DNA of 64,000 bases from a virus. Below, in pieces: positions 1 through 64,000 of the stretch. Position numbers and translations under genes: made by a program. The notes below the pieces were generated by a model, which ran no database searches, had not been told where the DNA came from, and saw only the letters and a program-made list of their open reading frames with translations. How positions within the stretch are numbered: the first letter of the stretch is position 1; each line of letters starts with the position of its first letter. The stretch spans positions 57,229 through 121,228 of IMG/VR virus record IMGVR_UViG_3300021185_001461; one strand, 5' to 3'.

Positions 1-1640
1 GTAATTGTTTTTGTACTTAATCCGCCTGGTGCGTTTGGCACTGCATTAACTTGAAAAGTTAAGCTGGCCGAATCTGTTTGAGCTGTTATATCTGGAGTAC
101 CTGTTGCAGTAAAATCTAATTGATAGTTACCAGGTGTTACTCCTGTAAAATCATGTTGGACACTGTTTAGTCCTGCTTCATTGTCATTAGCACTGCCATC
201 GTTCCAATCGTATTCATGATTGTCACCATTTTCACTTGTGTTGTTTACAGTAACTAATGCTCTGTTTACGCCGTTATAATCTACGCCATCATAAACATCA
301 TATATGTTATCGCCGTTACGGTCTGAAACTGTATCAGCACTACCTGAGATGTTAGCTCTAACATCTGGTTCTACATGAATTACAAAGTCTGTACTTTCAA
401 AAGGACTGCTAGTGTGATTACTTACAACTTGTAAGTTACCTGTATAATCTGCTGGCGTACTATTATTTGAAAGTGTGTACTTGTGTGTTATTGTTCTTCC
501 GGTATCACCGCTTTGATTACTTCCTGCGTTTACTGTTGTAATTGTTCCATCACCAAAATCCCATCTATAAGTTGTTCCATATGTACTGTAACTTCCTATA
601 GTATTTTCAGTGTTGTTAGTAAATGTTACTGTTAATCCTGCATTTGATTCTTCATTAATACCTGTTGTAATATTTGAAGTAGTATCAGGTGTATGGTCAT
701 CATATATTTTATACGAAGCATCATCATCAAGTGGGAGTATTGATGGCGTAGCTGTGCTATGACTGTCTAATGTTAGTGTAACGGTTCTTTGTACTTCTGC
801 TTCTGTACTAAGAGCAAACGTGTGAGACAATCGTCCTCCGCCTACACCGCCTGCTACACTATCGCTATTAATAACATCATCTGCGGAACCATCACCCCAA
901 TCCCATGTGTATTGAATTACTGCTCCTGATGTGTTAGTTGTTGTATTTTCGAAATAGACAGTATCGCCATCATCCCAATATGTAATTGCGTTGCCACCAG
1001 TTGGTGCATCGTATACTACAAATGAAACTGCTGGATCGCCTGTAAAAATTGTTATATAATCTTCTCTTATTTTAGTAGAAGTTGAACCTGTTCCAGATCC
1101 ATTATTATTAAAAGCCGTTACTGTTACATCAAACGGGCTTCCTGTGTTAGTTGAATAGGTATGAGTTGGAGTTGAATCTGTTGTTGCAGTTGTTGAGGAA
1201 CCATCGCCCCAATTAATAGTATATCTGTTTGGATTTCCGTCAGCAGTAATAGTAAGAGTAGAAGTTAGACCTGCGCCGCCTGTAACAATGTTAGCAGTAA
1301 AATCAACGCCTTTAACAAATGTATTATTCTGTACGTTTAGAAGTGCTTCGTTAATATCATCAATAGCATCACCTACTGTTGTAGTACTTAACCATCCTTC
1401 AATTGCACCGTCTGTCCAACTACTGTCTGAACTTACACCTAATGTTAAATCAATAGCATTACTACCACCACTATTTGCTTCTAGGTATGCTTTTGTTACA
1501 AGATCTTGTTGATCTACTGGATCAGATGCGTTTTTAACAATCTTCGCTGAAACATCAATATTACTTGTGGATCCTGCATCTAATATTAGGTCAGATTCTG
1601 ATTTAATTTTATCTGCCTGATGATTTATGTTTATAGCCAA
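1..1640 (-). CDS. PKD-repeat virion/fibre-like protein (3' end beyond window)
   Basis: An open frame reads leftward from about 1640 to the window edge without a stop, giving at least 545 residues. At least four PKD-like repeats are visible, each with a W/F-G/N-D-G-S/T core, near 1205, 890, 550 and 200. PKD domains are beta-sandwich modules common in surface and carbohydrate-binding proteins. No in-frame ATG lies near the 5' end. The likeliest start is TTG at 1640-1638, with AGGA about ten bases upstream and a late promoter 43 bases upstream. The N-terminal part is low-complexity and resembles a fibre stalk. The gene ends the leftward structural block, so I infer a tail-fibre or capsid-decoration role. 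The exact family is unknown and the protein is truncated only by the window. Confidence 0.7.
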   Translation of the reverse strand, partial: MAININHQADKIKSESDLILDAGSTSNIDVSAKIVKNASDPVDQQDLVTKAYLEANSGGSNAIDLTLGVSSDSSWTDGAIEGWLSTTTVGDAIDDINEALLNVQNNTFVKGVDFTANIVTGGAGLTSTLTITADGNPNRYTINWGDGSSTTATTDSTPTHTYSTNTGSPFDVTVTAFNNNGSGTGSTSTKIREDYITIFTGDPAVSFVVYDAPTGGNAITYWDDGDTVYFENTTTNTSGAVIQYTWDWGDGSADDVINSDSVAGGVGGGRLSHTFALSTEAEVQRTVTLTLDSHSTATPSILPLDDDASYKIYDDHTPDTTSNITTGINEESNAGLTVTFTNNTENTIGSYSTYGTTYRWDFGDGTITTVNAGSNQSGDTGRTITHKYTLSNNSTPADYTGNLQVVSNHTSSPFESTDFVIHVEPDVRANISGSADTVSDRNGDNIYDVYDGVDYNGVNRALVTVNNTSENGDNHEYDWNDGSANDNEAGLNSVQHDFTGVTPGNYQLDFTATGTPDITAQTDSASLTFQVNAVPNAPGGLSTKTI

Positions 1641-1682
1641 CTTCTTCTATTCCTCACAATTTCGCTTCGCTCTTGCGTTTTT

Positions 1683-1691
1683 GTATTTATT
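1683..1691 (-). promoter_or_regulatory. T4-type late promoter (AATAAATAC)
   Basis: The minus strand reads AATAAATAC, one mismatch from the T4 late consensus TATAAATA. It lies 43 bases before the TTG start of the PKD protein and just after the stop of the preceding gene. Confidence 0.6.
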
Positions 1692-1711
1692 TTGTTTTTT
1701 CTAGCTTTGCT

Positions 1712-2311
1712 TTATGCTATGCTAGAACCATAAACAGAAAGAATAGACCAACCAGAACTTGTATAAATTAAATCTATACTTTGTCCTGCTGTTGTAAAAG
1801 ATATTGTATTAAAACCATTTGCAGTATCCGGTGTTACAACTACTGTACCACTTGGTGCTGATATAACAACTATTGTTTTTCTTTCACCTACTTCTCCATT
1901 TGCTAAACTTAATGCCAAATCAGTACTTACATCTATATACAACATTCCTGTTGTGCTAGAAGATGCTGAGTTTGTTACTGATTGCGGTATTGTTACTGCT
2001 TTTTGAGAATAAGATGTATTCCAAGGTTTTATAGTGCTACCTATGTTATATATGATCCCAGAGGCTGTGTTTGGAATAACATGGCTGCTTATATTGGCAT
2101 TTATTGCCAATGAGCCTCCTCCATTGCCTAGTGATATAACATCTCCGTTTACTAAAAGAGTTCCACCTACATACATATTTCCTGATGTATAATGGCCTCC
2201 TTTAATATGAAGTGCTGCACCTACTGGATCAACAGGAGATACGCTAACGTCTAATGCATTAGTGCTTTCAATTACTAGTGTTCCAGAATCTGGGTTAATG
2301 TGTGATGACAT
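1712..2311 (-). CDS. fibre-like virion structural protein, 199 aa
   Basis: The protein has 199 residues and is rich in Gly, Ser, Thr, Val and Ile, with short beta-strand patterns and almost no charged helices. That composition is typical of phage fibre or short-tail-spike proteins. The central part (about residues 30-75) has GG-turns like the repeated strands of fibre shafts. I do not recognise a specific family. It has its own late promoter 36 bases upstream and a purine-rich ribosome site (AGGAAG, AGGAAA). It lies directly before the PKD protein, so the two may form parts of one appendage. Confidence 0.7.
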   Translation of the reverse strand: MSSHINPDSGTLVIESTNALDVSVSPVDPVGAALHIKGGHYTSGNMYVGGTLLVNGDVISLGNGGGSLAINANISSHVIPNTASGIIYNIGSTIKPWNTSYSQKAVTIPQSVTNSASSSTTGMLYIDVSTDLALSLANGEVGERKTIVVISAPSGTVVVTPDTANGFNTISFTTAGQSIDLIYTSSGWSILSVYGSSIA

Positions 2312-2346
2312 AATACTTTTTCCTACTACTTCCTATTATTATATAT

Positions 2347-2355
2347 GTATTTATC
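2347..2355 (-). promoter_or_regulatory. T4-type late promoter (GATAAATAC)
   Basis: The minus strand reads GATAAATAC. The predicted start of transcription is near 2342, leaving a 30-base leader with a ribosome site before the ATG at 2311. Confidence 0.65.
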
Positions 2356-2385
2356 AAAGACAGAGAGTTTTTGCTGCTCAAAGAA

Positions 2386-2407
2386 AAAGACGCTCTAAAG
2401 CGCCTTT
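2386..2407 (-). terminator. bidirectional rho-independent terminator
   Basis: A nine-pair stem (AAAGACGCT with AGCGCCTTT, one G-U pair) closes a four-base loop and is flanked by A/T runs on both sides, so it can work in either direction. On the minus strand it closes the transcript that would start near 2628. Confidence 0.65.
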
Positions 2408-2408
2408 T

Positions 2409-2628
2409 AAAAAATAAGCAAAATAGGTAGGACTCGGTTATACCTACAAGCACGTACACAGAATACCATTCTATCACGCACAACCTAGTTCCGCTCGGTA
2501 GAGCAATGTGATCCTTAGTCTCTCAACCTCGAACCTGGGTACCACCCCTAACTAGTCAAGTTCGACCCTTCTGGTAAAGGCCTCTTCCTTGCACTATAAA
2601 CAAAAGTTAATTATTCTCTTGTTGCTAT
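2409..2628 (-). ncRNA. candidate structured non-coding RNA downstream of the capsid gene
   Basis: This 220-base stretch has no credible gene. On the minus strand it starts just after a sigma-70-type promoter and ends at a terminator. It contains several short stems, including a six-pair TCGAAC/GTTCGA stem (2560-2565 with 2529-2534), GGGT/ACCC, AGAAT/ATTCT and GTAGG/CCTAC. Pieces resemble tRNA arms (GGTTCGA, GGTAGAGCA), but no cloverleaf can be completed on either strand. It could be a degenerate tRNA-like RNA or an unrelated phage small RNA. The unit structure is seen; the function is unknown. Confidence 0.4.
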
Positions 2629-2634
2629 GTACTT

Positions 2635-2663
2635 AATATACAACGTTTTTGCATAAAGGTCAA
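2635..2663 (-). promoter_or_regulatory. sigma-70-type promoter for the 2.4-2.6 kb RNA
   Basis: The minus strand carries TTGACC, a 17-base spacer and TATATT. It lies after the stop of the 50-residue basic protein and points into a gene-free stretch. Confidence 0.55.
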
Positions 2664-2681
2664 CCTTTTTTTTAAAAAAAA

Positions 2682-2834
2682 TTAAATTTTTTGTAATCTA
2701 GGGTCTGATGCAAGAATATTCTTGTCAGCACGTGGTCTTGACAATGGTCTTTGCAGTTGTTTTTTGTGAATTGCTTTGTGTGATCGTTTAGTACGCTCTT
2801 TTTTACGAGCTATTTCGAAGTCTCTATGATTCAT
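2682..2834 (-). CDS. small very basic protein, 50 aa
   Basis: This short frame begins with ATG preceded by AAGGAAG at good spacing. It encodes 50 residues dominated by Lys, Arg and His (N-terminus MNHRDFEIARKKERTKRSHK) and has no hydrophobic core. It follows the capsid gene and its terminator. Such a composition suggests a nucleic-acid-binding or internal head protein, but no family is recognised. The clean ribosome site and strong lysine/arginine bias support a real gene despite its size. Confidence 0.6.
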   Translation of the reverse strand: MNHRDFEIARKKERTKRSHKAIHKKQLQRPLSRPRADKNILASDPRLQKI

Positions 2835-2911
2835 AACACTCTTCCTTTTAAAGTTAAGTGCGTTCCTTCGCTAGTGCTACTTCCGTCCTAATTTAGGATG
2901 AACGTGAGAAA

Positions 2912-2939
2912 AAAATAGGCCCAATAAAGGGCCTATTTT
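2912..2939 (-). terminator. rho-independent terminator after the major capsid gene
   Basis: The stem TAGGCCC/GGGCCTA (2916-2922 with 2929-2935) has a six-base loop and a T-run on the minus strand, 29 bases past the end of the capsid gene. Confidence 0.85.
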
Positions 2940-2967
2940 CATATTGAATATGTATTCTAGTAAAATA

Positions 2968-4131
2968 TTACTGGAATGACAAGTTACCTGAGTTAACATC
3001 AATTTTAGATAGGTAATCAGCTGCGTTACCAAGAGATGAAGCTTGGTTGTTTAGCTCAACATAACCATAACGTGTCATAAATGATACTGTTGGTTCGAAT
3101 GTTGCCGGATCTAATACTGTGCCTGAGCTCATTAGTGGGATGTATGGGCAGTAAAATGCTGCTGCATCAATCTCACCGTCGCCTTTATAGCCAACTAGTA
3201 CTGGAGCATTATCTGCCGCGTACTGGTCAACAAAAACACGCATAGTGCCGTTCAAAGTACCAACAAATTTAGTGTTAGTTGGAGCTTCGAATGGTCCTTC
3301 AGTTGTTCTTGCGAACGCTGAAGTTGTTGCACTTTGTAGTACAGTTAACATTGTTGGTGAAATAACAACGTAGTTACCTGCGCCTCTACGTGTACGTGCT
3401 GCGATTAAGTTAGCTGATCTGTTAATAAGAACTGCCAACGCCGCATGCTGGTCTCCAACAAACGTTGCTGTACCAGAAACGTTACCCTGGTCATATGTGT
3501 CTGTTGCCGTACCCGCTAATGTGCGAAGTGAAGTTAAAACTTCTTGATCAATCTCAGCAGTAATTTCTTGTGCAAGTGCTTGCATAATTTCTGCTTCAAC
3601 GTCTAGACCGTGCATTGAATTAGCATCTTGTGCCGCTTCAAAAGTCCAACGTGCTGATAATTTACGTGTTTTCGCTTCAACAGTTTGTTTCAATACTTGG
3701 ATTGAAAGCTTCTTACCAGCTTCTGCCTCTAGTGCTGAAGTTGAAGTTGCTGTACCGTTTGATGCGTCACCTGAGTAACCTTTTGCAATTGCGAAAGGTG
3801 ATAGTGCTTCATCACCAGCTGTTACGCCAGCTGCTGTTTGGCCATATCTTACTCTTAATGTGTGAATTTGTCCTACTGGACCTGTCATAGGTTGTACACC
3901 TACTAGTTCGTTTGCGATAACTGTTGGCATCACACGACGAATAACTGGAAGAATCACTTTGTTAAGTGATGCTACGTTACCTGCCATAGTTGTGCCAGCA
4001 TTAGCTGATTCTGAAAGGTAGCCCTTAGTGTTTTCTAGGACTGATTCCATTACAACCTTTTTGTTACCTTCTAAGCCATCTGTAAGGGCGTCTTTTGTAA
4101 CGTCCCAATTTTCAAATAGATTCTGTGTCAT
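2968..4131 (-). CDS. gp23: major capsid protein, gp23 family
   Basis: This is the T4-type major capsid protein that builds the hexamers of the head shell. The conserved N-terminal block at about residues 50-95 (asparagine-valine-alanine-serine-leucine-asparagine onward to the PMTGPVGQIHTLRVRYG segment) is characteristic of gp23. At 387 residues it is shorter than T4 gp23 (521), suggesting a reduced insertion domain. A likely gp21 cleavage site of the form L-S-E|S lies after residue 41. It follows gp22 by 12 bases with a GGAG-type ribosome site and is closed by a strong terminator. It is the last member of the gp21-gp22-gp23 head cassette in the T4 order. Confidence 0.95.
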   Translation of the reverse strand: MTQNLFENWDVTKDALTDGLEGNKKVVMESVLENTKGYLSESANAGTTMAGNVASLNKVILPVIRRVMPTVIANELVGVQPMTGPVGQIHTLRVRYGQTAAGVTAGDEALSPFAIAKGYSGDASNGTATSTSALEAEAGKKLSIQVLKQTVEAKTRKLSARWTFEAAQDANSMHGLDVEAEIMQALAQEITAEIDQEVLTSLRTLAGTATDTYDQGNVSGTATFVGDQHAALAVLINRSANLIAARTRRGAGNYVVISPTMLTVLQSATTSAFARTTEGPFEAPTNTKFVGTLNGTMRVFVDQYAADNAPVLVGYKGDGEIDAAAFYCPYIPLMSSGTVLDPATFEPTVSFMTRYGYVELNNQASSLGNAADYLSKIDVNSGNLSFQ

Positions 4132-4143
4132 TTGGAATTCTCC

Positions 4144-5241
4144 TTAGTTGATTCCTGCTAACTTTTTAAGGTTAATAATTTCGGCTTTACTATCAGTTTC
4201 CTGAGTCGTGTCTGCCTTGTTACCGGTAATCTCAGTCTTCTGAGATTCTGTTAGTTTTTGTGACTTAACTGGGCTTGATTCGTTTAATACTGTTGGTAAG
4301 TATTTGTTGAATTGAGCTTTAAGTTTACTTGTGCTTACGCTTTCAAGTAAATTGTTCATTAATTCACGCTTATCTTTAGATAGTGGAGACATAAGTTCAG
4401 TCATAACTGCCTCACGCTCACGGCTTTCATTGATCTTCGCAACTTGTTTTTCTGCTACATCAATCTTTGCCTCTCTATCTGCAATTTCTTTTTGTGATTC
4501 GTCAAGTTGACTTTTCACATCTGAAAGTTCTTTTGAAAGTTTTGAAATGTGTGTTCCTTCAGCTATATGAGAACTCATAAACTCAGCTGCAAAAGTTTCG
4601 AACAATTTACGTCCGAACATATTTTCTTTTGCTTGCTTGATGTCTTCTTTCAACGTACCTAATTCTGTTGACAATGTTGTATCAACAATACTAGCTAGTT
4701 TGCCAGAAGCTTTGTTTATAAAGTCTTCTTTTGCTTTAGTGATCATTTCTTTACCTTCCGCGACAAGTTTTACCTTTTGTTCAATAAGGTCTTTCTTATC
4801 ACTATGGAATTCATTAAGTTCTGAAGTAAGTTGTTCCATCACAAAATCTTCTAGCTTCTCAAAGTTGCCTTCTTGTAGCTTTCTGTCTTTGCGTAGTTCT
4901 GTAATTTCCTTGTTAAGCGTTTCCATAACAAACTTATCAAGTATTTCTGCATGTTGCGAAATTTGACGTTTATACTCAACTTGAGCTTCTACTGCCGCTT
5001 TTTTGTCCGCTGCAAATTCTTTCAATTCGGTATTAATCGTATCTGATACCATGGCATCTAGTGCTTCCACCATTGATGTCTTATCAGTTTCGTACCTGTT
5101 AGCGAATTCTTCACGTAATTCAGCAGTGATCTCTTCACGAGCTTCTGTTAAACGTTCTTCCCATGCTTCTGAAAGTGTTGAACGCACTTCCTCAGAAAGG
5201 ACTTCGGAACTTAGGAGTTGTTCTATTGCATTATTAGCCAT
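4144..5241 (-). CDS. gp22: prohead scaffold protein, gp22-like
   Basis: This 365-residue protein is almost entirely Glu/Lys/Ala-rich with long heptad-like coiled-coil segments from about residue 10 to 300. That is typical of the T4 gp22 internal scaffold, which shapes the prohead and is then cut up by gp21. Sequence identity within scaffolds is usually low, so the call rests on composition and on its place between gp21 and gp23. The start codon follows the gp21 stop directly. T4 gp22 is 269 residues, so this version is longer. Confidence 0.85.
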   Translation of the reverse strand: MANNAIEQLLSSEVLSEEVRSTLSEAWEERLTEAREEITAELREEFANRYETDKTSMVEALDAMVSDTINTELKEFAADKKAAVEAQVEYKRQISQHAEILDKFVMETLNKEITELRKDRKLQEGNFEKLEDFVMEQLTSELNEFHSDKKDLIEQKVKLVAEGKEMITKAKEDFINKASGKLASIVDTTLSTELGTLKEDIKQAKENMFGRKLFETFAAEFMSSHIAEGTHISKLSKELSDVKSQLDESQKEIADREAKIDVAEKQVAKINESREREAVMTELMSPLSKDKRELMNNLLESVSTSKLKAQFNKYLPTVLNESSPVKSQKLTESQKTEITGNKADTTQETDSKAEIINLKKLAGIN

Positions 5242-5871
5242 CTAGCTTCTCCTAATGTTTAGTTTTTCAATGAACTTTAATACTTCCTTCTGGAGGTATG
5301 TTTCGGCTAAATTATCGTCTTTTGCCGCAGCAGCAACGTCAAGTAAGATGTTACCACGATGACCATTCATAATTTGTTCATATAAAGGATCTGGGTAGGC
5401 ATCTGGTGCACTTGGGTTAGCAACAATATCAACAGTTTGTATTTCAAAATCACTGACATTACCGCTTTCTGCTACATTACCACTACCTCTTGACGAAACG
5501 CCAAGTTTTACTCCATTCTCTAATAGGGTTTTACAAATATTTCCCATCGGAGTAGGTAGCAATTTTAAACGACCATAACCGTCTTGACCGTCCATCCACA
5601 TTTTTTCAATCATGTGAGATACACGGTCTAAATTAACTTGCAAATCATCTGGATGATCTGCTTCGCCTAATACTGAATAACCAGTTTCAATTTTTTCTTG
5701 TATTGCCTTAACGGCTTTTGAAATTTCATTAACTGGATAAACTCTACTATTCTGATTACGCTTGTCACCTTGTACAAAGATACCTTGCATAAACAAGTTC
5801 TTACCTTCCTGATCTGACTCAGTAATGATTTTCGCTTGATCATAACTTAGATTCTCTTTAAGTGTAAGCAT
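5242..5871 (-). CDS. gp21: prohead core protease, gp21
   Basis: This 209-residue serine protease matures the prohead by cutting scaffold and capsid proteins. The expected catalytic surroundings are visible: His73 in GEADHP, the serine motif GVSSRGSG around residues 124-131, and the D-I-V-A-N-P-S motif near 148-154. Its length matches T4 gp21 (212). It lies between the acidic core protein and the scaffold, with almost no spacing on either side. It is the best-supported enzyme of the head cassette. Confidence 0.93.
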   Translation of the reverse strand: MLTLKENLSYDQAKIITESDQEGKNLFMQGIFVQGDKRNQNSRVYPVNEISKAVKAIQEKIETGYSVLGEADHPDDLQVNLDRVSHMIEKMWMDGQDGYGRLKLLPTPMGNICKTLLENGVKLGVSSRGSGNVAESGNVSDFEIQTVDIVANPSAPDAYPDPLYEQIMNGHRGNILLDVAAAAKDDNLAETYLQKEVLKFIEKLNIRRS

Positions 5872-5873
5872 AA

Positions 5874-6728
5874 TTAGTTACTCTTGCCTTTTTTCTCAGC
5901 GCCGTGTCCTTTTGGTTCTGCTTTAAGATCGCCTGCCTCTTGTGGGCCAGTTACGTTCATATCTTTAGCATCGCCTGTTAGACCTTTTTTTGCACCTTCT
6001 GAAGATTTCTTAGACATGTCTACTGCTTTGCCGCCCATGTCGTTCTTACCTGCAACTGGTGACGCTTTACCGTCATCGCCTGCTGGCATACTTACTGGAG
6101 CTGCTTTTAGTTCTGCACCTTCTTCGATTTCTTCTGAGTCTTCATCAGTTTCAGCATCAGTTTCTTCAATTACTGGAGATACTGCTTCTTCCATTTCTGG
6201 TTCCATTTCTGGTTCCATTTCTGGTTCCATTTCTGGCATAGCTTCTTCTTCTGAATCACCCATTACTTTGGCAAATTCTGCTTTAAGATCAGCTAGTGCG
6301 TCTTCGACGTTTACTAACTTATCTTCAATTTCTTCATGCTCTTCTTCGTGATCGTCTGTTTCACCGTCACTGTCGAAGTCCATGTCGCCATCTTCATCAG
6401 ATAGTTCCATTTCAGCTTCTGGCTCTGTTAGCTCAGATTCAGGTGCGTCTTCGCCCTCTTCATCTTCGCCGTACATTTCCTCGGCTTTAATTTCCTCATC
6501 GTCTTCTTCGATGTCGTCGATAAAGTCATCAGCTTTTTCTCCGCCGATCGCTTCATCTATTTCTTCTTCCGCTACTTCATCTTCAACAACTTCGTCAGCT
6601 TCGACTAGGTCATTCCAGATTTCACGTGCTTTTTCTACGAATGCTTCGTGTAATAAATCAGAAGCTTTTGCTTCTTCACCATTAACTAGGCTTTCTATCA
6701 CTTTAATATAACGTTCGCGAGTACTCAT
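5874..6728 (-). CDS. acidic prohead core-type protein
   Basis: This 284-residue protein starts with a short helical domain (about residues 1-45) and continues as a very acidic tail, mostly Glu and Asp, then a lysine/glycine-rich C-terminus. The ATG at 6728 is preferred over an upstream one at 6785 because AAGGAG lies eight bases before it and a late promoter lies upstream. It sits between portal and protease, where T4 places its prohead core proteins gp67 and gp68, so a core or internal head role is inferred. It contains a four-copy E-P-E-M repeat. True homology to gp67/gp68 cannot be shown by eye. Confidence 0.75.
   Translation of the reverse strand: MSTRERYIKVIESLVNGEEAKASDLLHEAFVEKAREIWNDLVEADEVVEDEVAEEEIDEAIGGEKADDFIDDIEEDDEEIKAEEMYGEDEEGEDAPESELTEPEAEMELSDEDGDMDFDSDGETDDHEEEHEEIEDKLVNVEDALADLKAEFAKVMGDSEEEAMPEMEPEMEPEMEPEMEEAVSPVIEETDAETDEDSEEIEEGAELKAAPVSMPAGDDGKASPVAGKNDMGGKAVDMSKKSSEGAKKGLTGDAKDMNVTGPQEAGDLKAEPKGHGAEKKGKSN
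6191..6238 (-). repeat. 12-bp tandem repeat, four copies
   Basis: The unit CCATTTCTGGTT is repeated four times (the last copy ends CA) inside the acidic core protein gene and encodes the four-residue unit E-P-E-M. The unit is a multiple of three, so copy-number change would keep the frame. Confidence 0.9.
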
Positions 6729-6761
6729 TTGACATTCTCCTTTATCGAGGTTATAACACAT

Positions 6762-6770
6762 GTATTTAGT
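6762..6770 (-). promoter_or_regulatory. late promoter-like element (ACTAAATAC)
   Basis: The minus strand reads ACTAAATAC just upstream of the ATG at 6728. It restarts transcription after the terminator at 6798-6829, so the head cassette is a separate unit from the portal gene. Confidence 0.5.
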
Positions 6771-6797
6771 CTTACTGCTAGGCAAGATATCTTAAAT

Positions 6798-6829
6798 ACA
6801 AAAAAAACCGCGGTTTTGATGCCACGGTT
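6798..6829 (-). terminator. rho-independent terminator after portal unit
   Basis: The eight-pair stem AACCGTGG/CCGCGGTT (one T-G pair) has an eight-base loop and is followed by a run of eight T on the minus strand. Confidence 0.85.
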
Positions 6830-6862
6830 AGGGTTTTATGCATTATAAGTGTATATTACTTA

Positions 6863-7057
6863 CTATGCTTCGGGGCTAGCGCCGTACTGTAGTTGCACAT
6901 CTTCTATCTTATCTGCATGCTCACTACGAGTCATTTCGCGTCTATTACGCATTTTATTTAGATGTTTTAGCGTCAATTTAGGTCTACGAGTATCATCCTC
7001 GTCCCATTTATTGAAGTTATCATCTTGTTCGTTTTGTGCTAATTCATTAAATCGCAT
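6863..7057 (-). CDS. small charged protein between portal and core genes, 64 aa
   Basis: The start at 7057 is chosen because AGGAG lies nine bases upstream; an upstream in-frame ATG at 7081 has no such site. The 64-residue product is hydrophilic, rich in Asp, Glu, Arg and Lys, with no membrane segment. It overlaps the portal gene end by 11 bases, so it is translated with it. Its place matches that of small prohead core proteins such as T4 gp67, but no sequence signature confirms this. Confidence 0.7.
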   Translation of the reverse strand: MRFNELAQNEQDDNFNKWDEDDTRRPKLTLKHLNKMRNRREMTRSEHADKIEDVQLQYGASPEA

Positions 7058-8720
7058 CGTCTGGTACTCCTGTGTCTCCACCTAGATCGGCATCGCCACC
7101 GTCTGTTGGTAGATCATCTAATCCTTCGTCACCGGCATTCTCTGCTCCTACATCTGTAGGTTCAAAACTATCTACGTCTGAGCCTCTTAGACCCATTCCG
7201 CCTAAGTCACCTGTTGCCGATCCTGCTGGCTTGTTACCAGCTTGATTTTCTTCTTTCCACATTCTTTCATTCTCAACCATTTCTTCTTCGTTAAGTCCCA
7301 AGTATCTTTGAAGTATAAATCTCTTAGATAAGTATGGAACTGCTTCAATAGAACTGAATAGGTTTGCCTTTTGAGCATCAATTTCAATGTTTCTATATTG
7401 TGAGAAACTTTGTGGTTCAGTAAATGATAAATTAAATAAACTAGCACTAACATCTAGTCCTCTGTGCTTACAGAATAATTTAAACTCGTGGTCTAATGTT
7501 TGTTGTAGTGTTAGTTGTAATCTTTCACAATACTTTGCAAAACGGAATTCTTGGATCATTGCAGTACCAATACGTCCGTCATTAAACGCCGCTATACCGT
7601 CTTCACTTCCAGTTGGAAGGTACGATGTTGGTACACGAAGTCCACGCATTAACTTGTTATTAAAGTACTTTAAATCATCAATCTCACCAAGGTTTTCACC
7701 GCCTGGTAATACTTCAACTTTAGATCCACGTCCTTCTGCTGTTTGGGCAAAGAAGTAATCTTCCATAATTGATAATGGGTTATATGAAGCGTCAACAACT
7801 TTTGTACCACCACCACTCATATTTGGAATACGTGTTTGGTGTACTTCGTTTTTAACTCTTTCCACAAAGCCCATTGCCTTGTGTGCTGGCATGTTACCAA
7901 CATCAATATAAAATACTCTACGTTCTGGTGCACGTTGTACACGATAGATAATAATACTGTCTTCTAATAATTCTTTTTGTTTATATACTTTAAATACTGG
8001 TTCTAGTATACTGTCACCAAATGGCCAGTTACTGTTCATTCCATCACTTAAACTAACATGTACTATATGTTTTGAATCTACTGCAAACTCTGAATTTTGT
8101 CCGCCTGATGAATTTGGTGTTACAATTCCTGCATTTCCTTTGCCAACTGTATAACCTGTTGTTGGATTTACCGCAGTTGCATCAGAATGTTTTTTAGTAT
8201 CAGTTGCAACCATGTCTTGTAAATTAAGTGCAATATTTTTAATAATGTACTGATCAATTTCTCTGCCTTCGCTTTCGTTAACAATAGCTTTGGCAACATC
8301 GCCTGGTTGAACAAATATAAGTTTATATGTTTCTGGATCTCTAATAAAAAACTGATCACCGTATTTGATACATGATCTAAACATAGTAAATATTCTACGT
8401 TCGAGATTATTAATATTAACCCATTGTCTTAGTGTGGTTTCTAATGCAGTTACTTCCGAATCTGTTGGAGTTGTTTTATAGTTGATTTCAAAAGGCAAAC
8501 TTGATTCTGGATCTACTTGTGTACTAAATTCTGCAATAGTATCTAATGCCGCATTAATTTCACTGTCTTGATCCATTTGATCATACTGTGTATAACGCTC
8601 AATACGATTCGGTTGGCCCGAATATACTTCTGGTAACCAACTTTGCCAGCGGTTTGTTTTAGCATTACCACTGCTACTGCCAGATGGGTCGTATTTTGTA
8701 AAGTGTTTTTTCCAACTCAT
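7047..8720 (-). CDS. gp20: portal vertex protein, gp20
   Basis: This 557-residue protein matches the T4 gp20 family, whose dodecamer forms the DNA entry gate and starts prohead assembly. Recognisable stretches include the N-terminal N-R-I-E-R-Y-x-x-Y-D-x-M-D segment, the region around residues 245-290 with R-A-P-E-R-R-V-F-Y-I-D-V-G-N, and L-P-G-G-E-N-L-G-E-I-D-D-L. Length is close to T4 gp20 (524). The C-terminus ends in an acidic Gly/Asp tail. A late promoter lies directly upstream. It is the first gene of this transcription unit. Confidence 0.95.
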   Translation of the reverse strand: MSWKKHFTKYDPSGSSSGNAKTNRWQSWLPEVYSGQPNRIERYTQYDQMDQDSEINAALDTIAEFSTQVDPESSLPFEINYKTTPTDSEVTALETTLRQWVNINNLERRIFTMFRSCIKYGDQFFIRDPETYKLIFVQPGDVAKAIVNESEGREIDQYIIKNIALNLQDMVATDTKKHSDATAVNPTTGYTVGKGNAGIVTPNSSGGQNSEFAVDSKHIVHVSLSDGMNSNWPFGDSILEPVFKVYKQKELLEDSIIIYRVQRAPERRVFYIDVGNMPAHKAMGFVERVKNEVHQTRIPNMSGGGTKVVDASYNPLSIMEDYFFAQTAEGRGSKVEVLPGGENLGEIDDLKYFNNKLMRGLRVPTSYLPTGSEDGIAAFNDGRIGTAMIQEFRFAKYCERLQLTLQQTLDHEFKLFCKHRGLDVSASLFNLSFTEPQSFSQYRNIEIDAQKANLFSSIEAVPYLSKRFILQRYLGLNEEEMVENERMWKEENQAGNKPAGSATGDLGGMGLRGSDVDSFEPTDVGAENAGDEGLDDLPTDGGDADLGGDTGVPDDAI

Positions 8721-8743
8721 AATGTGTGCCTTTTATTGTATTT

Positions 8744-8752
8744 GTATTTATC
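8744..8752 (-). promoter_or_regulatory. T4-type late promoter (GATAAATAC)
   Basis: The minus strand reads GATAAATAC. The predicted +1 is near 8739, giving a 19-base leader with AAAGG before the portal ATG. Confidence 0.75.
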
Positions 8753-8758
8753 CATCTC

Positions 8759-10906
8759 TTATTGATGTAATCCTGCCGCTAAGTTATATTGATCATTCAT
8801 ATCATTTCTATTTTCTATTAATGCTCTATCTTCATGTACTTTTATTTGTTTTTGAATTGCATCATATTCTAATTGGCTATTCTTCATCATTGCAGAAATC
8901 AAATCAGGTCTACCTGCAGCCATTTTATTACTAATTGTACGCTCTTTCATAAGTTCTGTCAACCTATCTTTTAGTTCAGGTAACGTAAGTTCGGCTATTT
9001 CTGCTAATACTAATTGATTTGAGCCCGAATCTGGCGTTATTGTTTCAGTGGCACTTGCATTTTCTGGTGATACAGATGAATTTTCTGCATCGTCATCATT
9101 TGTTTGATGATATTGTTTAGCCCAGCTATCAAGAAAGCTACGTGACATATCATTTGTATTTTCTTTATACTCGTCTGTGGTATTAATGTCGTTTATTTCA
9201 ACTGATTGTGCAGAATTTTCTGCTGCGTCAATACTGCCTTCATTGGATGTTGTTTCTGGGTTTTCTTGTCTATAGTCTTTAAATAGATCAGCAAAGAAAC
9301 CTGCACCACTGGCTAGCATTTCTGTTGTAAGTTTTAATTTATCAGCTAGGGTCTGCATATCCAGTGTAATAAACTCTTGTGCAGTTAAAAATGCTTTTGA
9401 CATATTATTCATTGCAACTGTTGCCGTGCCTGATTCAGCATAGAGTTCTTTTAGTCTTGCTGATTCTTCTTCCAGTTCTACTCCGTCTAGTCCTGCCATA
9501 TTTTTCATAATTAAAATAATAGTATCTTGAAAGTCTTGAGCTCCGCCTAATAATGTTCCAGTGGCTGCGGATGCGGCCAACTTATCTAAGTCTGCTGATT
9601 TAAGAATATCAAAAATCATAGTAGCTGAAATTTCTCCATTAGATGCTTCTGCTTCTCTAACTGCGTTATTAATATCATCTAGCATATTTGGTGCAATTGC
9701 TTCAATTAGTGCTATTGCGTTTTCATCAATACCTGCCAATACTTGTGTAATATTAAAATTACTCATATCTCCAGAAAACTGAGATGTTGCTCTAGCAAGT
9801 GCTAATTGTATATTGTCTACTAAATTTGAAGGACCAATACCTTGAAACAATGATAATTGTTTAGTTAAATCTCCTACAACGGCAGCTGTATCTTCCATTC
9901 CTCGGTCTTCTAACGTTGATAAACCTGCTGCTAAATTTACATCACTTAATGCAGATAGCATTTTATTCATAGCTTCACTTCTACTTAAGGCTGTTAGGTT
10001 TGCTACTGCGCCTGCTTCCATTACTAGATTTTGAAAACTAGATTCTAACTCTTCGCCACCGTTTGCTAGTTTTCTATCTAATGAACCAGTTAAACGTTGA
10101 ACTTCTATATACCCTGCATATGTGTTTAATAATTCTTTATTTGTTAATCCCAAGTCTCCTAGCTCGTCTACGCTCAGTTCTACTCTCTTAAATAATTTCA
10201 TCATTGTTTGAGAACCTTTTGATACATCTCCGCCTAGGCCTACCATTGTTCCGCCAAAGTTAGCAACTGTTTCTGAAAAGGTTTTATATGTTAGTCCTGA
10301 TTGAAAAGCATCTGTATACAACTCATTAAATGCATCAGCAGTGTCAAAAACAACTGCACCACTGTCTATCATACTTTTTTGTACTTCTGCAAATTGTTCA
10401 AACTTGGCTGCATTCCAACCTGCCCATGCTAAACCAATATCCACTGCAACGTTGGCCATTTGCTTTCCTGTGGTCTTCATAAAGTGTTTAAATGGACCAT
10501 CTAGTTCTGAAGCTGCTGCAGTTAATTTACCATCGGTTCCTTTTAATTTGTTTACTACTGTTTCTGTTACTTTTACTAAGCTGGTTAATGGCTTTTCTGA
10601 ATCACCAAAAAATCCTGCGGTATCTCTTACTGCTTGAGCACCTTTTAATAATAAACTTGTTCTTGCTTTACCTTCTTTTTGATTTACGTCTGCATTGTTT
10701 ATTCCAATTTGTGTATTTGTTTTAACTGCGTCAATTATCTCATCATCTAGATCTTTATTCTTTGTTACTGTGCTCATTAACTTGCCAGTAAGTTTTACAG
10801 CATTAGCTGACTGATTGGCTAATGCTGATAATGTGGATTCACTAGCCCAAGCAGGAATTTCAAGTGTATCTTCACCTACTGGTATATTATATTTTTTATC
10901 TGCCAT
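8759..10906 (-). CDS. tape-measure-like virion structural protein A (paralogue pair)
   Basis: This 715-residue protein is mostly alpha-helical, with Ala/Leu-rich segments and a hydrophobic stretch near residues 145-165. It shares features with its upstream neighbour: an N-terminal P-W/A-W-A-S-E motif and a G-A-V-V-x-D block near residue 180, followed by a similar pattern. The two are probably old tandem duplicates. Long helical proteins of this kind in tailed phages are often tape measures or internal virion proteins. T4's tape measure is gp29, but no gp29 signature is certain here. The start overlaps the previous stop (TAATG). Confidence 0.7.
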   Translation of the reverse strand: MADKKYNIPVGEDTLEIPAWASESTLSALANQSANAVKLTGKLMSTVTKNKDLDDEIIDAVKTNTQIGINNADVNQKEGKARTSLLLKGAQAVRDTAGFFGDSEKPLTSLVKVTETVVNKLKGTDGKLTAAASELDGPFKHFMKTTGKQMANVAVDIGLAWAGWNAAKFEQFAEVQKSMIDSGAVVFDTADAFNELYTDAFQSGLTYKTFSETVANFGGTMVGLGGDVSKGSQTMMKLFKRVELSVDELGDLGLTNKELLNTYAGYIEVQRLTGSLDRKLANGGEELESSFQNLVMEAGAVANLTALSRSEAMNKMLSALSDVNLAAGLSTLEDRGMEDTAAVVGDLTKQLSLFQGIGPSNLVDNIQLALARATSQFSGDMSNFNITQVLAGIDENAIALIEAIAPNMLDDINNAVREAEASNGEISATMIFDILKSADLDKLAASAATGTLLGGAQDFQDTIILIMKNMAGLDGVELEEESARLKELYAESGTATVAMNNMSKAFLTAQEFITLDMQTLADKLKLTTEMLASGAGFFADLFKDYRQENPETTSNEGSIDAAENSAQSVEINDINTTDEYKENTNDMSRSFLDSWAKQYHQTNDDDAENSSVSPENASATETITPDSGSNQLVLAEIAELTLPELKDRLTELMKERTISNKMAAGRPDLISAMMKNSQLEYDAIQKQIKVHEDRALIENRNDMNDQYNLAAGLHQ

Positions 10907-12939
10907 TAAAATGCTCCTTCTGTTCGCCAGTTGCTAGTAAATGAATTACTACCGGGTGCTTGTGCTTTATAATCATTATCTTTTTCTTGTAGTCTAATTA
11001 GATACTCCCTCGAGTCCCTTAATCTATCTTCTAACATCAGATACTGTGTTTCTATTGCTGATATTTGATCTTCAGTCATAAACTCTGTCTGTCCTTCAAT
11101 TATTTCGCCTGCATCATTTTTCCAATTTGGATTTTCAAATTTGTCACGTCTAATAAATTCACCGTCTTCATTCTCAAGAAGGTTGCCTTCGTCGTCGATC
11201 TCATAAAGTAGACCTCTGTTGCCTTCGATTTCTGATGCTAAAGTATCTATGTGTTCGTTTACACGAGTTATTGCGTTAGTTATATTATATTCGTTGACTT
11301 CGGCTAATCGCTTTTGGATGTTTTCTTCCTTCATCTCTGCAACGCCTTCTTCCCATCGTTCTTCGTTTCCAAATGCTCTACTAATTGCACTACCAAAATT
11401 CATAACACCATCTGACAGCACACTAAATCCATGTCCCATTGCAGAAAATCCAGGTGTTAATAATTCTTGTGCATTTTGAAATGCAATTGCCATATTATTC
11501 ATTACTTCAATGCTGGCATCTGATTGATCGGCATAATTAGCAAAGAAATCAGTACTTAATGTATCTAAGTCTGCTCTTAAAAATTCCGTACCACCTGCAG
11601 CAGTTTTGGCTGTAGAAATGAGATCATTGTATTTCTGAAGTTGAGGATCGTTTCCTGTTACTACCATCTCTGAATTTTTTAAAAGCCTAAATATTTCTCT
11701 GTACGCTTCAATTGTTTCTTGTTCGTTTTTAAATTGCCCTGTACCTAATTTTTCTACAAAGCTAATTATTTCTGCTGATGCTCCTGGAGTTGATTGTAAA
11801 GTCTTTATCCATTCTTCACTAATATTATTTGCTGCAGAATCGTCATATGAAATATCACCTACAAATCCTGCTATCATTTCTTCCATAAACATTGCAAAGT
11901 CTGATCCCATAAGTGCTTCATTCATTACTCTAACAGTACCCACTGCGTCATTGATATTTGCCTCTGCAGCCTCGCCGTATGTTTCTTTAATATGTTCTGC
12001 ATTTTGTATCATTGCTACTCTTATATCAACATTTTGTCTTGCTTCGTCTCTGAGTCTAAGTGCTTCTTCTCTTTGCATGCCAAATGCATTAGCAGTAAAC
12101 AACGCAACATTGTTTGCTGTTCTATACGATTCAATTACTCGTTTTTTAGTCTTGTCATTCATAGCAGTAATCTCGCCCAACTCATACAACGTTTGTATTT
12201 CTTGTCCAATAAATCTTGTTTGGTCTTGTATACCCATTCCAAAATCTCTAAAAGTTTTATCAGAATCAATTTCTTTTGCAAATTCGGCCATCCTTAATGC
12301 ACCTGCAAAAGCACTACCTTCGGCTTGTGTAATAAATGATTTTGTTTCAGACATTACATCTTCAAAATCTTTTAAGCCCATTCCTAAATCACGAGTTGCA
12401 TATCTTAAATTACTCCAATGATCTATGTCAGAAACTACTGCACCAAATTCAATTAGTTTTCGTGCTTGCTTTTCTTGTTCTGTTAATAATTTTGCGAATG
12501 TTACACCAAGTCCTGTTGCAACTACAAGAGGAGTACCGGCATGCCTAGCTACTCCTTTTACTATTGCGGCAAATTTACCCATACCAAAGCCCATATTAGA
12601 TACACCAATACCTGCATTTGCTAATAATTTAGCTGCTTCGTGAGATATTTCTGCTACTGCATTGGCTGGGTTAGCATCTGCTATAATCCTTGTTAATGCT
12701 CCTTGCCCAATTACCAATGTTTTTAATGTCGCTGTTCCGGCTTTGCTGGCTTTTCTTTTACCTGTCTTAGTTTCGCGAGCCATTTCTTTTATAGCTGCTG
12801 CGTCTTTTTTACTTAAAACGGCCGCAACGGTACCCATATGAATATTTTGTTCTTGCATATTACCATTTACTTTTTGCATTGTATCCTCGGATGCCCAAGG
12901 GTACATGTTATAAATGGCGTTGATTATATCTTGATTCAT
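10906..12939 (-). CDS. tape-measure-like virion structural protein B (paralogue pair)
   Basis: This 677-residue, largely helical protein begins with a short P-W-A-S-E-D-T motif shared with the downstream paralogue. It has Gly/Ala-rich hydrophobic segments near residues 105-150, which could be membrane-active, as in tape-measure proteins. The C-terminal 150 residues are highly charged and coiled-coil-like. It is first in a minus-strand unit with its own late promoter and an AGGAA ribosome site. It diverges from the gp26/gp51 pair, and chaperone-like frameshift genes normally sit beside tape-measure genes, which supports that reading. Confidence 0.65.
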   Translation of the reverse strand: MNQDIINAIYNMYPWASEDTMQKVNGNMQEQNIHMGTVAAVLSKKDAAAIKEMARETKTGKRKASKAGTATLKTLVIGQGALTRIIADANPANAVAEISHEAAKLLANAGIGVSNMGFGMGKFAAIVKGVARHAGTPLVVATGLGVTFAKLLTEQEKQARKLIEFGAVVSDIDHWSNLRYATRDLGMGLKDFEDVMSETKSFITQAEGSAFAGALRMAEFAKEIDSDKTFRDFGMGIQDQTRFIGQEIQTLYELGEITAMNDKTKKRVIESYRTANNVALFTANAFGMQREEALRLRDEARQNVDIRVAMIQNAEHIKETYGEAAEANINDAVGTVRVMNEALMGSDFAMFMEEMIAGFVGDISYDDSAANNISEEWIKTLQSTPGASAEIISFVEKLGTGQFKNEQETIEAYREIFRLLKNSEMVVTGNDPQLQKYNDLISTAKTAAGGTEFLRADLDTLSTDFFANYADQSDASIEVMNNMAIAFQNAQELLTPGFSAMGHGFSVLSDGVMNFGSAISRAFGNEERWEEGVAEMKEENIQKRLAEVNEYNITNAITRVNEHIDTLASEIEGNRGLLYEIDDEGNLLENEDGEFIRRDKFENPNWKNDAGEIIEGQTEFMTEDQISAIETQYLMLEDRLRDSREYLIRLQEKDNDYKAQAPGSNSFTSNWRTEGAF

Positions 12940-12969
12940 GCTATTCCTATTATATGGTATTTTAATTCA

Positions 12970-12978
12970 GATAAATAC
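12970..12978 (+). promoter_or_regulatory. T4-type late promoter (GATAAATAC) for gp26
   Basis: The plus strand reads GATAAATAC, giving a predicted +1 near 12983 and a 59-base leader to the gp26 ATG. It faces the opposing late promoter at 12995-13003. Confidence 0.7.
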
Positions 12979-12994
12979 TATTGTACATATACTA

Positions 12995-13003
12995 CTATTT
13001 ATG
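12995..13003 (-). promoter_or_regulatory. T4-type late promoter (CATAAATAG) for structural protein B
   Basis: The minus strand reads CATAAATAG, giving a predicted +1 near 12990 and a 51-base leader to the ATG at 12939. It lies downstream of the opposing plus-strand promoter, so the two face each other. Confidence 0.7.
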
Positions 13004-13041
13004 GAAATCATAATGTAAGTATATAATTGGAGACGTAAAAT

Positions 13042-13872
13042 ATGACAAACCCATTAATTCAAGCATATAGAAAACCTGCTTTGTACATTCCATTACCAAG
13101 TAAAGGTGAGTTTTATAAAACAAAACCTAAACTTAGTATAGATGGCGAGCTGGCAATATATGCCATGACAGCAAGGGATGAGCTTATAACTAAAACACCA
13201 GATGCTCTGTTTAACGGAGAAGCTACAATAAGTGTGATTAAAAGTTGTTGCCCTGACATTGATGAACCAAAAACAATGCCAGTAAGCGATCTACTTGTAA
13301 TCTTAGTAGGGATTAGACAAGCAAGCTATGGTAAAAATATTGACATGGATGTTAAATGTCCAAAATGTGATTTTGATAATCAACTATCACTGGACGCAAA
13401 CATTATGTTAGCAAAGGCTAAACCAAACCCAGTCGAAAGAAGTGTTACATTGCCTAGTGAATTTAAAATTGTATGTAATCCATACACGCTAGAAGATAGA
13501 ACTATGCTCCAGATTCAACAAATTAAACAAAATAAAATGATACAAGGATTAGCAAGTGATAAACTTGATGATACTATGCGTCAAGAATTGTTTGGAAAAA
13601 CATTTGTTGAAATTGCAGAACTTACAGTCAGTTTAATTACTAACAGTATTGTAAGTGTTCAGGGTAAAGAAACAGATTTAATCGAAGACAAAGAAATGAT
13701 TCGCGAGTGGTTACAAAGTATCACTAAGTCAGATTATGAAGCAATTAGAACTAAGGTAGAACAATTAAGTGAAAGCGGATTAGAAACCGAATTTACTGCT
13801 AACTGCCAAAGTTGTAGTCATAGTTGGAAAACTGGTGTAGACTTGGACATCGCAAATTTTTTCGGGGGCTGA
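13042..13872 (+). CDS. gp26: baseplate hub protein gp26 (T4 baseplate family), 0-frame product
   Basis: This 276-residue protein matches the T4 gp26 baseplate hub family, with the N-terminal pattern A-L-Y-I-P-L-P-S-K-G near residues 13-22. Two Cys pairs are present (CPKC near 110 and CQSC near 256), suggesting a bound metal ion. GGAG precedes the ATG. The last codons contain the heptamer A-AAT-TTT in the slip-prone phase, eight bases before the stop region, leading into the -1 frame of the next gene. The protein may therefore exist in a short form and a longer fused form. Confidence 0.85.
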   Translation: MTNPLIQAYRKPALYIPLPSKGEFYKTKPKLSIDGELAIYAMTARDELITKTPDALFNGEATISVIKSCCPDIDEPKTMPVSDLLVILVGIRQASYGKNIDMDVKCPKCDFDNQLSLDANIMLAKAKPNPVERSVTLPSEFKIVCNPYTLEDRTMLQIQQIKQNKMIQGLASDKLDDTMRQELFGKTFVEIAELTVSLITNSIVSVQGKETDLIEDKEMIREWLQSITKSDYEAIRTKVEQLSESGLETEFTANCQSCSHSWKTGVDLDIANFFGG

Positions 13873-14096
13873 TAGCTTCTCGTCAGCCCGAAGAAATCGT
13901 AGCATTAATAGAACGTTATAACAACAACCTAAAAGCTATAGAAGGAAGTTACCTTGACATAGTAATTCGTAGTGACGGTGCAGTCAGTTATCAAGACATT
14001 ATGACTATGCCTGTTGATGCTATTAAGTTGTTAGTGGAACGTATGAATGCTAGGGTTGAGGATCTTAACAAAGCCAGAAAAGGCAGTAGACGTTAA
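13824..14096 (+). CDS. gp51: gp51-like frame, probably made by -1 frameshift from gp26
   Basis: The frame is open from 13824 (TTG, no ribosome site) to 14096 and overlaps gp26 by 49 bases in the -1 phase. No ATG occurs until far inside it. The A-AAT-TTT slip site at 13854-13860 would join the first 273 residues of gp26 to 78 residues here, giving a fusion of about 351 residues. The helical sequence and the place directly after gp26 fit the short gp51-like hub-assembly gene of marine T4-like phages. The arrangement mimics the G/GT tail-assembly chaperones of other phages. The gp51 identity is by context. Confidence 0.6.
   Translation: MENWCRLGHRKFFRGLIASRQPEEIVALIERYNNNLKAIEGSYLDIVIRSDGAVSYQDIMTMPVDAIKLLVERMNARVEDLNKARKGSRR
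13854..13860 (+). promoter_or_regulatory. candidate -1 ribosomal frameshift site AAATTTT
   Basis: In the gp26 frame this reads A-AAT-TTT, the canonical X-XXY-YYZ pattern, followed by TTC-GGG-GGC-TGA. Slippage by -1 enters the downstream open frame exactly. Confidence 0.6.
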
Positions 14097-14536
14097 TGAC
14101 CCATTATTAGTTTGTAATACTCTTCGGGCCAACTATTATAATATTTAGTATTATCGTGTAAGTGTTTACGCTTTTCTAACAGATCATCTGCACGTTGAAT
14201 AAAAACACAATCAGTAAAATTCTTAACAAAATGACCACTTTGTCTTGTACTAGTAAAGTATAATAAATGTGGATTCTTTTTTCTATACTCCTCGCAAATT
14301 TTTTCTATAGGAGTAATATCATCAATATCACCTAACCAAACAATTCCCATTTGGAATGTTTTGTAATCAAAGTTATCCATTACTGTGATATCTGTTCTGC
14401 CATCGAGAAATTGTAATGCTCTTTTAATTCTGGCACTTTTTGCATATGGACATACAGGATATCCATCATCTTTTAGGGGTTCAACTTGCTGTTCAGCAAA
14501 CTGTAAAAATTTAGTCTGAAATTCGTCCAACGTCAT
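14093..14536 (-). CDS. conserved-type hypothetical protein, 147 aa
   Basis: This 147-residue soluble protein contains the segment Y-P-V-C-P-Y-A near residues 26-32 and a W-L-G-D-I-D-D motif near 67. No membrane segment or named domain is recognised. It converges on the gp51-like gene with a four-base overlap of the 3' ends. Its ATG is preceded by a long hairpin-rich leader, with a late-type element at 14675-14683 and a sigma-70-type promoter at 15184-15212. It may be a small regulatory or enzymatic phage protein; the function is unknown. Confidence 0.75.
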   Translation of the reverse strand: MTLDEFQTKFLQFAEQQVEPLKDDGYPVCPYAKSARIKRALQFLDGRTDITVMDNFDYKTFQMGIVWLGDIDDITPIEKICEEYRKKNPHLLYFTSTRQSGHFVKNFTDCVFIQRADDLLEKRKHLHDNTKYYNSWPEEYYKLIMGH

Positions 14537-15176
14537 AATATGGTTTATTTGCTTTCATGTAATTGATGTCTACGACATCATCAGTTTCACAAAGCTAACG
14601 CTTTGTTCACTGTTTATGCTTACGCTTCTTAATGTTAGTTAATTGTAATTTAAAGTAAACATTATGTCTTACTGCTATTTATGTGATTGTAAGATGGTTA
14701 CTTGGCAAGATATTTTATTCACACTTAGCCTACTACGGGCCAAGTGTAAAATGAGTTCTTGGCATAGAACAGCACCCACAACACCATAGTAAACCTAGTT
14801 TAACACCTAGGAAGGGCGGTTATGCTGTACCCTTATTACATACTGCTTTATTAACGCAGAAACATCCGGAGCCATGGTATCGACTTTTGGACTATCCTCA
14901 AGTTACGAGCGTTCGTAGAGCTTGATCATTTTGATTTGTCAAATCAGTGTATTGACATTTGTAGGCACACCAGTATCTAGTCACGTGAATGCGTAACCTC
15001 AAGGTGAGTCGACCATCGCCGACCAAACGGAGCCTTGTTGCCTTTATTAGTTTTTGTTAGCCTGAGTGTGTTTTAAACTTGCCGGTAATTGCTTGACTTT
15101 ATGTCGATGTGAGTTTTTATATTAGTAATTATCTGATGCTTTAATTATTTGCTTCAAATAAAGTTAAAACGCTAAT
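14537..15176 (-). ncRNA. 640-base hairpin-rich non-coding region (RNA candidate and/or long leader)
   Basis: No gene of meaningful size is open on either strand. On the minus strand it begins at a strong promoter. It is full of stems: a ten-pair stem ACACTTGGCC/GGCTAAGTGT (14721-14747), GTTCT/AGAAC near 14753-14766, CCTAG/CTAGG near 14795-14812, TACGA/TCGTA, GATTT/AAATC, ACAAAGC/GCTTTGT near 14590-14607 and GATGTC/GACATC near 14562-14576. Base composition is richer in G and C than the coding DNA around it. It could be one large structured RNA, several small ones, or a regulatory leader of the 147-residue gene. Confidence 0.45.
14675..14683 (-). promoter_or_regulatory. T4-type late promoter (CATAAATAG)
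   Basis: The minus strand reads CATAAATAG inside the non-coding region. It would start a message near 14670 with a leader of about 134 bases to the ATG at 14536, containing two perfect stem-loops. Confidence 0.5.
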
Positions 15177-15183
15177 TCTTGTT

Positions 15184-15212
15184 ATAATAACAAAAAAGTT
15201 ATACGTTGTCAA
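15184..15212 (-). promoter_or_regulatory. sigma-70-type promoter TTGACA-17-TATTAT
   Basis: The minus strand carries a perfect -35 box, a 17-base spacer and a TATTAT -10 box. It overlaps the end of the GIY-YIG gene and points into the 640-base non-coding region. Confidence 0.7.
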
Positions 15213-15661
15213 CCTTTTTTCAAATGTTCTGTAAGAATTTTTGAACTTCCTACTCTTACATTTATTATTCCGTTGTAGTACTCATCTGTTTCAAGTACTC
15301 TACGGTCAAATTGTTCTTTTGCTTCCATATAACTTAGTACACCTCTGCTAGGACAATAATGTAATATTTCTCTAGTAAAGTTTTCTGCACCAAATGTTAG
15401 TACATCTGCATTTAAATGATCTGAAGAACCCCAATAGTCTCTCCAGTCACTTTCTTTTGTGCCACGTCTTTTGTTTTTCTTTCCTTTAAGAGGTGGCTTT
15501 GTAGTTTTAAATTTTGCTAGTTTCTTACCAATATACTTTTTATTATTAGTAAGATTTGTAATTAGATAAACAAATCCTTCGCAGTCAGCAGGAAGCTCGT
15601 TTACAACTTCTTTGTTGTAAGTCCACGGGCATTTATCACTGCTCTTCTTTGATCCACTCAT
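15209..15661 (-). CDS. GIY-YIG-type endonuclease-like protein, 150 aa
   Basis: The segment F-V-Y-L-I-T-N-L-T-N-N-K-K-Y-I-G-K at about residues 26-42 is a GIY-YIG signature. Downstream the pattern G-x-E-N-F-x-R-E-I-L and a Glu near residue 125 (MEAKEQ) complete the usual active-site layout. GIY-YIG proteins cut DNA; free-standing ones in T4-like phages include the Seg homing enzymes, but this one sits in an operon behind the recombination nuclease. It overlaps the upstream 55-residue gene by 26 bases. No separate DNA-binding domain is obvious, so a repair or recombination role is as likely as homing. Confidence 0.75.
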   Translation of the reverse strand: MSGSKKSSDKCPWTYNKEVVNELPADCEGFVYLITNLTNNKKYIGKKLAKFKTTKPPLKGKKNKRRGTKESDWRDYWGSSDHLNADVLTFGAENFTREILHYCPSRGVLSYMEAKEQFDRRVLETDEYYNGIINVRVGSSKILTEHLKKG

Positions 15662-15803
15662 GTACTGCTTTCCTAATTAACTCTATTGTATCTATACCTA
15701 ACTCTTGTTCGTTTATTGTTTCTGGTGCATGCAATAATACAATACTTGCATCTACTATTTCTAGTTCGGGTTGAAATTCTTCTTTGGCTATATGGTTATG
15801 CAT
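15636..15803 (-). CDS. small acidic protein between gp46 and GIY-YIG gene, 55 aa
   Basis: This short frame starts with ATG overlapping the gp46 stop by eight bases and ends inside the next gene by 26 bases, so translation is probably coupled. The 55-residue product (N-terminus MHNHIAKEEFQPELEIVDAS) is acidic, with a C-terminal helix ending WIKEEQ. No family is recognised. It fills what would otherwise be a gap in a tightly packed operon, which is the main support. Confidence 0.6.
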   Translation of the reverse strand: MHNHIAKEEFQPELEIVDASIVLLHAPETINEQELGIDTIELIRKAVHEWIKEEQ

Positions 15804-17571
15804 CAATAACTTCTATTTCGGTATTAAATGTAGTGAAGCCATTTTCTTTAGTGACTTGCAACACACTTTGTACACGACCTACAAGTTCATCACGGTGTGA
15901 AATAAGTAAAATATTCTTTTCTCTGTCACGTTCCATTTTCTTTAATACGCCCAATGCACTTTCAACACCAATTGTGTCCATACCACTATCAACTAATTCA
16001 TCTATACAAACAAAGTTAATAGGATGATTCATACTTTCAAATACATCACGAAAACTCCAACTTAGTCCAAGTATTAATCTATTACGTTCACCTCTTGACA
16101 AGTTATCAAAATCTAAGTCTTGTCCAAGTTGTGTAATTGTTACAGTTAAGTCACTTTGGAATTGTACTTCGTGTGGTAAGCCCAAACGTGTAATATAGTA
16201 TTCTAATCTTTGATTTAAGAACTGTAAGTTTTGCTCAATAATCTTTTTACGAATAAAACTATCTTTGTTTGTAAGTAGTTTCAATAAAAAGTCTTGATGC
16301 TCTCTTAGTTCTTCTAATCTATTTACTTCTGCCCAATTTACTTCTTGTAGGCCAGTTTCTTTTAGACTGTCAATTTGTTCTATGTATGGATTAGTTTCTT
16401 CTTTAGCATTGCTTAACGCAGTTTGTAACTTATCCATTTTGCTTTGATGTTTGTATGCTTCTTGTAATGTGTTATACTCTGTGCGTGGTGCAGTACCTAA
16501 CTCTCCTAAGTCTGCAATTGCAGTATTGTATTCTGTAATCAATTGATTATCATCGTCAATGTGTTTTTGACTTTCATCTACAAGTTCTGTTTTTTGTATT
16601 ACAATTTTATCGTGTTGTTCGTCGTGTATTTCTTGTCCACACGCATAACATTTGTGTTCTAATGTTGAATCTAGATCAGTTTGTGCTTTAGTTAAACGCT
16701 TGCTCTCACGCTCAACACTACTTGTTAGCCTGGCAATTTCAGCAGTTAATGTATCTATTTGATTCTTTTTTTCGTTAAATTTTGTAAATTCTTCGTGTGC
16801 TTGTATTTCAACATCAATGTCAATGTGTTCTAGTGCAGCCAGTTCGCTAGTGCTTTCTTGTATGCGTTCTTGTAATTGTGTAGTCCAAGTTTTTTGTCTA
16901 CGCTCTAAATCTTTAATGCTATTGCCAATACGTTCGTTAGCATCTTCTATGCCTTTGATTCTAAATGTTTCTTCTGTAATTCTGTCTTTAGTACCTTTAA
17001 GTAATTCTTTTAGTATGTCTGCCTTCTCACTAAGTTTAGTAATACCCAACAACTGCTCAATCATTTCACGCTGATCATTTGCTCGCATACTTAAAAATGG
17101 ATCAGTGTAAGTGTTTAATGCAACAATATGTTTAAACATTGTATGACTCATACCAAGTAGTTGTTCAATTACATGTTGACTTTGTCTACCTTCGCCTTGC
17201 ATCTCATCTGTTATGCCTTCGTTGTTGTCTACATCGTTGATTAGATATTTAAATATATTAGGTTTACGTCCACGCTCAATTCTATATGGTGTACCATTTA
17301 CTTCAAAGTCAACAGTAACCATCATATTTTTATTATTAGTTTTGTTAACTAGATTATCTTTTTTAATATTATAAAGTGCGGCACCATATAATGCATAACT
17401 GAGTGCGTTAACAATAGTAGTTTTACCTGTACCATTACGTGAGCCATCGCCACCCAAGTCCAAGTTGTTACCCAACACAAGTGTTAAGCCTGCGTTGTCA
17501 AAGTGAACTGCCTGTGTGACATTGCCCACACTCATAAAATTCTTTACGGTGATATTTTTAATTGTTAGCAT
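15796..17571 (-). CDS. gp46: recombination endonuclease subunit gp46 (Rad50/SbcC-like)
   Basis: This 591-residue ATPase partners gp47 to process DNA ends for recombination-dependent replication. It has a Walker A motif (N-G-T-G-K-T, residues 46-51), long coiled-coil arms with a zinc-hook CYAC near residue 310, an ABC signature L-S-R-G-E-R-N-R near 500, and Walker B F-V-C-I-D-E-L near 535. Length is close to T4 gp46 (560). It follows gp47 by two bases in one unit led by gp55, driven by a sigma-70-type promoter and therefore probably an early or middle gene. Confidence 0.96.
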   Translation of the reverse strand: MLTIKNITVKNFMSVGNVTQAVHFDNAGLTLVLGNNLDLGGDGSRNGTGKTTIVNALSYALYGAALYNIKKDNLVNKTNNKNMMVTVDFEVNGTPYRIERGRKPNIFKYLINDVDNNEGITDEMQGEGRQSQHVIEQLLGMSHTMFKHIVALNTYTDPFLSMRANDQREMIEQLLGITKLSEKADILKELLKGTKDRITEETFRIKGIEDANERIGNSIKDLERRQKTWTTQLQERIQESTSELAALEHIDIDVEIQAHEEFTKFNEKKNQIDTLTAEIARLTSSVERESKRLTKAQTDLDSTLEHKCYACGQEIHDEQHDKIVIQKTELVDESQKHIDDDNQLITEYNTAIADLGELGTAPRTEYNTLQEAYKHQSKMDKLQTALSNAKEETNPYIEQIDSLKETGLQEVNWAEVNRLEELREHQDFLLKLLTNKDSFIRKKIIEQNLQFLNQRLEYYITRLGLPHEVQFQSDLTVTITQLGQDLDFDNLSRGERNRLILGLSWSFRDVFESMNHPINFVCIDELVDSGMDTIGVESALGVLKKMERDREKNILLISHRDELVGRVQSVLQVTKENGFTTFNTEIEVIDA

Positions 17572-17573
17572 GT

Positions 17574-18596
17574 TTAAGTTGTTAGTCCTGTATAAATGTC
17601 TACTAGTATTTGTTTCTTAATAGTATCGCTTTGTACTGATTCAAGCTGCGATAATACAATAGTGTCTACATTTTCTACTTGAATGTCTACACCTTTATTC
17701 CAGTCTTGTGTGTGTTCTTCTTTTTTACTTGGCATAAGATTAATCTCACGCAAGTCATATTGTTTAGCAAATGTTTCTTTAATAAAGTTTGCTTCTTCGT
17801 ATGTAATACCAACATCCAAACTAACACGAGCATGTGTTTTATTACCCAAGTATTTGTCTGGATTATCAATTAGTTTACTTAATGTCAGTGTTCGATACTT
17901 TGGTGCATCTGGCCATGCCAAATATTCAATAGTACCATCCCAATCTAAAAATGTACAACCTCTGTCATCGTCCCATGCATCAGCATAGTTATGTGGGAAA
18001 CAGTTTCCTGGGTAAATTACATTACCACGTTTTTGTCTTTTGTGAAAGTGTCCACTAAACACCATTTCGGGTTTTGCTAAGTCTTCTGCTTTTAATCCAC
18101 CATGGTCTGGCATTTGTACAAGAGCATTCATATAAAATTGTGGTAACTCAAAGTGACCAAACATAAATTTACATTCAACTTCTTTTAGTTTCTTCCACTC
18201 GTCATCACATAGCCAAGGAATAAATGCAACACCATCTTCAATAAACATGTCTTTGTTTATCATACGCAATTTAGGAAAATCTTCAATCATTGATAAACTG
18301 TGTATCTCACGCTTTTCTCTATAATATAGATCGTGATTACCAGTAATCATAATAACTTCATCAAAGCTATCATTTAGTCTGCGTAAATTACTTGTGGTAT
18401 AGTTTAGGGTACTAACATTAATACTTGCACGATTGTGATGCCAATCACCTAAGAAGAAACATTTTTTAATGCCTCGCTTATGTGCTTCGTCAATCATCCA
18501 TATAATAAAATCTTCACAATCCTGATTGTGATATCTACTGTTATTCTTCATGCCGAAGTGTATATCAGTAAAAATTACTGCCTTATCAAAAAACAT
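17574..18596 (-). CDS. gp47: recombination endonuclease subunit gp47 (Mre11/SbcD-like)
   Basis: This 340-residue metallophosphoesterase is the nuclease subunit of the gp46-gp47 complex. The phosphoesterase motifs are in order: D-I-H-F-G near residue 11, G-D-W-H-H-N near 47, T-G-N-H-D near 85 and G-H-F-H-K-R near 183. Length equals T4 gp47 (339). The start directly abuts the gp55 stop, so the two are translated together. Confidence 0.96.
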   Translation of the reverse strand: MFFDKAVIFTDIHFGMKNNSRYHNQDCEDFIIWMIDEAHKRGIKKCFFLGDWHHNRASINVSTLNYTTSNLRRLNDSFDEVIMITGNHDLYYREKREIHSLSMIEDFPKLRMINKDMFIEDGVAFIPWLCDDEWKKLKEVECKFMFGHFELPQFYMNALVQMPDHGGLKAEDLAKPEMVFSGHFHKRQKRGNVIYPGNCFPHNYADAWDDDRGCTFLDWDGTIEYLAWPDAPKYRTLTLSKLIDNPDKYLGNKTHARVSLDVGITYEEANFIKETFAKQYDLREINLMPSKKEEHTQDWNKGVDIQVENVDTIVLSQLESVQSDTIKKQILVDIYTGLTT

Positions 18597-19514
18597 TTAT
18601 TCTCCAGTTTCTTCAGTATCTAAATCTGATGTATCATAAGTCGTTACTTTTAATGTAGGGTTGTTTAATTTTTTCTGTGCTTCATTTCTAATATGAGCTT
18701 CCCACTCTGCATTAAATGTTCGTGTGCTACTTGGATTTAATCCTTCTTCTTCTAGTAAATCGTCTCTAATATTTTGACTACGTTTTTCTAAATTTAAAAC
18801 TCTTGTAAAACTATTGTTAATTGCCGCAGTATAATATGCAAATGGATTCTGTGATTTAAGTTCATTAAACTGTAATCCAATTTGTGCTAGTTGCAATAAT
18901 GCTTGTCCACGCATCTCGTCTACATATGTGTAACCTCTCCAGTTACCACGCATGCTATAACGTTCGCATAGTTTAATATACATTTTTGCTAACATGTCCG
19001 TTGTTTGTCCATGATGAACATTAAAATGTCCATTATCTTTACCACCGTCCCAATGACTACGTGCTACTTCTGTCCAATCACCCTCAATTACAGCATAGTG
19101 CTTAAAAGGAGGAAAGTTACATTTGGAATGTAAGTCAGCTTCTGTTTTTGGTTTGTTTTTTCTATTTTCTTCTGGAATATGGTCAAATGTCATTACCCTT
19201 ACTACAATGTCATCATCATTAATAGTTTCAACATCAACGGCAAAATCAGCAGCTCTTGGCTTAGTTTTTTTACCTGTTAATCCTTGTTCCCATCGAGCTA
19301 CTTCTGCCTGATGTGCTATTTTTTGTAGTCTTGTTGCACGGTTTTGTTTTGCCTCTGCAACTGCTTCAGGGGTAATCTCATCAAATCCAGTTACGATCAA
19401 ATCGTAATGCGTATAGTTTTCGTCTCTACTCCAACAATACGTCATTTTACTGTTATGTATTTCTCTTAACAAATCTTTGTTTGTTAAGTAAAAATTCTTC
19501 TTTGGTTTATTCAT
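18597..19514 (-). CDS. gp55: late-transcription sigma factor gp55
   Basis: In T4 gp55 replaces the host sigma factor so RNA polymerase recognises TATAAATA late promoters. The conserved region around residues 185-245 (R-Y-S-M-R-G-N-W-R-G-Y onward, then N-P-F-A-Y-Y-T-A-A-I-x-N-S-F) is the sigma region-2-like core found in gp55 homologues. At 305 residues it is longer than T4 gp55 (185), with an extended N-terminus. It is transcribed from a sigma-70-type promoter, as expected for a factor needed before late genes. The late elements found across this window are consistent with its activity. Confidence 0.88.
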   Translation of the reverse strand: MNKPKKNFYLTNKDLLREIHNSKMTYCWSRDENYTHYDLIVTGFDEITPEAVAEAKQNRATRLQKIAHQAEVARWEQGLTGKKTKPRAADFAVDVETINDDDIVVRVMTFDHIPEENRKNKPKTEADLHSKCNFPPFKHYAVIEGDWTEVARSHWDGGKDNGHFNVHHGQTTDMLAKMYIKLCERYSMRGNWRGYTYVDEMRGQALLQLAQIGLQFNELKSQNPFAYYTAAINNSFTRVLNLEKRSQNIRDDLLEEEGLNPSSTRTFNAEWEAHIRNEAQKKLNNPTLKVTTYDTSDLDTEETGE

Positions 19515-19542
19515 ATTTGAGATTTTCCTTTATGTAGTTAGT

Positions 19543-19572
19543 ATTATACGGCATAAGTTGTGGTAGTGTCAA
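19543..19572 (-). promoter_or_regulatory. sigma-70-type promoter TTGACA-18-TATAAT for gp55-gp47-gp46
   Basis: Both boxes match the bacterial consensus perfectly with an 18-base spacer. The message would start near 19536, and AAAGGAAAA precedes the gp55 ATG. Confidence 0.85.
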
Positions 19573-19588
19573 CCGGTTTTTTTAATTT

Positions 19589-19597
19589 GATAAATAC
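19589..19597 (+). promoter_or_regulatory. T4-type late promoter (GATAAATAC)
   Basis: The plus strand reads GATAAATAC. The predicted +1 near 19602 leaves a 15-base leader with GGAG before the ATG at 19617. It lies back to back with the gp55 promoter. Confidence 0.8.
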
Positions 19598-19616
19598 TAC
19601 GAACGGAGAAGTAATT

Positions 19617-20228
19617 ATGTTAATTGAACATGTTTTAAAAGAGGGAGTTGACAACATAGCTGTATTTTACGGCGGTCGTTTCCAACCTATGCACCAAGGA
19701 CATCACGATGTTTATAAACATCTGGTTCAAAAGTTTGGTGCGGATAATGTATTTATCGCCACAACATTTAGTCAAAAAGCAGTCAAGGCCCATTCGCAGG
19801 GCGACTACAGTAGCGATCCTTTTACATTTGATGAAAAGGCAAGCATTATGAGTAAGATGTTTAATATACCAGGAGATAAAATTATCAAAACAAATCCATA
19901 CAGACCAGATATGGATGCTGCTGGTAGAGACCCAAATACTACTGCACAAATACTTGTATACGGTGAAAAAGATGCAAATAGACTTGCTACAGGTGGTGAA
20001 GGGTTCTTACATAAGTTACCAAATGATATGAATGAATTAATTCCAACTGCACAAGAAAGAGGTTACGTATACGTAGCACCTCTTATGCAAGGTGGAATGA
20101 GTGCAAGCGACTTTCGTGCAACTATGTCAAGCGAAGGCGAAGAAGAAGCTAAAAAACAAGCATTTACTAAGTTTTTTGGCAAATACAATGAACAGATTTT
20201 TAAATTCATAGAAGAGAGGTTAACATAA
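19617..20228 (+). CDS. cytidylyltransferase-like nucleotidyltransferase
   Basis: This 203-residue protein belongs to the HxGH nucleotidyltransferase superfamily. G-G-R-F-Q-P-M-H-Q-G-H occupies residues 19-29, with the signature HQGH at 26-29, and M-S-A-S-D-F-R-A-T near 175 matches the second signature (ISSTxxR-like). Family members join a nucleotide to a phosphorylated small molecule, for example NMN or phosphopantetheine. The ATG at 19617 is chosen over an upstream GTG-type extension because GGAG and the late promoter leave no room for it. It is the first gene of the late tail operon, an odd place for a metabolic enzyme, so a virion-linked role is possible. Confidence 0.85.
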   Translation: MLIEHVLKEGVDNIAVFYGGRFQPMHQGHHDVYKHLVQKFGADNVFIATTFSQKAVKAHSQGDYSSDPFTFDEKASIMSKMFNIPGDKIIKTNPYRPDMDAAGRDPNTTAQILVYGEKDANRLATGGEGFLHKLPNDMNELIPTAQERGYVYVAPLMQGGMSASDFRATMSSEGEEEAKKQAFTKFFGKYNEQIFKFIEERLT

Positions 20229-20845
20229 TGGCAGGCGTAACAAATAAAGCAAAATTAGTATTAAAAGAAAAAGGTAAACCTTTTTTTACATTTGGATTAC
20301 TTAACCCCTTAACACAAGATGGTGGTGTAGTGTTTCCACTAACGCCAACTATTCAAATGTCTCACAGTGCAAACTATGGAACATATGATGTAGCTGGTTC
20401 AATTTATCAACAGAATTACTACATGAATACACCAAACCCTCCAATGTCAGTAACTGCATTATTTCCTGCTAACACAGAAGAAGAAGCAAGATACGCCGCT
20501 GCTGCTATACATTTTTTTAGAGTTTGTACAAAATCAGACTTTGGATCACAAGCAGGACCAACTGCAGGTACTCCACCACCAATACTAAAATTTAGTGCAT
20601 ATGGTAGTGTACATGCAACTAATATTCCAGTTGTGATTAGAAACTTTACATATACATTACCAGAAGACACAGATTATGTGGAGTTTGAACAGAACGGCGA
20701 AATGCATTCAGTACCTACACTATCATTGTTATCGGTTGAATTAGTTCCACAACTTCCACCAAAAGCAGTTAAAGATAATTTTAACATACGAACTTTTGCA
20801 AGTGGAACTTTAATGAAGGGTGGCAACTCGGGAGGATTTATTTAA
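20228..20845 (+). CDS. gp48: baseplate tail-tube cap protein, gp48-like
   Basis: This 205-residue protein has the look of the gp48/gp54 tail-tube initiator family: repeated beta-strands, the segment P-L-T-P-T-I-Q-M-S-H near residue 38, and a C-terminal region with L-S-V-E-L-V-P-Q. In T4 this protein caps the baseplate hub and starts tube polymerisation. It overlaps the preceding gene by one base and the next by one base (TAATG). Position directly before gp53 and the hub gene supports the call. gp54 remains an alternative. Confidence 0.7.
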   Translation: MAGVTNKAKLVLKEKGKPFFTFGLLNPLTQDGGVVFPLTPTIQMSHSANYGTYDVAGSIYQQNYYMNTPNPPMSVTALFPANTEEEARYAAAAIHFFRVCTKSDFGSQAGPTAGTPPPILKFSAYGSVHATNIPVVIRNFTYTLPEDTDYVEFEQNGEMHSVPTLSLLSVELVPQLPPKAVKDNFNIRTFASGTLMKGGNSGGFI

Positions 20846-21129
20846 TGGCAACATACAGAACAGATAGTTTATACAGAGATACAAAAATTACTAACAATCA
20901 ATATTTAGATGAGCTTACTATTGATAATATTGATGTAAAAAATACAACAACTAAAACTATGACATTAAACGAAAAATATGATGAAAAACCTGATTTGTTA
21001 GCATATGATTTATATGGTAACGCAAAACTATGGTGGGTGTTTGCAATATTTAATCAAGACGAATTAGCTGATCCAATTTTAGATTTTAAAGCAGGGTTAA
21101 AAATTAAAGTTCCTGCAAGGTTCTCATAA
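20845..21129 (+). CDS. gp53: baseplate wedge protein, gp53-like
   Basis: This 94-residue protein contains D-L-L-A-Y-D-L-Y-G-N-A-K-L-W-W-V-F-A-I-F-N near residues 50-72, the conserved LysM-like core of gp53 homologues, which helps staple the baseplate wedge together. It is shorter than T4 gp53 (196). It sits between the tube cap and the hub, coupled by TAATG to the former and separated by one base from the latter. Confidence 0.8.
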   Translation: MATYRTDSLYRDTKITNNQYLDELTIDNIDVKNTTTKTMTLNEKYDEKPDLLAYDLYGNAKLWWVFAIFNQDELADPILDFKAGLKIKVPARFS

Positions 21130-21130
21130 C

Positions 21131-23539
21131 ATGTCAAGTAACGGCACACTTGCGGATAGAAACAACAATCCAGGAAACATTAGAACAAGCGGAGACAACT
21201 GGCAAGGCAGCAGTGGCGAGAATGGTGGCTTTGTTAATTTTACTCATGCCGAGTACGGTGTACGAGCAGTTGCAAAGAATTTATACACAAGTCAAGAAAA
21301 ACATGGAAATAATTCAGTAGCAGCCATTATTAGTCGTTGGGCACCACCAGGTGAAAATCCCACAGATGCATACATAAGCAAAGTAGCAAAAGATTTGGGT
21401 GTCGGTGCATATGATGACTTAGGCAGTTTACGAGATAATCCACAACTAACCGCAGACCTAATAACGTCAATGGCAGATATGGAAGGTGCTAGTACAGGAC
21501 CTAATGGAAAATTCACCGACGAAGTTGTTGTACAAGGTGTTGCTATGGCAAATGGTACACCTGCATCAGAGATTACATTTGCAGAACAGCCTACAGATTT
21601 TGATGACAGTCAATATGGATATGAGCAAGCATCGGGAGTTGACCAACTCTATGCAGAAAATGTAGAAGTAGCAGATGTTCAAAGAACAATAGACTTAGCC
21701 CAGTTAGATAGTACAGTTACACCAAATTGGTTAAGCACAGTAGATAGTCCAACATACAGATGGACATTATATCTTGTAAACAATAAAATTTGGGATAATC
21801 CAAATTTAATTGGCAACGACGATGCCGCATTAAATAATTCCCAAGCATTTATTATTGCTAAACAAGGTGCTGAAAGTGAATTCAGTGTAGATAACTTTTT
21901 ATCTCTTGCAAGAATCACGCCAGGTCAGCGACATGGTAATACTACACCGGGTGTAATTCAATTTGATTTATTTGAAAGTTTAGGATTTACATTCATGGAT
22001 AAAGTGTTAACTGCTGGTAAGTCTCTCGGCAAGCCTGCTAATCTATACTCACAAAACTTTATATTAAAATTAGAATTTTTAGGAAGAGATCCAGTTACTT
22101 CCGGAAGTGTTCCTTTTCCTGGTGTATTTTTATACCCAGTTAAGTTTAATCAAATTAGAAGTCAAACTGGACCAGAAGGAACAAGATATAATATTATTGC
22201 ATGGTCAAATCTTAAACATGCACAAACAGAATCAGTTACACATACAGATGTAACCGTAGAAAATTTTACAACAATACAAGAATATGCTTCGTCAGTAGAA
22301 ACCTCAATTAACCAATCCGAAATTGATGCTATGTCTGCCGAAGCAAAACAAATGAGCTTAATACCACCAAGGCAAATTAAAATATTATTTGATCCTAACA
22401 GTGCATTAGCACAACCAAGAGACGATGATAGAAAAATAGACGGCAACCATTTGAGAAATTTTAACTTGGCTGTTAAAGCATGGGCAGGAACAACTGACAC
22501 TGCAAGCAGTAATAGAACAGGAGCTAATCCACATGATGCTGATACAAATGTCATTACAATTGAACGAGAAACTGGAATAGGACCAAAACTAGCACAAGAC
22601 ATAAAAAACAATTGCCCAGCATGGGATGAATGGGTATTAGAGGCAACAAAGTATGGATACACACCAAATATAGTAGTTGATCCTGTAATATCATATCCCG
22701 AGATAAAACAAAATCACCAATTGTATGGAAATGTAGAACCAGTATTAATTACATATATTATTAAAATTAATATGAATAGAACAACCTTTCCTGGTAGTAT
22801 TTCTGAAGGAAATGAAAATTTAGTTGATTCGGAATATCAAGTAAACAGATTTAAAACACTAGCAATTGAAAAAAGCTATTCTTATCTCTACACAGGAGTA
22901 AATACAGAAGTAATAAACTTTCAATTAGATGTACAAAATTTATTCTTTGTAATAGATCAACCAGGATCAGGAACATTTGTAGCAGGCAGAACCTCAGAAG
23001 GTAAACAACAGTTTTCACCTGCTGAAATATCTGATTCATTATTTTTATCAGATATAAAACAATCATCAGTTGAACTAGGATATTTTAATCCAGTGCTTGG
23101 TGGTGTTGCAAAAGCAGACTCAGGACCAGAAGCACAGGTAAATGAATATACATACAATACAAATTCAGCAATAGCACGTAGATTACAAGATATGGCTAAA
23201 AGAGAATATGACTCATTGAATTTTACTATGGAAATTAAAGGTGACCCGCATTGGATGGGTAACATGCAAGCAACTATTTTAGGTAAGTTAGAAACACCAG
23301 ATTATTCAGTACAAGATGGACTAATAACATTCTTACAGTTTAATCCCAATGCTGACAAATTATTACAAGAACAAGTCAAGGGAGAAATAGACCCAATAAG
23401 TACAGGAGTATACAAATTAACCAGTGTAGAAAGTAGATTTCAAAATGGTCGATTTACACAACAATTAAATGGTATTAAAGATGTTAATTCAAATACAGCT
23501 TTACTACTTCCAAAAATAATAGAACTATCAGGAGAATAA
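21131..23539 (+). CDS. baseplate hub protein with N-terminal muralytic domain (gp27-like region)
   Basis: This is an 802-residue two-part protein. Residues 1 to about 150 begin R-N-N-N-P-G-N-I-R and contain a W-x-G-S motif and repeated A-Y-I/L helices, the hallmark of phage structural lysozyme-like (peptidoglycan-cutting) domains. The remainder is beta-rich, with features of hub proteins such as the final G-V-Y-K-L-T-S-V-E-S-R-F-x-x-G-R-F-T-Q-Q-L segment, as in gp27-type domains. It lies directly before the gp5 spike. In T4 the lysozyme is inside gp5; here the cutting function seems moved to the hub. The domain boundary and gp27 homology are inferred. Confidence 0.75.
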   Translation: MSSNGTLADRNNNPGNIRTSGDNWQGSSGENGGFVNFTHAEYGVRAVAKNLYTSQEKHGNNSVAAIISRWAPPGENPTDAYISKVAKDLGVGAYDDLGSLRDNPQLTADLITSMADMEGASTGPNGKFTDEVVVQGVAMANGTPASEITFAEQPTDFDDSQYGYEQASGVDQLYAENVEVADVQRTIDLAQLDSTVTPNWLSTVDSPTYRWTLYLVNNKIWDNPNLIGNDDAALNNSQAFIIAKQGAESEFSVDNFLSLARITPGQRHGNTTPGVIQFDLFESLGFTFMDKVLTAGKSLGKPANLYSQNFILKLEFLGRDPVTSGSVPFPGVFLYPVKFNQIRSQTGPEGTRYNIIAWSNLKHAQTESVTHTDVTVENFTTIQEYASSVETSINQSEIDAMSAEAKQMSLIPPRQIKILFDPNSALAQPRDDDRKIDGNHLRNFNLAVKAWAGTTDTASSNRTGANPHDADTNVITIERETGIGPKLAQDIKNNCPAWDEWVLEATKYGYTPNIVVDPVISYPEIKQNHQLYGNVEPVLITYIIKINMNRTTFPGSISEGNENLVDSEYQVNRFKTLAIEKSYSYLYTGVNTEVINFQLDVQNLFFVIDQPGSGTFVAGRTSEGKQQFSPAEISDSLFLSDIKQSSVELGYFNPVLGGVAKADSGPEAQVNEYTYNTNSAIARRLQDMAKREYDSLNFTMEIKGDPHWMGNMQATILGKLETPDYSVQDGLITFLQFNPNADKLLQEQVKGEIDPISTGVYKLTSVESRFQNGRFTQQLNGIKDVNSNTALLLPKIIELSGE

Positions 23540-23540
23540 T

Positions 23541-24746
23541 ATGGCATTAATGAAACACGACGGTGTACACGTTTCGAGACGAGGAACACAACATAACCAA
23601 TCGAGTATTAACACACTCAGTGGAATATATGTTGGCGAAGTAATAGACAATACTGATAGTTTATACACAGGTAGAATAACTGTACGCATATCTGAATTTG
23701 GTTCAAAAGATTCAACAAGAGTATGTTTATTGGCTACACCATATGGTGGGCACACAAAAATACAAGACAGTGGAGATGATGAAACAAAAGAAGCACAAGC
23801 ACCAACAAGTTATGGATTGTGGCCACAACCGCCAGAAGTAGGAACAAATGTTGTTATAGCATACACTGGTAGTATCGAACAAGGTATTGTAATGGGGTCG
23901 TTAATTGCAAAAGATAGAAATGCAATGATGGGTGGTAGAGCAAGTGGACAAGTATATACAGATGACGGCACTTCTTGTGGACCAGCAGTAGAAAAAAATG
24001 CAAAGGATACAAACGATGCTGATACTAAACCAGTAGATGAGTATTTTCAATCAGTGTTAAATCAGCAAGGTCTAAGTTTAGATTATGTTAGAGGACACAG
24101 TCAAAGTAGTGCTAGGAGAGAGTCGCCAAGTAAGGTATTTGGTATTACAACACGTCAAGGACATGTACTTACATTAGATGACGGCGATAGTAACAATTCT
24201 AGTAACAATATTAGATTGCGAACTAAAAGTGGTGCCCAACTTTTAATGGATGACAGTAATGGTTTTGTTTTTATTACAAACCAGTCAGGCGATGCTTGGA
24301 TCGAAATGGACTTTGCAGGTCACATAGATGTTTATAGTAAAGCAGGTATCAGTATGCACACTGAAGGTGATTATAACGTACATGCCAAAGGCAGTATTAA
24401 CATGCAAGCAGAAATAGGTGTAAACATAAAAAGCACAGGCGGTGATGGAATAAAATTAGAAACAACACAAGGTGCAATTGATGTATATAGTGCATTAGAT
24501 ATGAACTTGCAATCAGCTACTAATTATAATTTACTAGTAGAAGGTAATCAAGTTATTACTGGTACACAAATAGATATGAACCCATCAAAAGAAGCAGCGC
24601 CGGCAACAAAAACTCCAATACAAAATCAAATATCAAACACTAACATAAAAACAAGTACTGCAAGTAGAGTACCAGAAAAACATCCGTGGCAAGGAGTAAG
24701 CGGCGTAGAAGAAACATTTACATCAGGTAAAGGAAATATTTTATAA
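23541..24746 (+). CDS. gp5: cell-puncturing spike protein, gp5-like (no lysozyme domain)
   Basis: This 401-residue protein begins with an OB-fold-like region (G-I-Y-V-G-E-V-I-D-N-T-D, then G-R-I-T-V-R near residue 50) typical of gp5/VgrG spikes. From about residue 240 to 350 it has regularly spaced strands with D/N-x-x-S/K patterns that form the triple beta-helix needle. T4 gp5 (575) has a lysozyme between these parts, and there is no room for it here. The next gene may carry its relic. Its place after the hub and before gp25 matches the baseplate core. Confidence 0.88.
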   Translation: MALMKHDGVHVSRRGTQHNQSSINTLSGIYVGEVIDNTDSLYTGRITVRISEFGSKDSTRVCLLATPYGGHTKIQDSGDDETKEAQAPTSYGLWPQPPEVGTNVVIAYTGSIEQGIVMGSLIAKDRNAMMGGRASGQVYTDDGTSCGPAVEKNAKDTNDADTKPVDEYFQSVLNQQGLSLDYVRGHSQSSARRESPSKVFGITTRQGHVLTLDDGDSNNSSNNIRLRTKSGAQLLMDDSNGFVFITNQSGDAWIEMDFAGHIDVYSKAGISMHTEGDYNVHAKGSINMQAEIGVNIKSTGGDGIKLETTQGAIDVYSALDMNLQSATNYNLLVEGNQVITGTQIDMNPSKEAAPATKTPIQNQISNTNIKTSTASRVPEKHPWQGVSGVEETFTSGKGNIL

Positions 24747-25453
24747 TGCCAAGTTTTAATTTACAATCAACAGTTGATAGTAAAAATCTTATAGATTATA
24801 GTTTGTTTACTGTAATTGATAGCGATGCAGTGAATACTCTTATACCCTTGTCTGAACTTGAAGCAAGCGATAAATTAATTAATGCTAAAATAAGAAGCAT
24901 TAAATGGCTTGGGTACAATAAAAATTCAGTTATTGGATATAAAAGAACTGTAGGATTAAACGGCAATGGCTTAACAGAAGCTGAAGCATATACAATTTGG
25001 ATAGAAGAATTCAAAGACAAAGAAAGAGCGTTTAAAAAACAATTTCCATTAACTTCGTTAACACAAACACAATATGATGCTATGTTAAGTTTGTATGCAG
25101 ACACAGGAACATTTTCACGTGTAGGCAAAGCAACAAGACAATTTGAAATATTTGATTTTGTCACAGATAAAAAATGGGATTATGTAGCAACTGCATTAAC
25201 ACTAAGTGGTGCCGACAGACTTAACCGACAAGTAGATGCAAAAATATTAATGCTTGGAGATTACGGAACATACAGAGATAGAAGTTACATTAAAGAAGAT
25301 GGCATACAAGAACTTTTAAAAGAATACATTACTAACCAAATGAATGACGAACAAAGAAGTCAAGCAGAATATGTTTATTATGCAGAAACAAAAAGATTCT
25401 TGCCAAACATGACTGAGAGTAGAAAAAGGCTTTTAGCAAAACAACTCAGTTAA
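24746..25453 (+). CDS. lysozyme-fold protein, probably lacking the catalytic glutamate
   Basis: This 235-residue protein has a region (about residues 60-180) resembling T4-type lysozymes: Y-K-R-T-V-G-L-N-G-N-G-L-T-x-x-E-A, then L-T-x-x-Q-Y-D-A-M-L-S-L-Y and a late G-A-D-R-L-N-R-Q-V-D-A-K-I-L-M-L-G-D-Y. The glutamate expected in the first helix is not visible in the I-K-W-L-G-Y segment, so it may be structural rather than enzymatic. It starts at the last base of gp5 (TAATG). It may be the separated lysozyme part of an ancestral gp5, kept as a baseplate piece. Confidence 0.6.
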   Translation: MPSFNLQSTVDSKNLIDYSLFTVIDSDAVNTLIPLSELEASDKLINAKIRSIKWLGYNKNSVIGYKRTVGLNGNGLTEAEAYTIWIEEFKDKERAFKKQFPLTSLTQTQYDAMLSLYADTGTFSRVGKATRQFEIFDFVTDKKWDYVATALTLSGADRLNRQVDAKILMLGDYGTYRDRSYIKEDGIQELLKEYITNQMNDEQRSQAEYVYYAETKRFLPNMTESRKRLLAKQLS

Positions 25454-25468
25454 CTCATTACAAAATAA

Positions 25469-25477
25469 TTTAAATAC
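25469..25477 (+). promoter_or_regulatory. late promoter-like element (TTTAAATAC)
   Basis: The plus strand reads TTTAAATAC 25 bases before the TTG start of the HNH gene. It is one of the weaker matches. Confidence 0.45.
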
Positions 25478-25501
25478 TATTATAATGCAAGGAAAATAAA
25501 C

Positions 25502-26056
25502 TTGAATAAAAGCGTTTTACTACTTAATGCTGATGGGCAACCATTATCACAAATGCCACTTAGCACAGTCAGTTGGCAAGATGCAATTAAGGCCATGTGG
25601 TCGGAAAAAGTACACGTAATTAAAAATTATGATGATGAGTTTCTCCGGTCACCAACAGTAACTATTCCATACCCAAGCATTATTATGCTTAACACTTATC
25701 ACAAGCAACCCTCCAAAGCAAAATTCACTCGTAGAAATTTATATGTCAGAGACAAATACTGTTGCCAATACTGTGGCGACAGGTTTGTTTACAATGACTT
25801 AACAATTGATCATGTTATTCCAAAGTCAAAAGGTGGAAGACTAACATGGGAAAACAGTGTTACTGCTTGTGGTCCATGCAATGTAAAGAAAGGCGATAGC
25901 TTATATCCTTTACCTATGCAACGACCAACACACCCTTCGTGGTACCAAATAAACTATGCTTACCAGCATCATACACTAATAATACCCGATGCAGCTTGGC
26001 AAAAGTACATACATTGGCAAGAAGATAAGCTAATTATAGAACCATTATCTACTTAG
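25502..26056 (+). CDS. HNH endonuclease
   Basis: This 184-residue protein has a complete HNH module: Cys88/Cys91 (CQYC), the D-H core in L-T-I-D-H-V-I-P at residues 100-107, K-G-G, an Asn in W-E-N-S, and Cys123/Cys126 (CGPC). These proteins cut DNA with a metal ion held in a beta-beta-alpha fold. The start is TTG, with AAGGAAA upstream. It lies alone between baseplate genes with its own promoter-like element, typical of an inserted mobile homing nuclease. The N-terminal half (residues 1-70) is shared by many phage and bacterial HNH proteins. Confidence 0.9.
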   Translation: MNKSVLLLNADGQPLSQMPLSTVSWQDAIKAMWSEKVHVIKNYDDEFLRSPTVTIPYPSIIMLNTYHKQPSKAKFTRRNLYVRDKYCCQYCGDRFVYNDLTIDHVIPKSKGGRLTWENSVTACGPCNVKKGDSLYPLPMQRPTHPSWYQINYAYQHHTLIIPDAAWQKYIHWQEDKLIIEPLST

Positions 26057-26067
26057 TTAATCTTTTG

Positions 26068-26075
26068 CATAAATA
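26068..26075 (+). promoter_or_regulatory. late promoter (CATAAATA) with +1 at the gp25 ATG
   Basis: T4 late promoters start transcription six bases after the final A. Here that base is 26081, the A of the gp25 ATG. No ribosome site is present before the ATG, so a leaderless message is predicted. Confidence 0.65.
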
Positions 26076-26080
26076 GTTGT

Positions 26081-26464
26081 ATGAGCAATATATTTGGATA
26101 TACAACAATTAACGAATCTTACACAAGTAAAAATCTGAGTGGCTTAGAATTAGCCAAACAGGATCTAATAAACCATTTTCATATACGTAAAGGAGAGAAA
26201 TGGACAGACCCTACGTTTGGGTGTGACTTGCCTCTTTATATATTTGAACCACTAGATCAATCAACTCAAGACGACATTAATCAAGAAGTTTATAGGGTAA
26301 TAAGTTACGATCCTAGATTTCAAATAGTTGACACAAATATAAGAGTCGTGCAAGAAGCACACTCAGTAACAGTTAATGTAAAATTAAATTACTTACCAAC
26401 AACAACTGCAACCGACTTGCAGATCAAATTCGATAGAGAATTTATAGAAAACGCAGAGTTTTAA
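26081..26464 (+). CDS. gp25: baseplate wedge protein gp25
   Basis: This 127-residue protein matches T4 gp25 (132), a small lysozyme-fold wedge component conserved in all contractile injection systems. The block R-K-G-E-K-W-T-D-P-T-F-G-C-D-L, followed by L-F/Y-I-F-E-P, is diagnostic. The start cannot be moved upstream because the late promoter ends five bases before it. gp6 follows two bases after the stop. Confidence 0.92.
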   Translation: MSNIFGYTTINESYTSKNLSGLELAKQDLINHFHIRKGEKWTDPTFGCDLPLYIFEPLDQSTQDDINQEVYRVISYDPRFQIVDTNIRVVQEAHSVTVNVKLNYLPTTTATDLQIKFDREFIENAEF

Positions 26465-26466
26465 TT

Positions 26467-29400
26467 ATGGCACAAAAATCAAGACAAAATAAACTTTTTG
26501 CGGCAGAAGACTTTACAGTAATCTACGAATCATATGTTAATGCAAACTTTCAAGCATTTGACTTTGATACTATTAGAACTGCAATGGTTGACTATGTACG
26601 CAATAATTATCCAGAAAATTACAATGACTGGATAGAATCAGCTGAATTTGTATCACTACTAGATGTAGTTGCACAGTTTGGACACAACTTAGCATATCGA
26701 GTAGATATGAATGCTAGGAATAATTTTTTAAGTACAGCACAAAAACAAGAGTCAATTTACAAGTTAGCAGAGTTTTTAGGATATCAGCCAAGACGCAATG
26801 TGCCAGCGTACGGTGAACTAAAAGTAGTAAGTGTTAAAACAAACGAAAATATTATTGGAAGTGATGGAACAAGTTTAGGCGGGCGAGATATTAAATATGA
26901 AATCTCAAACAATATTAATAACTTAGATGATTTCATTACAGTACTGAACTCTGTATTACAAAATAGTAATCGTTATGGTAGTCCAAAAAAGTCAGTAGTA
27001 ATTAATAATATCAAAACAGATTTTTATGATCTTAATAATACACCCAATCAAATTAAATTTGATGCACAAGGATCAGTATTAGGATCATCTGCACCCTTTA
27101 ATATTATAAGCAGTAACTATGATAACGACACAAGAAACTTTACAGAAAAATATCCAGATCCAGTAGGAAGTTTTGGAATATATTATAAAGATGATGGAAA
27201 AGGAATAACCAGTGTTAATACTGGATTTTTCCTTGGCATTAAGCAAGGATCATTGCAGTTTCAAGACTTTAATATAGATACTCCTATTGACAGTATGTCT
27301 TTGGATGTTAATGTTAAAAATATAAACAACTCAGACATATGGGTACAAAATGTTAATAGTACAGGTAATGTTGTTAAACAATGGACCAAAGTTAAAGATG
27401 TTAATAGTAATGTAATTTATAATAATTTAACAACAGGTGAACGTGACATATTCAGCGTTAAAACAAGAAAAGATAATCAGATATCAGTTTTGTTTCCTGA
27501 TAGTACATTTGGTAATGTTCCAAAAGATACTATTAGAATATGGTATAGAACAAGTGTAAACAATACATATATTTTAAGACCAGACGATTTTCAATCTAAA
27601 AAAATACAAATAAACTATACTGGTACTGACGGTAATATTTATGTAGCATCATTTTTAGTGCAACTTAAACAATCAATTTCTACTGCTAGTTCAAATGAAA
27701 GTTTAGACGAGATAAGAGAAAATGCTCCAAAGAATTATGCTAGTCAAGATAGAATGATTACTGCATCAGACTACAACACAATGCTAGGAAACACAAATGG
27801 TGGAATATTAAAAATCAAAAGTGTCAATCGAACATTTAGTGGACACAGTAGATATTCTAAATTTATTGACCCAACCGGAACATACAGTAATTTATACTTA
27901 ACAGGAAATGATGCGTCATTGCAATCAACTAATGACATACAACAAATGTCTGCAGCATCAACAGAAAATGCTAATCAAATATTTGAAAAATATTTAAAGA
28001 ATATATTAGACAATGACGAATTTGTAAATTTATATTATACAAGATACAGAAAACATTTTGTAGCACTAGCAGTTGCAGCCGATCACTTTGATGGTGTAGT
28101 TAATTCGGGTAGTGGATTTTCTACAAACACAACTGAAACAGTACAATCTGCATCTACATACACTTGGAACACAGATAGTACTACTGCAAGTAACATTTTA
28201 AATGGCTACTTCACAGATTCTACAAATACCAGAAAAAGAGTAGGTACTACTGTAAGTGATTATACACAATACATTACACCTGGTGCATTAATTAAATTTA
28301 AGCATGTAACAACAGATGATACTCCAGTAACTACATACAAATGGGCCAAAGTTATTAGTGTTGCAGGACATGGATTAGGCATAGAAGGTACAGGAAGTAA
28401 TGCAGGACAACCAACTGGTAAGAAGGCAGATGGCACAGGCGCTATTGTATTAGACACTAACATAAAAGCTTCTAGTACTATTGAAATTATATATCCTGCT
28501 TTATCTAAAAAATTCTCTGTAAGAGAACAAGAACTAATTACAGATATGTTAGAAGCAAAAAGATCATTTAATTTAAAATATATTCCAGAAAATAAATCAT
28601 GGAGAGTTGATTTCCAATCCGAAGATATAAACTATGCTAATAGCACACCAGCTAATTATCCACCAGACTTTAATACAAAAGATGCAAGTTGGGTTATTTG
28701 GGTAGAATATACAGACACAAATTATGATATATATTTGAGAACTCTAGGATTTAAATTTGCAAGCAACACAGTACATTTGGGTAATATTAAAAACGAACTA
28801 GAAATAGGAACGTATACTAAAAAAGCAAAACGAGATATTATTACTATGCTAGGCGCTGATGGAACAAATATAACTACTACTGGAACTTTTTATGTATATG
28901 GATATAATAATTATATAGATTCAGATGATTACAGATTAACATTAATTGATACTAATGCAGACAGTAGACCAGATAATCCAGATACATTTAGAGATGTAGT
29001 AGGTGCCGGGAACACAGAACTACCTAATCCAGCAAACTTTCAATGGGAGCATATTGCTACAGATAACCAAGCAGTGGATCCAAGTTTTACAAATATTATT
29101 GATGTATTTGCATTATCAAAATCGTATGATACAGAATATAAAAATTATTTAAATGATATAACATTAAGCGAACCAATTCCACCTTCTAGTTATCAATTAG
29201 GAACACAGTTTTCTAGTGTTCAAGATAAAAAAGCAATAAGTGATACAATAGTTTATAAGCCAGTTAAATATAAACCATTGTTTGGAACACACGCAGAACC
29301 ACAACTTAGAGCAAGGTTTAGAATAATTAAATTGTTTGGCTCTAACATCACCGACAGTGATTTAAAAACAAAAACAGTATCAGCTATAAACAGTTTCTTT

Positions 29401-29643
29401 GATTCAAGTAATTGGGACTTTGGTGAAACATTTTATTTTACAGAGTTGGCTGCATATGTACACAAAGAACTAGCAGGCATTCTAAGTAGTTTTGTTATTG
29501 TACCACAAGGTGCAGGAAGTGTATTTGGAGATATGTTTGAATATACACCAAACACAGATGAACTTATTATACCAGATGTGAATGTAGATGATATTGATAT
29601 TATTGAAAACATTACAGACGCAAATATTAAAGCAGGAAGTTAA
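26467..29643 (+). CDS. gp6: baseplate wedge protein gp6
   Basis: This 1,058-residue protein occupies the gp25-gp6 position and has the gp6/J-like N-terminus, with A-E-F-V-S-L-L-D-V-V-A-Q-F-G-H-N-L-A-Y-R-V-D-M-N-A near residues 60-85. gp6 forms the ring that links wedges in the baseplate. T4 gp6 is 660 residues; the extra length lies in beta-rich insertions in the middle, as in marine relatives. It is followed directly by the giant structural gene. Confidence 0.88.
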   Translation: MAQKSRQNKLFAAEDFTVIYESYVNANFQAFDFDTIRTAMVDYVRNNYPENYNDWIESAEFVSLLDVVAQFGHNLAYRVDMNARNNFLSTAQKQESIYKLAEFLGYQPRRNVPAYGELKVVSVKTNENIIGSDGTSLGGRDIKYEISNNINNLDDFITVLNSVLQNSNRYGSPKKSVVINNIKTDFYDLNNTPNQIKFDAQGSVLGSSAPFNIISSNYDNDTRNFTEKYPDPVGSFGIYYKDDGKGITSVNTGFFLGIKQGSLQFQDFNIDTPIDSMSLDVNVKNINNSDIWVQNVNSTGNVVKQWTKVKDVNSNVIYNNLTTGERDIFSVKTRKDNQISVLFPDSTFGNVPKDTIRIWYRTSVNNTYILRPDDFQSKKIQINYTGTDGNIYVASFLVQLKQSISTASSNESLDEIRENAPKNYASQDRMITASDYNTMLGNTNGGILKIKSVNRTFSGHSRYSKFIDPTGTYSNLYLTGNDASLQSTNDIQQMSAASTENANQIFEKYLKNILDNDEFVNLYYTRYRKHFVALAVAADHFDGVVNSGSGFSTNTTETVQSASTYTWNTDSTTASNILNGYFTDSTNTRKRVGTTVSDYTQYITPGALIKFKHVTTDDTPVTTYKWAKVISVAGHGLGIEGTGSNAGQPTGKKADGTGAIVLDTNIKASSTIEIIYPALSKKFSVREQELITDMLEAKRSFNLKYIPENKSWRVDFQSEDINYANSTPANYPPDFNTKDASWVIWVEYTDTNYDIYLRTLGFKFASNTVHLGNIKNELEIGTYTKKAKRDIITMLGADGTNITTTGTFYVYGYNNYIDSDDYRLTLIDTNADSRPDNPDTFRDVVGAGNTELPNPANFQWEHIATDNQAVDPSFTNIIDVFALSKSYDTEYKNYLNDITLSEPIPPSSYQLGTQFSSVQDKKAISDTIVYKPVKYKPLFGTHAEPQLRARFRIIKLFGSNITDSDLKTKTVSAINSFFDSSNWDFGETFYFTELAAYVHKELAGILSSFVIVPQGAGSVFGDMFEYTPNTDELIIPDVNVDDIDIIENITDANIKAGS

Positions 29644-29645
29644 TA

Positions 29646-32600
29646 ATGGCTAAGAAAAAAGCAGGACAACAAAAAGTCAACAATGTAAAATCTAGTAATT
29701 TTTTACCTAGTATTTTTCAAACAGAACTTAATAAAAGTTGGCTAGATAGTACACTAGATCAAATGGTTTCTAAAGGACCGCTTGATAATATAGATGGCTA
29801 TATAGGTAGTAAGCACGGTAACATAGCAAAAGCCAATGATGTGTATATTGAGTCACAGGATTCTAAAACACAATTAACTCCTGCACTTGTATCATATGAT
29901 AAACAAAAACAATTAACTAATTCGATTGCGTTTGATGATATTGCTAATTCTATAAACACAAACTTTGCTACATACAATTACAATTCAGCATATTCATCTG
30001 ATAGATATACATTTAACCCACCAATTGATATTGACAAATTTGTTAACCATACCAACTATCGTTGGGTACCGGAGTTACCGGTATACGAAAGTATATGGAC
30101 AGGTACTAGTAAAAACCCAATAACAGATATACAAACTAATGGCATCTCAACACTAACAGATGATAACAATACATTTACAGTTGAAAACCAAATGCTTATT
30201 AAGTTTACTGGGTCAGGTTGGGATGCAAGTGTTTTAAATAAAACATATATCGTAGCAGGCTCAGTAGGTGAACACAAGTTGTATGAATATTTAGATGCAA
30301 GTGGAAACAGAGTATACAATAATACAGTAAGTCATTCAGAAGATGCAGATGGTGGATGGTGGAATGGAATATTACACACTGTAGAATTAAACACTAGCTA
30401 TAGTGGCTATCAAGCAAGTTCTGTTGAATCTCCACAACAACTAGTAGACCACTACAATGATGATCTTACTTCTTTAAAACTGCCGTATTTTAGTGGATTT
30501 ACATTTCTTAACTACAAACCAGAATCTAACAACACACAACTTATTAAAAACACTCTTGTAAAATTTACAGGAAGTTGGACACATACAGGTATAACAAACA
30601 ATACTGATATATTTTCGCTAACAATTGATGCTACTACAGGAGATGTATCCATTGCGGCTGCAACTGCTGACGAGATAGCATCAGCAAATACAACACTATC
30701 ACCAGACAATAATTTAATGTACAACGAAGGATTTCCAGTAGATCCACAAAGAGATTATATTGTAATTGCAAAAGAAGATTCCGGACAAACTGCATGGAGT
30801 AGAGCCAACCATTGGGTTAACATCAGTACAATTAAAAAACTACAAGAACTGATACCTACATACGATTTTACAGAAGTTAAAAACATTAAAAGAAAAGCAC
30901 AACGACCTATTATAGAATATAATGCAGAACTACACTTATGGGACACGCAAACAAAAACAAAAATTAATCAATATCCTTTGTATAAATTCTTTAACACAGA
31001 AGGTGAATCACTTGAAGGTGGATGTAATAAATCATTTACAGGTGAGAAGATTTTTGGTTATAAAGAAGGAACAGGTACTAACGATACTGAACTAGGGTTT
31101 CCATTAAGTTATAAGGACACACCAAAGGGTGCTGAGTATGAATTTGAAAACTTTATTTTAACACACGAATACTATACTAATCATTCTAATGCAGAATATT
31201 CAAAGGCAACGTATTCAAAGGAGCAACTAGGATACAACTTCTTTAAACAAAATAATGTGTTAAAAACTATTTACACACCAGCTGGTATTCCAGCAGGTGC
31301 TTGGTCAACTGCACAATATAAAGTAGATACAACTGATGCCGCATTAGAAATTCCATATGGATCTGATAATTTTAAATTAAATGAAACATTCTTTTTACAT
31401 AAAATAGATAATAACATTTCTATTAGTGTTGCATACAGCAACGGCACTACTAATACAATGCATACTGGTAATGCGGAATTATATACAGTATGTGAAAGTG
31501 AAACAATTGAATTTAATAACTTAACTGATATAACATCAACAGAAATAAAAATAATTTCAAACGGAGTAGACATTGAATCAACTTCTATACCCGAAATTAC
31601 ATTTACAAGAACTAGTGATAAAATAACTTTAGTAACAAGTGGGTCAAGTAATGGTAAGCAATTTAATGTAGTACATGACGATGGTTCTACAGTAACAGTA
31701 TTACAATCATTTATTATTGATACTGAATGCAATAAATCATTTTACAAAATTCAACTTAATGGTGCAAACATTGATCCATCAAAAGTAACTATTAACGCAA
31801 CAACTATTTCAATAGACGAAAGCATACTTGCATTAGATGACTTAGTGGACTTTAGTTGGAGAAGCAATGATTTAACAAACGAAACAACTGATATAAGTTT
31901 ACCTGATGTACATGTTCATAACTCAAGTAACTCAGTAATTAAAACATTTACAATGAGCGAAACAATTAATCATTGGACAGATAAATTAAACTCTATGCCA
32001 GGATTTGATATTACCCTCGCTGATAATAATTATGCTAGTATACCTCATACTACACAGTATGGTGGAACAATCTTTGTACATGAGAATAATACTACAATGC
32101 ATGACATTAATTATTCTAACAAAAAAGCAACAATTACTGGAGCATTAGTAGAACAAGGAAAAGAATTTAATGCATTTAGAACAAGAGTAAGTTCACAAGC
32201 AAGACGATTATTTACATTGGGTACTTCAAGTGTACAACAATTAACAGATGATGCAATTACTGAAATCATTAGAAACAAACAAAAAAATACATTGTATAAT
32301 ACATCTAATATGCTATACGGTGAGCTATCTAACAAACAACAATTTAGTTTAGAAGGCGCTATATCTACTTTGCCAAAAACATTTAAAACAAGATTTACAT
32401 TTAACGGTGATACTAATATTAGAGATCATGTATATGTTTACTTAACAGAAAACAATGGAAGTGACAAACAAATTAGAAGACTTCTTCTAAAAGATAGAGA
32501 TTATAGATTCTTAAGTAACACAGTAGAAATACTTATTGACTATGCAGCCTTAGACAGTAATCTAACAGAACCTAAATTAGAAGTTTATCATATTAAAATG

Positions 32601-35600
32601 GACGAAGCAAGTTTTGTTCCGCCTAGTATGGTAAAACTTGGATTAGCATATGGTGTAGAACCACAAGTAAACAACGGCATATTATATACACACGATGGTA
32701 AAGAAATTAGTGTTACTGATGAAACTAGTTTAATAGACTTAGACTCTACAACATTTGATCCTGTAAACGCAGTAGTATACGAAATGGAAAAACGTATATA
32801 TGCAGGACTTGTTAAAGAAGATTATATGTATAGTGATGAGAAAAAAGGAAGAAATAAATTTAATTCTCCAGTTGAGTACTTGCCAACAGAACATGTAAAC
32901 ACGTGGTTTAAATTAAATGATTTAAATAACTATTTAGAAAAATATTATTACAAGTGGGCTAGACTCAACAATATTACAAGTCTAAACACAGATAACTATT
33001 ATGATGCTGCAGATCCATTTACTTGGAACTACAGTACATTATCAATTGGTAGTGAATCAATGCCAGGACATTGGAAGGGTGCATACACACATATATTTGG
33101 TACAGCTACTCCTCACTTAACTCCTTGGCACATGCTAGGACATGCATTTAAACCAACATGGTGGGACACACATTACAGTTGGACAGACGCAACTAAACGT
33201 ACTGCATTAATTAACGCATTAACAAACGGTATAGTTTCAAATCCAAGCAGTAATACCATACAAGTTTTACGCAACGCAAGATACACATGGGACTGGAGAG
33301 ATGTTCCAACAGGCAATTGTCCAGTTAAAACTGACGGTACACTAGAAGACCCAGATACAGTTTTAGGAACTCCATCAAACGTTGATAAAGAACAAGACTT
33401 TGTGTTTGGTGATTGGGGTCCTGTAGAAGCACAATGGAGATTTAGTGCAGAAGGACAAGCAGTATTATTAGATGCAGTATTAAAATTAAATCCTGCAAAA
33501 GCATGGACAGACTTTTTCCAACCAGGTGCAATAGACAGTTATAAATCTGTTATTAAAAATATAAATCATTATACACAAGATTTAATTAATACTAAAGATT
33601 TTAAAATTCCAGGAAAAATATATGAGAGTAGTATTTACAGTTTAAAACTTAAAACAACTTCTCAATCTAATTTAGAAAAAGATGGATACTTTAATATTAT
33701 AGATGATGATCAAAGTACGTTTGCTAGAGCAAGATATGTACTCAATGATATTAGTCTAGCATCCGGTTCAACTGATAGTATTAGTTTAATTGAAAGAGGA
33801 TTAAACTTTACCGGGTATCCGATTGTTTCATATGCTGGTTCTGATTCAGTAACAAATTCTATAAACGTTGATATTAAACTTAAACAAATTCCATTTACAG
33901 CAAATGGAATAGCACAAGCACAATATAATTATTTAATTAGAAATAGTATTGATGTTAACTTAGAAGATTTATATACAAAACTAGAAACAAAATTACAAGC
34001 AAAAGTTAACGGCTTCACTAATAAACATTTATTAAATTTATCATCAGAAACTAGTACAGTAGGAGACCTTACACTAGGAGCAGAAGACTTTAATGTTAGT
34101 ATGTACGAAGGTTCATTAAATGAACTAGTTACTGCAAGTTCTGTGCTTGTAACAAAAACAGTTCTTGGATATAAAGTTGAAGGGTTTAATAACAATACAA
34201 GAGAGTTTAAATTTTATGAACCAAACATAGATAACCCAACAGATTACATAACAAAAGATATTAATGGACAAGCACTAAGACGATATAATAAATTTGTAAC
34301 AGTGCCTAGTATAGCAGAGTATGATACACAATTTAGCAAAACACAAGACATGTATAATTTTGTAAGAGGCTACTGGAAGTGGATGGAAGTTCAAGGATAT
34401 ACTCCTCAAAATGACAGTGATGTTGCATCTACTGATTTTATTAATTGGGCAGTAACAGCAGAAGTAAATGATTCTACTATTTTACATCTGGGACAATTAA
34501 TACAATACAAACCAGCAACGGGTCATGTATATGAGTTTAATACATTAGAGTACAACAGTAATGATATTCTGTCAACAGATCATACTAGAATAGATAACAG
34601 CAAATTAGGTATCAAGCGTATCGATGGAATAGTTTCAATTGAAACAAAGGATAGCGAATTTATAGGAAGCACTACTAGTGCTGTGTTAAACTACGAACAT
34701 ATTATTATATTAGAAAATAAAACAAAATTAGGAGTAACTATTTACGATGATATTAAATCTAATAGTTTACAAAGACTTGTACTAACTGGACAAAGAACAC
34801 TAAACTGGACTGGAGAGAAAAAAGCACCTGGTTATTTAATAGTTAATGATAGTATTGTACAGAACTTTGATAGTGCAGTACAAAGTGTTGATAACATATA
34901 CAGAACAGACGTAGATGAATTTAATTTATCTTTTTCTAAATCAAAAGATTTAACAATTGGAAATATAGAAGGACAAATGCTAGATGGATTAGGCATTAAT
35001 AAAAATGTACTTACAAATTATTATCAAGGTATGATAAAAGAAAAAGGCACAAAAGGTGCAATAGAACATGTAGGTAAAAGCAACATACTCCACAAAGCAG
35101 AAACAACAGTTTCAACATACGAACAATATATGTTTAGGCAAACATATTTAGGTAATAACGACTTTGAGGCAGCACTTGAAATAGAATTAAAATCAAGTGA
35201 TATTAACTCATCGCCGCAAGTAATAACATTAGATTCAACTTCAACCGCATCTAATGTTATTAAAATAACTGACGATAGAGTTGTTAATTCAACAGGAACA
35301 TCTCCTCTCATTACATTTGAAGAAGTAGAATATGATGATGCAAATTTAGATATACTTACTGGTGGTGAAGCACTTGTTACTGAAACAGATTATCAAGTAT
35401 TAAGTTCAAACGAAATAAGTTCTGTATTTGACAGTACGGCCGATTATGCAACTATTCCAACTTGGAGTCCTACTGTAAGTTACAAAAAAGGCGATCAAGT
35501 TCGATTCCGTGGACATCTGTGGAAATGTAAAGTTAACTTTACTGGATTAGATGTTGTATCACCTACTATAGAAGCAACTACTCCATTAGCAACAGACCAA

Positions 35601-38600
35601 AATATACTTACATATGGAACAGTGGCAAGCATTGACGGTACAGTAACTACTATTCAAAGAACTAGAGAAGTTTATAACGACATTGTTGCAACTGGCTCAA
35701 GTTTCACTCCATTCTTAGAAAGCGAAACACTTGAAATAGGATATCTAGCAAACATGACTCCTATTACATTTTCAAAACAAGAAAGTATACCAACAGTAGT
35801 TGGACCAGCAGCTATAAAAGGCGAAGCAGGCCCTATTAGTTTTAATGATGTTACTGGCAAAGCTATTACTATTAATATTAGAAACACAGCTTCTAATGGA
35901 ACAATTACAGACAACAATACAGTAGTTAACTTTGATACAACACCACTAAATGTAGTTGAAAACTTTACTGGCGATGGAATTGAAACACAATTTACTATAG
36001 CACAAATATTGTCTAGTAGTACTTACGCAGTAGATAGTATAACAATTAACGGTAACTTAGCAACTGCAATAACTGACTATAATGTAGCTTCGCAAGTTAT
36101 TACGTTTACATCTCCACCAGCAAATGCTTCTGCTATTATTGTAACATTAGTACACATTCCAAACCAAATGAGTGCGGAAGATATTAAAGACCATATTAAT
36201 AATGCCGGTATAACAAACCTAACTGCATCGCTTGAAACAGCTGGTACTGTTGAAGTATTGCAATTAAGTTATCAAGATACTGACATAGGAAATCAATTAG
36301 TATTAGAAGCAGGCTCAACTAATAATGATTTAGGATTTATAACAACCCCTACTCCAAATCAACAAATAGTTGCTTCTCAACTAATACAAGGTGTTATTAC
36401 TCCAACTAACTTAACTGTTGAAGAAGTAAGAGATCAAATCAATGCTACGGCAAATCTTGCCGCACAAATAACAGCATCTGTGTCTGGTGGTAACATTGTA
36501 TTAACTGATACAGATGGTAGTGTTAACTTAGCAATATCAGGTACTGCTAGAACAAAATTAGGACTGGAAACATCTTACTCAACTGGTACATCAACAGAGA
36601 ATCGTTCAGCGACTTATGCCGAAGCAGTTGCAGATATACAAGCAACACTTACTGCTCAAAGCATATCAGGTGTTAATGTTGTACTTGTTGGTAACGCAAT
36701 TAAATTTGAATCAACTAACTCAAGTTTAAACTTAGGCGATACTGATTTTAATTCTCAAACAGGATTACAAACAGGTATTATATATGCTTCTGAAGGTGAT
36801 GTTGATAACGATTGGGATACTGAACATTACGCATATTTTGATCCAATAGTAGATGACCCAGCATTATACAATATATTAATAGCAGATGACAGTGACTTTG
36901 AAATTGAAAGTTTTGGAGATGTGGTTACTAAATTCTGGGGATGGAATGTTCTTCAAGTAACACAAAGACGAATATGGAAATATCCAGGGCAATGGGAAGA
37001 TTCAAATTTATATAGTTTACCAAGTGCTAGTAAAAATGCAGCGACAGTGGCTGCAGGTGGCACGGCTACTACATGTGGCATATGTGCAGGACTATCAAGC
37101 AAAGATGGTAATGATGCTGAGATAACAACTAACCTACCACATCAGCTCAATGTAGGAGATTATGTGCAACTATTAAACACAGACACTACTCCAACTATTG
37201 ATGGTATACACAAAGTAACAAAAATTGATCCAAATGATGCTTACGTATTTTACATTGATGAATTTATTGAAAAGTGTGGTAATGCACAGTCTATTATGCC
37301 GCTAGTAACTACTAGATTTAAAAACAAAGATCAAAGAGGAGATACTGCATCAACTACAGTATTTGGTGCAGAAGATTCTAGGCGTTGGAATATTCCAGTA
37401 GGTGCTCTTACTTTTGTTAACAACGTCGATGGTGTAAGAGGAACATTTGTTGAGAAGAAAACAGCAACTAGCCCAACATATGAGTTTGTTAGAACTAACA
37501 CTACAAGACCTACTAATAAAGACATAGACAGTGTAATAATTTACAATCAAAAAACTAACCAATCAAAAGTACAATTAGAAGTATGGGACCCAATGAGAAA
37601 GATTATTCCTGGCATTGCACAAAGAAACTTAGACTATATTAATTTTTCTGATAATGCAATTTATAGTACTTCAACAGACGAAAGTCATTTAACAGATGAA
37701 GATAATGCATGGGGCTCAGAACAACTTGGTACTAGATGGTGGGATACAAGCAGAGCAAGATATTATGATTACGATCAAGGTGGCTTAAGAGTAGCAGGGT
37801 CGTGGGGTTACTTATACCCAGGAGCCGAAATTGCAGTATGGGAATGGATTAAGTCAAATGTAGCACCAGATGATTATGCTAAAGCAGTAACTGAATCAAA
37901 AGAAATGTTTGGCACAGTTGCAACCGGAGAAGCATATTTTATATATGACAGTGTTGCAAAAGAAAATGTTTACTACTATACAACAGAAAAAGAATACAAT
38001 AGTGACACAGGAAATTATAATGATGTATATTATTTCTGGGTTAAAAATAAAACAACCACAACTGATACAAGAACATTATCAGCATTTGATGTAGCTAATA
38101 TAATTGAAAATCCATCAGCAAATGGTATCAGTTGGTTTGCAGTAACAAATAACAATTCATTTATTGTTAGTAACATTAATTATTATCTAGAAGATGAAAA
38201 TACTGTATTACAAATTAACAAAGCAGGCAATAAATTTAACTCACACAACGAGTGGACAATGATTGCTAAAGATAAAGATTTAATTCCAGAATATTATTTT
38301 AATTCAATGAAGCATAGCTTCTCTGGTGTAAATTCAGCAACAGGTGACGCTATTCCATATTCTACATTACATAGATTTAATCGCTATGGCAATGATATGG
38401 ATATTGGACAAACATGGTTTAATGATTTATCGGGTGCTAGAAGAAATGCAGTTGTAACACTTAATGAAATATTTAAAAACATTAATCTAAATGATGTATA
38501 TAAAAATACATGGGATAAAACATTTATAGCTAATAAATTTCCTACTCTATTATGGGAGTGGATAGACTATAAATTAGAAACATACAACAGTACATATAAT

Positions 38601-39896
38601 CATACAAAAACAATCACAGCCTATTCAGATTTAAATACCATAGACAGAGATTTTCATTCAGTGGTTAAATTAATTATGTTTGACGAAGTAGACGAACTTG
38701 ATAGAAGTGAGACGTATGCTTACAATAATGAAAACAAAGTTTGGGAGTTAGTACTTAAAAAGAACAACACAATTAAATTAGACGAAGGGTTGTTATCAGC
38801 AACAGGTGGCTGGGATAAAAATGCATGGGATTCCACACCTTGGGATTTTGCAGACATTTCTAGTTATTGGCTAACATTATTAGATGCACTACGAGATGAT
38901 ATATTTGTTGGATATTACAAAGATAAAATGAACACTTTCTTCTTTAGTGTTATTCATTACATACTAAGTTCGTTTAATCAAACAAACTGGATTAGAAAAA
39001 CAACTTATATTAAATTAGAATTTACTGGTCCACTTAAAACTGATGTTAGAAAATATACGAAAAACAAAATCAATAATGTGCTTGGGTACATACAAGAAGT
39101 TAAACCTTTCCATACTAAGTCAAGTACAGTACTTGCAAGCCATACTAACATAGACGAAGTAGGACTAACTGTTACGGAAACTCCACAAACAGTTATAAGC
39201 ATTAAGCCATCTGCATACGATGGCGTGTTTGGTAACGATAGATATTCAGGTGGCATCTTTGCTACTGACCATTCTAGTACAGACATATACGCAGGTGGCG
39301 ACTTTACTACTGACCATTCTAGTACAGACATATACAGCGGACCAGACTTCACAGAAGCAGAACTGTTTAACTACACAGTAGATGGTCATAATAGAAACAG
39401 TTTAGTAGAAGTTAAGCCATTAGAATTATTAAGAATTAACGTACAAACAAATGCGTCAGGTAGCACACATGCTAATGATTCATTAACGTTTGCACACATA
39501 CAAGACTACAGTGGATATGTAAATGCATATGCACTAACGGAATCAAAAGAAACAACATTAACATCACCGCTTACTTTAACAGACACAACTATAAGTGTAG
39601 CAAGCACAACTGCATTTAGCAGTGTTGGTATTGCATACATAAAAGGTGAGTTAATAGAATATAGTGTAGTAGATGCTACAACATTAGGAATTACAAAACG
39701 TGAACTAGCAGGAACATTTAAAGTTCTTGCAAGTACTGGAGACTCAATAGTAGATGTAACAAATTCAAAACTTACATTTGCAAATGAAGACCCAAGTCAT
39801 TATCAGTACAACACGTTAAGTGATACAATTTTAAACAGCCCAGGCTCAACACAAGCACAAGAGTTGCAATCATTAGGCAAGGGTATAGAGTTATAA
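29646..39896 (+). CDS. giant virion structural protein, 3,416 aa (gp7-like position)
   Basis: This single uninterrupted frame of 10.25 kb is one of the longest genes expected in such a phage. The protein is beta-rich with many Thr, Asn, Ser and Tyr, lacks membrane segments and shows repeated fibronectin-like strand patterns (for example T-L-T-S-P-L-T-L-T-D-T-T-I near residue 3300). A 15-residue tandem repeat lies near residue 3210. T4 puts wedge proteins gp7 (1,032) and gp8 after gp6, so this protein may combine wedge, fibre-attachment or adhesin roles. AGGAAG precedes the ATG. Assignment to gp7 is by position only. Confidence 0.75.
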   Translation: MAKKKAGQQKVNNVKSSNFLPSIFQTELNKSWLDSTLDQMVSKGPLDNIDGYIGSKHGNIAKANDVYIESQDSKTQLTPALVSYDKQKQLTNSIAFDDIANSINTNFATYNYNSAYSSDRYTFNPPIDIDKFVNHTNYRWVPELPVYESIWTGTSKNPITDIQTNGISTLTDDNNTFTVENQMLIKFTGSGWDASVLNKTYIVAGSVGEHKLYEYLDASGNRVYNNTVSHSEDADGGWWNGILHTVELNTSYSGYQASSVESPQQLVDHYNDDLTSLKLPYFSGFTFLNYKPESNNTQLIKNTLVKFTGSWTHTGITNNTDIFSLTIDATTGDVSIAAATADEIASANTTLSPDNNLMYNEGFPVDPQRDYIVIAKEDSGQTAWSRANHWVNISTIKKLQELIPTYDFTEVKNIKRKAQRPIIEYNAELHLWDTQTKTKINQYPLYKFFNTEGESLEGGCNKSFTGEKIFGYKEGTGTNDTELGFPLSYKDTPKGAEYEFENFILTHEYYTNHSNAEYSKATYSKEQLGYNFFKQNNVLKTIYTPAGIPAGAWSTAQYKVDTTDAALEIPYGSDNFKLNETFFLHKIDNNISISVAYSNGTTNTMHTGNAELYTVCESETIEFNNLTDITSTEIKIISNGVDIESTSIPEITFTRTSDKITLVTSGSSNGKQFNVVHDDGSTVTVLQSFIIDTECNKSFYKIQLNGANIDPSKVTINATTISIDESILALDDLVDFSWRSNDLTNETTDISLPDVHVHNSSNSVIKTFTMSETINHWTDKLNSMPGFDITLADNNYASIPHTTQYGGTIFVHENNTTMHDINYSNKKATITGALVEQGKEFNAFRTRVSSQARRLFTLGTSSVQQLTDDAITEIIRNKQKNTLYNTSNMLYGELSNKQQFSLEGAISTLPKTFKTRFTFNGDTNIRDHVYVYLTENNGSDKQIRRLLLKDRDYRFLSNTVEILIDYAALDSNLTEPKLEVYHIKMDEASFVPPSMVKLGLAYGVEPQVNNGILYTHDGKEISVTDETSLIDLDSTTFDPVNAVVYEMEKRIYAGLVKEDYMYSDEKKGRNKFNSPVEYLPTEHVNTWFKLNDLNNYLEKYYYKWARLNNITSLNTDNYYDAADPFTWNYSTLSIGSESMPGHWKGAYTHIFGTATPHLTPWHMLGHAFKPTWWDTHYSWTDATKRTALINALTNGIVSNPSSNTIQVLRNARYTWDWRDVPTGNCPVKTDGTLEDPDTVLGTPSNVDKEQDFVFGDWGPVEAQWRFSAEGQAVLLDAVLKLNPAKAWTDFFQPGAIDSYKSVIKNINHYTQDLINTKDFKIPGKIYESSIYSLKLKTTSQSNLEKDGYFNIIDDDQSTFARARYVLNDISLASGSTDSISLIERGLNFTGYPIVSYAGSDSVTNSINVDIKLKQIPFTANGIAQAQYNYLIRNSIDVNLEDLYTKLETKLQAKVNGFTNKHLLNLSSETSTVGDLTLGAEDFNVSMYEGSLNELVTASSVLVTKTVLGYKVEGFNNNTREFKFYEPNIDNPTDYITKDINGQALRRYNKFVTVPSIAEYDTQFSKTQDMYNFVRGYWKWMEVQGYTPQNDSDVASTDFINWAVTAEVNDSTILHLGQLIQYKPATGHVYEFNTLEYNSNDILSTDHTRIDNSKLGIKRIDGIVSIETKDSEFIGSTTSAVLNYEHIIILENKTKLGVTIYDDIKSNSLQRLVLTGQRTLNWTGEKKAPGYLIVNDSIVQNFDSAVQSVDNIYRTDVDEFNLSFSKSKDLTIGNIEGQMLDGLGINKNVLTNYYQGMIKEKGTKGAIEHVGKSNILHKAETTVSTYEQYMFRQTYLGNNDFEAALEIELKSSDINSSPQVITLDSTSTASNVIKITDDRVVNSTGTSPLITFEEVEYDDANLDILTGGEALVTETDYQVLSSNEISSVFDSTADYATIPTWSPTVSYKKGDQVRFRGHLWKCKVNFTGLDVVSPTIEATTPLATDQNILTYGTVASIDGTVTTIQRTREVYNDIVATGSSFTPFLESETLEIGYLANMTPITFSKQESIPTVVGPAAIKGEAGPISFNDVTGKAITINIRNTASNGTITDNNTVVNFDTTPLNVVENFTGDGIETQFTIAQILSSSTYAVDSITINGNLATAITDYNVASQVITFTSPPANASAIIVTLVHIPNQMSAEDIKDHINNAGITNLTASLETAGTVEVLQLSYQDTDIGNQLVLEAGSTNNDLGFITTPTPNQQIVASQLIQGVITPTNLTVEEVRDQINATANLAAQITASVSGGNIVLTDTDGSVNLAISGTARTKLGLETSYSTGTSTENRSATYAEAVADIQATLTAQSISGVNVVLVGNAIKFESTNSSLNLGDTDFNSQTGLQTGIIYASEGDVDNDWDTEHYAYFDPIVDDPALYNILIADDSDFEIESFGDVVTKFWGWNVLQVTQRRIWKYPGQWEDSNLYSLPSASKNAATVAAGGTATTCGICAGLSSKDGNDAEITTNLPHQLNVGDYVQLLNTDTTPTIDGIHKVTKIDPNDAYVFYIDEFIEKCGNAQSIMPLVTTRFKNKDQRGDTASTTVFGAEDSRRWNIPVGALTFVNNVDGVRGTFVEKKTATSPTYEFVRTNTTRPTNKDIDSVIIYNQKTNQSKVQLEVWDPMRKIIPGIAQRNLDYINFSDNAIYSTSTDESHLTDEDNAWGSEQLGTRWWDTSRARYYDYDQGGLRVAGSWGYLYPGAEIAVWEWIKSNVAPDDYAKAVTESKEMFGTVATGEAYFIYDSVAKENVYYYTTEKEYNSDTGNYNDVYYFWVKNKTTTTDTRTLSAFDVANIIENPSANGISWFAVTNNNSFIVSNINYYLEDENTVLQINKAGNKFNSHNEWTMIAKDKDLIPEYYFNSMKHSFSGVNSATGDAIPYSTLHRFNRYGNDMDIGQTWFNDLSGARRNAVVTLNEIFKNINLNDVYKNTWDKTFIANKFPTLLWEWIDYKLETYNSTYNHTKTITAYSDLNTIDRDFHSVVKLIMFDEVDELDRSETYAYNNENKVWELVLKKNNTIKLDEGLLSATGGWDKNAWDSTPWDFADISSYWLTLLDALRDDIFVGYYKDKMNTFFFSVIHYILSSFNQTNWIRKTTYIKLEFTGPLKTDVRKYTKNKINNVLGYIQEVKPFHTKSSTVLASHTNIDEVGLTVTETPQTVISIKPSAYDGVFGNDRYSGGIFATDHSSTDIYAGGDFTTDHSSTDIYSGPDFTEAELFNYTVDGHNRNSLVEVKPLELLRINVQTNASGSTHANDSLTFAHIQDYSGYVNAYALTESKETTLTSPLTLTDTTISVASTTAFSSVGIAYIKGELIEYSVVDATTLGITKRELAGTFKVLASTGDSIVDVTNSKLTFANEDPSHYQYNTLSDTILNSPGSTQAQELQSLGKGIEL
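39262..39351 (+). repeat. 45-bp tandem repeat, two copies, inside the giant gene
   Basis: Two 45-base units start at 39262 and 39307 and share a 29-base identical core. They encode TDHSSTDIYAGGDFT and a near copy; a partial third copy (YSGGIFA) precedes them. Confidence 0.85.
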
Positions 39897-39913
39897 TACT
39901 ATTTAACGAATTG

Positions 39914-39922
39914 CATAAATAG
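39914..39922 (+). promoter_or_regulatory. T4-type late promoter (CATAAATAG)
   Basis: The plus strand reads CATAAATAG. The predicted +1 near 39927 leaves a 14-base leader with AAGGAA before the ATG at 39941. Confidence 0.8.
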
Positions 39923-39940
39923 TGTATAAGGAATAGGAAT

Positions 39941-40537
39941 ATGAAAACATTAAACGAAAACTCAAATGTTAAAGTAGAAGGACACGTTGTAATCACAGAT
40001 GTTGATTCAGGCGAAGTTTTACTTGACAAATATAACGCAATTAACTTTCAGAACTTTGCATATGCGGTAGCACAAGCAATGAGTGGAGGAACTACATATG
40101 CTATAAGCAAACTAGCTTTTGGCTTTGGTGGTACTACAATTGACGTTAATGGAAATATAACATACAAAGATGCAAGAGTATCTGGCGAAGTAGTGGACGG
40201 ACTATACAGTCCAAGTCCAGCAACAATAGGTGACGATCCGGCAGTAAGTCCATTGCAAAAAGCAGTAACTACATTTACTGTTAATAATGCAGCCAATCAA
40301 CCATACACGGATTTAGAGTGTAAGGTTATATTAGATTACGACGAACCAGACCCATCGGGACCAACTACAGACAATGCATCAGATTTTGATGATGCTGATA
40401 GTTTTGTATTTGACGAAATTGCATTAATGTCTAGTGCAGATACTTACTTGACACATTTAATATTCCATCCTATTCAAAAAAGTAATAACAGAAAATTAGA
40501 GATATTATATACTCTAAGAATTAGAGCAGGAGTATAA
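39941..40537 (+). CDS. tail-fibre-associated structural protein, 198 aa
   Basis: This 198-residue protein has a beta-rich pattern with an N-terminal V-K-V-E-G-H-V-V-I-T-D-V segment and a long Asp-rich loop (residues 145-165). It is headed by a strong late promoter and followed two bases later by another structural gene. The context between the giant baseplate gene and fibre-like genes points to a fibre or fibre-connector role. No family is recognised with certainty. Confidence 0.7.
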   Translation: MKTLNENSNVKVEGHVVITDVDSGEVLLDKYNAINFQNFAYAVAQAMSGGTTYAISKLAFGFGGTTIDVNGNITYKDARVSGEVVDGLYSPSPATIGDDPAVSPLQKAVTTFTVNNAANQPYTDLECKVILDYDEPDPSGPTTDNASDFDDADSFVFDEIALMSSADTYLTHLIFHPIQKSNNRKLEILYTLRIRAGV

Positions 40538-40538
40538 T

Positions 40539-41480
40539 ATGGCATCAGGATATACAATTAGCAAACACGGTGTAACAGGCACTAACAATGGCGGAAGTTT
40601 TAATATTGCTGATGAAACTGTAAACACATTAGATACTAGTTTAAGTTTAGTGGGCAAGTATCATGTTGGATACGGTGCCGACATTGCACAAAATCAGGTC
40701 AGCTTATTAGAAAACTTTGCAAGTGACAATGAGCCAAGTAATCCAATAGAAGGACAGCTTTGGTGGAAACCAGTAGACACACAATTGTTTGTACGAAGCA
40801 ATGGTGCGTGGATTGGCATAGATATGTCTGATCGAATAATTTCAGTGAAAGATACATTAGGTGCATATCATACAGTAATTTTATCTACAGTAAATTCAGT
40901 ACCAGTTTCACTTACAAGTACAGAGACAGACTGGGTTATTCATGTAGATCAGACAGACATTGAACCTCACTTTAGAGATAATGGTTTAGTAGGAACACCA
41001 GGTTCAGCAACTATTAAAGCAGGTATTAATTTAAACACAGACAGTACAAAAGCAATGAAGTTTCACGGAACTGCAACTACGGCACAATACGCTGACGTGG
41101 CAGAGCTTTATACTTCAGATGAAGAATATGCTCCAGGTACTGTTATAACAAATAATGCTGATGACTCACAAGAAGTTACACAAACAGTTAACTCCTTAGA
41201 CAGTAAAGTAATTGGTGTAGTAACAACAGACCCTGCATTATTAATGAATAGTACTTTAGATGGAACTACTGTTGGTGTAGCACTATTAGGTAGAACTCCA
41301 TGTAAAGTTATCGGAACAATCAATAAAGGTGATAGAATTATCAGCAGTAGTGTTCCAGGACACGGCCAATCTGAAAAGAATGTAAGCGAATATACATATC
41401 AGCATGTTATTGGCAGAGCGGTTGAGTCTAAAACATCTACAGGCGAAGGAACCGTTGAAGTAATAGTTGGAGTAAAGTAA
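40539..41480 (+). CDS. tail-fibre-like protein with conserved C-terminal domain, 313 aa
   Basis: The C-terminal 130 residues begin A-Q-Y-A-D-V-A-E-L-Y and continue E-Y-A-P-G-T-V-I, with V-G-V-A-L-L-G-R-T-P-C-K-V and a final G-T-V-E-V-I-V-G-V. This pattern is common at the end of phage fibre and spike proteins, some related to self-cleaving peptidase G2 or chaperone domains. The N-terminal part contains a P-x-E-G-Q-L-W-W-K-P motif typical of fibre proteins of marine T4-like phages. AGGAG precedes the ATG and a third structural gene follows at once. Whether self-cleavage occurs is unknown. Confidence 0.78.
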   Translation: MASGYTISKHGVTGTNNGGSFNIADETVNTLDTSLSLVGKYHVGYGADIAQNQVSLLENFASDNEPSNPIEGQLWWKPVDTQLFVRSNGAWIGIDMSDRIISVKDTLGAYHTVILSTVNSVPVSLTSTETDWVIHVDQTDIEPHFRDNGLVGTPGSATIKAGINLNTDSTKAMKFHGTATTAQYADVAELYTSDEEYAPGTVITNNADDSQEVTQTVNSLDSKVIGVVTTDPALLMNSTLDGTTVGVALLGRTPCKVIGTINKGDRIISSSVPGHGQSEKNVSEYTYQHVIGRAVESKTSTGEGTVEVIVGVK

Positions 41481-42806
41481 ATGCTGCCTAAGCCTATTTC
41501 GGTCACAGCAATAGATTTAATAGAAGCCCAAGATCTGAATGATCTTGTTGCCTTTTATAATGAGCTTTGGAATGACCCTAGTACTGGCCCTTTTACATAT
41601 GCAACACACAATGATGCAGTAGGTCCCAATCATGATGGAACTACACACAATGATCCACTTAATTTAGATAGAAGATACGGCTGGGGACAATCCGCAGCAA
41701 CAATTAATCCCACACCAATAGCATCAACTTCTTTAAATAATTATAATGGTACAGTGGTTACACTCAATGACATTAATCAAATTACTGCTCAAATAAACGC
41801 AGGTGGATATCACAAAGAAGACAATCCAATTATTGGCGGACTAATAGCACTCACGGGTGCAGATACACTTTCGGTGGGAGACAAAATTCCAACTTCATTA
41901 TACAACAGTGTATGCACACTTGCAGACAATTTGTTTACAGATCAATATAAAACAGACTGGCTTAATCTAAATCCAACCGAAGTTACATCAGTTAATACTT
42001 CTAGTTGGACAGCCGACTTAGAGGTAGTTCATAAATTTGTATTCACAGACTACAACGAAGCTAGACACTTTTTTAATAGTGGTGGAGAGTTTACATTAGA
42101 ATTAAGTATGGCAAATGGCGGCAACTCATATAACCAAGTATGGCAAAATATATTTGATCAATTTGATAGTATTAGAATTGGTGCTGAAACTTGTAGAGTT
42201 GTTCACGACTCCGGCGCTGATAACGGTGAAACACAATATGATGTAATATCCACTAGTGGAGTTAACAAAGGATTCTACACTGGACTAATATATTCATCTA
42301 CTCCAGAGTTTAATACTATACTTGATGCAGGTGTTTTTAGATATGCAAGCGGTGGCGACTATGCTTATGCTTATGCTTATGCCTATGCTCATGTATATGA
42401 GTATAGTGAGTATAACAGCAGAAGAATTAGAATACAAATAAAAGCAGATGAAGTAGGTGGAACATTTAATATATACGTTAAAGTTATATTAATTGAAGAT
42501 GTTGATGATTTATCTCCTATTACACAAAATATTACATTAACATCTGGATACGCACAACCTAGTACAGTACCAGATATTGCTGACTTAGTAGGTGTACCAT
42601 ACGCTACAGTAGGATCAACTTTATACCAATTTATAGAAAGAGCAGCTCCTATTGTCGAAGAATGGTACGTAGATGACTCTAATCCAAGTGTACTAGGATG
42701 GCAATCTGTAGATGTTACATCACCACAGCAACTAGAAGATTGGATAGACGGCTCAACAAACTGGACATACAGTGGATCTGGCACCATATTCAACAAGAAC
42801 TCATAA
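41481..42806 (+). CDS. fibre-like structural protein, 441 aa
   Basis: This 441-residue protein follows the previous stop directly, with GGAG upstream. The N-terminal third has Asn/His/Gly turns (H-N-D-A-V-G-P-N-H-D-G-T-T-H), which resemble fibre tip-like loops. The middle holds an alternating Ala-Tyr run encoded by a 6-bp repeat, and the C-terminus contains a W-x-x-x-x-V-x-V-T-S-P-Q-Q-L-E-D-W-I segment. It is the last gene of the tail operon and a candidate receptor-binding protein or adhesin. The family is unknown. Confidence 0.68.
   Translation: MLPKPISVTAIDLIEAQDLNDLVAFYNELWNDPSTGPFTYATHNDAVGPNHDGTTHNDPLNLDRRYGWGQSAATINPTPIASTSLNNYNGTVVTLNDINQITAQINAGGYHKEDNPIIGGLIALTGADTLSVGDKIPTSLYNSVCTLADNLFTDQYKTDWLNLNPTEVTSVNTSSWTADLEVVHKFVFTDYNEARHFFNSGGEFTLELSMANGGNSYNQVWQNIFDQFDSIRIGAETCRVVHDSGADNGETQYDVISTSGVNKGFYTGLIYSSTPEFNTILDAGVFRYASGGDYAYAYAYAYAHVYEYSEYNSRRIRIQIKADEVGGTFNIYVKVILIEDVDDLSPITQNITLTSGYAQPSTVPDIADLVGVPYATVGSTLYQFIERAAPIVEEWYVDDSNPSVLGWQSVDVTSPQQLEDWIDGSTNWTYSGSGTIFNKNS
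42360..42389 (+). repeat. 6-bp tandem repeat TATGCT, five copies
   Basis: Five TATGCT-type units (one reads TATGCC) encode alternating Tyr-Ala. Being a multiple of three, copy-number change would alter length and keep the frame. Confidence 0.85.
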
Positions 42807-42813
42807 ATTCCTA

Positions 42814-42842
42814 TTGACAATCAAGACTAAATAGTGTATTAT
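42814..42842 (+). promoter_or_regulatory. superimposed sigma-70-type and late promoters of the enzyme island
   Basis: A TTGACA box, a 17-base spacer and a TATTAT box form a sigma-70-type promoter. Inside the spacer the plus strand reads ACTAAATAGT, a late-type element. Both point at the gene at 42869, which starts a long run of overlapping genes. Confidence 0.7.
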
Positions 42843-42868
42843 ATACATACATAATGAAGGAGTATTCT

Positions 42869-43216
42869 ATGGACGAAAGACTCGAGAAGGCATTAGACTT
42901 TAGTAACTATGCTTTAACGATTAACAATCAAAAGAGAAATATCAGGAACAGAGTAGCACAACTACAAATTGTACATCACTTAGGTGGTGTGTTTATTGCT
43001 AATCACGAAACAATTGCTTTTGTAAAAACATTAATAGATCTAAAACACAAAAGTTCTGTTGTTATTGATAGTAAAAATAATCCTATTACAGTAAAAAGTT
43101 TAAAAGAATTACTAGAAAAATTAGTAGATGCATATACAAGTGCTACTACAGAATTTGATGTTGAAAATGAAAAGATAAAAAAATCACGCAACATTAAAAA
43201 AATAATGGATTGGTAA
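42869..43216 (+). CDS. hypothetical protein leading the enzyme island, 115 aa
   Basis: The ATG at 42869 has AAGGAG eight bases upstream; an in-frame ATG at 42854 overlaps that site and is rejected. The 115-residue protein is helical with many Lys, Asn and Ile and no membrane segment. It is first in the island and its stop overlaps the start of the first glycosyltransferase-like gene (TAATG). No family is recognised. It could be a structural adaptor or regulator, but nothing in the sequence shows this. Confidence 0.75.
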   Translation: MDERLEKALDFSNYALTINNQKRNIRNRVAQLQIVHHLGGVFIANHETIAFVKTLIDLKHKSSVVIDSKNNPITVKSLKELLEKLVDAYTSATTEFDVENEKIKKSRNIKKIMDW

Positions 43217-44109
43217 TGCTAGAAGTTCAAGCACAAAAAGGCGTATGCTTCTTTGCTTACAATAATGATCAATTAGATTATGTAAAGATGGCAATTGTTG
43301 CCGCTAGATATGTTAAGAAGAATTTAAAACTTCCAGTGTGTTTAATCACTGACGAAGGAAGTGAAAGCTGGCTTGAAGAAAGTCATCCTAAAAAACTTAT
43401 TAAAGAAACATTTGATTATATTATAATTACTAACGACGAAATGAAAGACAACCGCAGGCGACACTATGATAGTCCATGGACACAGTTTGCTGCACAGTTT
43501 AGTAACAGTAACAAACATAAAATATTTCAATACAGCCCATTTGAGCAAACACTATTACTAGATATAGATTATATAGTAAAAACAGATACGTTATTAAAAT
43601 ACTTTGATAATGACTATCCTGTGTGTATGTTTGATAGAGCTACGACACTTAGAAACGAATTGCCTGCTTTACAAGAAAGATTTTTATATGATGCAGGAAT
43701 TAAAATGTGGTGGAGTACAGTTATATACTTTGACCGCAGTGACTTTAGTAAAATGTTTTTTGATGGATGGGCTCATGTAGCTGAGAACTATGATTTCTAT
43801 CAGTACTTGTATAACTTTCCAAGTAAATTATTCCGTACAGATTATTGTGTAAGTATTGCAATACATATACTAGCTGGTATGCAAGATGAACAATCATTAA
43901 TAGGAAACTTTGATAACACTGCATTAGTAAACATGAGTCAGAAGGATGATATCATTGAAGCTAAAAATGATAACGAATGGATAATGCTTTCACATGATCA
44001 GAAAGAGGTATGGAAAAATATTTTAGTTAACACAAGCAATCAAGACATACATGTTATGAATAAGCGAGCATTTGATAGAGTTATACCAGATTTAATGGAG
44101 ACGCTATGA
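43216..44109 (+). CDS. glycosyltransferase-like protein 1 (GT8-like)
   Basis: This 297-residue protein has an N-terminal nucleotide-sugar-binding type fold: C-F-F-A-Y-N-N-D onward, then V-C-L-I-T-D-E. The key D-I-D motif in T-L-L-L-D-I-D-Y-I-V near residue 115 would bind the metal and sugar nucleotide, as in GT-A enzymes of family 8. W-W-S-T-V-I-Y-F-D near 170 fits the acceptor side. The ATG at 43216 overlaps the previous stop. The neighbouring gene is a diverged relative. Confidence 0.7.
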   Translation: MLEVQAQKGVCFFAYNNDQLDYVKMAIVAARYVKKNLKLPVCLITDEGSESWLEESHPKKLIKETFDYIIITNDEMKDNRRRHYDSPWTQFAAQFSNSNKHKIFQYSPFEQTLLLDIDYIVKTDTLLKYFDNDYPVCMFDRATTLRNELPALQERFLYDAGIKMWWSTVIYFDRSDFSKMFFDGWAHVAENYDFYQYLYNFPSKLFRTDYCVSIAIHILAGMQDEQSLIGNFDNTALVNMSQKDDIIEAKNDNEWIMLSHDQKEVWKNILVNTSNQDIHVMNKRAFDRVIPDLMETL

Positions 44110-44957
44110 ATAAAGAAAACCGAGGATATGTAATATTAGCAATGCAAGACTTTGAGTATGAGCAAGCAACTGCACTTGCATATAGTATTAAACTACATAA
44201 CAAAGACGCCAGTGTTACACTAGTGACTAATTATGTTGATCGTATACCAAAACATTTTGAAGAAGTATTTGACTACTTAGTAGACATGCCTTATGGATCA
44301 AGCGACATTACTAGAGTAAATGATTGGCAACTGTATTGGTCAACACCATACGTTCATAATATTGTTATTGACTGTGCAAGCCTTGTAAAAGAAAACCACG
44401 ACAGTATATGGGAATACCTAGAAGATCATTATGACATTTACTTTTTTAATCAGTGCGATAACTTTAGAGGAATGCCTTTAAAAAATAAAACATTTGAATT
44501 ACTAAAAGAAGAATACAAACTTAATCCAGTATACTCTCATATGTTTTATTTTAAGCACGATGCAGAAACATCACTTGCGTTTTTTAAACTAGCAGATGTG
44601 TTTATGCGAAACTGGAGAGATGTGTTTAATCATTATTTTTCTAAAGCACATACTCCATCTTCATATGATAGTAATATTATGTACAGTTTACTAAACACAA
44701 TAGTATTATTTGAATATCCTTCATTGCATGAAAATATTATAAACACAATTAATATGCCTGGTACATTAGCATCTGGTAATATTGGACAATGGAACAAATG
44801 GACAGATAGATTAAATGTATGGAATAGTGAACATGCAAAAGTTAAAATTCAAAACTATGCAGTTGCTACTAATCTATATTATGGAGAACAAGAGTTTTTA
44901 ACAGAAGATATTTTTAATGGACACCGAGATACTTACAGAGCAACAGCAAAGCGTTGA
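44106..44957 (+). CDS. glycosyltransferase-like protein 2, degenerate metal motif
   Basis: This 283-residue protein resembles its upstream neighbour in length and layout (A-L-A-Y-S-I-K-L-H-N-K-D-A-S-V-T-L-V-T-N, then V-I-D-C-A-S-L-V). The expected D-x-D is replaced by D-C-A, so it may have lost transferase activity or use another metal site. It overlaps the previous gene by four bases (ATGA). Possible roles are an inactive partner or a transferase with an altered site. Confidence 0.6.
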   Translation: MNKENRGYVILAMQDFEYEQATALAYSIKLHNKDASVTLVTNYVDRIPKHFEEVFDYLVDMPYGSSDITRVNDWQLYWSTPYVHNIVIDCASLVKENHDSIWEYLEDHYDIYFFNQCDNFRGMPLKNKTFELLKEEYKLNPVYSHMFYFKHDAETSLAFFKLADVFMRNWRDVFNHYFSKAHTPSSYDSNIMYSLLNTIVLFEYPSLHENIINTINMPGTLASGNIGQWNKWTDRLNVWNSEHAKVKIQNYAVATNLYYGEQEFLTEDIFNGHRDTYRATAKR

Positions 44958-45894
44958 TCGTACTTACTTTATAGTATTCGATACTAATGGTAAGATACGT
45001 AAGATCAATAGCTCACCCGGCGAGCTAAAAGATGAAAGTTTAACTCAGATTGAAACTACTAATCCTATTTGTAAACAACTTATAAAAGGTAATGCTAGTT
45101 TAAAGAAGTATGGAGTTATATGGGATATTGTTAACGAAAAGTGGGAAATTGATAGAACTGATACTAGGTTAACATTAAAAACAATAGCCACTAGTAAAAT
45201 TGTACAATTTGATCATAACATAGATAAAAAGTCTGCAGAAATATTTGTTTCTATATACACAAGTGATAATACAGTAGTAGTGTATGCAAACAAAAATAGA
45301 ATTAAAGGCATGAAAAATTTAACTGATATACAAGAAATATCAACAAATAAAACAGATATACTAGATATATTTCTTACAAAGAAAAACGATCCAGACTATT
45401 TACTTGCAATACTTAAATTAGATCCACTTACATTGTTTGTAAAAGGATCACAAGTAATAAATCTTGACACTAATATTATTGAGCATGTTGATTGGAATAA
45501 CATGAGCATGTATACAAAACCAATATTTAATAATTATGGTTGTACTTTGATTGGGCAAAAATATAAAGAGGCAGGAGACGTAGCAAATACAGTTCTCCAA
45601 TCACAAAATGCCCAAGATAAAGACATCATAAATATTAACGTAGTAGATAATGTACTATACGCAAAGAGCCATTTGGCCAGTGATAGAGATCATTATTTTG
45701 AAGATTATCGTTATCTAAAAGTTCTTGTTTGCGACAACAGTCCAGATAAGTTAGCAGGAGCATTTGAATTACCAGTTGATGTTCTACTAAGTAATGAAAA
45801 CTATAATACCAAAATAGACTTTAAATGGCCAAAGAAACCGTTGTTATTATATAAGAATAATTACATAACAATTCGTATAAAGGAGATTACATGA
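44917..45894 (+). CDS. hypothetical protein of the enzyme island, 325 aa
   Basis: This 325-residue protein overlaps the previous gene by 41 bases. It has an N-terminal Y-F-I-V-F-D-T-N-G-K-I-R-K segment and mixed alpha/beta content. The C-terminal half includes L-L-Y-K-N-N-Y-I-T-I-R-I, suggesting a beta-sandwich end. No catalytic motif is recognised. It may be a binding or scaffold protein for the pathway; there is no evidence beyond context. Confidence 0.7.
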   Translation: MDTEILTEQQQSVDRTYFIVFDTNGKIRKINSSPGELKDESLTQIETTNPICKQLIKGNASLKKYGVIWDIVNEKWEIDRTDTRLTLKTIATSKIVQFDHNIDKKSAEIFVSIYTSDNTVVVYANKNRIKGMKNLTDIQEISTNKTDILDIFLTKKNDPDYLLAILKLDPLTLFVKGSQVINLDTNIIEHVDWNNMSMYTKPIFNNYGCTLIGQKYKEAGDVANTVLQSQNAQDKDIININVVDNVLYAKSHLASDRDHYFEDYRYLKVLVCDNSPDKLAGAFELPVDVLLSNENYNTKIDFKWPKKPLLLYKNNYITIRIKEIT

Positions 45895-46652
45895 ATACAT
45901 TAGATCCAGTTGTTTGGGAGAACCGAAGAACAACAAGACTGTTTTCAGAAGAAAACAAAACAATACCCGATGAAGATTTAAAATACCTAGCAACAGTAAT
46001 TAACAATATTCCTAGTCAATGTAGTATTAAATCTCATTTTTGGCTATACTTAGGGCAAAGCGAAGAAGATATGAATATTCGCAAATGGATGGCTGACAAT
46101 ATTTATTGGACGCCAGATGATACAGATGAATCTGCAAATCCAAAAAGAGAAACTATGCTTGGTATTATACAAGCACCTGCTATTCTAACGTGTGTTAGAA
46201 CTAGTAGTCCGTGGGCTAATCCAGAAACAGGAAAGACTAAAGACGATCACGAACAGTTAGCAGACAGAAGTGAAGGATTTTTTGCAGGAGCAATTTTAGC
46301 CACATTATTAAATATGGGTTATAAAGTTGCAACATTTGGATGTACTGCCGGAGCATCTGCTCTTGGAAGACAAAACAAACTGGCTATCTATGATGAATAT
46401 ACTAGAATAATAAAAGAAAAGCACGGCAACGAATTACAAGAAATGATTGATAAGTTTCCAGGACCGTCAGGTAATTGGAAAGATATTTCATTCTTTCCTG
46501 GCGTTACGCAATGCTTTGGAGCAGAATCAACAGACGAAACAGTAGCATGGAATGGAAAATATGATACATGGACTGAACCAAATGGCAAAGAATATAATTT
46601 TGTAAACGGAATAAAAACTAGAACACCAGTAGATACCTGTGTTGGATTTTAA
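45891..46652 (+). CDS. nitroreductase-family flavoprotein
   Basis: This 253-residue protein has the nitroreductase start R-R-T-T-R-L-F near residue 12 (the FMN-binding R-R-S/T-x-R-x-F pattern). A middle block G-F-F-A-G-A-I-L-A-T-L-L-N-M-G-Y-K-V-A-T-F-G-C near residues 127-149 fits the family's dimer and flavin interface. Such enzymes use NAD(P)H and FMN to reduce nitro groups, quinones, or thiazoline and enamide intermediates in natural-product pathways. It is coupled to the previous gene by ATGA. Its place among radical SAM and transferase genes suggests a tailoring reduction. Confidence 0.82.
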   Translation: MNTLDPVVWENRRTTRLFSEENKTIPDEDLKYLATVINNIPSQCSIKSHFWLYLGQSEEDMNIRKWMADNIYWTPDDTDESANPKRETMLGIIQAPAILTCVRTSSPWANPETGKTKDDHEQLADRSEGFFAGAILATLLNMGYKVATFGCTAGASALGRQNKLAIYDEYTRIIKEKHGNELQEMIDKFPGPSGNWKDISFFPGVTQCFGAESTDETVAWNGKYDTWTEPNGKEYNFVNGIKTRTPVDTCVGF

Positions 46653-46666
46653 GGAGAGGAGATATT

Positions 46667-47653
46667 ATGAGCAGTATGCAAAGCATAAACGAATTTGATA
46701 TAGTGTTTATCAGCTATGATGAACCTAATGCAGATGAAAACTATAATGATTTAATTAATAAGGCACCCTGGGCCAAGCGAAGCCACGGAGTGTTTGGAAG
46801 TGATGCGGCGCACAAAGCTGCTGCAGACTTGGCAGAAACAGATAGGTTTATTACTATTGATGCAGACAACATAGTCAGAGAAGAGTTCTTTGGTGTTGAA
46901 GTAGACATGAGTAAAATTAGAAGTACAGATGTTATCAGTTGGGCAGGAAAGAATACAGTAAACGGATTAGTGTACGGCAACGGTGGAATCAAATGTTGGC
47001 CCAAACCAGTAGTGTACGGAATGGAAACACATGAGAATGCACCAGCAGGAGATAAGCGAGCTCAAGTTGACTTTTGTTGGAACATTAACTATGTGCAAAT
47101 GAATAACATATATTGTGATGTAATGAACAATGCTAGTCCACTACAGGCTTGGCGTGCAGGTTTTCGTGAAGGAGTTAAGATGGGATTGGTTGGCGGTGAC
47201 GTTATTGATCCATTAAAACTAAAAGAAAAAGTACATGACAAGAATTATAAAAGACTACTTACATGGATGAGTGTAGGTGATGATACTGAAAATGGACTAT
47301 GGGCAATTTATGGATCAAGACTTGGATGTCATATGACAAACATTACTAGAGGAAATTGGGATTGGAAAAATGTTAGAGACTTTGATTATCTAAGTAATAT
47401 GTTCCTCAAAGAAGTATTACCAAACTTTGAACAGTCTTCTGATCAACTATGTCCACGTACTGGAATGAAATGGAACTATAATACGCTACAAGAAGAAAGC
47501 GACAGACTTGGTTATGAATTACGCAAAGAACTAGATTTAGAAATTGCCGACTTAGGCAAAGAAGGTTCACGCTTCTTTAAAGAAGTTTATATTAACCCAA
47601 GCCGTATGGGAGCACAAATCAGGGAAGACCAGGTAGAAGATACACTAGAATGA
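46667..47653 (+). CDS. glycosyltransferase-like protein 3
   Basis: This 328-residue protein begins I-V-F-I-S-Y-D-E-P-N-A and has R-F-I-T-I-D-A-D-N-I-V near residue 65, a D-x-D-type sugar-nucleotide site. The W-A-K-R near residue 35 and a later Y-G-N-G-G-I-K-C-W-P-K-P segment are typical of a phage family found with other such genes. AAGGAGAGG precedes the ATG. It overlaps the radical SAM gene by four bases. Confidence 0.65.
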   Translation: MSSMQSINEFDIVFISYDEPNADENYNDLINKAPWAKRSHGVFGSDAAHKAAADLAETDRFITIDADNIVREEFFGVEVDMSKIRSTDVISWAGKNTVNGLVYGNGGIKCWPKPVVYGMETHENAPAGDKRAQVDFCWNINYVQMNNIYCDVMNNASPLQAWRAGFREGVKMGLVGGDVIDPLKLKEKVHDKNYKRLLTWMSVGDDTENGLWAIYGSRLGCHMTNITRGNWDWKNVRDFDYLSNMFLKEVLPNFEQSSDQLCPRTGMKWNYNTLQEESDRLGYELRKELDLEIADLGKEGSRFFKEVYINPSRMGAQIREDQVEDTLE

Positions 47654-49224
47654 AAAAAGTAGATGACATGAATTGGGACCTTAATCACGAAGGCAACATA
47701 AAAACCAATCATGCAAATTTTAAAAATGTTAAAGAACTACTTGATAGTAAAGGACCTGGGTTCTGTTTGGCTAAATGGAATCAAGTTACAATGCATTTGG
47801 GTACGGGTGTTACACACAGTTGTCATCACCCAGCCGTACATAAAATTCCACTAGAAGAACTTAAAGACAATCCAAGTGCATTACATAATACAAAATTTAA
47901 AAAAGAACAACGTAAGACAATGCTTAACGGCGGCAGGCCAAAGGAATGTGATTATTGTTGGCGAATAGAAGATAATAACACAGGCGAGTTTAGTGATAGA
48001 GTATTTAAAAGTTTAGAACCTTGGGCATTAAAACATAATGATATAATCAAAGATATGGACGGCGATGAAAATGTATTGCCTACATATATTGAGGTTAGTT
48101 TCAGTAACGTATGTAATATGAAGTGTACTTACTGTGGGCCAGAGGCTAGTAGCAAGTGGTACGAAGATATAAAACAAAATGGTCCAATAAAATTATTGGA
48201 AGGTACAGATGATGAGTATTGGGCACAAGGTTGGCAACAAGACTTAGAAGTATTTAAGAATAGAGAATACAATCCATATGTAGAAGCATTTTGGGAATGG
48301 TGGCCCGAGCTTAGTAAAAACTTAAAAGTGTTCCGTATAACAGGTGGCGAGCCTTTAATGAGCAAAGACACATTTAAAGTATTAGAAGACCTAATTGAAA
48401 ACCCAAGACCTGATCTTGAGATTAGTATTAATACTAATTTAAGTGTACCAGATAAACTTTGGAATAAGTTTATTGGTTTAGCAATACAACTTAAAGATAG
48501 TAACAACATTAAAAATCTAACAGTATATACAAGTGTTGAAGGTTGGGGTGAAAGAGCCGAGTATGCTCGTACAGGATTAAACTTTGAATTATTTTTACAG
48601 AGGTATGAACAATTAATTAGCATGGGTAACATACGTGCAGTATTAATGTCCACTTATAATATGTTTAGTATAACAAGTTTTACTCGTTTACTAGAATGGC
48701 AATATGATTTAAGATTAAAATATAATAAAAATCCAGTAGTGCTTAATTATGCAGAGACAGGATTTAGAAGTCCTGGCCATAGATTACCTGAGACAGATAT
48801 AAATTGGAAACAAGAACTTGCTACAGTATGTATTGATGTTCCGTACCTAAGACACCCAACCTTTTTAGATTGTCGTAATAGTACACACCAATTAGCAGAA
48901 GAATATATGTTAGCATCTTTAGACTATATGGCTAGTAGAACTACATATCCAGGTTGGACAGTACACAAAGGCTTTGAGCAAAACGAGATAGATAAGTTTA
49001 AACGTATTGTATTTCATAGACTATACTTTAACAAAAAGAACAGTGATGGGACACCCGACTATCATAACAGACGAGATTTAGATTTGAATAGATCTCAATT
49101 TTATGAGTTTATACAAAAAATAGATCAAAGAAACAACACAGACTTTCTATCTACGTTTCCCGAAATGCAAGAATTCTATAACGAATGCGGCGAAGCAAGA
49201 GATAGGATTCTAAATGGAAGATAG
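47650..49224 (+). CDS. radical SAM protein 1 (twitch-type) with N-terminal Cys cluster
   Basis: This 524-residue protein has the radical SAM cluster motif C155-N-M-K-C159-T-Y-C162, binding a 4Fe-4S cluster and S-adenosylmethionine, and the G-G-E-P motif near residue 228. Before it lie four Cys at 39, 58, 100 and 103 (CHHP, CDYC), in the arrangement expected for an auxiliary cluster of the SPASM/twitch kind, which is usually C-terminal. Such enzymes modify peptides, sugars or nucleosides. The gene overlaps its tandem paralogue. Confidence 0.88.
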   Translation: MKKVDDMNWDLNHEGNIKTNHANFKNVKELLDSKGPGFCLAKWNQVTMHLGTGVTHSCHHPAVHKIPLEELKDNPSALHNTKFKKEQRKTMLNGGRPKECDYCWRIEDNNTGEFSDRVFKSLEPWALKHNDIIKDMDGDENVLPTYIEVSFSNVCNMKCTYCGPEASSKWYEDIKQNGPIKLLEGTDDEYWAQGWQQDLEVFKNREYNPYVEAFWEWWPELSKNLKVFRITGGEPLMSKDTFKVLEDLIENPRPDLEISINTNLSVPDKLWNKFIGLAIQLKDSNNIKNLTVYTSVEGWGERAEYARTGLNFELFLQRYEQLISMGNIRAVLMSTYNMFSITSFTRLLEWQYDLRLKYNKNPVVLNYAETGFRSPGHRLPETDINWKQELATVCIDVPYLRHPTFLDCRNSTHQLAEEYMLASLDYMASRTTYPGWTVHKGFEQNEIDKFKRIVFHRLYFNKKNSDGTPDYHNRRDLDLNRSQFYEFIQKIDQRNNTDFLSTFPEMQEFYNECGEARDRILNGR

Positions 49225-50533
49225 AGAATTACTTGAGAAACTTAACAAAGTTGGCAAAGGTTTTTGTGCAGCTAAATGGTATAACAGTACTATATGGTTA
49301 AGTAATGGCAGAACTAGTAGCTGTCATCATCCTCCTGCACATAGCATTAATCCAGATGACGTTATAAAAAATCCTAGTGCATTACACAATACAGAATATA
49401 AAAAGTCGGTACGTAAAGAAATGCTTAATGGTGAACGTCCTGCTGAGTGTGGTTATTGTTGGAAAGTAGAAGATGCGGCTCCTAATGCAGTTAGTGATAG
49501 AGTATACAAGAGTAACATATACACACCAAGTGATATATCAAAGTTAGCCAAACAATCACCTGACATTGATGTTAACCCTAAAACACTAGAGATAAGTTTT
49601 GATAATGTATGTGACTACCAGTGTACATATTGTAATGCAGAGTTTAGTACAACATGGAATGCGGATATAAATCGCAACGGTGGATATGATTTAAGTACTA
49701 ACGGTGGTGCTACATATAATCAACCTTATGAGTTTGATACTAACATAGTTAAAAATCCCACAGTGTACACTGATGCTTTTCAGCGTTGGTATGATAGTGG
49801 ACTTAAAGATGACTTAACTGAACTACGCATTACTGGAGGCGAACCAACTATGAGTCCGAGCTTCTGGCGTTTTATTAATAACATAGACAATGCAAACTAT
49901 CAATTTAGTGTTAACACTAACTTGGGTATGCGAACCGATGTTATGGATAAACTAATAGCGGCCAGTCATAAGTTTAAAAGATTTGATTTATATACTAGTG
50001 TAGAAAGTTCTCCTAGTATAGCTGAATTTGTACGTACTGGATTTAAATGGGATACATGGACTAATAACTTAGATCATTTTATAAGAGAAGGCAAGTACAC
50101 AAGCATTAACATTATGATGACTATTAGTTGTCTTAGTCTGCCTGGAGTAGTTGGATTCTTAGAAGAGTATAAAAGTTTAAAAAAATATTATCCTAATGTG
50201 CATATGACTATCAGTGCAAACATATTACGCTTTCCTAGTTTTCAATCCATAACTGTACTAAGTAACGAATTAAAAAAACATTATCATAGTGAATTAACCG
50301 AGTGGCTAAATACAAACGATAATGTTCTTGCAGACTTTGAAATACAACATTTAAATCGTTTATTGGATTATCTACACAATGTTGATATTAGTTACGAAGA
50401 TACAGACACATTAAAAAGTAAACACAGTGACTTACATAAATTTGTCACACAGTATGCAGATCGCCGGGGTGTAGACATCCATAGTATATACCATAAGGAA
50501 TTTGTCAATTGGTTCAACAAATTAAAAAAATAA
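49214..50533 (+). CDS. radical SAM protein 2, paralogue of protein 1
   Basis: This 439-residue protein matches its neighbour along most of its length: K-G-F-C-A-A-K-W, S-C-H-H-P near residue 36, G-Y-C-W near 80, the radical SAM motif C133-D-Y-Q-C137-T-Y-C140, then L-R-I-T-G-G-E-P. The N-terminal Cys positions (18, 37, 79, 82) repeat the spacing of protein 1. The two probably arose by duplication and may act on successive or related substrates. It overlaps protein 1 by 11 bases and ends inside the SGNH gene. Confidence 0.88.
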   Translation: MEDRELLEKLNKVGKGFCAAKWYNSTIWLSNGRTSSCHHPPAHSINPDDVIKNPSALHNTEYKKSVRKEMLNGERPAECGYCWKVEDAAPNAVSDRVYKSNIYTPSDISKLAKQSPDIDVNPKTLEISFDNVCDYQCTYCNAEFSTTWNADINRNGGYDLSTNGGATYNQPYEFDTNIVKNPTVYTDAFQRWYDSGLKDDLTELRITGGEPTMSPSFWRFINNIDNANYQFSVNTNLGMRTDVMDKLIAASHKFKRFDLYTSVESSPSIAEFVRTGFKWDTWTNNLDHFIREGKYTSINIMMTISCLSLPGVVGFLEEYKSLKKYYPNVHMTISANILRFPSFQSITVLSNELKKHYHSELTEWLNTNDNVLADFEIQHLNRLLDYLHNVDISYEDTDTLKSKHSDLHKFVTQYADRRGVDIHSIYHKEFVNWFNKLKK

Positions 50534-51414
50534 TATCGTTTGGAGATAGTTTTGCAGCAGGCGACGAACTACTACAAGATGATCACCGAGACGAAATAGA
50601 AAAAATCATTAATAGTACTAGTGATATAATAAGACACGGCCATGGTGGTTACTTTGGAAAATTATCTCCAGGTAAAAAATGTAAGCCAGAGAAATTTATA
50701 GAATTAACAGAGTCTGTAACTAAGTATATAGAACAACAGTACGACACACCCAAGCAAATTAGAGATTTACAATTTAGTCATACATACGCTAGTATACTTG
50801 GTACTACATTAAATGTACCAGTAATAAACTATGCTCGTGGTGGTAATAGCCCTGTGGGTATATACAACAATATAATGCGAAGCAAAGTTGATCTAGACAA
50901 ACATACACTAGTGTTAATAGGCAGTACATTTCTTGGACGACATACTCAAATGGATACTGATAAGCATCGTCAGAGTGATATTATCGAACGTCATGTATAT
51001 GAATATAAAACATTATTACCACGTTGGCAAGGCAAAGAGAATAATGATTACTTGCGTTATCGTGAACTAGAAGTACAATACGGTGACGACACTTACTTTA
51101 GGTATATACAATACCTAGCACTACAACGTAGTTTACAATTGTATTTGTCTAACATACCGCATGTGTTTTTAGATAACTCAAACCACAAGAATATTTCTAC
51201 CAGCCTGTTTAAGTTAGATGAAACTAAACAAAGCGATGTAGACTATGTATTATCTGAACTACAAGATATATACCAATGTAACAATATGAAAAGTAGTGCT
51301 ACTGCTATGGAACAATTAGATATACCACATAGTCAATACTTTGGACACTTTAGTCGTGCAGTACATAAACACTATGCAGACACTATAAAAAATTATCTAG
51401 GACTAACAACATGA
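50509..51414 (+). CDS. SGNH/GDSL-type hydrolase
   Basis: This 301-residue protein starts at TTG, with AAGGAA eight bases before it. It has I-S-F-G-D-S-F-A-A-G at residues 9-18 (block I, Ser14 nucleophile) and N-Y-A-R-G-G-N-S near 111-118 (block III). A His-rich C-terminal region S-Q-Y-F-G-H-F may supply the catalytic His. SGNH enzymes remove or transfer acyl groups, often on polysaccharides. It overlaps the previous gene by 25 bases and is coupled to the next by ATGA. A role as O-acetyl esterase or acyltransferase in the pathway is inferred. Confidence 0.75.
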   Translation: MVQQIKKIISFGDSFAAGDELLQDDHRDEIEKIINSTSDIIRHGHGGYFGKLSPGKKCKPEKFIELTESVTKYIEQQYDTPKQIRDLQFSHTYASILGTTLNVPVINYARGGNSPVGIYNNIMRSKVDLDKHTLVLIGSTFLGRHTQMDTDKHRQSDIIERHVYEYKTLLPRWQGKENNDYLRYRELEVQYGDDTYFRYIQYLALQRSLQLYLSNIPHVFLDNSNHKNISTSLFKLDETKQSDVDYVLSELQDIYQCNNMKSSATAMEQLDIPHSQYFGHFSRAVHKHYADTIKNYLGLTT

Positions 51415-53135
51415 GTTATGATTGGGAGTATTTAAACAGTACAGAAGCTGAGCCAATGTATGTGGGCATAAGTCAACATGTCGAACGTATTAAAAGCAAG
51501 ACTGTACTTGATATAGGTTGTGGTTATACACGTTGGCTAGAAACATACACGGGCTCTGCAAAAGTAACTGGAGTTGACAATAACATAGACGCTATTGAAT
51601 ACTGTCGTCAAACGTATTCGGGAGAATTTATTTTAGAAGATGCATGGGATTTACAAGTAACCGGACAATACGATACAATAGTATTAGGTGGGTTATTATA
51701 TTACATGAAAGGAGATACTACTCCATTAGACTATGTTGAATCTTTAATTGAAAGGTACAATCCACGACACATAGTAATACAAGAACCATTTCCCAGCATA
51801 TCACATAAGAGTCCTGACTTTATACCATTACTAGATCGTTATGCGTGGAGAGCCGAATGGTTTGATTTAGATATACGTATGGGACAACGCATAGTGTTAA
51901 CACTTGACGTAGATCGTGTACGTCCTGAACGTCTTATTAAAAAACAGTCTACTAATTTACAAAGTACACTCAATACTGATATTTTACAATATGGAGTATA
52001 CACTGCTAACACAGAAAAAATAAATGACAAAATAGACGGCAGGGTATTACCAAGCGAACCTGCTAGGCTTAATTATGCAAGCGTGTGTGCAGGATTCAAA
52101 AGTTTATACAAAGCATGCATAGACTATACGCCAGGTAAACACATGACGTTTGCTTGGTTTGATATATCGCCAACAGCAGTATTATATAAAATGTATCAAG
52201 ACTTAATGAGAAGTAGACATGCAAATATAAGTTGGGACGAACAATTAAATATATATCGTAAAGACTATGATAGTCGTATGATAGAATTAAGAGATCAAAC
52301 AGAAAGCATAGATGCTACAGTAGATAAACAATTAGTAGAGTTAGGTATAACAAAAGATGATTGGAATAATTGGTTGTTGGAATATGCTAAAAGCAATAAA
52401 CATTATGTTAAGTGTGACATAGTAAACAACCTGAAGTATGCACGTCAGCATATACCAGCTAACAGTTGGTTGTGGTACAGTAATGTATTTGATTGGCATC
52501 AGTTTACATTTCCTGATAAAAGTAAACGTGCATGGATAAAATATATGAGTCATAACAATGTACACTTAGTTGGAAAAACAATACCTACAAAGGTTGAACA
52601 ACACATAGCAGATTATATATCATCTGGTACAAGTGCAGAGGGCTATCCAGGATTTCTAGAACACACAGTCAATCGTGTGTGGTTAGCATGCGGATTAACT
52701 GACATAGATCAAGAAAGTTTAATTATAAAAAGTAATGATTACGGATTAACATTTAGAAACGATGATGTAAAGATAAAAGTTTTTACAGGGTATCCTGCAA
52801 TAATGGCAGCAGACAATTATAATCGTTGCAAACATTTAATACCTGGAACACATTCAGAACACACAGTAGATGGCATACGTATAGAAACATACAGTATTAT
52901 AGTAGGAGATACATTAGACAACGTAGATCCAGAAGTATATAAACCTTGTATGCCAGAACTAATAGATCGTTTATGCAAGGACATACCTGCTCCAACTTAT
53001 CCATTTGATATAAGTGAATACAACATGGTATATACCAAAGACGGTCGTATAGAAATTATTGATTGGGATTATTGTATAACAGGATCAATAGATGACTTAA
53101 CGCAACGTATAGAGAAGTTGGGAGTAACATCGTGA
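51411..53135 (+). CDS. methyltransferase fused to phosphotransferase-like C-terminus
   Basis: This 574-residue protein has three parts. Residues 1-190 hold a class I methyltransferase: V-L-D-I-G-C-G near 32-38 (SAM-binding motif I), then V-T-G-V-D-N. The middle (about 200-390) is unassigned. The C-terminus (about 400-574) resembles an aminoglycoside/choline-type phosphotransferase, with I-E-I-I-D-W-D-Y at 547-554 like the metal-binding I-D-W-D/E motif. The GxHGDxxxxN catalytic loop is not clear, so kinase activity is uncertain. Neighbours couple tightly on both sides. Confidence 0.65.
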   Translation: MSYDWEYLNSTEAEPMYVGISQHVERIKSKTVLDIGCGYTRWLETYTGSAKVTGVDNNIDAIEYCRQTYSGEFILEDAWDLQVTGQYDTIVLGGLLYYMKGDTTPLDYVESLIERYNPRHIVIQEPFPSISHKSPDFIPLLDRYAWRAEWFDLDIRMGQRIVLTLDVDRVRPERLIKKQSTNLQSTLNTDILQYGVYTANTEKINDKIDGRVLPSEPARLNYASVCAGFKSLYKACIDYTPGKHMTFAWFDISPTAVLYKMYQDLMRSRHANISWDEQLNIYRKDYDSRMIELRDQTESIDATVDKQLVELGITKDDWNNWLLEYAKSNKHYVKCDIVNNLKYARQHIPANSWLWYSNVFDWHQFTFPDKSKRAWIKYMSHNNVHLVGKTIPTKVEQHIADYISSGTSAEGYPGFLEHTVNRVWLACGLTDIDQESLIIKSNDYGLTFRNDDVKIKVFTGYPAIMAADNYNRCKHLIPGTHSEHTVDGIRIETYSIIVGDTLDNVDPEVYKPCMPELIDRLCKDIPAPTYPFDISEYNMVYTKDGRIEIIDWDYCITGSIDDLTQRIEKLGVTS

Positions 53136-53731
53136 ACGCACATCAACACATAGCAGATCGTATACAAAAAACTGAACTAGATACTCGTGGTGGTTATCCT
53201 TGGATGACTGTAACAGATTTTTTACCTGCAGACTTGTATGAGAATATAAGAATTAATCAAGACTGTCAGCAACTATTAAATGCACACGATGATCCAAATA
53301 TAGTAAAAGCATTGTACAATAAGTTCAGTGACTATCCTATACGTCAAGATAATATACAAAGTATATATGCATTTTGGCAAAGCACAGGTGCTGGTTATAG
53401 TTTAAAGCCACATGAAGATAGTTGGCCGCGTGTGTTTACTATAGTGTATTACTTTCCAGATGATGATACTTATCCTGAGGCAGGCACTGCCATATATGAA
53501 GTGGACGAAGATAAACGTACATACAACACAGTAGCTACATCACCATACTTGCCAAACACTGCAACTATAATTGCTCCTGATACTGGACGCACTTGGCACG
53601 GAGTAGATCTTATACAACGTCAAGTAAGTAGACAAAGTGCAGTGTTAGTATTCAGTGCAGAAGAATGGACACCAGCTCAATTACATTATGCTGATTGGAA
53701 ATCTGGAAGGACAGTTAACTATGCAAGGTAA
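53132..53731 (+). CDS. 2-oxoglutarate/Fe(II) oxygenase
   Basis: This 199-residue protein has the double-stranded beta-helix iron site: His94-x-Asp96 in L-K-P-H-E-D-S-W-P, the distal His156 in T-W-H-G-V, and Arg167 for 2-oxoglutarate. R-V-F-T-I-V-Y-Y-F-P before the acidic loop is typical of phage oxygenases. Such enzymes hydroxylate peptides, sugars or small molecules. The start is GTG, overlapping the previous stop. It is the clearest oxidative tailoring enzyme of the island. Confidence 0.85.
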   Translation: MNAHQHIADRIQKTELDTRGGYPWMTVTDFLPADLYENIRINQDCQQLLNAHDDPNIVKALYNKFSDYPIRQDNIQSIYAFWQSTGAGYSLKPHEDSWPRVFTIVYYFPDDDTYPEAGTAIYEVDEDKRTYNTVATSPYLPNTATIIAPDTGRTWHGVDLIQRQVSRQSAVLVFSAEEWTPAQLHYADWKSGRTVNYAR

Positions 53732-54215
53732 CTATCAAAAATATAATATACTAGGCGAGAGCTATGACTTGTTAACCATTGGCGATTGGAAACGTGTAGT
53801 AGTTGTAAGTGATTTAAATAATTATCATCTTAACGCTGACTATGTAAAAAATGTTAAACTGTCTGATGAGGTTATCAATAGTTTAATGACAAACAACCAC
53901 GAGTATAATATATGGTGTACTGTTGACTATTGGCAACCACCTTTTAATCCTTGGCAACCTTGGCCAAATAATTTATATATTCATAATAGCATAGAAAGAT
54001 TTGATAGTACAACATTATCTAAAGATATTCCTAACAGTAATTTAATTAGCACACACTTAGATAGAGATCCTATACGTGCTGACAATCAAGGCGATGGTAG
54101 TATTGGATTTGGCTTTGCTGGCGGAGATATCTTTTACGGGTATGGCAATTTAGATAAGTCTGGGTTTGTTCAAGACTTTAGTGGAGCCGGAAGAGGAAGT
54201 GTGTATGTTAGATAA
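53721..54215 (+). CDS. hypothetical protein, 164 aa, tryptophan/glycine-rich
   Basis: The ATG at 53721 is chosen because GGAAGG precedes it and it overlaps the previous gene by only 11 bases; an upstream frame extension has no site. The 164-residue product has a W-Q-P-P-F-N-P-W-Q-P-W-P motif and a Gly-rich tail. No domain is recognised. Its aromatic, proline-rich segment may bind carbohydrate, which is speculative. Confidence 0.6.
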   Translation: MQGNYQKYNILGESYDLLTIGDWKRVVVVSDLNNYHLNADYVKNVKLSDEVINSLMTNNHEYNIWCTVDYWQPPFNPWQPWPNNLYIHNSIERFDSTTLSKDIPNSNLISTHLDRDPIRADNQGDGSIGFGFAGGDIFYGYGNLDKSGFVQDFSGAGRGSVYVR

Positions 54216-54894
54216 ACTATTAGTAATAAGCAATGCACGTATGGGTAGTACATATGTATACAATACATTTCGTGAGTTTGATTCACGTAGCAAAGACACA
54301 ACAGAAAATCATTTATTAACTAATGAACCATTTGACAAAAACGACTTTGATACTGTATACAAATATACAAAGGAACAACCTAACATTGTAAGTAAAATAC
54401 ATGCACGTCATATTCAATCGCTAGGAAAAGACTTTAAAAAATACTTTGATTTATTTGATAAAACTTTATTATTGTTACGCAAAGACTTGTTTGCATCAGC
54501 TACTAGTCTTTCAATTAGCGTAGCAAAAGAACAATGGGGCGTACATTATCCCATCAACGATAATGTTATTAAATTAGATTTAGATCAATTACAAAAACAT
54601 ATTAGACAACAATGGCAAGACATTAGATATTTAAGAAGCATAGCTCGTGATTATAATATTAATCACAGCATATGGTTAGAAGATTATCCTACTGATATTA
54701 GTTTGTGGCATATATTTAATAACAAAGAAACTATGCCTAATACTGGGCTAAGTTTCCCTACATATAAAAGTCCACAGAAGTCAAGCACAATAAGTAATTA
54801 CGATTATTGTTACGAATTATACCTTAGTGTAATTCAAGACTTAGCACCAATACATGGATTAACTATAGAAAATAATTTAATTAAGGAACTATAA
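54205..54894 (+). CDS. sulfotransferase-like protein 1
   Basis: The 229-residue protein starts at 54205 (AAGAGGA upstream). It has an N-terminal R-M-G-S-T-Y at residues 12-17, matching the phosphosulfate-binding loop P-R-S-G-T-T-W of sulfotransferases, and L-L-L-L-R-K-D-L-F-A-S-A-T-S-L-S near residues 83-98, matching the 3'-phosphate-binding R...S region. A sulfotransferase would move sulfate from PAPS to a sugar or peptide. It is paired with a diverged copy immediately downstream. No PAPS-making gene is seen, so the donor would come from the host. Confidence 0.65.
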   Translation: MLDKLLVISNARMGSTYVYNTFREFDSRSKDTTENHLLTNEPFDKNDFDTVYKYTKEQPNIVSKIHARHIQSLGKDFKKYFDLFDKTLLLLRKDLFASATSLSISVAKEQWGVHYPINDNVIKLDLDQLQKHIRQQWQDIRYLRSIARDYNINHSIWLEDYPTDISLWHIFNNKETMPNTGLSFPTYKSPQKSSTISNYDYCYELYLSVIQDLAPIHGLTIENNLIKEL

Positions 54895-55565
54895 TGAGAA
54901 TTAGATTAATAACAATGCCACGTACAAAAGCTACATACTTAATGAAAGCATTAATATCAGCTAACAATCCATCGCAATTAGATATTAACAGTGACTTATA
55001 CAATGAACCATATAACAACGATAGGCCCAATCCAATCGCAGCCACTGAATGGATGAAGTCTGATACTAACGCAGTGATTAAACATCACATACGACATTTG
55101 GTTGCCAACGATGTATATAACAGTAAACAGGCTTTCCAACAAGAATGCGAATTAGATTGGCTTACAGTTGTTTTACTAAGACGTGATTTATTTGCTGCGG
55201 CTACTAGTTATGCACGTAGTAGAATAAGTAACGAGTGGCATAGTTATACTAACGAGAGTGTTTATATACCTCCTGAGTTTTTTAATAAATGTTTAATAGC
55301 TTTATGGGGTAGTGTAACACATATAAAGAACAATGTTAATAACTTAACGTATGATAAAATAATATACAGTGATGACTTTACTGGTAATCCATCAAACGAT
55401 ATAAAAGAAATAATACCCAACTATTCTAAAGAAATATATACTGACAGTAAACCAAGACCAGAAAATACTATAACCAACATCAACGAGTTACGAGAGTATT
55501 CTCAACAAATAACATTACCGGACAATGGTGTTATGATAGATAAAGATTTAATTATTACAATATAA
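54894..55565 (+). CDS. sulfotransferase-like protein 2
   Basis: This 223-residue paralogue has M-P-R-T-K-A-T-Y-L near residues 8-16 and V-V-L-L-R-R-D-L-F-A-A-A-T-S-Y-A-R-S near 88-105, aligning with the same two sites in protein 1. It starts one base inside the previous stop (TAATG). Its 3' end overlaps the convergent gene at 55555 by 11 bases. Two copies may act on different positions or form a heterodimer. Confidence 0.62.
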   Translation: MRIRLITMPRTKATYLMKALISANNPSQLDINSDLYNEPYNNDRPNPIAATEWMKSDTNAVIKHHIRHLVANDVYNSKQAFQQECELDWLTVVLLRRDLFAAATSYARSRISNEWHSYTNESVYIPPEFFNKCLIALWGSVTHIKNNVNNLTYDKIIYSDDFTGNPSNDIKEIIPNYSKEIYTDSKPRPENTITNINELREYSQQITLPDNGVMIDKDLIITI

Positions 55566-56460
55566 TCTTTTTTTCGTTAACAAATGTATTTTGAATTTTA
55601 AGATAATCATTATAGTTCAATGCATTTAAAGTTAAATCAGCATACGGTCGAACTATAGTAGATCCAATTTTAAGATGAGGCAACATAGTTGTACCGTTGC
55701 GTCTTAACACTGCTCCCAAATTCATATGTATGTGTCTTAGTGATCCGCCTGATAATACTTTATCTAATCTATTTTTATTAGGGTGTACACTGTGAATCAT
55801 TTTTAAATATTCAGCAGCCATCAAGTCCATAGCAATACTGCTACCCCATAACATATAATCATGAACAGAATCTGAAAAGGGACTATGAGTCAATCCCCAT
55901 GCCTGTGTATTAGTAACCATCCAGTTGTTACAAGAATTTGCTATAGGATCTCTGTCTTGTGGTTGTCCATATGTTAGTTTGTTTACACGATCGACTATGC
56001 GATTTACCCATGTTCCATTGTCTCCTCGATAATGTGACCTAGGGTTTGGTATTACATCATAACGAGTTAACACTACAACATCATAATTAAAATTATTCTG
56101 AGCTTCGTGATTTTGTTTAAGCATAATAGCGTCTGCCATACTTTTCTCAGTCCTGCCTCCCCAGCTATGTAACTTGACAGTATCACTGTCCAATATTTCC
56201 ACTGCACAAGGATTTAGCATGCTTAACTTATTCAGTAAAGTGTTACGTTCTTGGTTAACTAAGTCTACTTTCTCATTAGTAGTTCGGTATTCTTCAAATG
56301 TTCTAGAGCTACAAAAGAAATCTACTTGTATTGATTTACTAGTAAAATGATCTTTTAGATACGGCAACACATAGTCGCCTGTTCTATATAATCCATATAA
56401 GCATACGGCTACACGCTTTACACCTTTTGGATATAGTAGAACGTTGTCAGGATAGTCCAT
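55555..56460 (-). CDS. glycosyltransferase/WavE-like protein, 301 aa
   Basis: This is one of only two minus-strand genes inside the island. The ATG at 56460 overlaps the stop of the upstream gene (TAATG) and is preferred to an ATG 24 bases earlier. The N-terminal R-V-A-V-C-L-Y-G-L-Y-R-T-G and the later V-V-V-L-T-R-Y-D-V-I-P resemble lipopolysaccharide-synthesis proteins of the WavE kind. Function in sugar transfer is therefore possible, with low certainty. It converges with the second sulfotransferase-like gene. Confidence 0.55.
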   Translation of the reverse strand: MDYPDNVLLYPKGVKRVAVCLYGLYRTGDYVLPYLKDHFTSKSIQVDFFCSSRTFEEYRTTNEKVDLVNQERNTLLNKLSMLNPCAVEILDSDTVKLHSWGGRTEKSMADAIMLKQNHEAQNNFNYDVVVLTRYDVIPNPRSHYRGDNGTWVNRIVDRVNKLTYGQPQDRDPIANSCNNWMVTNTQAWGLTHSPFSDSVHDYMLWGSSIAMDLMAAEYLKMIHSVHPNKNRLDKVLSGGSLRHIHMNLGAVLRRNGTTMLPHLKIGSTIVRPYADLTLNALNYNDYLKIQNTFVNEKKIIL

Positions 56461-56936
56461 TACGTTAACTCCAAACTTATACAACGTATATTTAAATTAA
56501 ACAATAGCACATGGAATATATTAGTTAATGAGTTTGCTAGATCATCTTTGGATAATGTATGATAAAAATGCATACTATCGTGTAATGATTTCCATTGCAA
56601 ATTAACTTTATTAAACACATTCCAATTACAGAAGTAATGATCGTAGTGCATATTTTTATTAGGAAAGTATATTACATCATAAGCAGTATCATATATAGTG
56701 CATTGTTCTATATCAAATATTGTATTACCCATAACAAATACAACACTATCTTCGTCACTACATCCACGCATGCCATGATCATTGTACATATTCATGCTGT
56801 GTTGCCAGCGTGAACGGAATACAGAAATCATTTCTCTGTAGTCGGCGTTTGGGTTATGTGGATAGTTGCTTCTATAGAGATTTAAATTATCACTATGAGT
56901 TAGTGTTTTGTTATCAAGTCGGCTTATAAATTGCAT
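56460..56936 (-). CDS. hypothetical protein, 158 aa, leaderless start
   Basis: This 158-residue protein is rich in His, Tyr, Asn and Cys and has no recognised domain. The ATG at 56936 is the predicted transcription start of the late promoter at 56942-56949, so no ribosome site exists. It forms a two-gene minus-strand unit with the WavE-like gene and diverges from the HAD gene. It may be a small partner of the downstream enzyme. Confidence 0.65.
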   Translation of the reverse strand: MQFISRLDNKTLTHSDNLNLYRSNYPHNPNADYREMISVFRSRWQHSMNMYNDHGMRGCSDEDSVVFVMGNTIFDIEQCTIYDTAYDVIYFPNKNMHYDHYFCNWNVFNKVNLQWKSLHDSMHFYHTLSKDDLANSLTNIFHVLLFNLNIRCISLELT

Positions 56937-56941
56937 GCTAC

Positions 56942-56957
56942 TATTTATATATAAATA
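56942..56957. promoter_or_regulatory. divergent back-to-back late promoters in a 16-bp palindrome
   Basis: TATTTATATATAAATA is a perfect 16-bp palindrome. It contains TATAAATA on the plus strand (56950-56957) and on the minus strand (56949-56942). The predicted +1 positions are 56963 and 56936, the first bases of the two flanking ATGs. Confidence 0.8.
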
Positions 56958-56962
56958 TAAGT

Positions 56963-57553
56963 ATGTTAATTATTTTTGATTTCGATGGAACACTTGCGAA
57001 CTGTAAAGAGTTACATCAAATTGCATTTCGTAATGCAGTACAAGAACTTTGTCCTAATGCAGATTTTAAAAACGAAGACGTAGAAGGTAGACCAACTAGA
57101 GAGAAGATACGTATACTACACACAATGGGTTATGAGTTTAACGGAGATAAGTTAAACGATATTAAACAAGCATACACGCAAAAGCATTTAGAAGAATATA
57201 TAAAGTATAATAAAGATTTATTACACACAATGCTAAAGTTAAAAGAAAGATATAAACTATGTGTAGCCAGTAATGCCACAGAATTATTTGTACTTAGAAG
57301 TTTAAATATTATGCAAATGTATAAAGAAACAGGAAAGCAAGTGTTTGCTAAAATTAATACTGCTACTGACTTTCCTGCTAAACCAGATACTACTACGTTT
57401 ATAGATTGTATGAGATGGACAAACAGTACACCAGAAGATACTATTATATTTGAAGATAGTGAAGTTGGAATACAATGTGCTTTAAGCACAGGTGCTAGAG
57501 TTATCAGAGTAACAGATGTGAATCACACTATAGAGGAAATGAAAAAACTATGA
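56963..57553 (+). CDS. HAD-family phosphatase (beta-phosphoglucomutase-like)
   Basis: This 196-residue protein has the four HAD motifs: D-F-D-G-T (Asp6 nucleophile, Asp8), C-V-A-S-N near 98, K-P-D near 141 and F-E-D-S near 159, plus a helical cap domain. Such enzymes remove phosphate from sugars or isomerise sugar phosphates. It is coupled by ATGA to the nucleotidyltransferase gene. The pair fits a sugar-activation step. The start is the predicted +1 of a late promoter, so the message appears leaderless. Confidence 0.88.
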   Translation: MLIIFDFDGTLANCKELHQIAFRNAVQELCPNADFKNEDVEGRPTREKIRILHTMGYEFNGDKLNDIKQAYTQKHLEEYIKYNKDLLHTMLKLKERYKLCVASNATELFVLRSLNIMQMYKETGKQVFAKINTATDFPAKPDTTTFIDCMRWTNSTPEDTIIFEDSEVGIQCALSTGARVIRVTDVNHTIEEMKKL

Positions 57554-58266
57554 AATTAATTATGCCAATGGCAGGACAAGGAAGTCGCTTTGACGAAGTG
57601 GGTTATGATTTACCCAAGCCAATGATACCAGTAGGAGATGTTCCTATGTTTGTACACGTAGAACGTTGTATAGGTTTGGAGTTTGATGAACGTATATTTA
57701 TTGTACGCAAAGAACATGATCTTAGATCAAGAGTTCTCGAATGGTATCCTAACGCACACATAATTGAGTTAGACTACTTGACAGAAGGTACTGCATGTAC
57801 TATACTAACAGCAAGAGAACACTATGAAGATGGTAGCAGTATATTTGTTAGCAACTGTGATCAACACATTGAATGGGATGTAGAGCATGCAGAAAGTATT
57901 ATGAACAATCCCTATAACAGTGGAATGATTCCAAACTTTTACTGCGACGATGGATCAAAGAAATGGAGTTATGCAATGGTAGATGATAGACAAAACATCA
58001 AACGTGTAGCTGAAAAAGATCCCATAAGCAATTGGGCAACTGTAGGTTACTACTGGTGGAGAGACGGAACTCAGTTTATTGAAAGTGCTGATCGTATGAT
58101 ACAAGCCAATGACAGAGTTAATAACGAATTTTATACATGTCCAACTTATAACTACACAGTGCAACTAGAAGGAATTGGTAACATCAAACACATGGAAGTA
58201 GACGCTATGCAAGGTCTAGGAACTCCAGAAGATTTAAAAGAATATGAACAACAGTACTCATCTTGA
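57550..58266 (+). CDS. sugar-phosphate nucleotidyltransferase
   Basis: This 238-residue protein begins with the classic nucleotidyltransferase loop M-A-G-Q-G-S-R-F (residues 7-14) and L-P-K-P-M-I-P near residue 21. A Y-L-T-E-G-T-A-C-T-I block near 76-85 is typical of the family, as is F-V-S-N-C-D-Q-H near 98, where an Asp would bind the metal. It makes nucleotide-diphosphate sugars. It follows the HAD gene by ATGA and overlaps the third radical SAM gene. It probably supplies an activated sugar for the island's transferases. Confidence 0.88.
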   Translation: MKLIMPMAGQGSRFDEVGYDLPKPMIPVGDVPMFVHVERCIGLEFDERIFIVRKEHDLRSRVLEWYPNAHIIELDYLTEGTACTILTAREHYEDGSSIFVSNCDQHIEWDVEHAESIMNNPYNSGMIPNFYCDDGSKKWSYAMVDDRQNIKRVAEKDPISNWATVGYYWWRDGTQFIESADRMIQANDRVNNEFYTCPTYNYTVQLEGIGNIKHMEVDAMQGLGTPEDLKEYEQQYSS

Positions 58267-59479
58267 GAAATTAAAACTACCTAGTTCGTTTTGTTTTGCT
58301 CCATACACTAATTTAGATTTGGATCAAGATGGAACATGGCTTCCGTGTTTTAGAAGTGAAGAAGCACAAGGAAGCTGGAAAGAATATGATATTACAGAGA
58401 CTTTTAATTCAAGCAACATTCAAAAAGTTAGAACAGATTTGTGGAAGGGCAAGTGGCCAAAGAACTGTGAACAATGCCAAGCACGTGAACAAGAAGGTAT
58501 TAAAAGTACAAGACAAGAATACAACGAACATCTATTAGAACTTGCAGACAACTTAGACTTTGTAAAAGATATTAAAAAAGCACCACAGTATAGTGGAATA
58601 GAAAACATTCATACATTGGAAATACGCCCACATAACTTGTGTAACCTAGCATGTGGACATTGTGATCCACACAGTTCAAGTAGATGGGTTAAAATTAAAT
58701 CAAATGAAACAAAGGATCAAGACTTTACAAAACATTTAATTGACAATCCCGAGTACTTAAAAAAGTTTTATACAAAAGCAGGTAACCTAAAGACTGTACA
58801 TTTTACAGGAGGCGAGCCTTTGATTTATGCATCCTCTCACAAAGAATGGCTAAACGGAATACAAAACAAACACAACATAGAACTTAGATATCATTCTAAT
58901 CTTAATCATAATCAACTAAGCACATATCAACACAAATGGGATAAGTTTAAACACGTAAAGTTTTTTGCAAGCATTGATACAAGTCAACGTTACTATGAGT
59001 TTTTTAGATTTGGTAGCAAATGGGATAGAGTAGATTATAATATTGATTATTTGTTAAAACAAAAGCACGAAGTAGTAGGTACTATTACAGTAAACTTCTT
59101 TACAATGCTTGATCTTGTGGGGCTTGTAAAGTACTTGGTAGCAAAGAATTTACAGATTCATGTAGCATTTGTAGACGCACCGGGCTCTTTGAATATAGCA
59201 TACATGAGCAATGAACAAAAGAATAAAGCAATAGAACAAATTGCACAAGCAAAATTAGAAATAAACTACAAAGAAGAATGGAAAGAACAACGAGGACATA
59301 TTGCATTAGATAAGATTACTGAATTTATCAAAGGTACATGGGAAGTAGATAAAGAAAAAACCAGAGGCGACTTAACATGGTGCAGTGATAAACAACATCC
59401 AAAGCAACTTGCTAAGTTAGATTACTTGGATAAGACTTATCAGAAACATGGATTCAAGTCTAGTTGGACTGAATTATAA
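58244..59479 (+). CDS. radical SAM protein 3 (twitch-type) with N-terminal Cys cluster
   Basis: This 411-residue protein has the cluster motif C133-N-L-A-C137-G-H-C140, H-F-T-G-G-E-P near residue 185, and four N-terminal Cys at 17, 35, 75 and 78 with spacing like the other two proteins. It begins 23 bases inside the previous gene. The shared layout suggests a common ancestor, though this copy is the most diverged. It may act on a nucleotide sugar, given its operon partner. Confidence 0.85.
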   Translation: MNNSTHLEKLKLPSSFCFAPYTNLDLDQDGTWLPCFRSEEAQGSWKEYDITETFNSSNIQKVRTDLWKGKWPKNCEQCQAREQEGIKSTRQEYNEHLLELADNLDFVKDIKKAPQYSGIENIHTLEIRPHNLCNLACGHCDPHSSSRWVKIKSNETKDQDFTKHLIDNPEYLKKFYTKAGNLKTVHFTGGEPLIYASSHKEWLNGIQNKHNIELRYHSNLNHNQLSTYQHKWDKFKHVKFFASIDTSQRYYEFFRFGSKWDRVDYNIDYLLKQKHEVVGTITVNFFTMLDLVGLVKYLVAKNLQIHVAFVDAPGSLNIAYMSNEQKNKAIEQIAQAKLEINYKEEWKEQRGHIALDKITEFIKGTWEVDKEKTRGDLTWCSDKQHPKQLAKLDYLDKTYQKHGFKSSWTEL

Positions 59480-59485
59480 CAGTTA

Positions 59486-59494
59486 GATAAATAT
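59486..59494 (+). promoter_or_regulatory. T4-type late promoter (GATAAATAT)
   Basis: The plus strand reads GATAAATAT. The predicted +1 near 59499 leaves a 15-base leader with AGGA before the ATG at 59514. Confidence 0.75.
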
Positions 59495-59513
59495 TTTAAA
59501 CAGGACTTTTACA

Positions 59514-59993
59514 ATGACACAATTTATAGCACACAGAGGAAACCTAACAGGACCCGAACCCACATTCGAGAACCGTATAGAATACCTATTGCATGCTTAT
59601 GATGTGTGTGGTGCAGTGGAAGTAGATATACAAACCCATCGTGGACAATTGTATTTCGGACATGATGATCCACAACAACCGGTATCGCTTGAATTGATAA
59701 TGCAAGACAATTGGTTTTGTCATGCAAAGGATCTAGAATCGTTAAGTAAACTATTAGAATTGGGTGCTCATACATTTTGGCATCAACAAGATACAGTAAC
59801 AATTACCAGTAGAGGATACATATGGTGTTACCCAGATGTGTATCTCATTGACAAACGTGCTATATGGTTAGACTTCGAAGACAAGTTTACTGACTTAGAA
59901 CTAGTAGGTGGTTGGGGTTTATGCAGTGATAGATACCCAATGATAAGACCTGTACGCAGTCCTAAGCCTCCTATTAGTCCGTATACTAATTAA
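59514..59993 (+). CDS. short glycerophosphodiester phosphodiesterase-like protein
   Basis: This 159-residue protein has the GDPD start I-A-H-R-G-N at residues 5-10, E-V-D at 36-38 and F-G-H-D-D near 48-52, in the order of the metal-binding residues of GDPD enzymes. These hydrolyse glycerophosphodiesters. At 159 residues it is shorter than usual (about 240), so a C-terminal part of the barrel may be missing. It has its own late promoter and ends by overlapping the first small minus-strand gene by eight bases. Confidence 0.75.
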   Translation: MTQFIAHRGNLTGPEPTFENRIEYLLHAYDVCGAVEVDIQTHRGQLYFGHDDPQQPVSLELIMQDNWFCHAKDLESLSKLLELGAHTFWHQQDTVTITSRGYIWCYPDVYLIDKRAIWLDFEDKFTDLELVGGWGLCSDRYPMIRPVRSPKPPISPYTN

Positions 59994-60087
59994 TCAAGTA
60001 TGCGTGTATTAATCCAATAACAATCAGTGGACTAACTACTATAGCAAACAGTAAGAGTTCTTGAACTTTTCTTTTATAATACTTCAT
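59986..60087 (-). CDS. small membrane protein, 33 aa
   Basis: The frame starts with ATG overlapping the previous stop (ATGA) and encodes 33 residues. A basic N-terminus (MKYYKRKVQE) is followed by about 20 hydrophobic residues, a single membrane span with the basic end inside. The translation coupling to two other small genes supports it. Confidence 0.55.
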   Translation of the reverse strand: MKYYKRKVQELLLFAIVVSPLIVIGLIHAYLIN

Positions 60088-60248
60088 TTAAATGGTCTTC
60101 GCTTTTCAAACCTATGTTGCTCGTTCATACGCACTTCATGTTTGTATACATAACGCAACACGTATGCTCCTATGCTCAACGCAACTAGTGTGTATATAAC
60201 TGGATAGTTGGCCCAAAGTTCGTCTCGGAACGCTATAATCCAACTCAT
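60084..60248 (-). CDS. small membrane protein, 54 aa
   Basis: The 54-residue frame starts at an ATG overlapping the DUF2061 stop (ATGA) and ends overlapping the next ATG. Residues about 14-36 are a hydrophobic span, followed by a charged C-terminus rich in Arg, Lys and Glu. No family is recognised. It and its neighbours form a three-gene membrane-protein unit. Confidence 0.6.
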   Translation of the reverse strand: MSWIIAFRDELWANYPVIYTLVALSIGAYVLRYVYKHEVRMNEQHRFEKRRPFK

Positions 60249-60454
60249 GACTTATTCTTCAACCAACGCATGCCCTTTCCCCAGGCACGTTCATGTAAAA
60301 AATATACCACGAACTTTATAACTGCATCTATACTTGCGATGCTACCGGCGATACTTATATTGCCTGTTAGTGCTAACGATATAACAAACGTTATCATAAC
60401 GCTTAATATACGATAGCTGATGCTTTTGTACAAGTGTACATGTAATGCTCTCAT
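60245..60454 (-). CDS. DUF2061-type membrane protein
   Basis: This 69-residue protein contains K-S-I-S-Y-R-I-L-S-V-M-I-T-F at residues 10-23 and A-S-I-D-A-V-I-K-F-V-V-Y-F-L-H-E-R-A-W at about 40-58, the pattern of the DUF2061 family of small integral membrane proteins. Two hydrophobic spans are visible. GGAG precedes the ATG. It heads a three-gene unit, all membrane-type. The function of the family is unknown. Confidence 0.8.
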   Translation of the reverse strand: MRALHVHLYKSISYRILSVMITFVISLALTGNISIAGSIASIDAVIKFVVYFLHERAWGKGMRWLKNKS

Positions 60455-60535
60455 AATCTATACTCCGTTTAGTGTATAGTCTTTCCTGAGGATTCACATA
60501 TACTTGATGTTTCTTATACTGTATTTAAGGTAAAA

Positions 60536-60807
60536 AGGGTGTATATTAACACATCATACTATGATTCAAAGCATCTTGGTGCTATAACCATACCTGTAGT
60601 GCAATATTGCTGAGGTAACTTCTCACTGTAATACACCTGTAAGCTCAGTGTACTGTTACGTGCTGATAATGATTATTACAGTAACCAGCTATACTGCTTT
60701 CACGTATCTGCCCAAGTTATACGGTGCTGCATATATATCTGGGCATGTGTGTGCTTACTTAGAGTAAAGGGTACGGAGTTTGCTATGCTCCTTTATTACA
60801 GCCCAGT
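60536..60807 (-). ncRNA. candidate 270-base structured RNA with own promoter and terminator
   Basis: No gene is open here on either strand. On the minus strand a sigma-70-type promoter (60813-60841) would start a transcript near 60807. A weak terminator, a GTGT/ACAC hairpin followed by six T, lies near 60536-60556. Within it a symmetric hairpin is visible: GTAAC (60615-60619) with GTTAC (60655-60659), a 4x4 internal loop, then CACTG with CAGTG. A second long-range stem is TGCCCA/TGGGCA. Leakage past the terminator could also form the leader of the DUF2061 unit. Confidence 0.5.
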
Positions 60808-60812
60808 AGTAT

Positions 60813-60841
60813 AATATATAACACTTGGACCAAAGTGTCAA
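60813..60841 (-). promoter_or_regulatory. sigma-70-type promoter TTGACA-17-TATATT (leftward)
   Basis: The minus strand carries a perfect -35 box with a 17-base spacer to TATATT. It diverges from the rightward promoter 14 bases away. Confidence 0.7.
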
Positions 60842-60854
60842 CCTCAAAATACAG

Positions 60855-60882
60855 TTGACAAGCAACAATAACATGTTATAGT
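60855..60882 (+). promoter_or_regulatory. sigma-70-type promoter TTGACA-16-TATAGT (rightward)
   Basis: The plus strand carries TTGACA, a 16-base spacer and TATAGT. The -10 box ends six bases before an ATG, so transcription would begin at or near that codon. Confidence 0.6.
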
Positions 60883-60887
60883 GTGAT

Positions 60888-60998
60888 ATGAAACATCTAA
60901 ATCAAATAGAGAAAAACGTATACGGCGTATACAGTATCAGTGTGTTTGGATTCCTTTTAGTGGGTATACTAAATGCTTTACAGAATACACTGTTATAA
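60888..60998 (+). CDS. tiny membrane protein candidate, 36 aa
   Basis: The 36-residue frame begins at an ATG at the predicted transcription start of the rightward promoter. It has a basic N-terminus (MKHLNQIEKN) and a hydrophobic stretch from about residue 15 to 28. It has no ribosome site. Size and position make it plausible but unproven. The 210 bases after it (60999-61208) hold only short stems, such as GGTTG/CAACC, and no gene. Confidence 0.4.
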   Translation: MKHLNQIEKNVYGVYSISVFGFLLVGILNALQNTLL

Positions 60999-61208
60999 AA
61001 AGAATAGCGTAGTGCGGCGTTGTGGTTGCGGTTGCGAGTGTACCAACCCTAGACCCAGCGAAGCTCTGCGTTAAAAATTTTTTAGACCCTTACAACACAC
61101 CCTAACAACACAATTGTACATAGTAGGTGCCACAATGAATTATGGTAGCATATGTAGTCTGGATAATGCGGTAAATGGTTCTTAAATGACTGTATATAGT
61201 GTTGAAAT

Positions 61209-61613
61209 CTAACGGCCTAGTAGTGTATCCCAATACTGATCACGTGAGATATAATCCTGAAACAGTTGATCGTACCAGCGTGTGTATATGTACTCCGGAT
61301 TTTGTATAGCGTCTACACCTACACTCTGAATGTGTTCACGCCACCCAAAAGAGCATAACACCGTCCACAGTTCTCTTGTATTCAATAAGCCCCAAGGATG
61401 CAGTAATTGAGGTAAAGCATAACCTAAATCCTCGCACACAAGATCATAACTGTTTGACTCATCTATACTAAATGAATGTACAGCCCAAGTTAGTGGTAGA
61501 GAACTTTGAATCAGACGCTCGTAGTCAGTGATGTCTCTGTCGCCATATTCATTTAAATAACGCTTTGATATTATTAAATTGTGTATGCAATCGTGTCCGT
61601 GTATCCAGTTCAT
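61209..61613 (-). CDS. hypothetical protein, 134 aa, leaderless late start
   Basis: This 134-residue soluble protein begins M-N-W-I-H-G-H-D-C-I-H-N and has mixed composition with several Trp and His. No family is recognised. The ATG at 61613 is the predicted +1 of the late promoter at 61619-61626. A sigma-70-type promoter lies 110 bases further upstream, so it may be expressed both early and late. Confidence 0.65.
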   Translation of the reverse strand: MNWIHGHDCIHNLIISKRYLNEYGDRDITDYERLIQSSLPLTWAVHSFSIDESNSYDLVCEDLGYALPQLLHPWGLLNTRELWTVLCSFGWREHIQSVGVDAIQNPEYIYTRWYDQLFQDYISRDQYWDTLLGR

Positions 61614-61618
61614 AATAT

Positions 61619-61626
61619 TATTTATA
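61619..61626 (-). promoter_or_regulatory. perfect late promoter TATAAATA with +1 at the ATG
   Basis: The minus strand reads TATAAATA, identical to the T4 consensus. Six bases after its last A is 61613, the A of the ATG. Confidence 0.7.
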
Positions 61627-61720
61627 GAATAGCTTAGAGACGAACACCTTTTCCCTAGCAGTAAAAGACCAAAAAAATATATGCGTAAATTTTTTTATAT
61701 ACAAAATACCAAGACTCTTC

Positions 61721-61748
61721 TATATATGCTAAAAGGCAAAAGTGTCAA
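61721..61748 (-). promoter_or_regulatory. sigma-70-type promoter TTGACA-16-TATATA
   Basis: The minus strand carries TTGACA, 16 bases and TATATA, pointing at the 134-residue gene with a leader of about 100 bases. Confidence 0.5.
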
Positions 61749-61854
61749 TACCCTGTATAACAATACACATAGTATAGACTATAGTAAGGACTACTGTATA
61801 TCAACGTCTAGTAGCTATCCGTTGTACGCACAGTGCATAGCACAATGCGTTATG

Positions 61855-61868
61855 GTTTTAGAGCTGTG
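61855..61868 (+). other. CRISPR-type II repeat-like 14-mer in a non-coding stretch
   Basis: GTTTTAGAGCTGTG equals the first 14 bases of a well-known streptococcal type II repeat. About 35 bases further lies TAGCAAAGTGGTAAAA, loosely like the matching anti-repeat. The stretch 61627-62030 has no credible gene on either strand. Chance similarity is the default explanation. Confidence 0.2.
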
Positions 61869-62030
61869 TGAGAATAATCAGAAAAGGCTGTGTAGCAAAG
61901 TGGTAAAAAAATACAGATTTTTGTTGGGCGCCATCACTTTTTTTCACCAGACCGTAGCTGTGTCATTAGACCACCGTGATTTTACCATTCAGGAATCTTT
62001 TTCGAGAATCAGAATATAAAAAGAAATATA

Positions 62031-62051
62031 GAGATTCGTTTGAAGAATCCC
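62031..62051 (-). terminator. rho-independent terminator after the small SH3-like pair
   Basis: On the minus strand GGGATTC/GAATCTC (one G-U pair) encloses a seven-base loop and is followed by a T-rich tract. It closes the two-gene unit 62538-62087. Confidence 0.55.
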
Positions 62052-62086
62052 TATATATTAGTTGAGAATACTTATATAAAGTCTAC

Positions 62087-62260
62087 TTATGCATCTTCTT
62101 TGCGATGCTTTACAGCACTAATAGGAAGTTTATAACAACTACCTGGCTGTTCAAACACTGTAACCCAGGGTCCTTCTACCTTAGTAACCCAACCGTTAAT
62201 AACCCTTTGGGCTGAGTTAGTAAACGTTACTGCATCATCTACTGCTACTGCCTTACGCAT
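62087..62260 (-). CDS. small SH3/KOW-like protein, 57 aa
   Basis: The 57-residue product starts with ATG overlapping the upstream stop (TAATG). Its layout V-A-V-D-D-A-V-T-F-T-N followed by N-G-W-V-T-K-V-E-G-P-W-V-T-V resembles a small beta-barrel of the SH3/KOW kind, as does the neighbour's C-terminal half. The pair may bind nucleic acid or protein. The function is unknown. Confidence 0.6.
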   Translation of the reverse strand: MRKAVAVDDAVTFTNSAQRVINGWVTKVEGPWVTVFEQPGSCYKLPISAVKHRKEDA

Positions 62261-62538
62261 TATAGCACCTCCAACATGTTAGCTGGAACCTTCCACTTAA
62301 CACTACCAGTGTCTACTGTTACATACTTAATAGCTTTCTTAGTAACACTACCACTTACTAGTCTACCACCTCGTCCAGTAAACTGTACGTTATCACCTAC
62401 TTGTACTGTTCTAATAGCGGTTTGATTAATACGATTACGTCTAAGTTTGACTGCATCAACTACTGCGGCGATTTGATCTGGGTCCATATTGTGTATCATA
62501 CCCATAGTATCGTTAAGCATTTTGTCTGTTACTGTCAT
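62260..62538 (-). CDS. small protein with KOW-like C-terminal barrel, 92 aa
   Basis: This 92-residue protein has an N-terminal helical part (about residues 1-40) and a C-terminal V-G-D-N-V-Q-F-T-G-R-G-G-R-L-V-S-G-S-V-T-K segment (about 47-67) typical of KOW/SH3-like barrels in transcription and ribosome proteins. AAAGGAG precedes the ATG, and a perfect sigma-70-type promoter lies upstream, so it is probably an early gene. It may regulate host or phage gene expression, by inference only. Confidence 0.72.
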   Translation of the reverse strand: MTVTDKMLNDTMGMIHNMDPDQIAAVVDAVKLRRNRINQTAIRTVQVGDNVQFTGRGGRLVSGSVTKKAIKYVTVDTGSVKWKVPANMLEVL

Positions 62539-62571
62539 AAGAGCTACTCCTTTATTGTTTAATATGTATAT

Positions 62572-62600
62572 ATTATAGCATAAGATGTCTTGGTTGTCAA
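62572..62600 (-). promoter_or_regulatory. sigma-70-type promoter TTGACA-17-TATAAT
   Basis: Both boxes are perfect with a 17-base spacer. The message starts near 62565, about 27 bases before the ATG at 62538. Confidence 0.88.
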
Positions 62601-62736
62601 CCAGAACTACCGTTATTGGGCAAGATATTTGGCCACAATGCTAGACATCTTGCCCTATTATTGTTATAAGGGGGCCGGTCATATATATGAATTACCCTAT
62701 ATGAATCAATAAGGTGTTGCATTTTTGCAACAATCG

Positions 62737-62754
62737 TTTGCATACGTATGCAAA
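62737..62754. repeat. 18-bp perfect palindrome
   Basis: TTTGCATACGTATGCAAA equals its own reverse complement over 18 bases. It could be a dimer-binding operator or form a cruciform. It lies just past the T-run of the second terminator. Confidence 0.85.
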
Positions 62755-62803
62755 AAGGCCAGGTCATATATAGGATATCATATATATGTCTGAACCTCTG
62801 GCC
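62752..62803 (-). terminator. second rho-independent terminator
   Basis: GGCCAG pairs with CTGGCC (62798-62803 with 62757-62762), with inner AT-rich pairing, and is followed by five T on the minus strand. Confidence 0.6.
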
Positions 62804-62810
62804 AAAAAGA

Positions 62811-62841
62811 AACCCCATTGCACGGTCAACACAATGGGGTT
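62811..62841 (-). terminator. strong rho-independent terminator
   Basis: A ten-pair perfect stem AACCCCATTG/CAATGGGGTT with an 11-base loop is followed by TCTTTTT on the minus strand. Confidence 0.88.
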
Positions 62842-62957
62842 GTGTATAGTTAGTTAAGGAGCCAGCCCCATAACACAAGGGTTGGTGACCGTTATATACA
62901 CTGTAGCAACCTAACGTACTACGTTTCCTCCCAAGAGGAACTTGAATAGTCTTTTAA

Positions 62958-63152
62958 CTATTCTTTTGTGGAATCTGGTTGGCTTTTAGCTGGACCACGT
63001 CTGCGATTACGTGTCCATTGTCCCACCTGAAGGTTCTCAGTGCGGGCACCAGTTTCACAAACCGTGATCTTTCCACCACGGGCTAGGTATTCTTTAACGG
63101 ATTCCTCCGTAAACTTGTCTGATTGTTGTTTGGTTATGTTGATATTGCTCAT
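62958..63152 (-). CDS. small conserved-type phage protein, 64 aa
   Basis: The ATG at 63152 overlaps the previous stop (ATGA) and is preferred to one 24 bases upstream. The 64-residue protein has E-Y-L-A-R-G-G-K-I-T-V-C near residues 21-32, a motif seen in many short phage proteins. It has a basic R-N-R-R-R-G-P-A-K tail that may contact nucleic acid. The function is unknown. Confidence 0.65.
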   Translation of the reverse strand: MSNINITKQQSDKFTEESVKEYLARGGKITVCETGARTENLQVGQWTRNRRRGPAKSQPDSTKE

Positions 63153-63484
63153 ACAGCTACCTTGAATTCTAGACAACCTGAGCTACTATTCCACCAAATA
63201 TCGTTTAAATATCTATTGCGTTTGCCTACACAGTCCATTAAATGACTTGCGGCTCTGCATGCTGCCGATTGATCTACCAATCCATCTGTTACTGTAACAG
63301 CATAATCGCTTTCCCATATGAGGTCTACGTCCTTTGCAGCTGAGTTATTATAGTCCGGACACACTGTACGCAGTCGATATGATCCGTCTGGAATTTGGTA
63401 TTCGGGTTTCGCACAGTCCCATATTACGCCGTCTTCTGTGACTACATCTTCAAAACTATTAGCGTGTAATTCTGTCATACTCAT
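63149..63484 (-). CDS. hypothetical early protein, 111 aa
   Basis: This 111-residue protein begins M-S-M-T-E-L-H-A-N-S-F-E-D-V-V and carries several acidic residues and four Cys. It has no membrane segment and no recognised fold. A perfect sigma-70-type promoter lies 31 bases upstream of its ATG, so early expression is likely. It is coupled to the next small gene by ATGA. Confidence 0.7.
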   Translation of the reverse strand: MSMTELHANSFEDVVTEDGVIWDCAKPEYQIPDGSYRLRTVCPDYNNSAAKDVDLIWESDYAVTVTDGLVDQSAACRAASHLMDCVGKRNRYLNDIWWNSSSGCLEFKVAV

Positions 63485-63514
63485 CTTGTAGAACCTTTCT
63501 GTTTATTGTTCCTT

Positions 63515-63543
63515 ATTATAGCTTAATTGTAGGTGTCTGTCAA
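63515..63543 (-). promoter_or_regulatory. sigma-70-type promoter TTGACA-17-TATAAT
   Basis: Both boxes are perfect with a 17-base spacer. It overlaps the end of the upstream small gene and drives the 111- and 64-residue genes. Confidence 0.88.
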
Positions 63544-63765
63544 CCCAGAATCTACTGTACAACTAAAGCTTCTGCCCTGTGAAATCATGCCTAAATCCCC
63601 CACAGGTTCTAATTGTGAAAATATGTTATCCAACATCTGTATCTCATAGTCTGAACTCTCTGCTATATAGTCAAGTTTATCCAACATATTGAATCCTATA
63701 TATAGAACCAGACCCATCCATATGCCCACAGTTAAACCCAACATAGTAGTAAAGATAGCTCTCAT
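63523..63765 (-). CDS. small membrane protein, 80 aa
   Basis: The start at 63765 overlaps the stop of the 27-residue gene (ATGA) and is preferred to an ATG 36 bases upstream. Residues about 5-27 form one hydrophobic span with Gly and Met, followed by an acidic soluble tail. No family is recognised. It and the upstream mini-gene form a two-gene membrane unit. Confidence 0.62.
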   Translation of the reverse strand: MRAIFTTMLGLTVGIWMGLVLYIGFNMLDKLDYIAESSDYEIQMLDNIFSQLEPVGDLGMISQGRSFSCTVDSGLTDTYN

Positions 63766-63845
63766 AATCCCATAGTAGTAGCAAATGAATGCAGTAACCA
63801 ATACACACCTAATCCTATTGCTATTAATCCTATTATTCTGATCAT
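63762..63845 (-). CDS. mini membrane protein, 27 aa
   Basis: The 27-residue frame starts with ATG preceded by AAAGGACAG and is almost wholly hydrophobic after M-I-R-I-I-G. It is coupled by ATGA to the next gene and follows a good promoter, so it may be a real leader or membrane peptide. Confidence 0.5.
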   Translation of the reverse strand: MIRIIGLIAIGLGVYWLLHSFATTMGL

Positions 63846-63880
63846 ACTGTCCTTTCAGTTATTCTCATATTATACTACAT

Positions 63881-63909
63881 AGTATACACTATTATAACAC
63901 GTTTGTCAA
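63881..63909 (-). promoter_or_regulatory. sigma-70-type promoter TTGACA-17-TATACT
   Basis: The minus strand carries TTGACA, 17 bases and TATACT, about 36 bases before the ATG at 63845. The last 90 bases of the window show no gene. Confidence 0.75.
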
Positions 63910-64000
63910 CCGAAAAGTCTTGGTTTTATATGCAATATATACACCATTTAGAACCGGTATTCCCTATAGTGAAGCACAGTGTAGTATATTGTGGTTTTAA

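Follow-up and report, generated by a model that had tools for sequence, protein, structure and literature searches.

Does the dense block of genes behind the fibre-region genes of a large, uncultured marine T4-type phage encode one biosynthetic system, and what would its product decorate? We analysed a 64,000-nt stretch of the IMG/VR record IMGVR_UViG_3300021185_001461 (the window), compared the block with about 280 loci, and weighed the explanations that its gene content allows.

A dense island of sugar-active genes

The island comprises 20 nearly gapless open reading frames (ORFs) between positions 42854 and 59993, 18 on the plus strand and two on the minus strand (55555-56484 and 56460-56936; Table 1). 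Coding sequence accounts for 99.6% of this interval, which has only three gaps (14, 26 and 34 nt), and the contig stops 4 kb past its end. The first-pass annotation had described 18 tightly packed genes in a single run directly behind fibre genes. The density is confirmed, as is the place behind the fibre-region genes, which are identified by position and one structural annotation; the count is corrected to 20 ORFs, and the two on the minus strand interrupt the run.

The enzyme classes named earlier differ in certainty. All three radical SAM proteins combine a score above the NCBIfam cut-off for NF033640 (311, 278 and 251 bits) with a CxxxCxxC motif. The HAD, nucleotidyltransferase and methyltransferase domains exceed their Pfam cut-offs, and the expected three or more glycosyltransferase-like proteins correspond to two GT8-like proteins and a third with a GT-A fold. 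The nitroreductase, 2-oxoglutarate (2OG) oxygenase, sulfotransferase, SGNH and GDPD-like names persist as weak scores or motifs, and many island enzyme names rest on sub-threshold scores. For example, g05 scores 16.6 bits against the Pfam Nitroreductase cut-off of 23.5, and in the family of g13 and g14 Sulfotransfer_3 was matched by three of eight members (best E 0.005) and NodH at E 0.46. In the family of g15, DUF7796 was the only match (4 of 19 members, g15 itself having none). The g09 protein is related to a cargo family of other loci (C28, E 4.8e-8).

Table 1. Features of the island and its upstream neighbour (window coordinates)
Feature	Coordinates	Strand	Basis
C7, 441 aa, candidate fibre/adhesin-like virion protein (by position)	41481..42806	+	last gene before island; (YA)n repeat
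Sigma70-type promoter, TTGACA-17-TATTAT	42814..42842	+	upstream of g01; sequence
g01, 120 aa, first gene of core operon	42854..43216	+	mean column identity 50%, 21 copies
g02, GT8-like glycosyltransferase, DxD intact	43210..44109 (likely ATG start 43216)	+	family profile, DxD
g03, second GT8-like protein	44106..44957	+	DxD not kept in window copy (D-C-A)
g04 (X), fast-evolving beta-rich protein	44917..45894	+	AlphaFold pLDDT 73.6, pTM 0.48, mostly beta
g05, nitroreductase-like	45891..46652	+	Pfam Nitroreductase E 0.0092, below cut-off; RRTTR motif
g06, core GT-A-fold glycosyltransferase	46667..47653	+	invariant DxD (D65, D67), 26 aligned copies
g07, N-terminal-twitch radical SAM	47650..49224	+	NF033640 311 bits (cut-off 170); CxxxCxxC
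g08, N-terminal-twitch radical SAM	49214..50533	+	NF033640 278 bits (cut-off 170)
g09, SGNH-hydrolase-like (motif only)	50509..51414	+	GDS motif
g10, methyltransferase with kinase-like C-terminal part	51411..53135	+	Methyltransf_25 E 3.6e-8; D-x4-N, IDWD motifs
g11, 2OG-oxygenase-like	53132..53731	+	2OG-FeII_Oxy_3 E 0.0019, below cut-off; HxD, H, R motif
g12	53655..54215 (likely start 53721)	+	ORF; no family matched
g13, sulfotransferase-like	54166..54894 (likely start 54205)	+	family alignment
g14, sulfotransferase-like	54894..55565	+	same family as g13, profile E 3.4e-26
g15, family C9, glycosyltransferase-like by our reading only	55555..56484	-	relatives at 22-29%
g16	56460..56936	-	ORF; no family matched
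Back-to-back TATAAATA motifs	56942..56957	.	between divergent g16 and g17
g17, HAD phosphatase	56963..57553	+	HAD_2 E 1.8e-23
g18, sugar nucleotidyltransferase	57550..58266	+	NTP_transferase E 1.4e-8; phrog_3980 E 1e-52
g19, N-terminal-twitch radical SAM	58244..59479	+	NF033640 251 bits; N-terminal SPASM match E 2e-6
g20, GDPD-like	59514..59993	+	HRG, ExD, HD motifs; phrog_34507 (PHROG without known function) E 2.8e-15

Three parts: fixed core, exchangeable cargo, end module

The island is not one operon. The compared loci split it into a fixed core in the order C7, g01, GT8, GT8, X and g06; an exchangeable cargo, about one third of which consists of radical SAM proteins; and an end module with HAD, nucleotidyltransferase and GDPD-like genes. 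These parts differ in history and in promoter-like signals, and the earlier view of one undescribed biosynthetic system is not supported. The first-pass annotation had proposed co-conservation as a test and was prepared to abandon its claim if the genes were never conserved together: the core is conserved together and most of the cargo is not. In the set of loci used to follow all 20 genes, only L004 and L084 are nearly complete, and both come from a single contig whose match to the window is 99-100%.

Of the 80 loci listed with g01 as anchor, 53 were usable, and all 53 have the complete core (C7, two GT8 genes and g06), always with C7 as the upstream neighbour of g01. In the set anchored on g06 (56 usable among 80), g01 was present in 55 loci and C7 nearby in 54. 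Exactly one gene separated the second GT8 gene from g06 in 99 of 105 loci. This recurrence of core order exceeds chance. Among close relatives, median identity was 90% for g01 and 88% for g06, versus 45% for C7 and 47% for g04. Stretches of viral contigs that encode g06 relatives number at least 590. A search of 50,697 phage records, which possibly leave out those closest to the window's own genome, matched none of C7, g01, g02 and g06. We also chose 20 records, 16 found via g07 and four via g18. A strong match (E 4e-99 or better) to the baseplate wedge protein of our phage occurred in 18, all of which carry g06, and the two without g06 also lacked a strong match.

The promoter is conserved with the core. 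Of 87 loci, 54 have a sigma70-type site upstream of g01, whereas one precedes C7 in 2 of 84 cases and the first GT8 gene in 1 of 95. The late-type motif ATAAATA occurs upstream of g01 in 9 of the 23 loci of the first set. The motif TATAAATA, found back to back between g16 and g17, is the T4-type late promoter motif.

The shared family profile of g02 and g03 gives a GT8-type match, to glycogenin (E 7.5e-7, positions 6-107). DxD is intact in the first GT8 protein of all 103 loci, but in the second of only 66; three of the 37 loci that lack it there have E-x-D. The g04 protein is homologous to the protein at the same place in another clade (hhalign probability 96.8). By its predicted fold and DxD motif, g06 is a GT-A glycosyltransferase: the AlphaFold model is confident (pLDDT 90), and the best VIA match is B4GALNT1 (Z 10.3, rmsd 3.0, 142 residues aligned). 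The gene preceding C7 (40539-41480) matches PA5oct-group proteins, one of them annotated as a virion structural protein. C7 itself may be an adhesin, a role read from its position because neither the phage records nor the PDB, where it had no match, offered an annotated relative. Repeats of the form [A/G/S]Y occur in C7 of 27 of 109 loci and in none of 1585 other proteins; they are missing from the other 82 loci and show no association with the DxD state of the second GT8 protein (p 0.25).

The cargo turns over quickly: mapped on a tree built from 106 g06 sequences, the family of the first cargo gene switches at least 32 times. Five radical SAM clusters account for 235 of 742 downstream genes and at least one such gene occurs in 72 of 89 loci; with g06 as anchor, just 31 of 56 loci carry one no more than three genes away from it. 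The N-terminal-twitch radical SAM family is the largest cargo class (42 of 120 sampled proteins). A Pfam check of 10 representatives of the relatives' cargo, three of which matched no family, yielded an epimerase, UDP-glucose dehydrogenase, RmlC and carbamoyltransferase above the cut-offs and a nucleotidyltransferase/kinase fusion just under them. GMP/PMI and RfaE domain II were each matched by 3 of the 120 sampled proteins. The sample also matched ThyX, thymidylate synthase, DHFR and exonuclease, some of which may sit beyond the island.

Only one close relative extends far enough to include the end module, and it keeps the module at 82-91%. The HAD and nucleotidyltransferase genes are adjacent in L016 (82% and 91%) amid differing genes, and again in L086, L087 and L088. 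This supports the earlier suggestion that the pair can make an activated sugar, and we regard it as a likely activated-sugar module. Proteins 26-39% identical to the nucleotidyltransferase occur in 19 phage records, of which 18 are Synechococcus phages.

Comparison with known islands

As a kind, the island is already known from the pelagimyophage host recognition cluster (HRC) and the cyanophage LPS clusters, as these are described in the relevant parts of PMC7029224 and PMC7824862. The former reports, for pelagimyophages, that the fibre region contains hypervariable islands in which GT8 enzymes and radical SAM cassettes occur. Like the HRC and the matching cyanomyophage region, our island is hypervariable and combines glycosyltransferase genes with fibre-region genes, identified here by position and one structural annotation, in a T4-type structural region; several glycosyltransferases, GT8 being the most represented family, and radical SAM cassettes are further likenesses (PMC7029224). 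The HRC lies between VrlC and the neck gene gp14, in a phage group near HTVC008M and cyanomyophages (PMC7029224). In contrast to the HRC as described there, the present island lies beside C7 and has a fixed glycosyltransferase core with its own sigma70-type promoter, and C7, g01, g02 and g06 are those unmatched in the phage records. The phages may also differ: judged by one gene, the baseplate wedge, the nearest are jumbo myophages (about 35% to the PA5oct group and Salicola SCTP-2), the best 12 of 65 matches being Salicola and Pseudomonas jumbo phages, with Pelagibacter and Synechococcus outside the ten most frequent names.

The cyanophage LPS/capsule cluster and second sugar/amino-acid cluster share with our island paralogous glycosyltransferases, NDP-sugar enzymes, HAD proteins, 2OG oxygenases, methyltransferases, carbamoyl transferases and polymorphism between relatives (PMC7824862). 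However, radical SAM proteins, the largest cargo class here, go unnamed in the main text of that paper, and its passages on these clusters describe no fixed core linked to a fibre gene. A T4-like environmental genome with 12 radical SAM genes resembles ours as a marine phage rich in this class, but PMC5332604, in the part concerned, treats the genes as Fe-S metabolism and ties them to neither glycosyltransferases nor fibres. Glycans on mycobacteriophage virion proteins (Freeman 2023, as cited in PMC12619734) sit, in that account, on capsid and tail tube subunits, whereas C7 or g04 is the candidate acceptor here. The fixed promoter-led core, the dominance of radical SAM proteins and the Tyr-repeat neighbour C7 are new details.

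What the island may build

We favour, at a probability of roughly 40%, a soluble cytoplasmic island that builds and tailors a glycan whose acceptor is most likely a virion protein, such as C7. The core operon (g01, g02, g03, g04 and g06) would be transcribed from its own sigma70-type promoter, and its enzymes would start and then extend a glycan in the host cytoplasm, with the constant neighbour C7 as a candidate acceptor. The cargo (radical SAM, sulfotransferase-like, methyltransferase, oxygenase-like and other proteins) and the end module would supply and alter sugars, and the decoration would therefore shift quickly between relatives. Against this reading, the promoter suggests expression early, ahead of the virion proteins, and GT8 enzymes and heptose- or GMP/PMI-type cargo suit LPS pathways too. 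The position-based role of C7, the absence of its repeats from most loci and their lack of association with the DxD state, the radical SAM genes close to g06 in little more than half of the g06-anchored loci and the many sub-threshold enzyme names count against it as well. A narrower version, a dedicated protein-glycosylation machine in which a glycogenin-like GT8 enzyme with its often catalytically degenerate partner starts O-glycans on C7 tyrosines, g06 extends them, and a rapidly exchanged set of twitch radical SAM and other proteins remodels them into a strain-specific surface glycan, the C7 [G/A/S]Y repeats being one form of acceptor, is doubtful when taken as a whole.

The early-type promoter and the LPS-type sugar-nucleotide cargo lend weight to a close rival, which we regard as quite possible: the island enzymes may alter host O-chain or capsule precursors, hiding the phage receptor and blocking superinfection. 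Host remodelling has been proposed for the GT8-rich pelagimyophage islands and for the cyanophage clusters (in the parts of PMC7029224 and PMC7824862 that discuss them). In addition, bacterial relatives of g06 (L111 and L122) adjoin genes that we read as GT2-like and as a putative UDP-galactopyranose mutase. However, of the 1031 proteins encoded from g01 onwards in the loci, only 2 have three or more TM-like segments, versus 8 of 178 in bacterial neighbourhoods, and none of the window's 20 island proteins has more than one (all by hydropathy only). Among the families listed for the window and the relatives, and among 25 of the 33 cargo-sample families, none is a flippase, polymerase, ligase or Gtr-like protein, and hydropathy did not reveal the polytopic membrane protein that Gtr-type O-antigen conversion or a self-contained O-antigen pathway requires. 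Host remodelling also leaves the constant linkage to C7 and the beta-rich protein inside the operon unexplained, and the late-type motif that some loci have upstream of g01 speaks against it.

An unlikely alternative is that the position behind the fibre-region genes tolerates insertions and gathers stand-alone auxiliary genes that share no pathway. The frequent switching of the first cargo family and the nucleotide-metabolism and exonuclease matches in the sample would fit such a site, but the core is fixed, sugar-active families recur and radical SAM clusters pervade the loci.

The first-pass annotation had likened the gene set to a natural-product or surface-glycan pathway rather than ordinary phage metabolism. 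The surface-glycan or glycan-modifying half of that comparison holds; synthesis of a small molecule or RiPP by the radical SAM, nitroreductase-like, methyltransferase and oxygenase-like proteins is disfavoured and improbable. The radical SAM proteins are weakly similar, below cut-off, to peptide maturases, capsule decoration or synthesis of a secondary metabolite has been suggested for a cyanophage cluster that carries carbamoyl transferase and 2OG oxygenase genes (in the relevant part of PMC7824862), and an SbmA/BacA-like transporter gene lies on the same contig. Against this, SbmA occurs in just 3 of 26 related records (mostly fragments), and the gaps between island genes are too small for a separate precursor gene beside a maturase. 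No assembly-line or RiPP cyclase/peptidase family was matched in the 20 proteins with Pfam, nor above the NCBIfam cut-off in 10 of the 20, and the core consists of glycosyltransferases.

DNA hypermodification pathways can use 2OG-oxygenase and kinase activities, which g11 and the C-terminal part of g10 resemble. Phage glycosyltransferases also frequently target DNA, according to part of PMC12619734. Action of the island's glycosyltransferases on hypermodified phage DNA bases is nevertheless disfavoured and highly improbable: g02 and g03 match glycogenin, no DNA glucosyltransferase is among the profile matches listed, g10 and g11 lie outside the conserved core, and the coupling to C7 and quick cargo exchange suit a surface trait better.

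Implications

The core marks a widespread phage lineage, one whose core genes are unmatched in the phage records searched. Because the core is fixed and the cargo exchangeable, a test of what the phage glycan does would need five or six genes rather than 20. The N-terminal-twitch radical SAM family is tied to a glycosyltransferase context, and it would gain a glycan-tailoring function if the tyrosine O-glycan reading is true. Should a virion protein prove to be the target, the surface of these phages would vary in its sugar chemistry besides its protein sequence.

A conserved gene core in a probable jumbo-phage relative

The window forms the right end (64 kb) of an IMG/VR virus record of 121,228 bases. 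Its PHROG matches include a T4-type portal, major head protein, late sigma factor and baseplate wedge. The wedge protein is ~35% identical to its counterparts in Salicola phage SCTP-2 and PA5oct-like Pseudomonas jumbo phages. Because this protein and a second one that matches PA5oct-group virion proteins (see table) both point to these phages, the sequences indicate that the phage is probably a relative of the jumbo myophages. Directly after the structural genes lies an island of 20 ORFs (g01 to g20), which is 99.6% coding, has intergenic gaps of 14, 26 and 34 nt, and is on the plus strand except for g15 and g16. The gene calls are mechanical (longest ORFs), and start sites and some genes of the exchangeable cargo behind g06 may be wrong. 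The first-pass annotation had described an enzyme island of 18 genes as one candidate biosynthetic or modification system. The island itself was partly confirmed, and a single 18-gene pathway was rejected since the parts differ in history and two genes lie on the minus strand.

Features of the window and its contig
Feature	Position	Strand	Remark
Major head gene	2968-4131		no NATAAATA motif upstream
3416-aa ORF	29646-39896		between baseplate wedge and fibre-region genes; possibly a VrlC-like giant protein
Second PA5oct-group match	40539-41480		
C7	41481-42806	+	directly before the island
TTGACA-17-TATTAT	42814-42842		between C7 and g01
Island, g01 to g20	42854-59993		18 ORFs plus, two minus
g15 and g16	55555-56936	-	
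Small genes	62260-63801	-	consensus TTGACA-17-TATAAT promoters; resembles an early-gene region
SbmA/BacA-like peptide transporter gene	L286:753-1763	-	same contig, ~15 kb left of the window

Scans of viral contigs detected 273 stretches with relatives of g07 (radical SAM), 14 with g18 (nucleotidyltransferase), at least 590 with g06 and at least 560 with g01; the loci fetched were the best 80 per scan at most, not a random sample. Enough flanking sequence was available for 56 of the 80 g06-anchored loci. C7 was upstream in 54, g01 in 55, at least one GT8 gene in 56 and two in 46, and a radical SAM gene was within the next three genes in 31. Among the g01-anchored loci, 53 of 80 were usable (26 were too short and one had no called g01), and all 53 contained C7, two GT8 genes and g06; 51 contained a radical SAM gene. 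Exactly one gene separated the second GT8 gene from g06 in 99 of 105 loci, and two genes did so in six. We also chose 20 records, 16 found via g07 and four via g18. All 18 with a strong match to the wedge protein have g06, and the other two do not (the g06 match of records G007 and G018 crosses one stop codon). The constant co-occurrence across loci, together with that of wedge and g06 in the records, therefore identifies C7, g01, two GT8 genes (g02 and g03), one further gene (g04) and g06 as a core of this phage lineage. C7, g01, g02 and g06 had no matches among 50,697 phage records at E 1e-5, and g07 had three weak matches in the same records.

Predicted functions of the island proteins

Pfam cut-offs were passed by three radical SAM proteins (one with SPASM), one methyltransferase, one HAD protein and one nucleotidyltransferase; the nitroreductase and 2OG oxygenase matches fall below them. 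All three radical SAM proteins also passed the cut-off of NCBIfam NF033640 (“twitch domain-containing radical SAM protein”). A joint profile of g02 and g03 matched the GT8 enzyme glycogenin (E 7.5e-7). The DxD motif is kept in the first GT8 protein at 103 of 103 loci and in the second at 66 of 103 (drawn from 113).

For g06, Pfam and PHROG searches returned no match. Its predicted model (pLDDT 90) gave its best GT-A alignment with B4GALNT1 (Z 10.3, rmsd 3.0, 142 residues), and neither Asp residue of its DxD varies among 26 copies. Among viral models, two uncultured-phage proteins matched at ~1e-12 and the remainder were weaker than 1e-3. The low-confidence model of g04 is mostly beta, and its positional counterpart in another clade is homologous to it (hhalign probability 96.8); the best Foldseek hit of g04 (E 5.5e-4, TM 0.16) was too weak to name a fold. 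The sulfotransferase, SGNH and GDPD names are putative, based on motifs and weak scores. The best PDB profile match for the sulfotransferase-like proteins was NodH at E 0.46, which did not confirm the name. A glycosyltransferase assignment for g15 and its family was rejected, as PDB and Pfam gave only DUF7796, in 4 of 19 members.

Promoters of the core

We scored sigma70-type sites by a simple consensus count. Among the 59 called window genes, four have a score ≥10 upstream: g01, the gene for the late sigma factor, and a pair of small genes at about 62.5 and 63.5 kb. By raw count, the motif NATAAATA occurs upstream of 11 of the 59, including the portal gene, the gene at 39941, g16, g17 and g20. 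No gene has both. We take NATAAATA/ATAAATA to be the late promoter motif, as in T4-type phages.

In the first 23 loci, the region upstream of g01 scored ≥10 in 15 (0.63 expected from shuffles), contained ATAAATA in 9 and had neither in two. Across 115 non-redundant loci, a sigma70-type site preceded g01 in 54 of 87 (40 of 67 outside the first set), C7 in 2 of 84, the first GT8 gene in 1 of 95, g06 in 6 of 113 and the C1 radical SAM family in 0 of 60. ATAAATA was present upstream of g01 in 28 of 87 loci and upstream of C7 in 12 of 84; 22 of the 87 g01 regions had neither motif type. Because the sigma70-type site is common upstream of g01 and rare upstream of its neighbours, the core is probably transcribed as a unit of its own, apart from the structural genes. 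Judged by promoter type, it is probably early, and some lineages have a late-type site; g15 to g20 would be late. In two loci (L023 and L080) an inverted repeat with a T run behind it can be seen by eye in the gap between C7 and g01; it resembles a terminator and would divide structural from core transcription. The sequence TATAAATA is rarer than chance in the window (3 versus 12.4 expected), and each of its three copies lies shortly before a called gene, as though reserved for promoter use.

Turnover of the cargo

In nine close relatives the median identity is 90% for g01 and 88% for g06, versus 45% for g07 where matched. Nine of ten close relatives extend just 3.3-9.3 kb past the g01 start. 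The gene g09 (SGNH-like, 7.7 kb on) has no counterpart in the seven of these ten that are long enough to show it. L016 is the only one of the ten available for comparing g10-g12 and g17-g20; it lacks g10-g12 and retains g17, g18 and g20 at 82, 91 and 90%. On the g06 tree (106 loci), the first cargo gene changed family at least 32 times.

Five clusters that we named radical SAM, in which every clustered member has CxxxCxxC, account for 235 of the 742 genes downstream of g06 in the 89 loci (drawn from 113) with ≥5 kb on that side. At least one such gene is present in 72 of these loci. Some genes near locus ends that were counted as cargo may be outside the island. Of a random 120 drawn from 668 eligible cargo proteins, 45 had a Pfam Radical_SAM match and 42 an NF033640 match at E 1e-5; GMP/PMI and RfaE domain II were each matched three times. 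Ten cargo-family representatives included, above cut-off, an epimerase, UDP-glucose dehydrogenase, carbamoyltransferase, RmlC and E1 dehydrogenase; an SGNH-like family gave DUF6071, a nucleotidyltransferase/kinase fusion fell just below cut-off and three had no family.

Bacterial relatives of g06

A single genome scan returned 27 loci with g06 relatives. Ten show the C7-g01-GT8-g06 arrangement and are probably phage contigs within metagenome bins, whereas other loci appear to be chromosomal. Six of the loci are in Bdellovibrionia-type genomes (L104, L109, L110, L111, L114 and L123, of which L104 and L110 are nearly the same place). There g06 accompanies a radical SAM gene of family C14, C45 or C3, and family C21 is also beside g06 in L109, L111 and L114. 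The phages carry families C14, C45 and C3 too, and the cassette appears to occur both in marine phages and in relatives of predatory bacteria. At the Rhodobacteraceae loci (L112, L115-L118), none of the genes around g06 is from the phage families. By our own naming of the neighbours, g06 follows GT2-like genes in L122 and is fused to a glycosyltransferase-like domain in L119. These contexts would fit a glycosylation role.

Proposed glycan assembly and its candidate acceptor

We consider glycan building and tailoring in general to be the likely role (probability roughly 0.75-0.8). Assembly would take place in the cytoplasm by soluble island enzymes, because polytopic proteins are few, space for a precursor gene is absent, and sugar-nucleotide and transferase families recur. 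By hydropathy only, 2 of 1031 phage-locus proteins have at least three TM-like segments versus 8 of 178 in bacterial neighbourhoods; g08 and g19 have one segment each, under another threshold than this stricter count.

The acceptor may be a virion protein, C7 or g04, a reading we favour tentatively and at somewhat less than even odds, because C7 is constantly adjacent, fast-evolving (median identity 45%; g04 is similar at 47%) and carries recurrent Tyr repeats. [A/G/S]Y repeats of at least four units are present in C7 at 27 of 109 loci (drawn from 113) versus 0 of 1585 other proteins, and the g06 tree implies at least 12 gains or losses of them; among listed examples the dipeptide reaches 11 units. 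The GT8 pair, with one intact and one often-lost DxD, recalls the protein-glycosylating pairs of bacterial adhesins, in which an active enzyme has a degenerate partner. C7 itself could not be named an adhesin: it had no match in the phage records and no credible one in PDB, where the best E was 0.11.

Remodelling of the host surface follows close behind as a possible alternative. The core promoter is of early type, part of the cargo is LPS-like, and this role was already proposed for pelagimyophages and cyanophages. Moreover, the C7 repeat is missing from most loci and has no association with DxD state (second GT8 DxD kept in 20 of 27 loci with the repeat and 46 of 76 without, p 0.25), and we infer the virion role of C7 from position. 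DNA modification is very improbable. A RiPP cluster was rejected because the island gaps are too small to contain a separate precursor gene, and Gtr-type serotype conversion because the loci encode scarcely any membrane proteins. The SbmA/BacA-like gene matches its whole Pfam profile (E 2.8e-140) and 4 of the 50,697 phage records; found in only 3 of 26 related records, the transporter was rejected as a component of the system.

We compared the island to known systems. The pelagimyophage “host recognition cluster” combines fibres, GT8-rich glycosyltransferases and radical SAM cassettes, and its proposed role is to alter the O-chain of the host (PMC7029224). Capsule-type clusters are known from jumbo cyanophages, as is a second cluster for which capsule decoration or metabolite production was proposed (PMC7824862). 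A T4-like marine genome has 12 radical SAM genes (PMC5332604), and virion glycosylation has been described for mycobacteriophages (cited in PMC12619734). We recognised no paper on this core in the openly accessible literature searched. The island is therefore of a kind already known from pelagimyophages and cyanophages, to which it adds the promoter-led fixed core, the C7 coupling, the C7 Tyr repeats and the GT8 pair, all new as far as these searches show.
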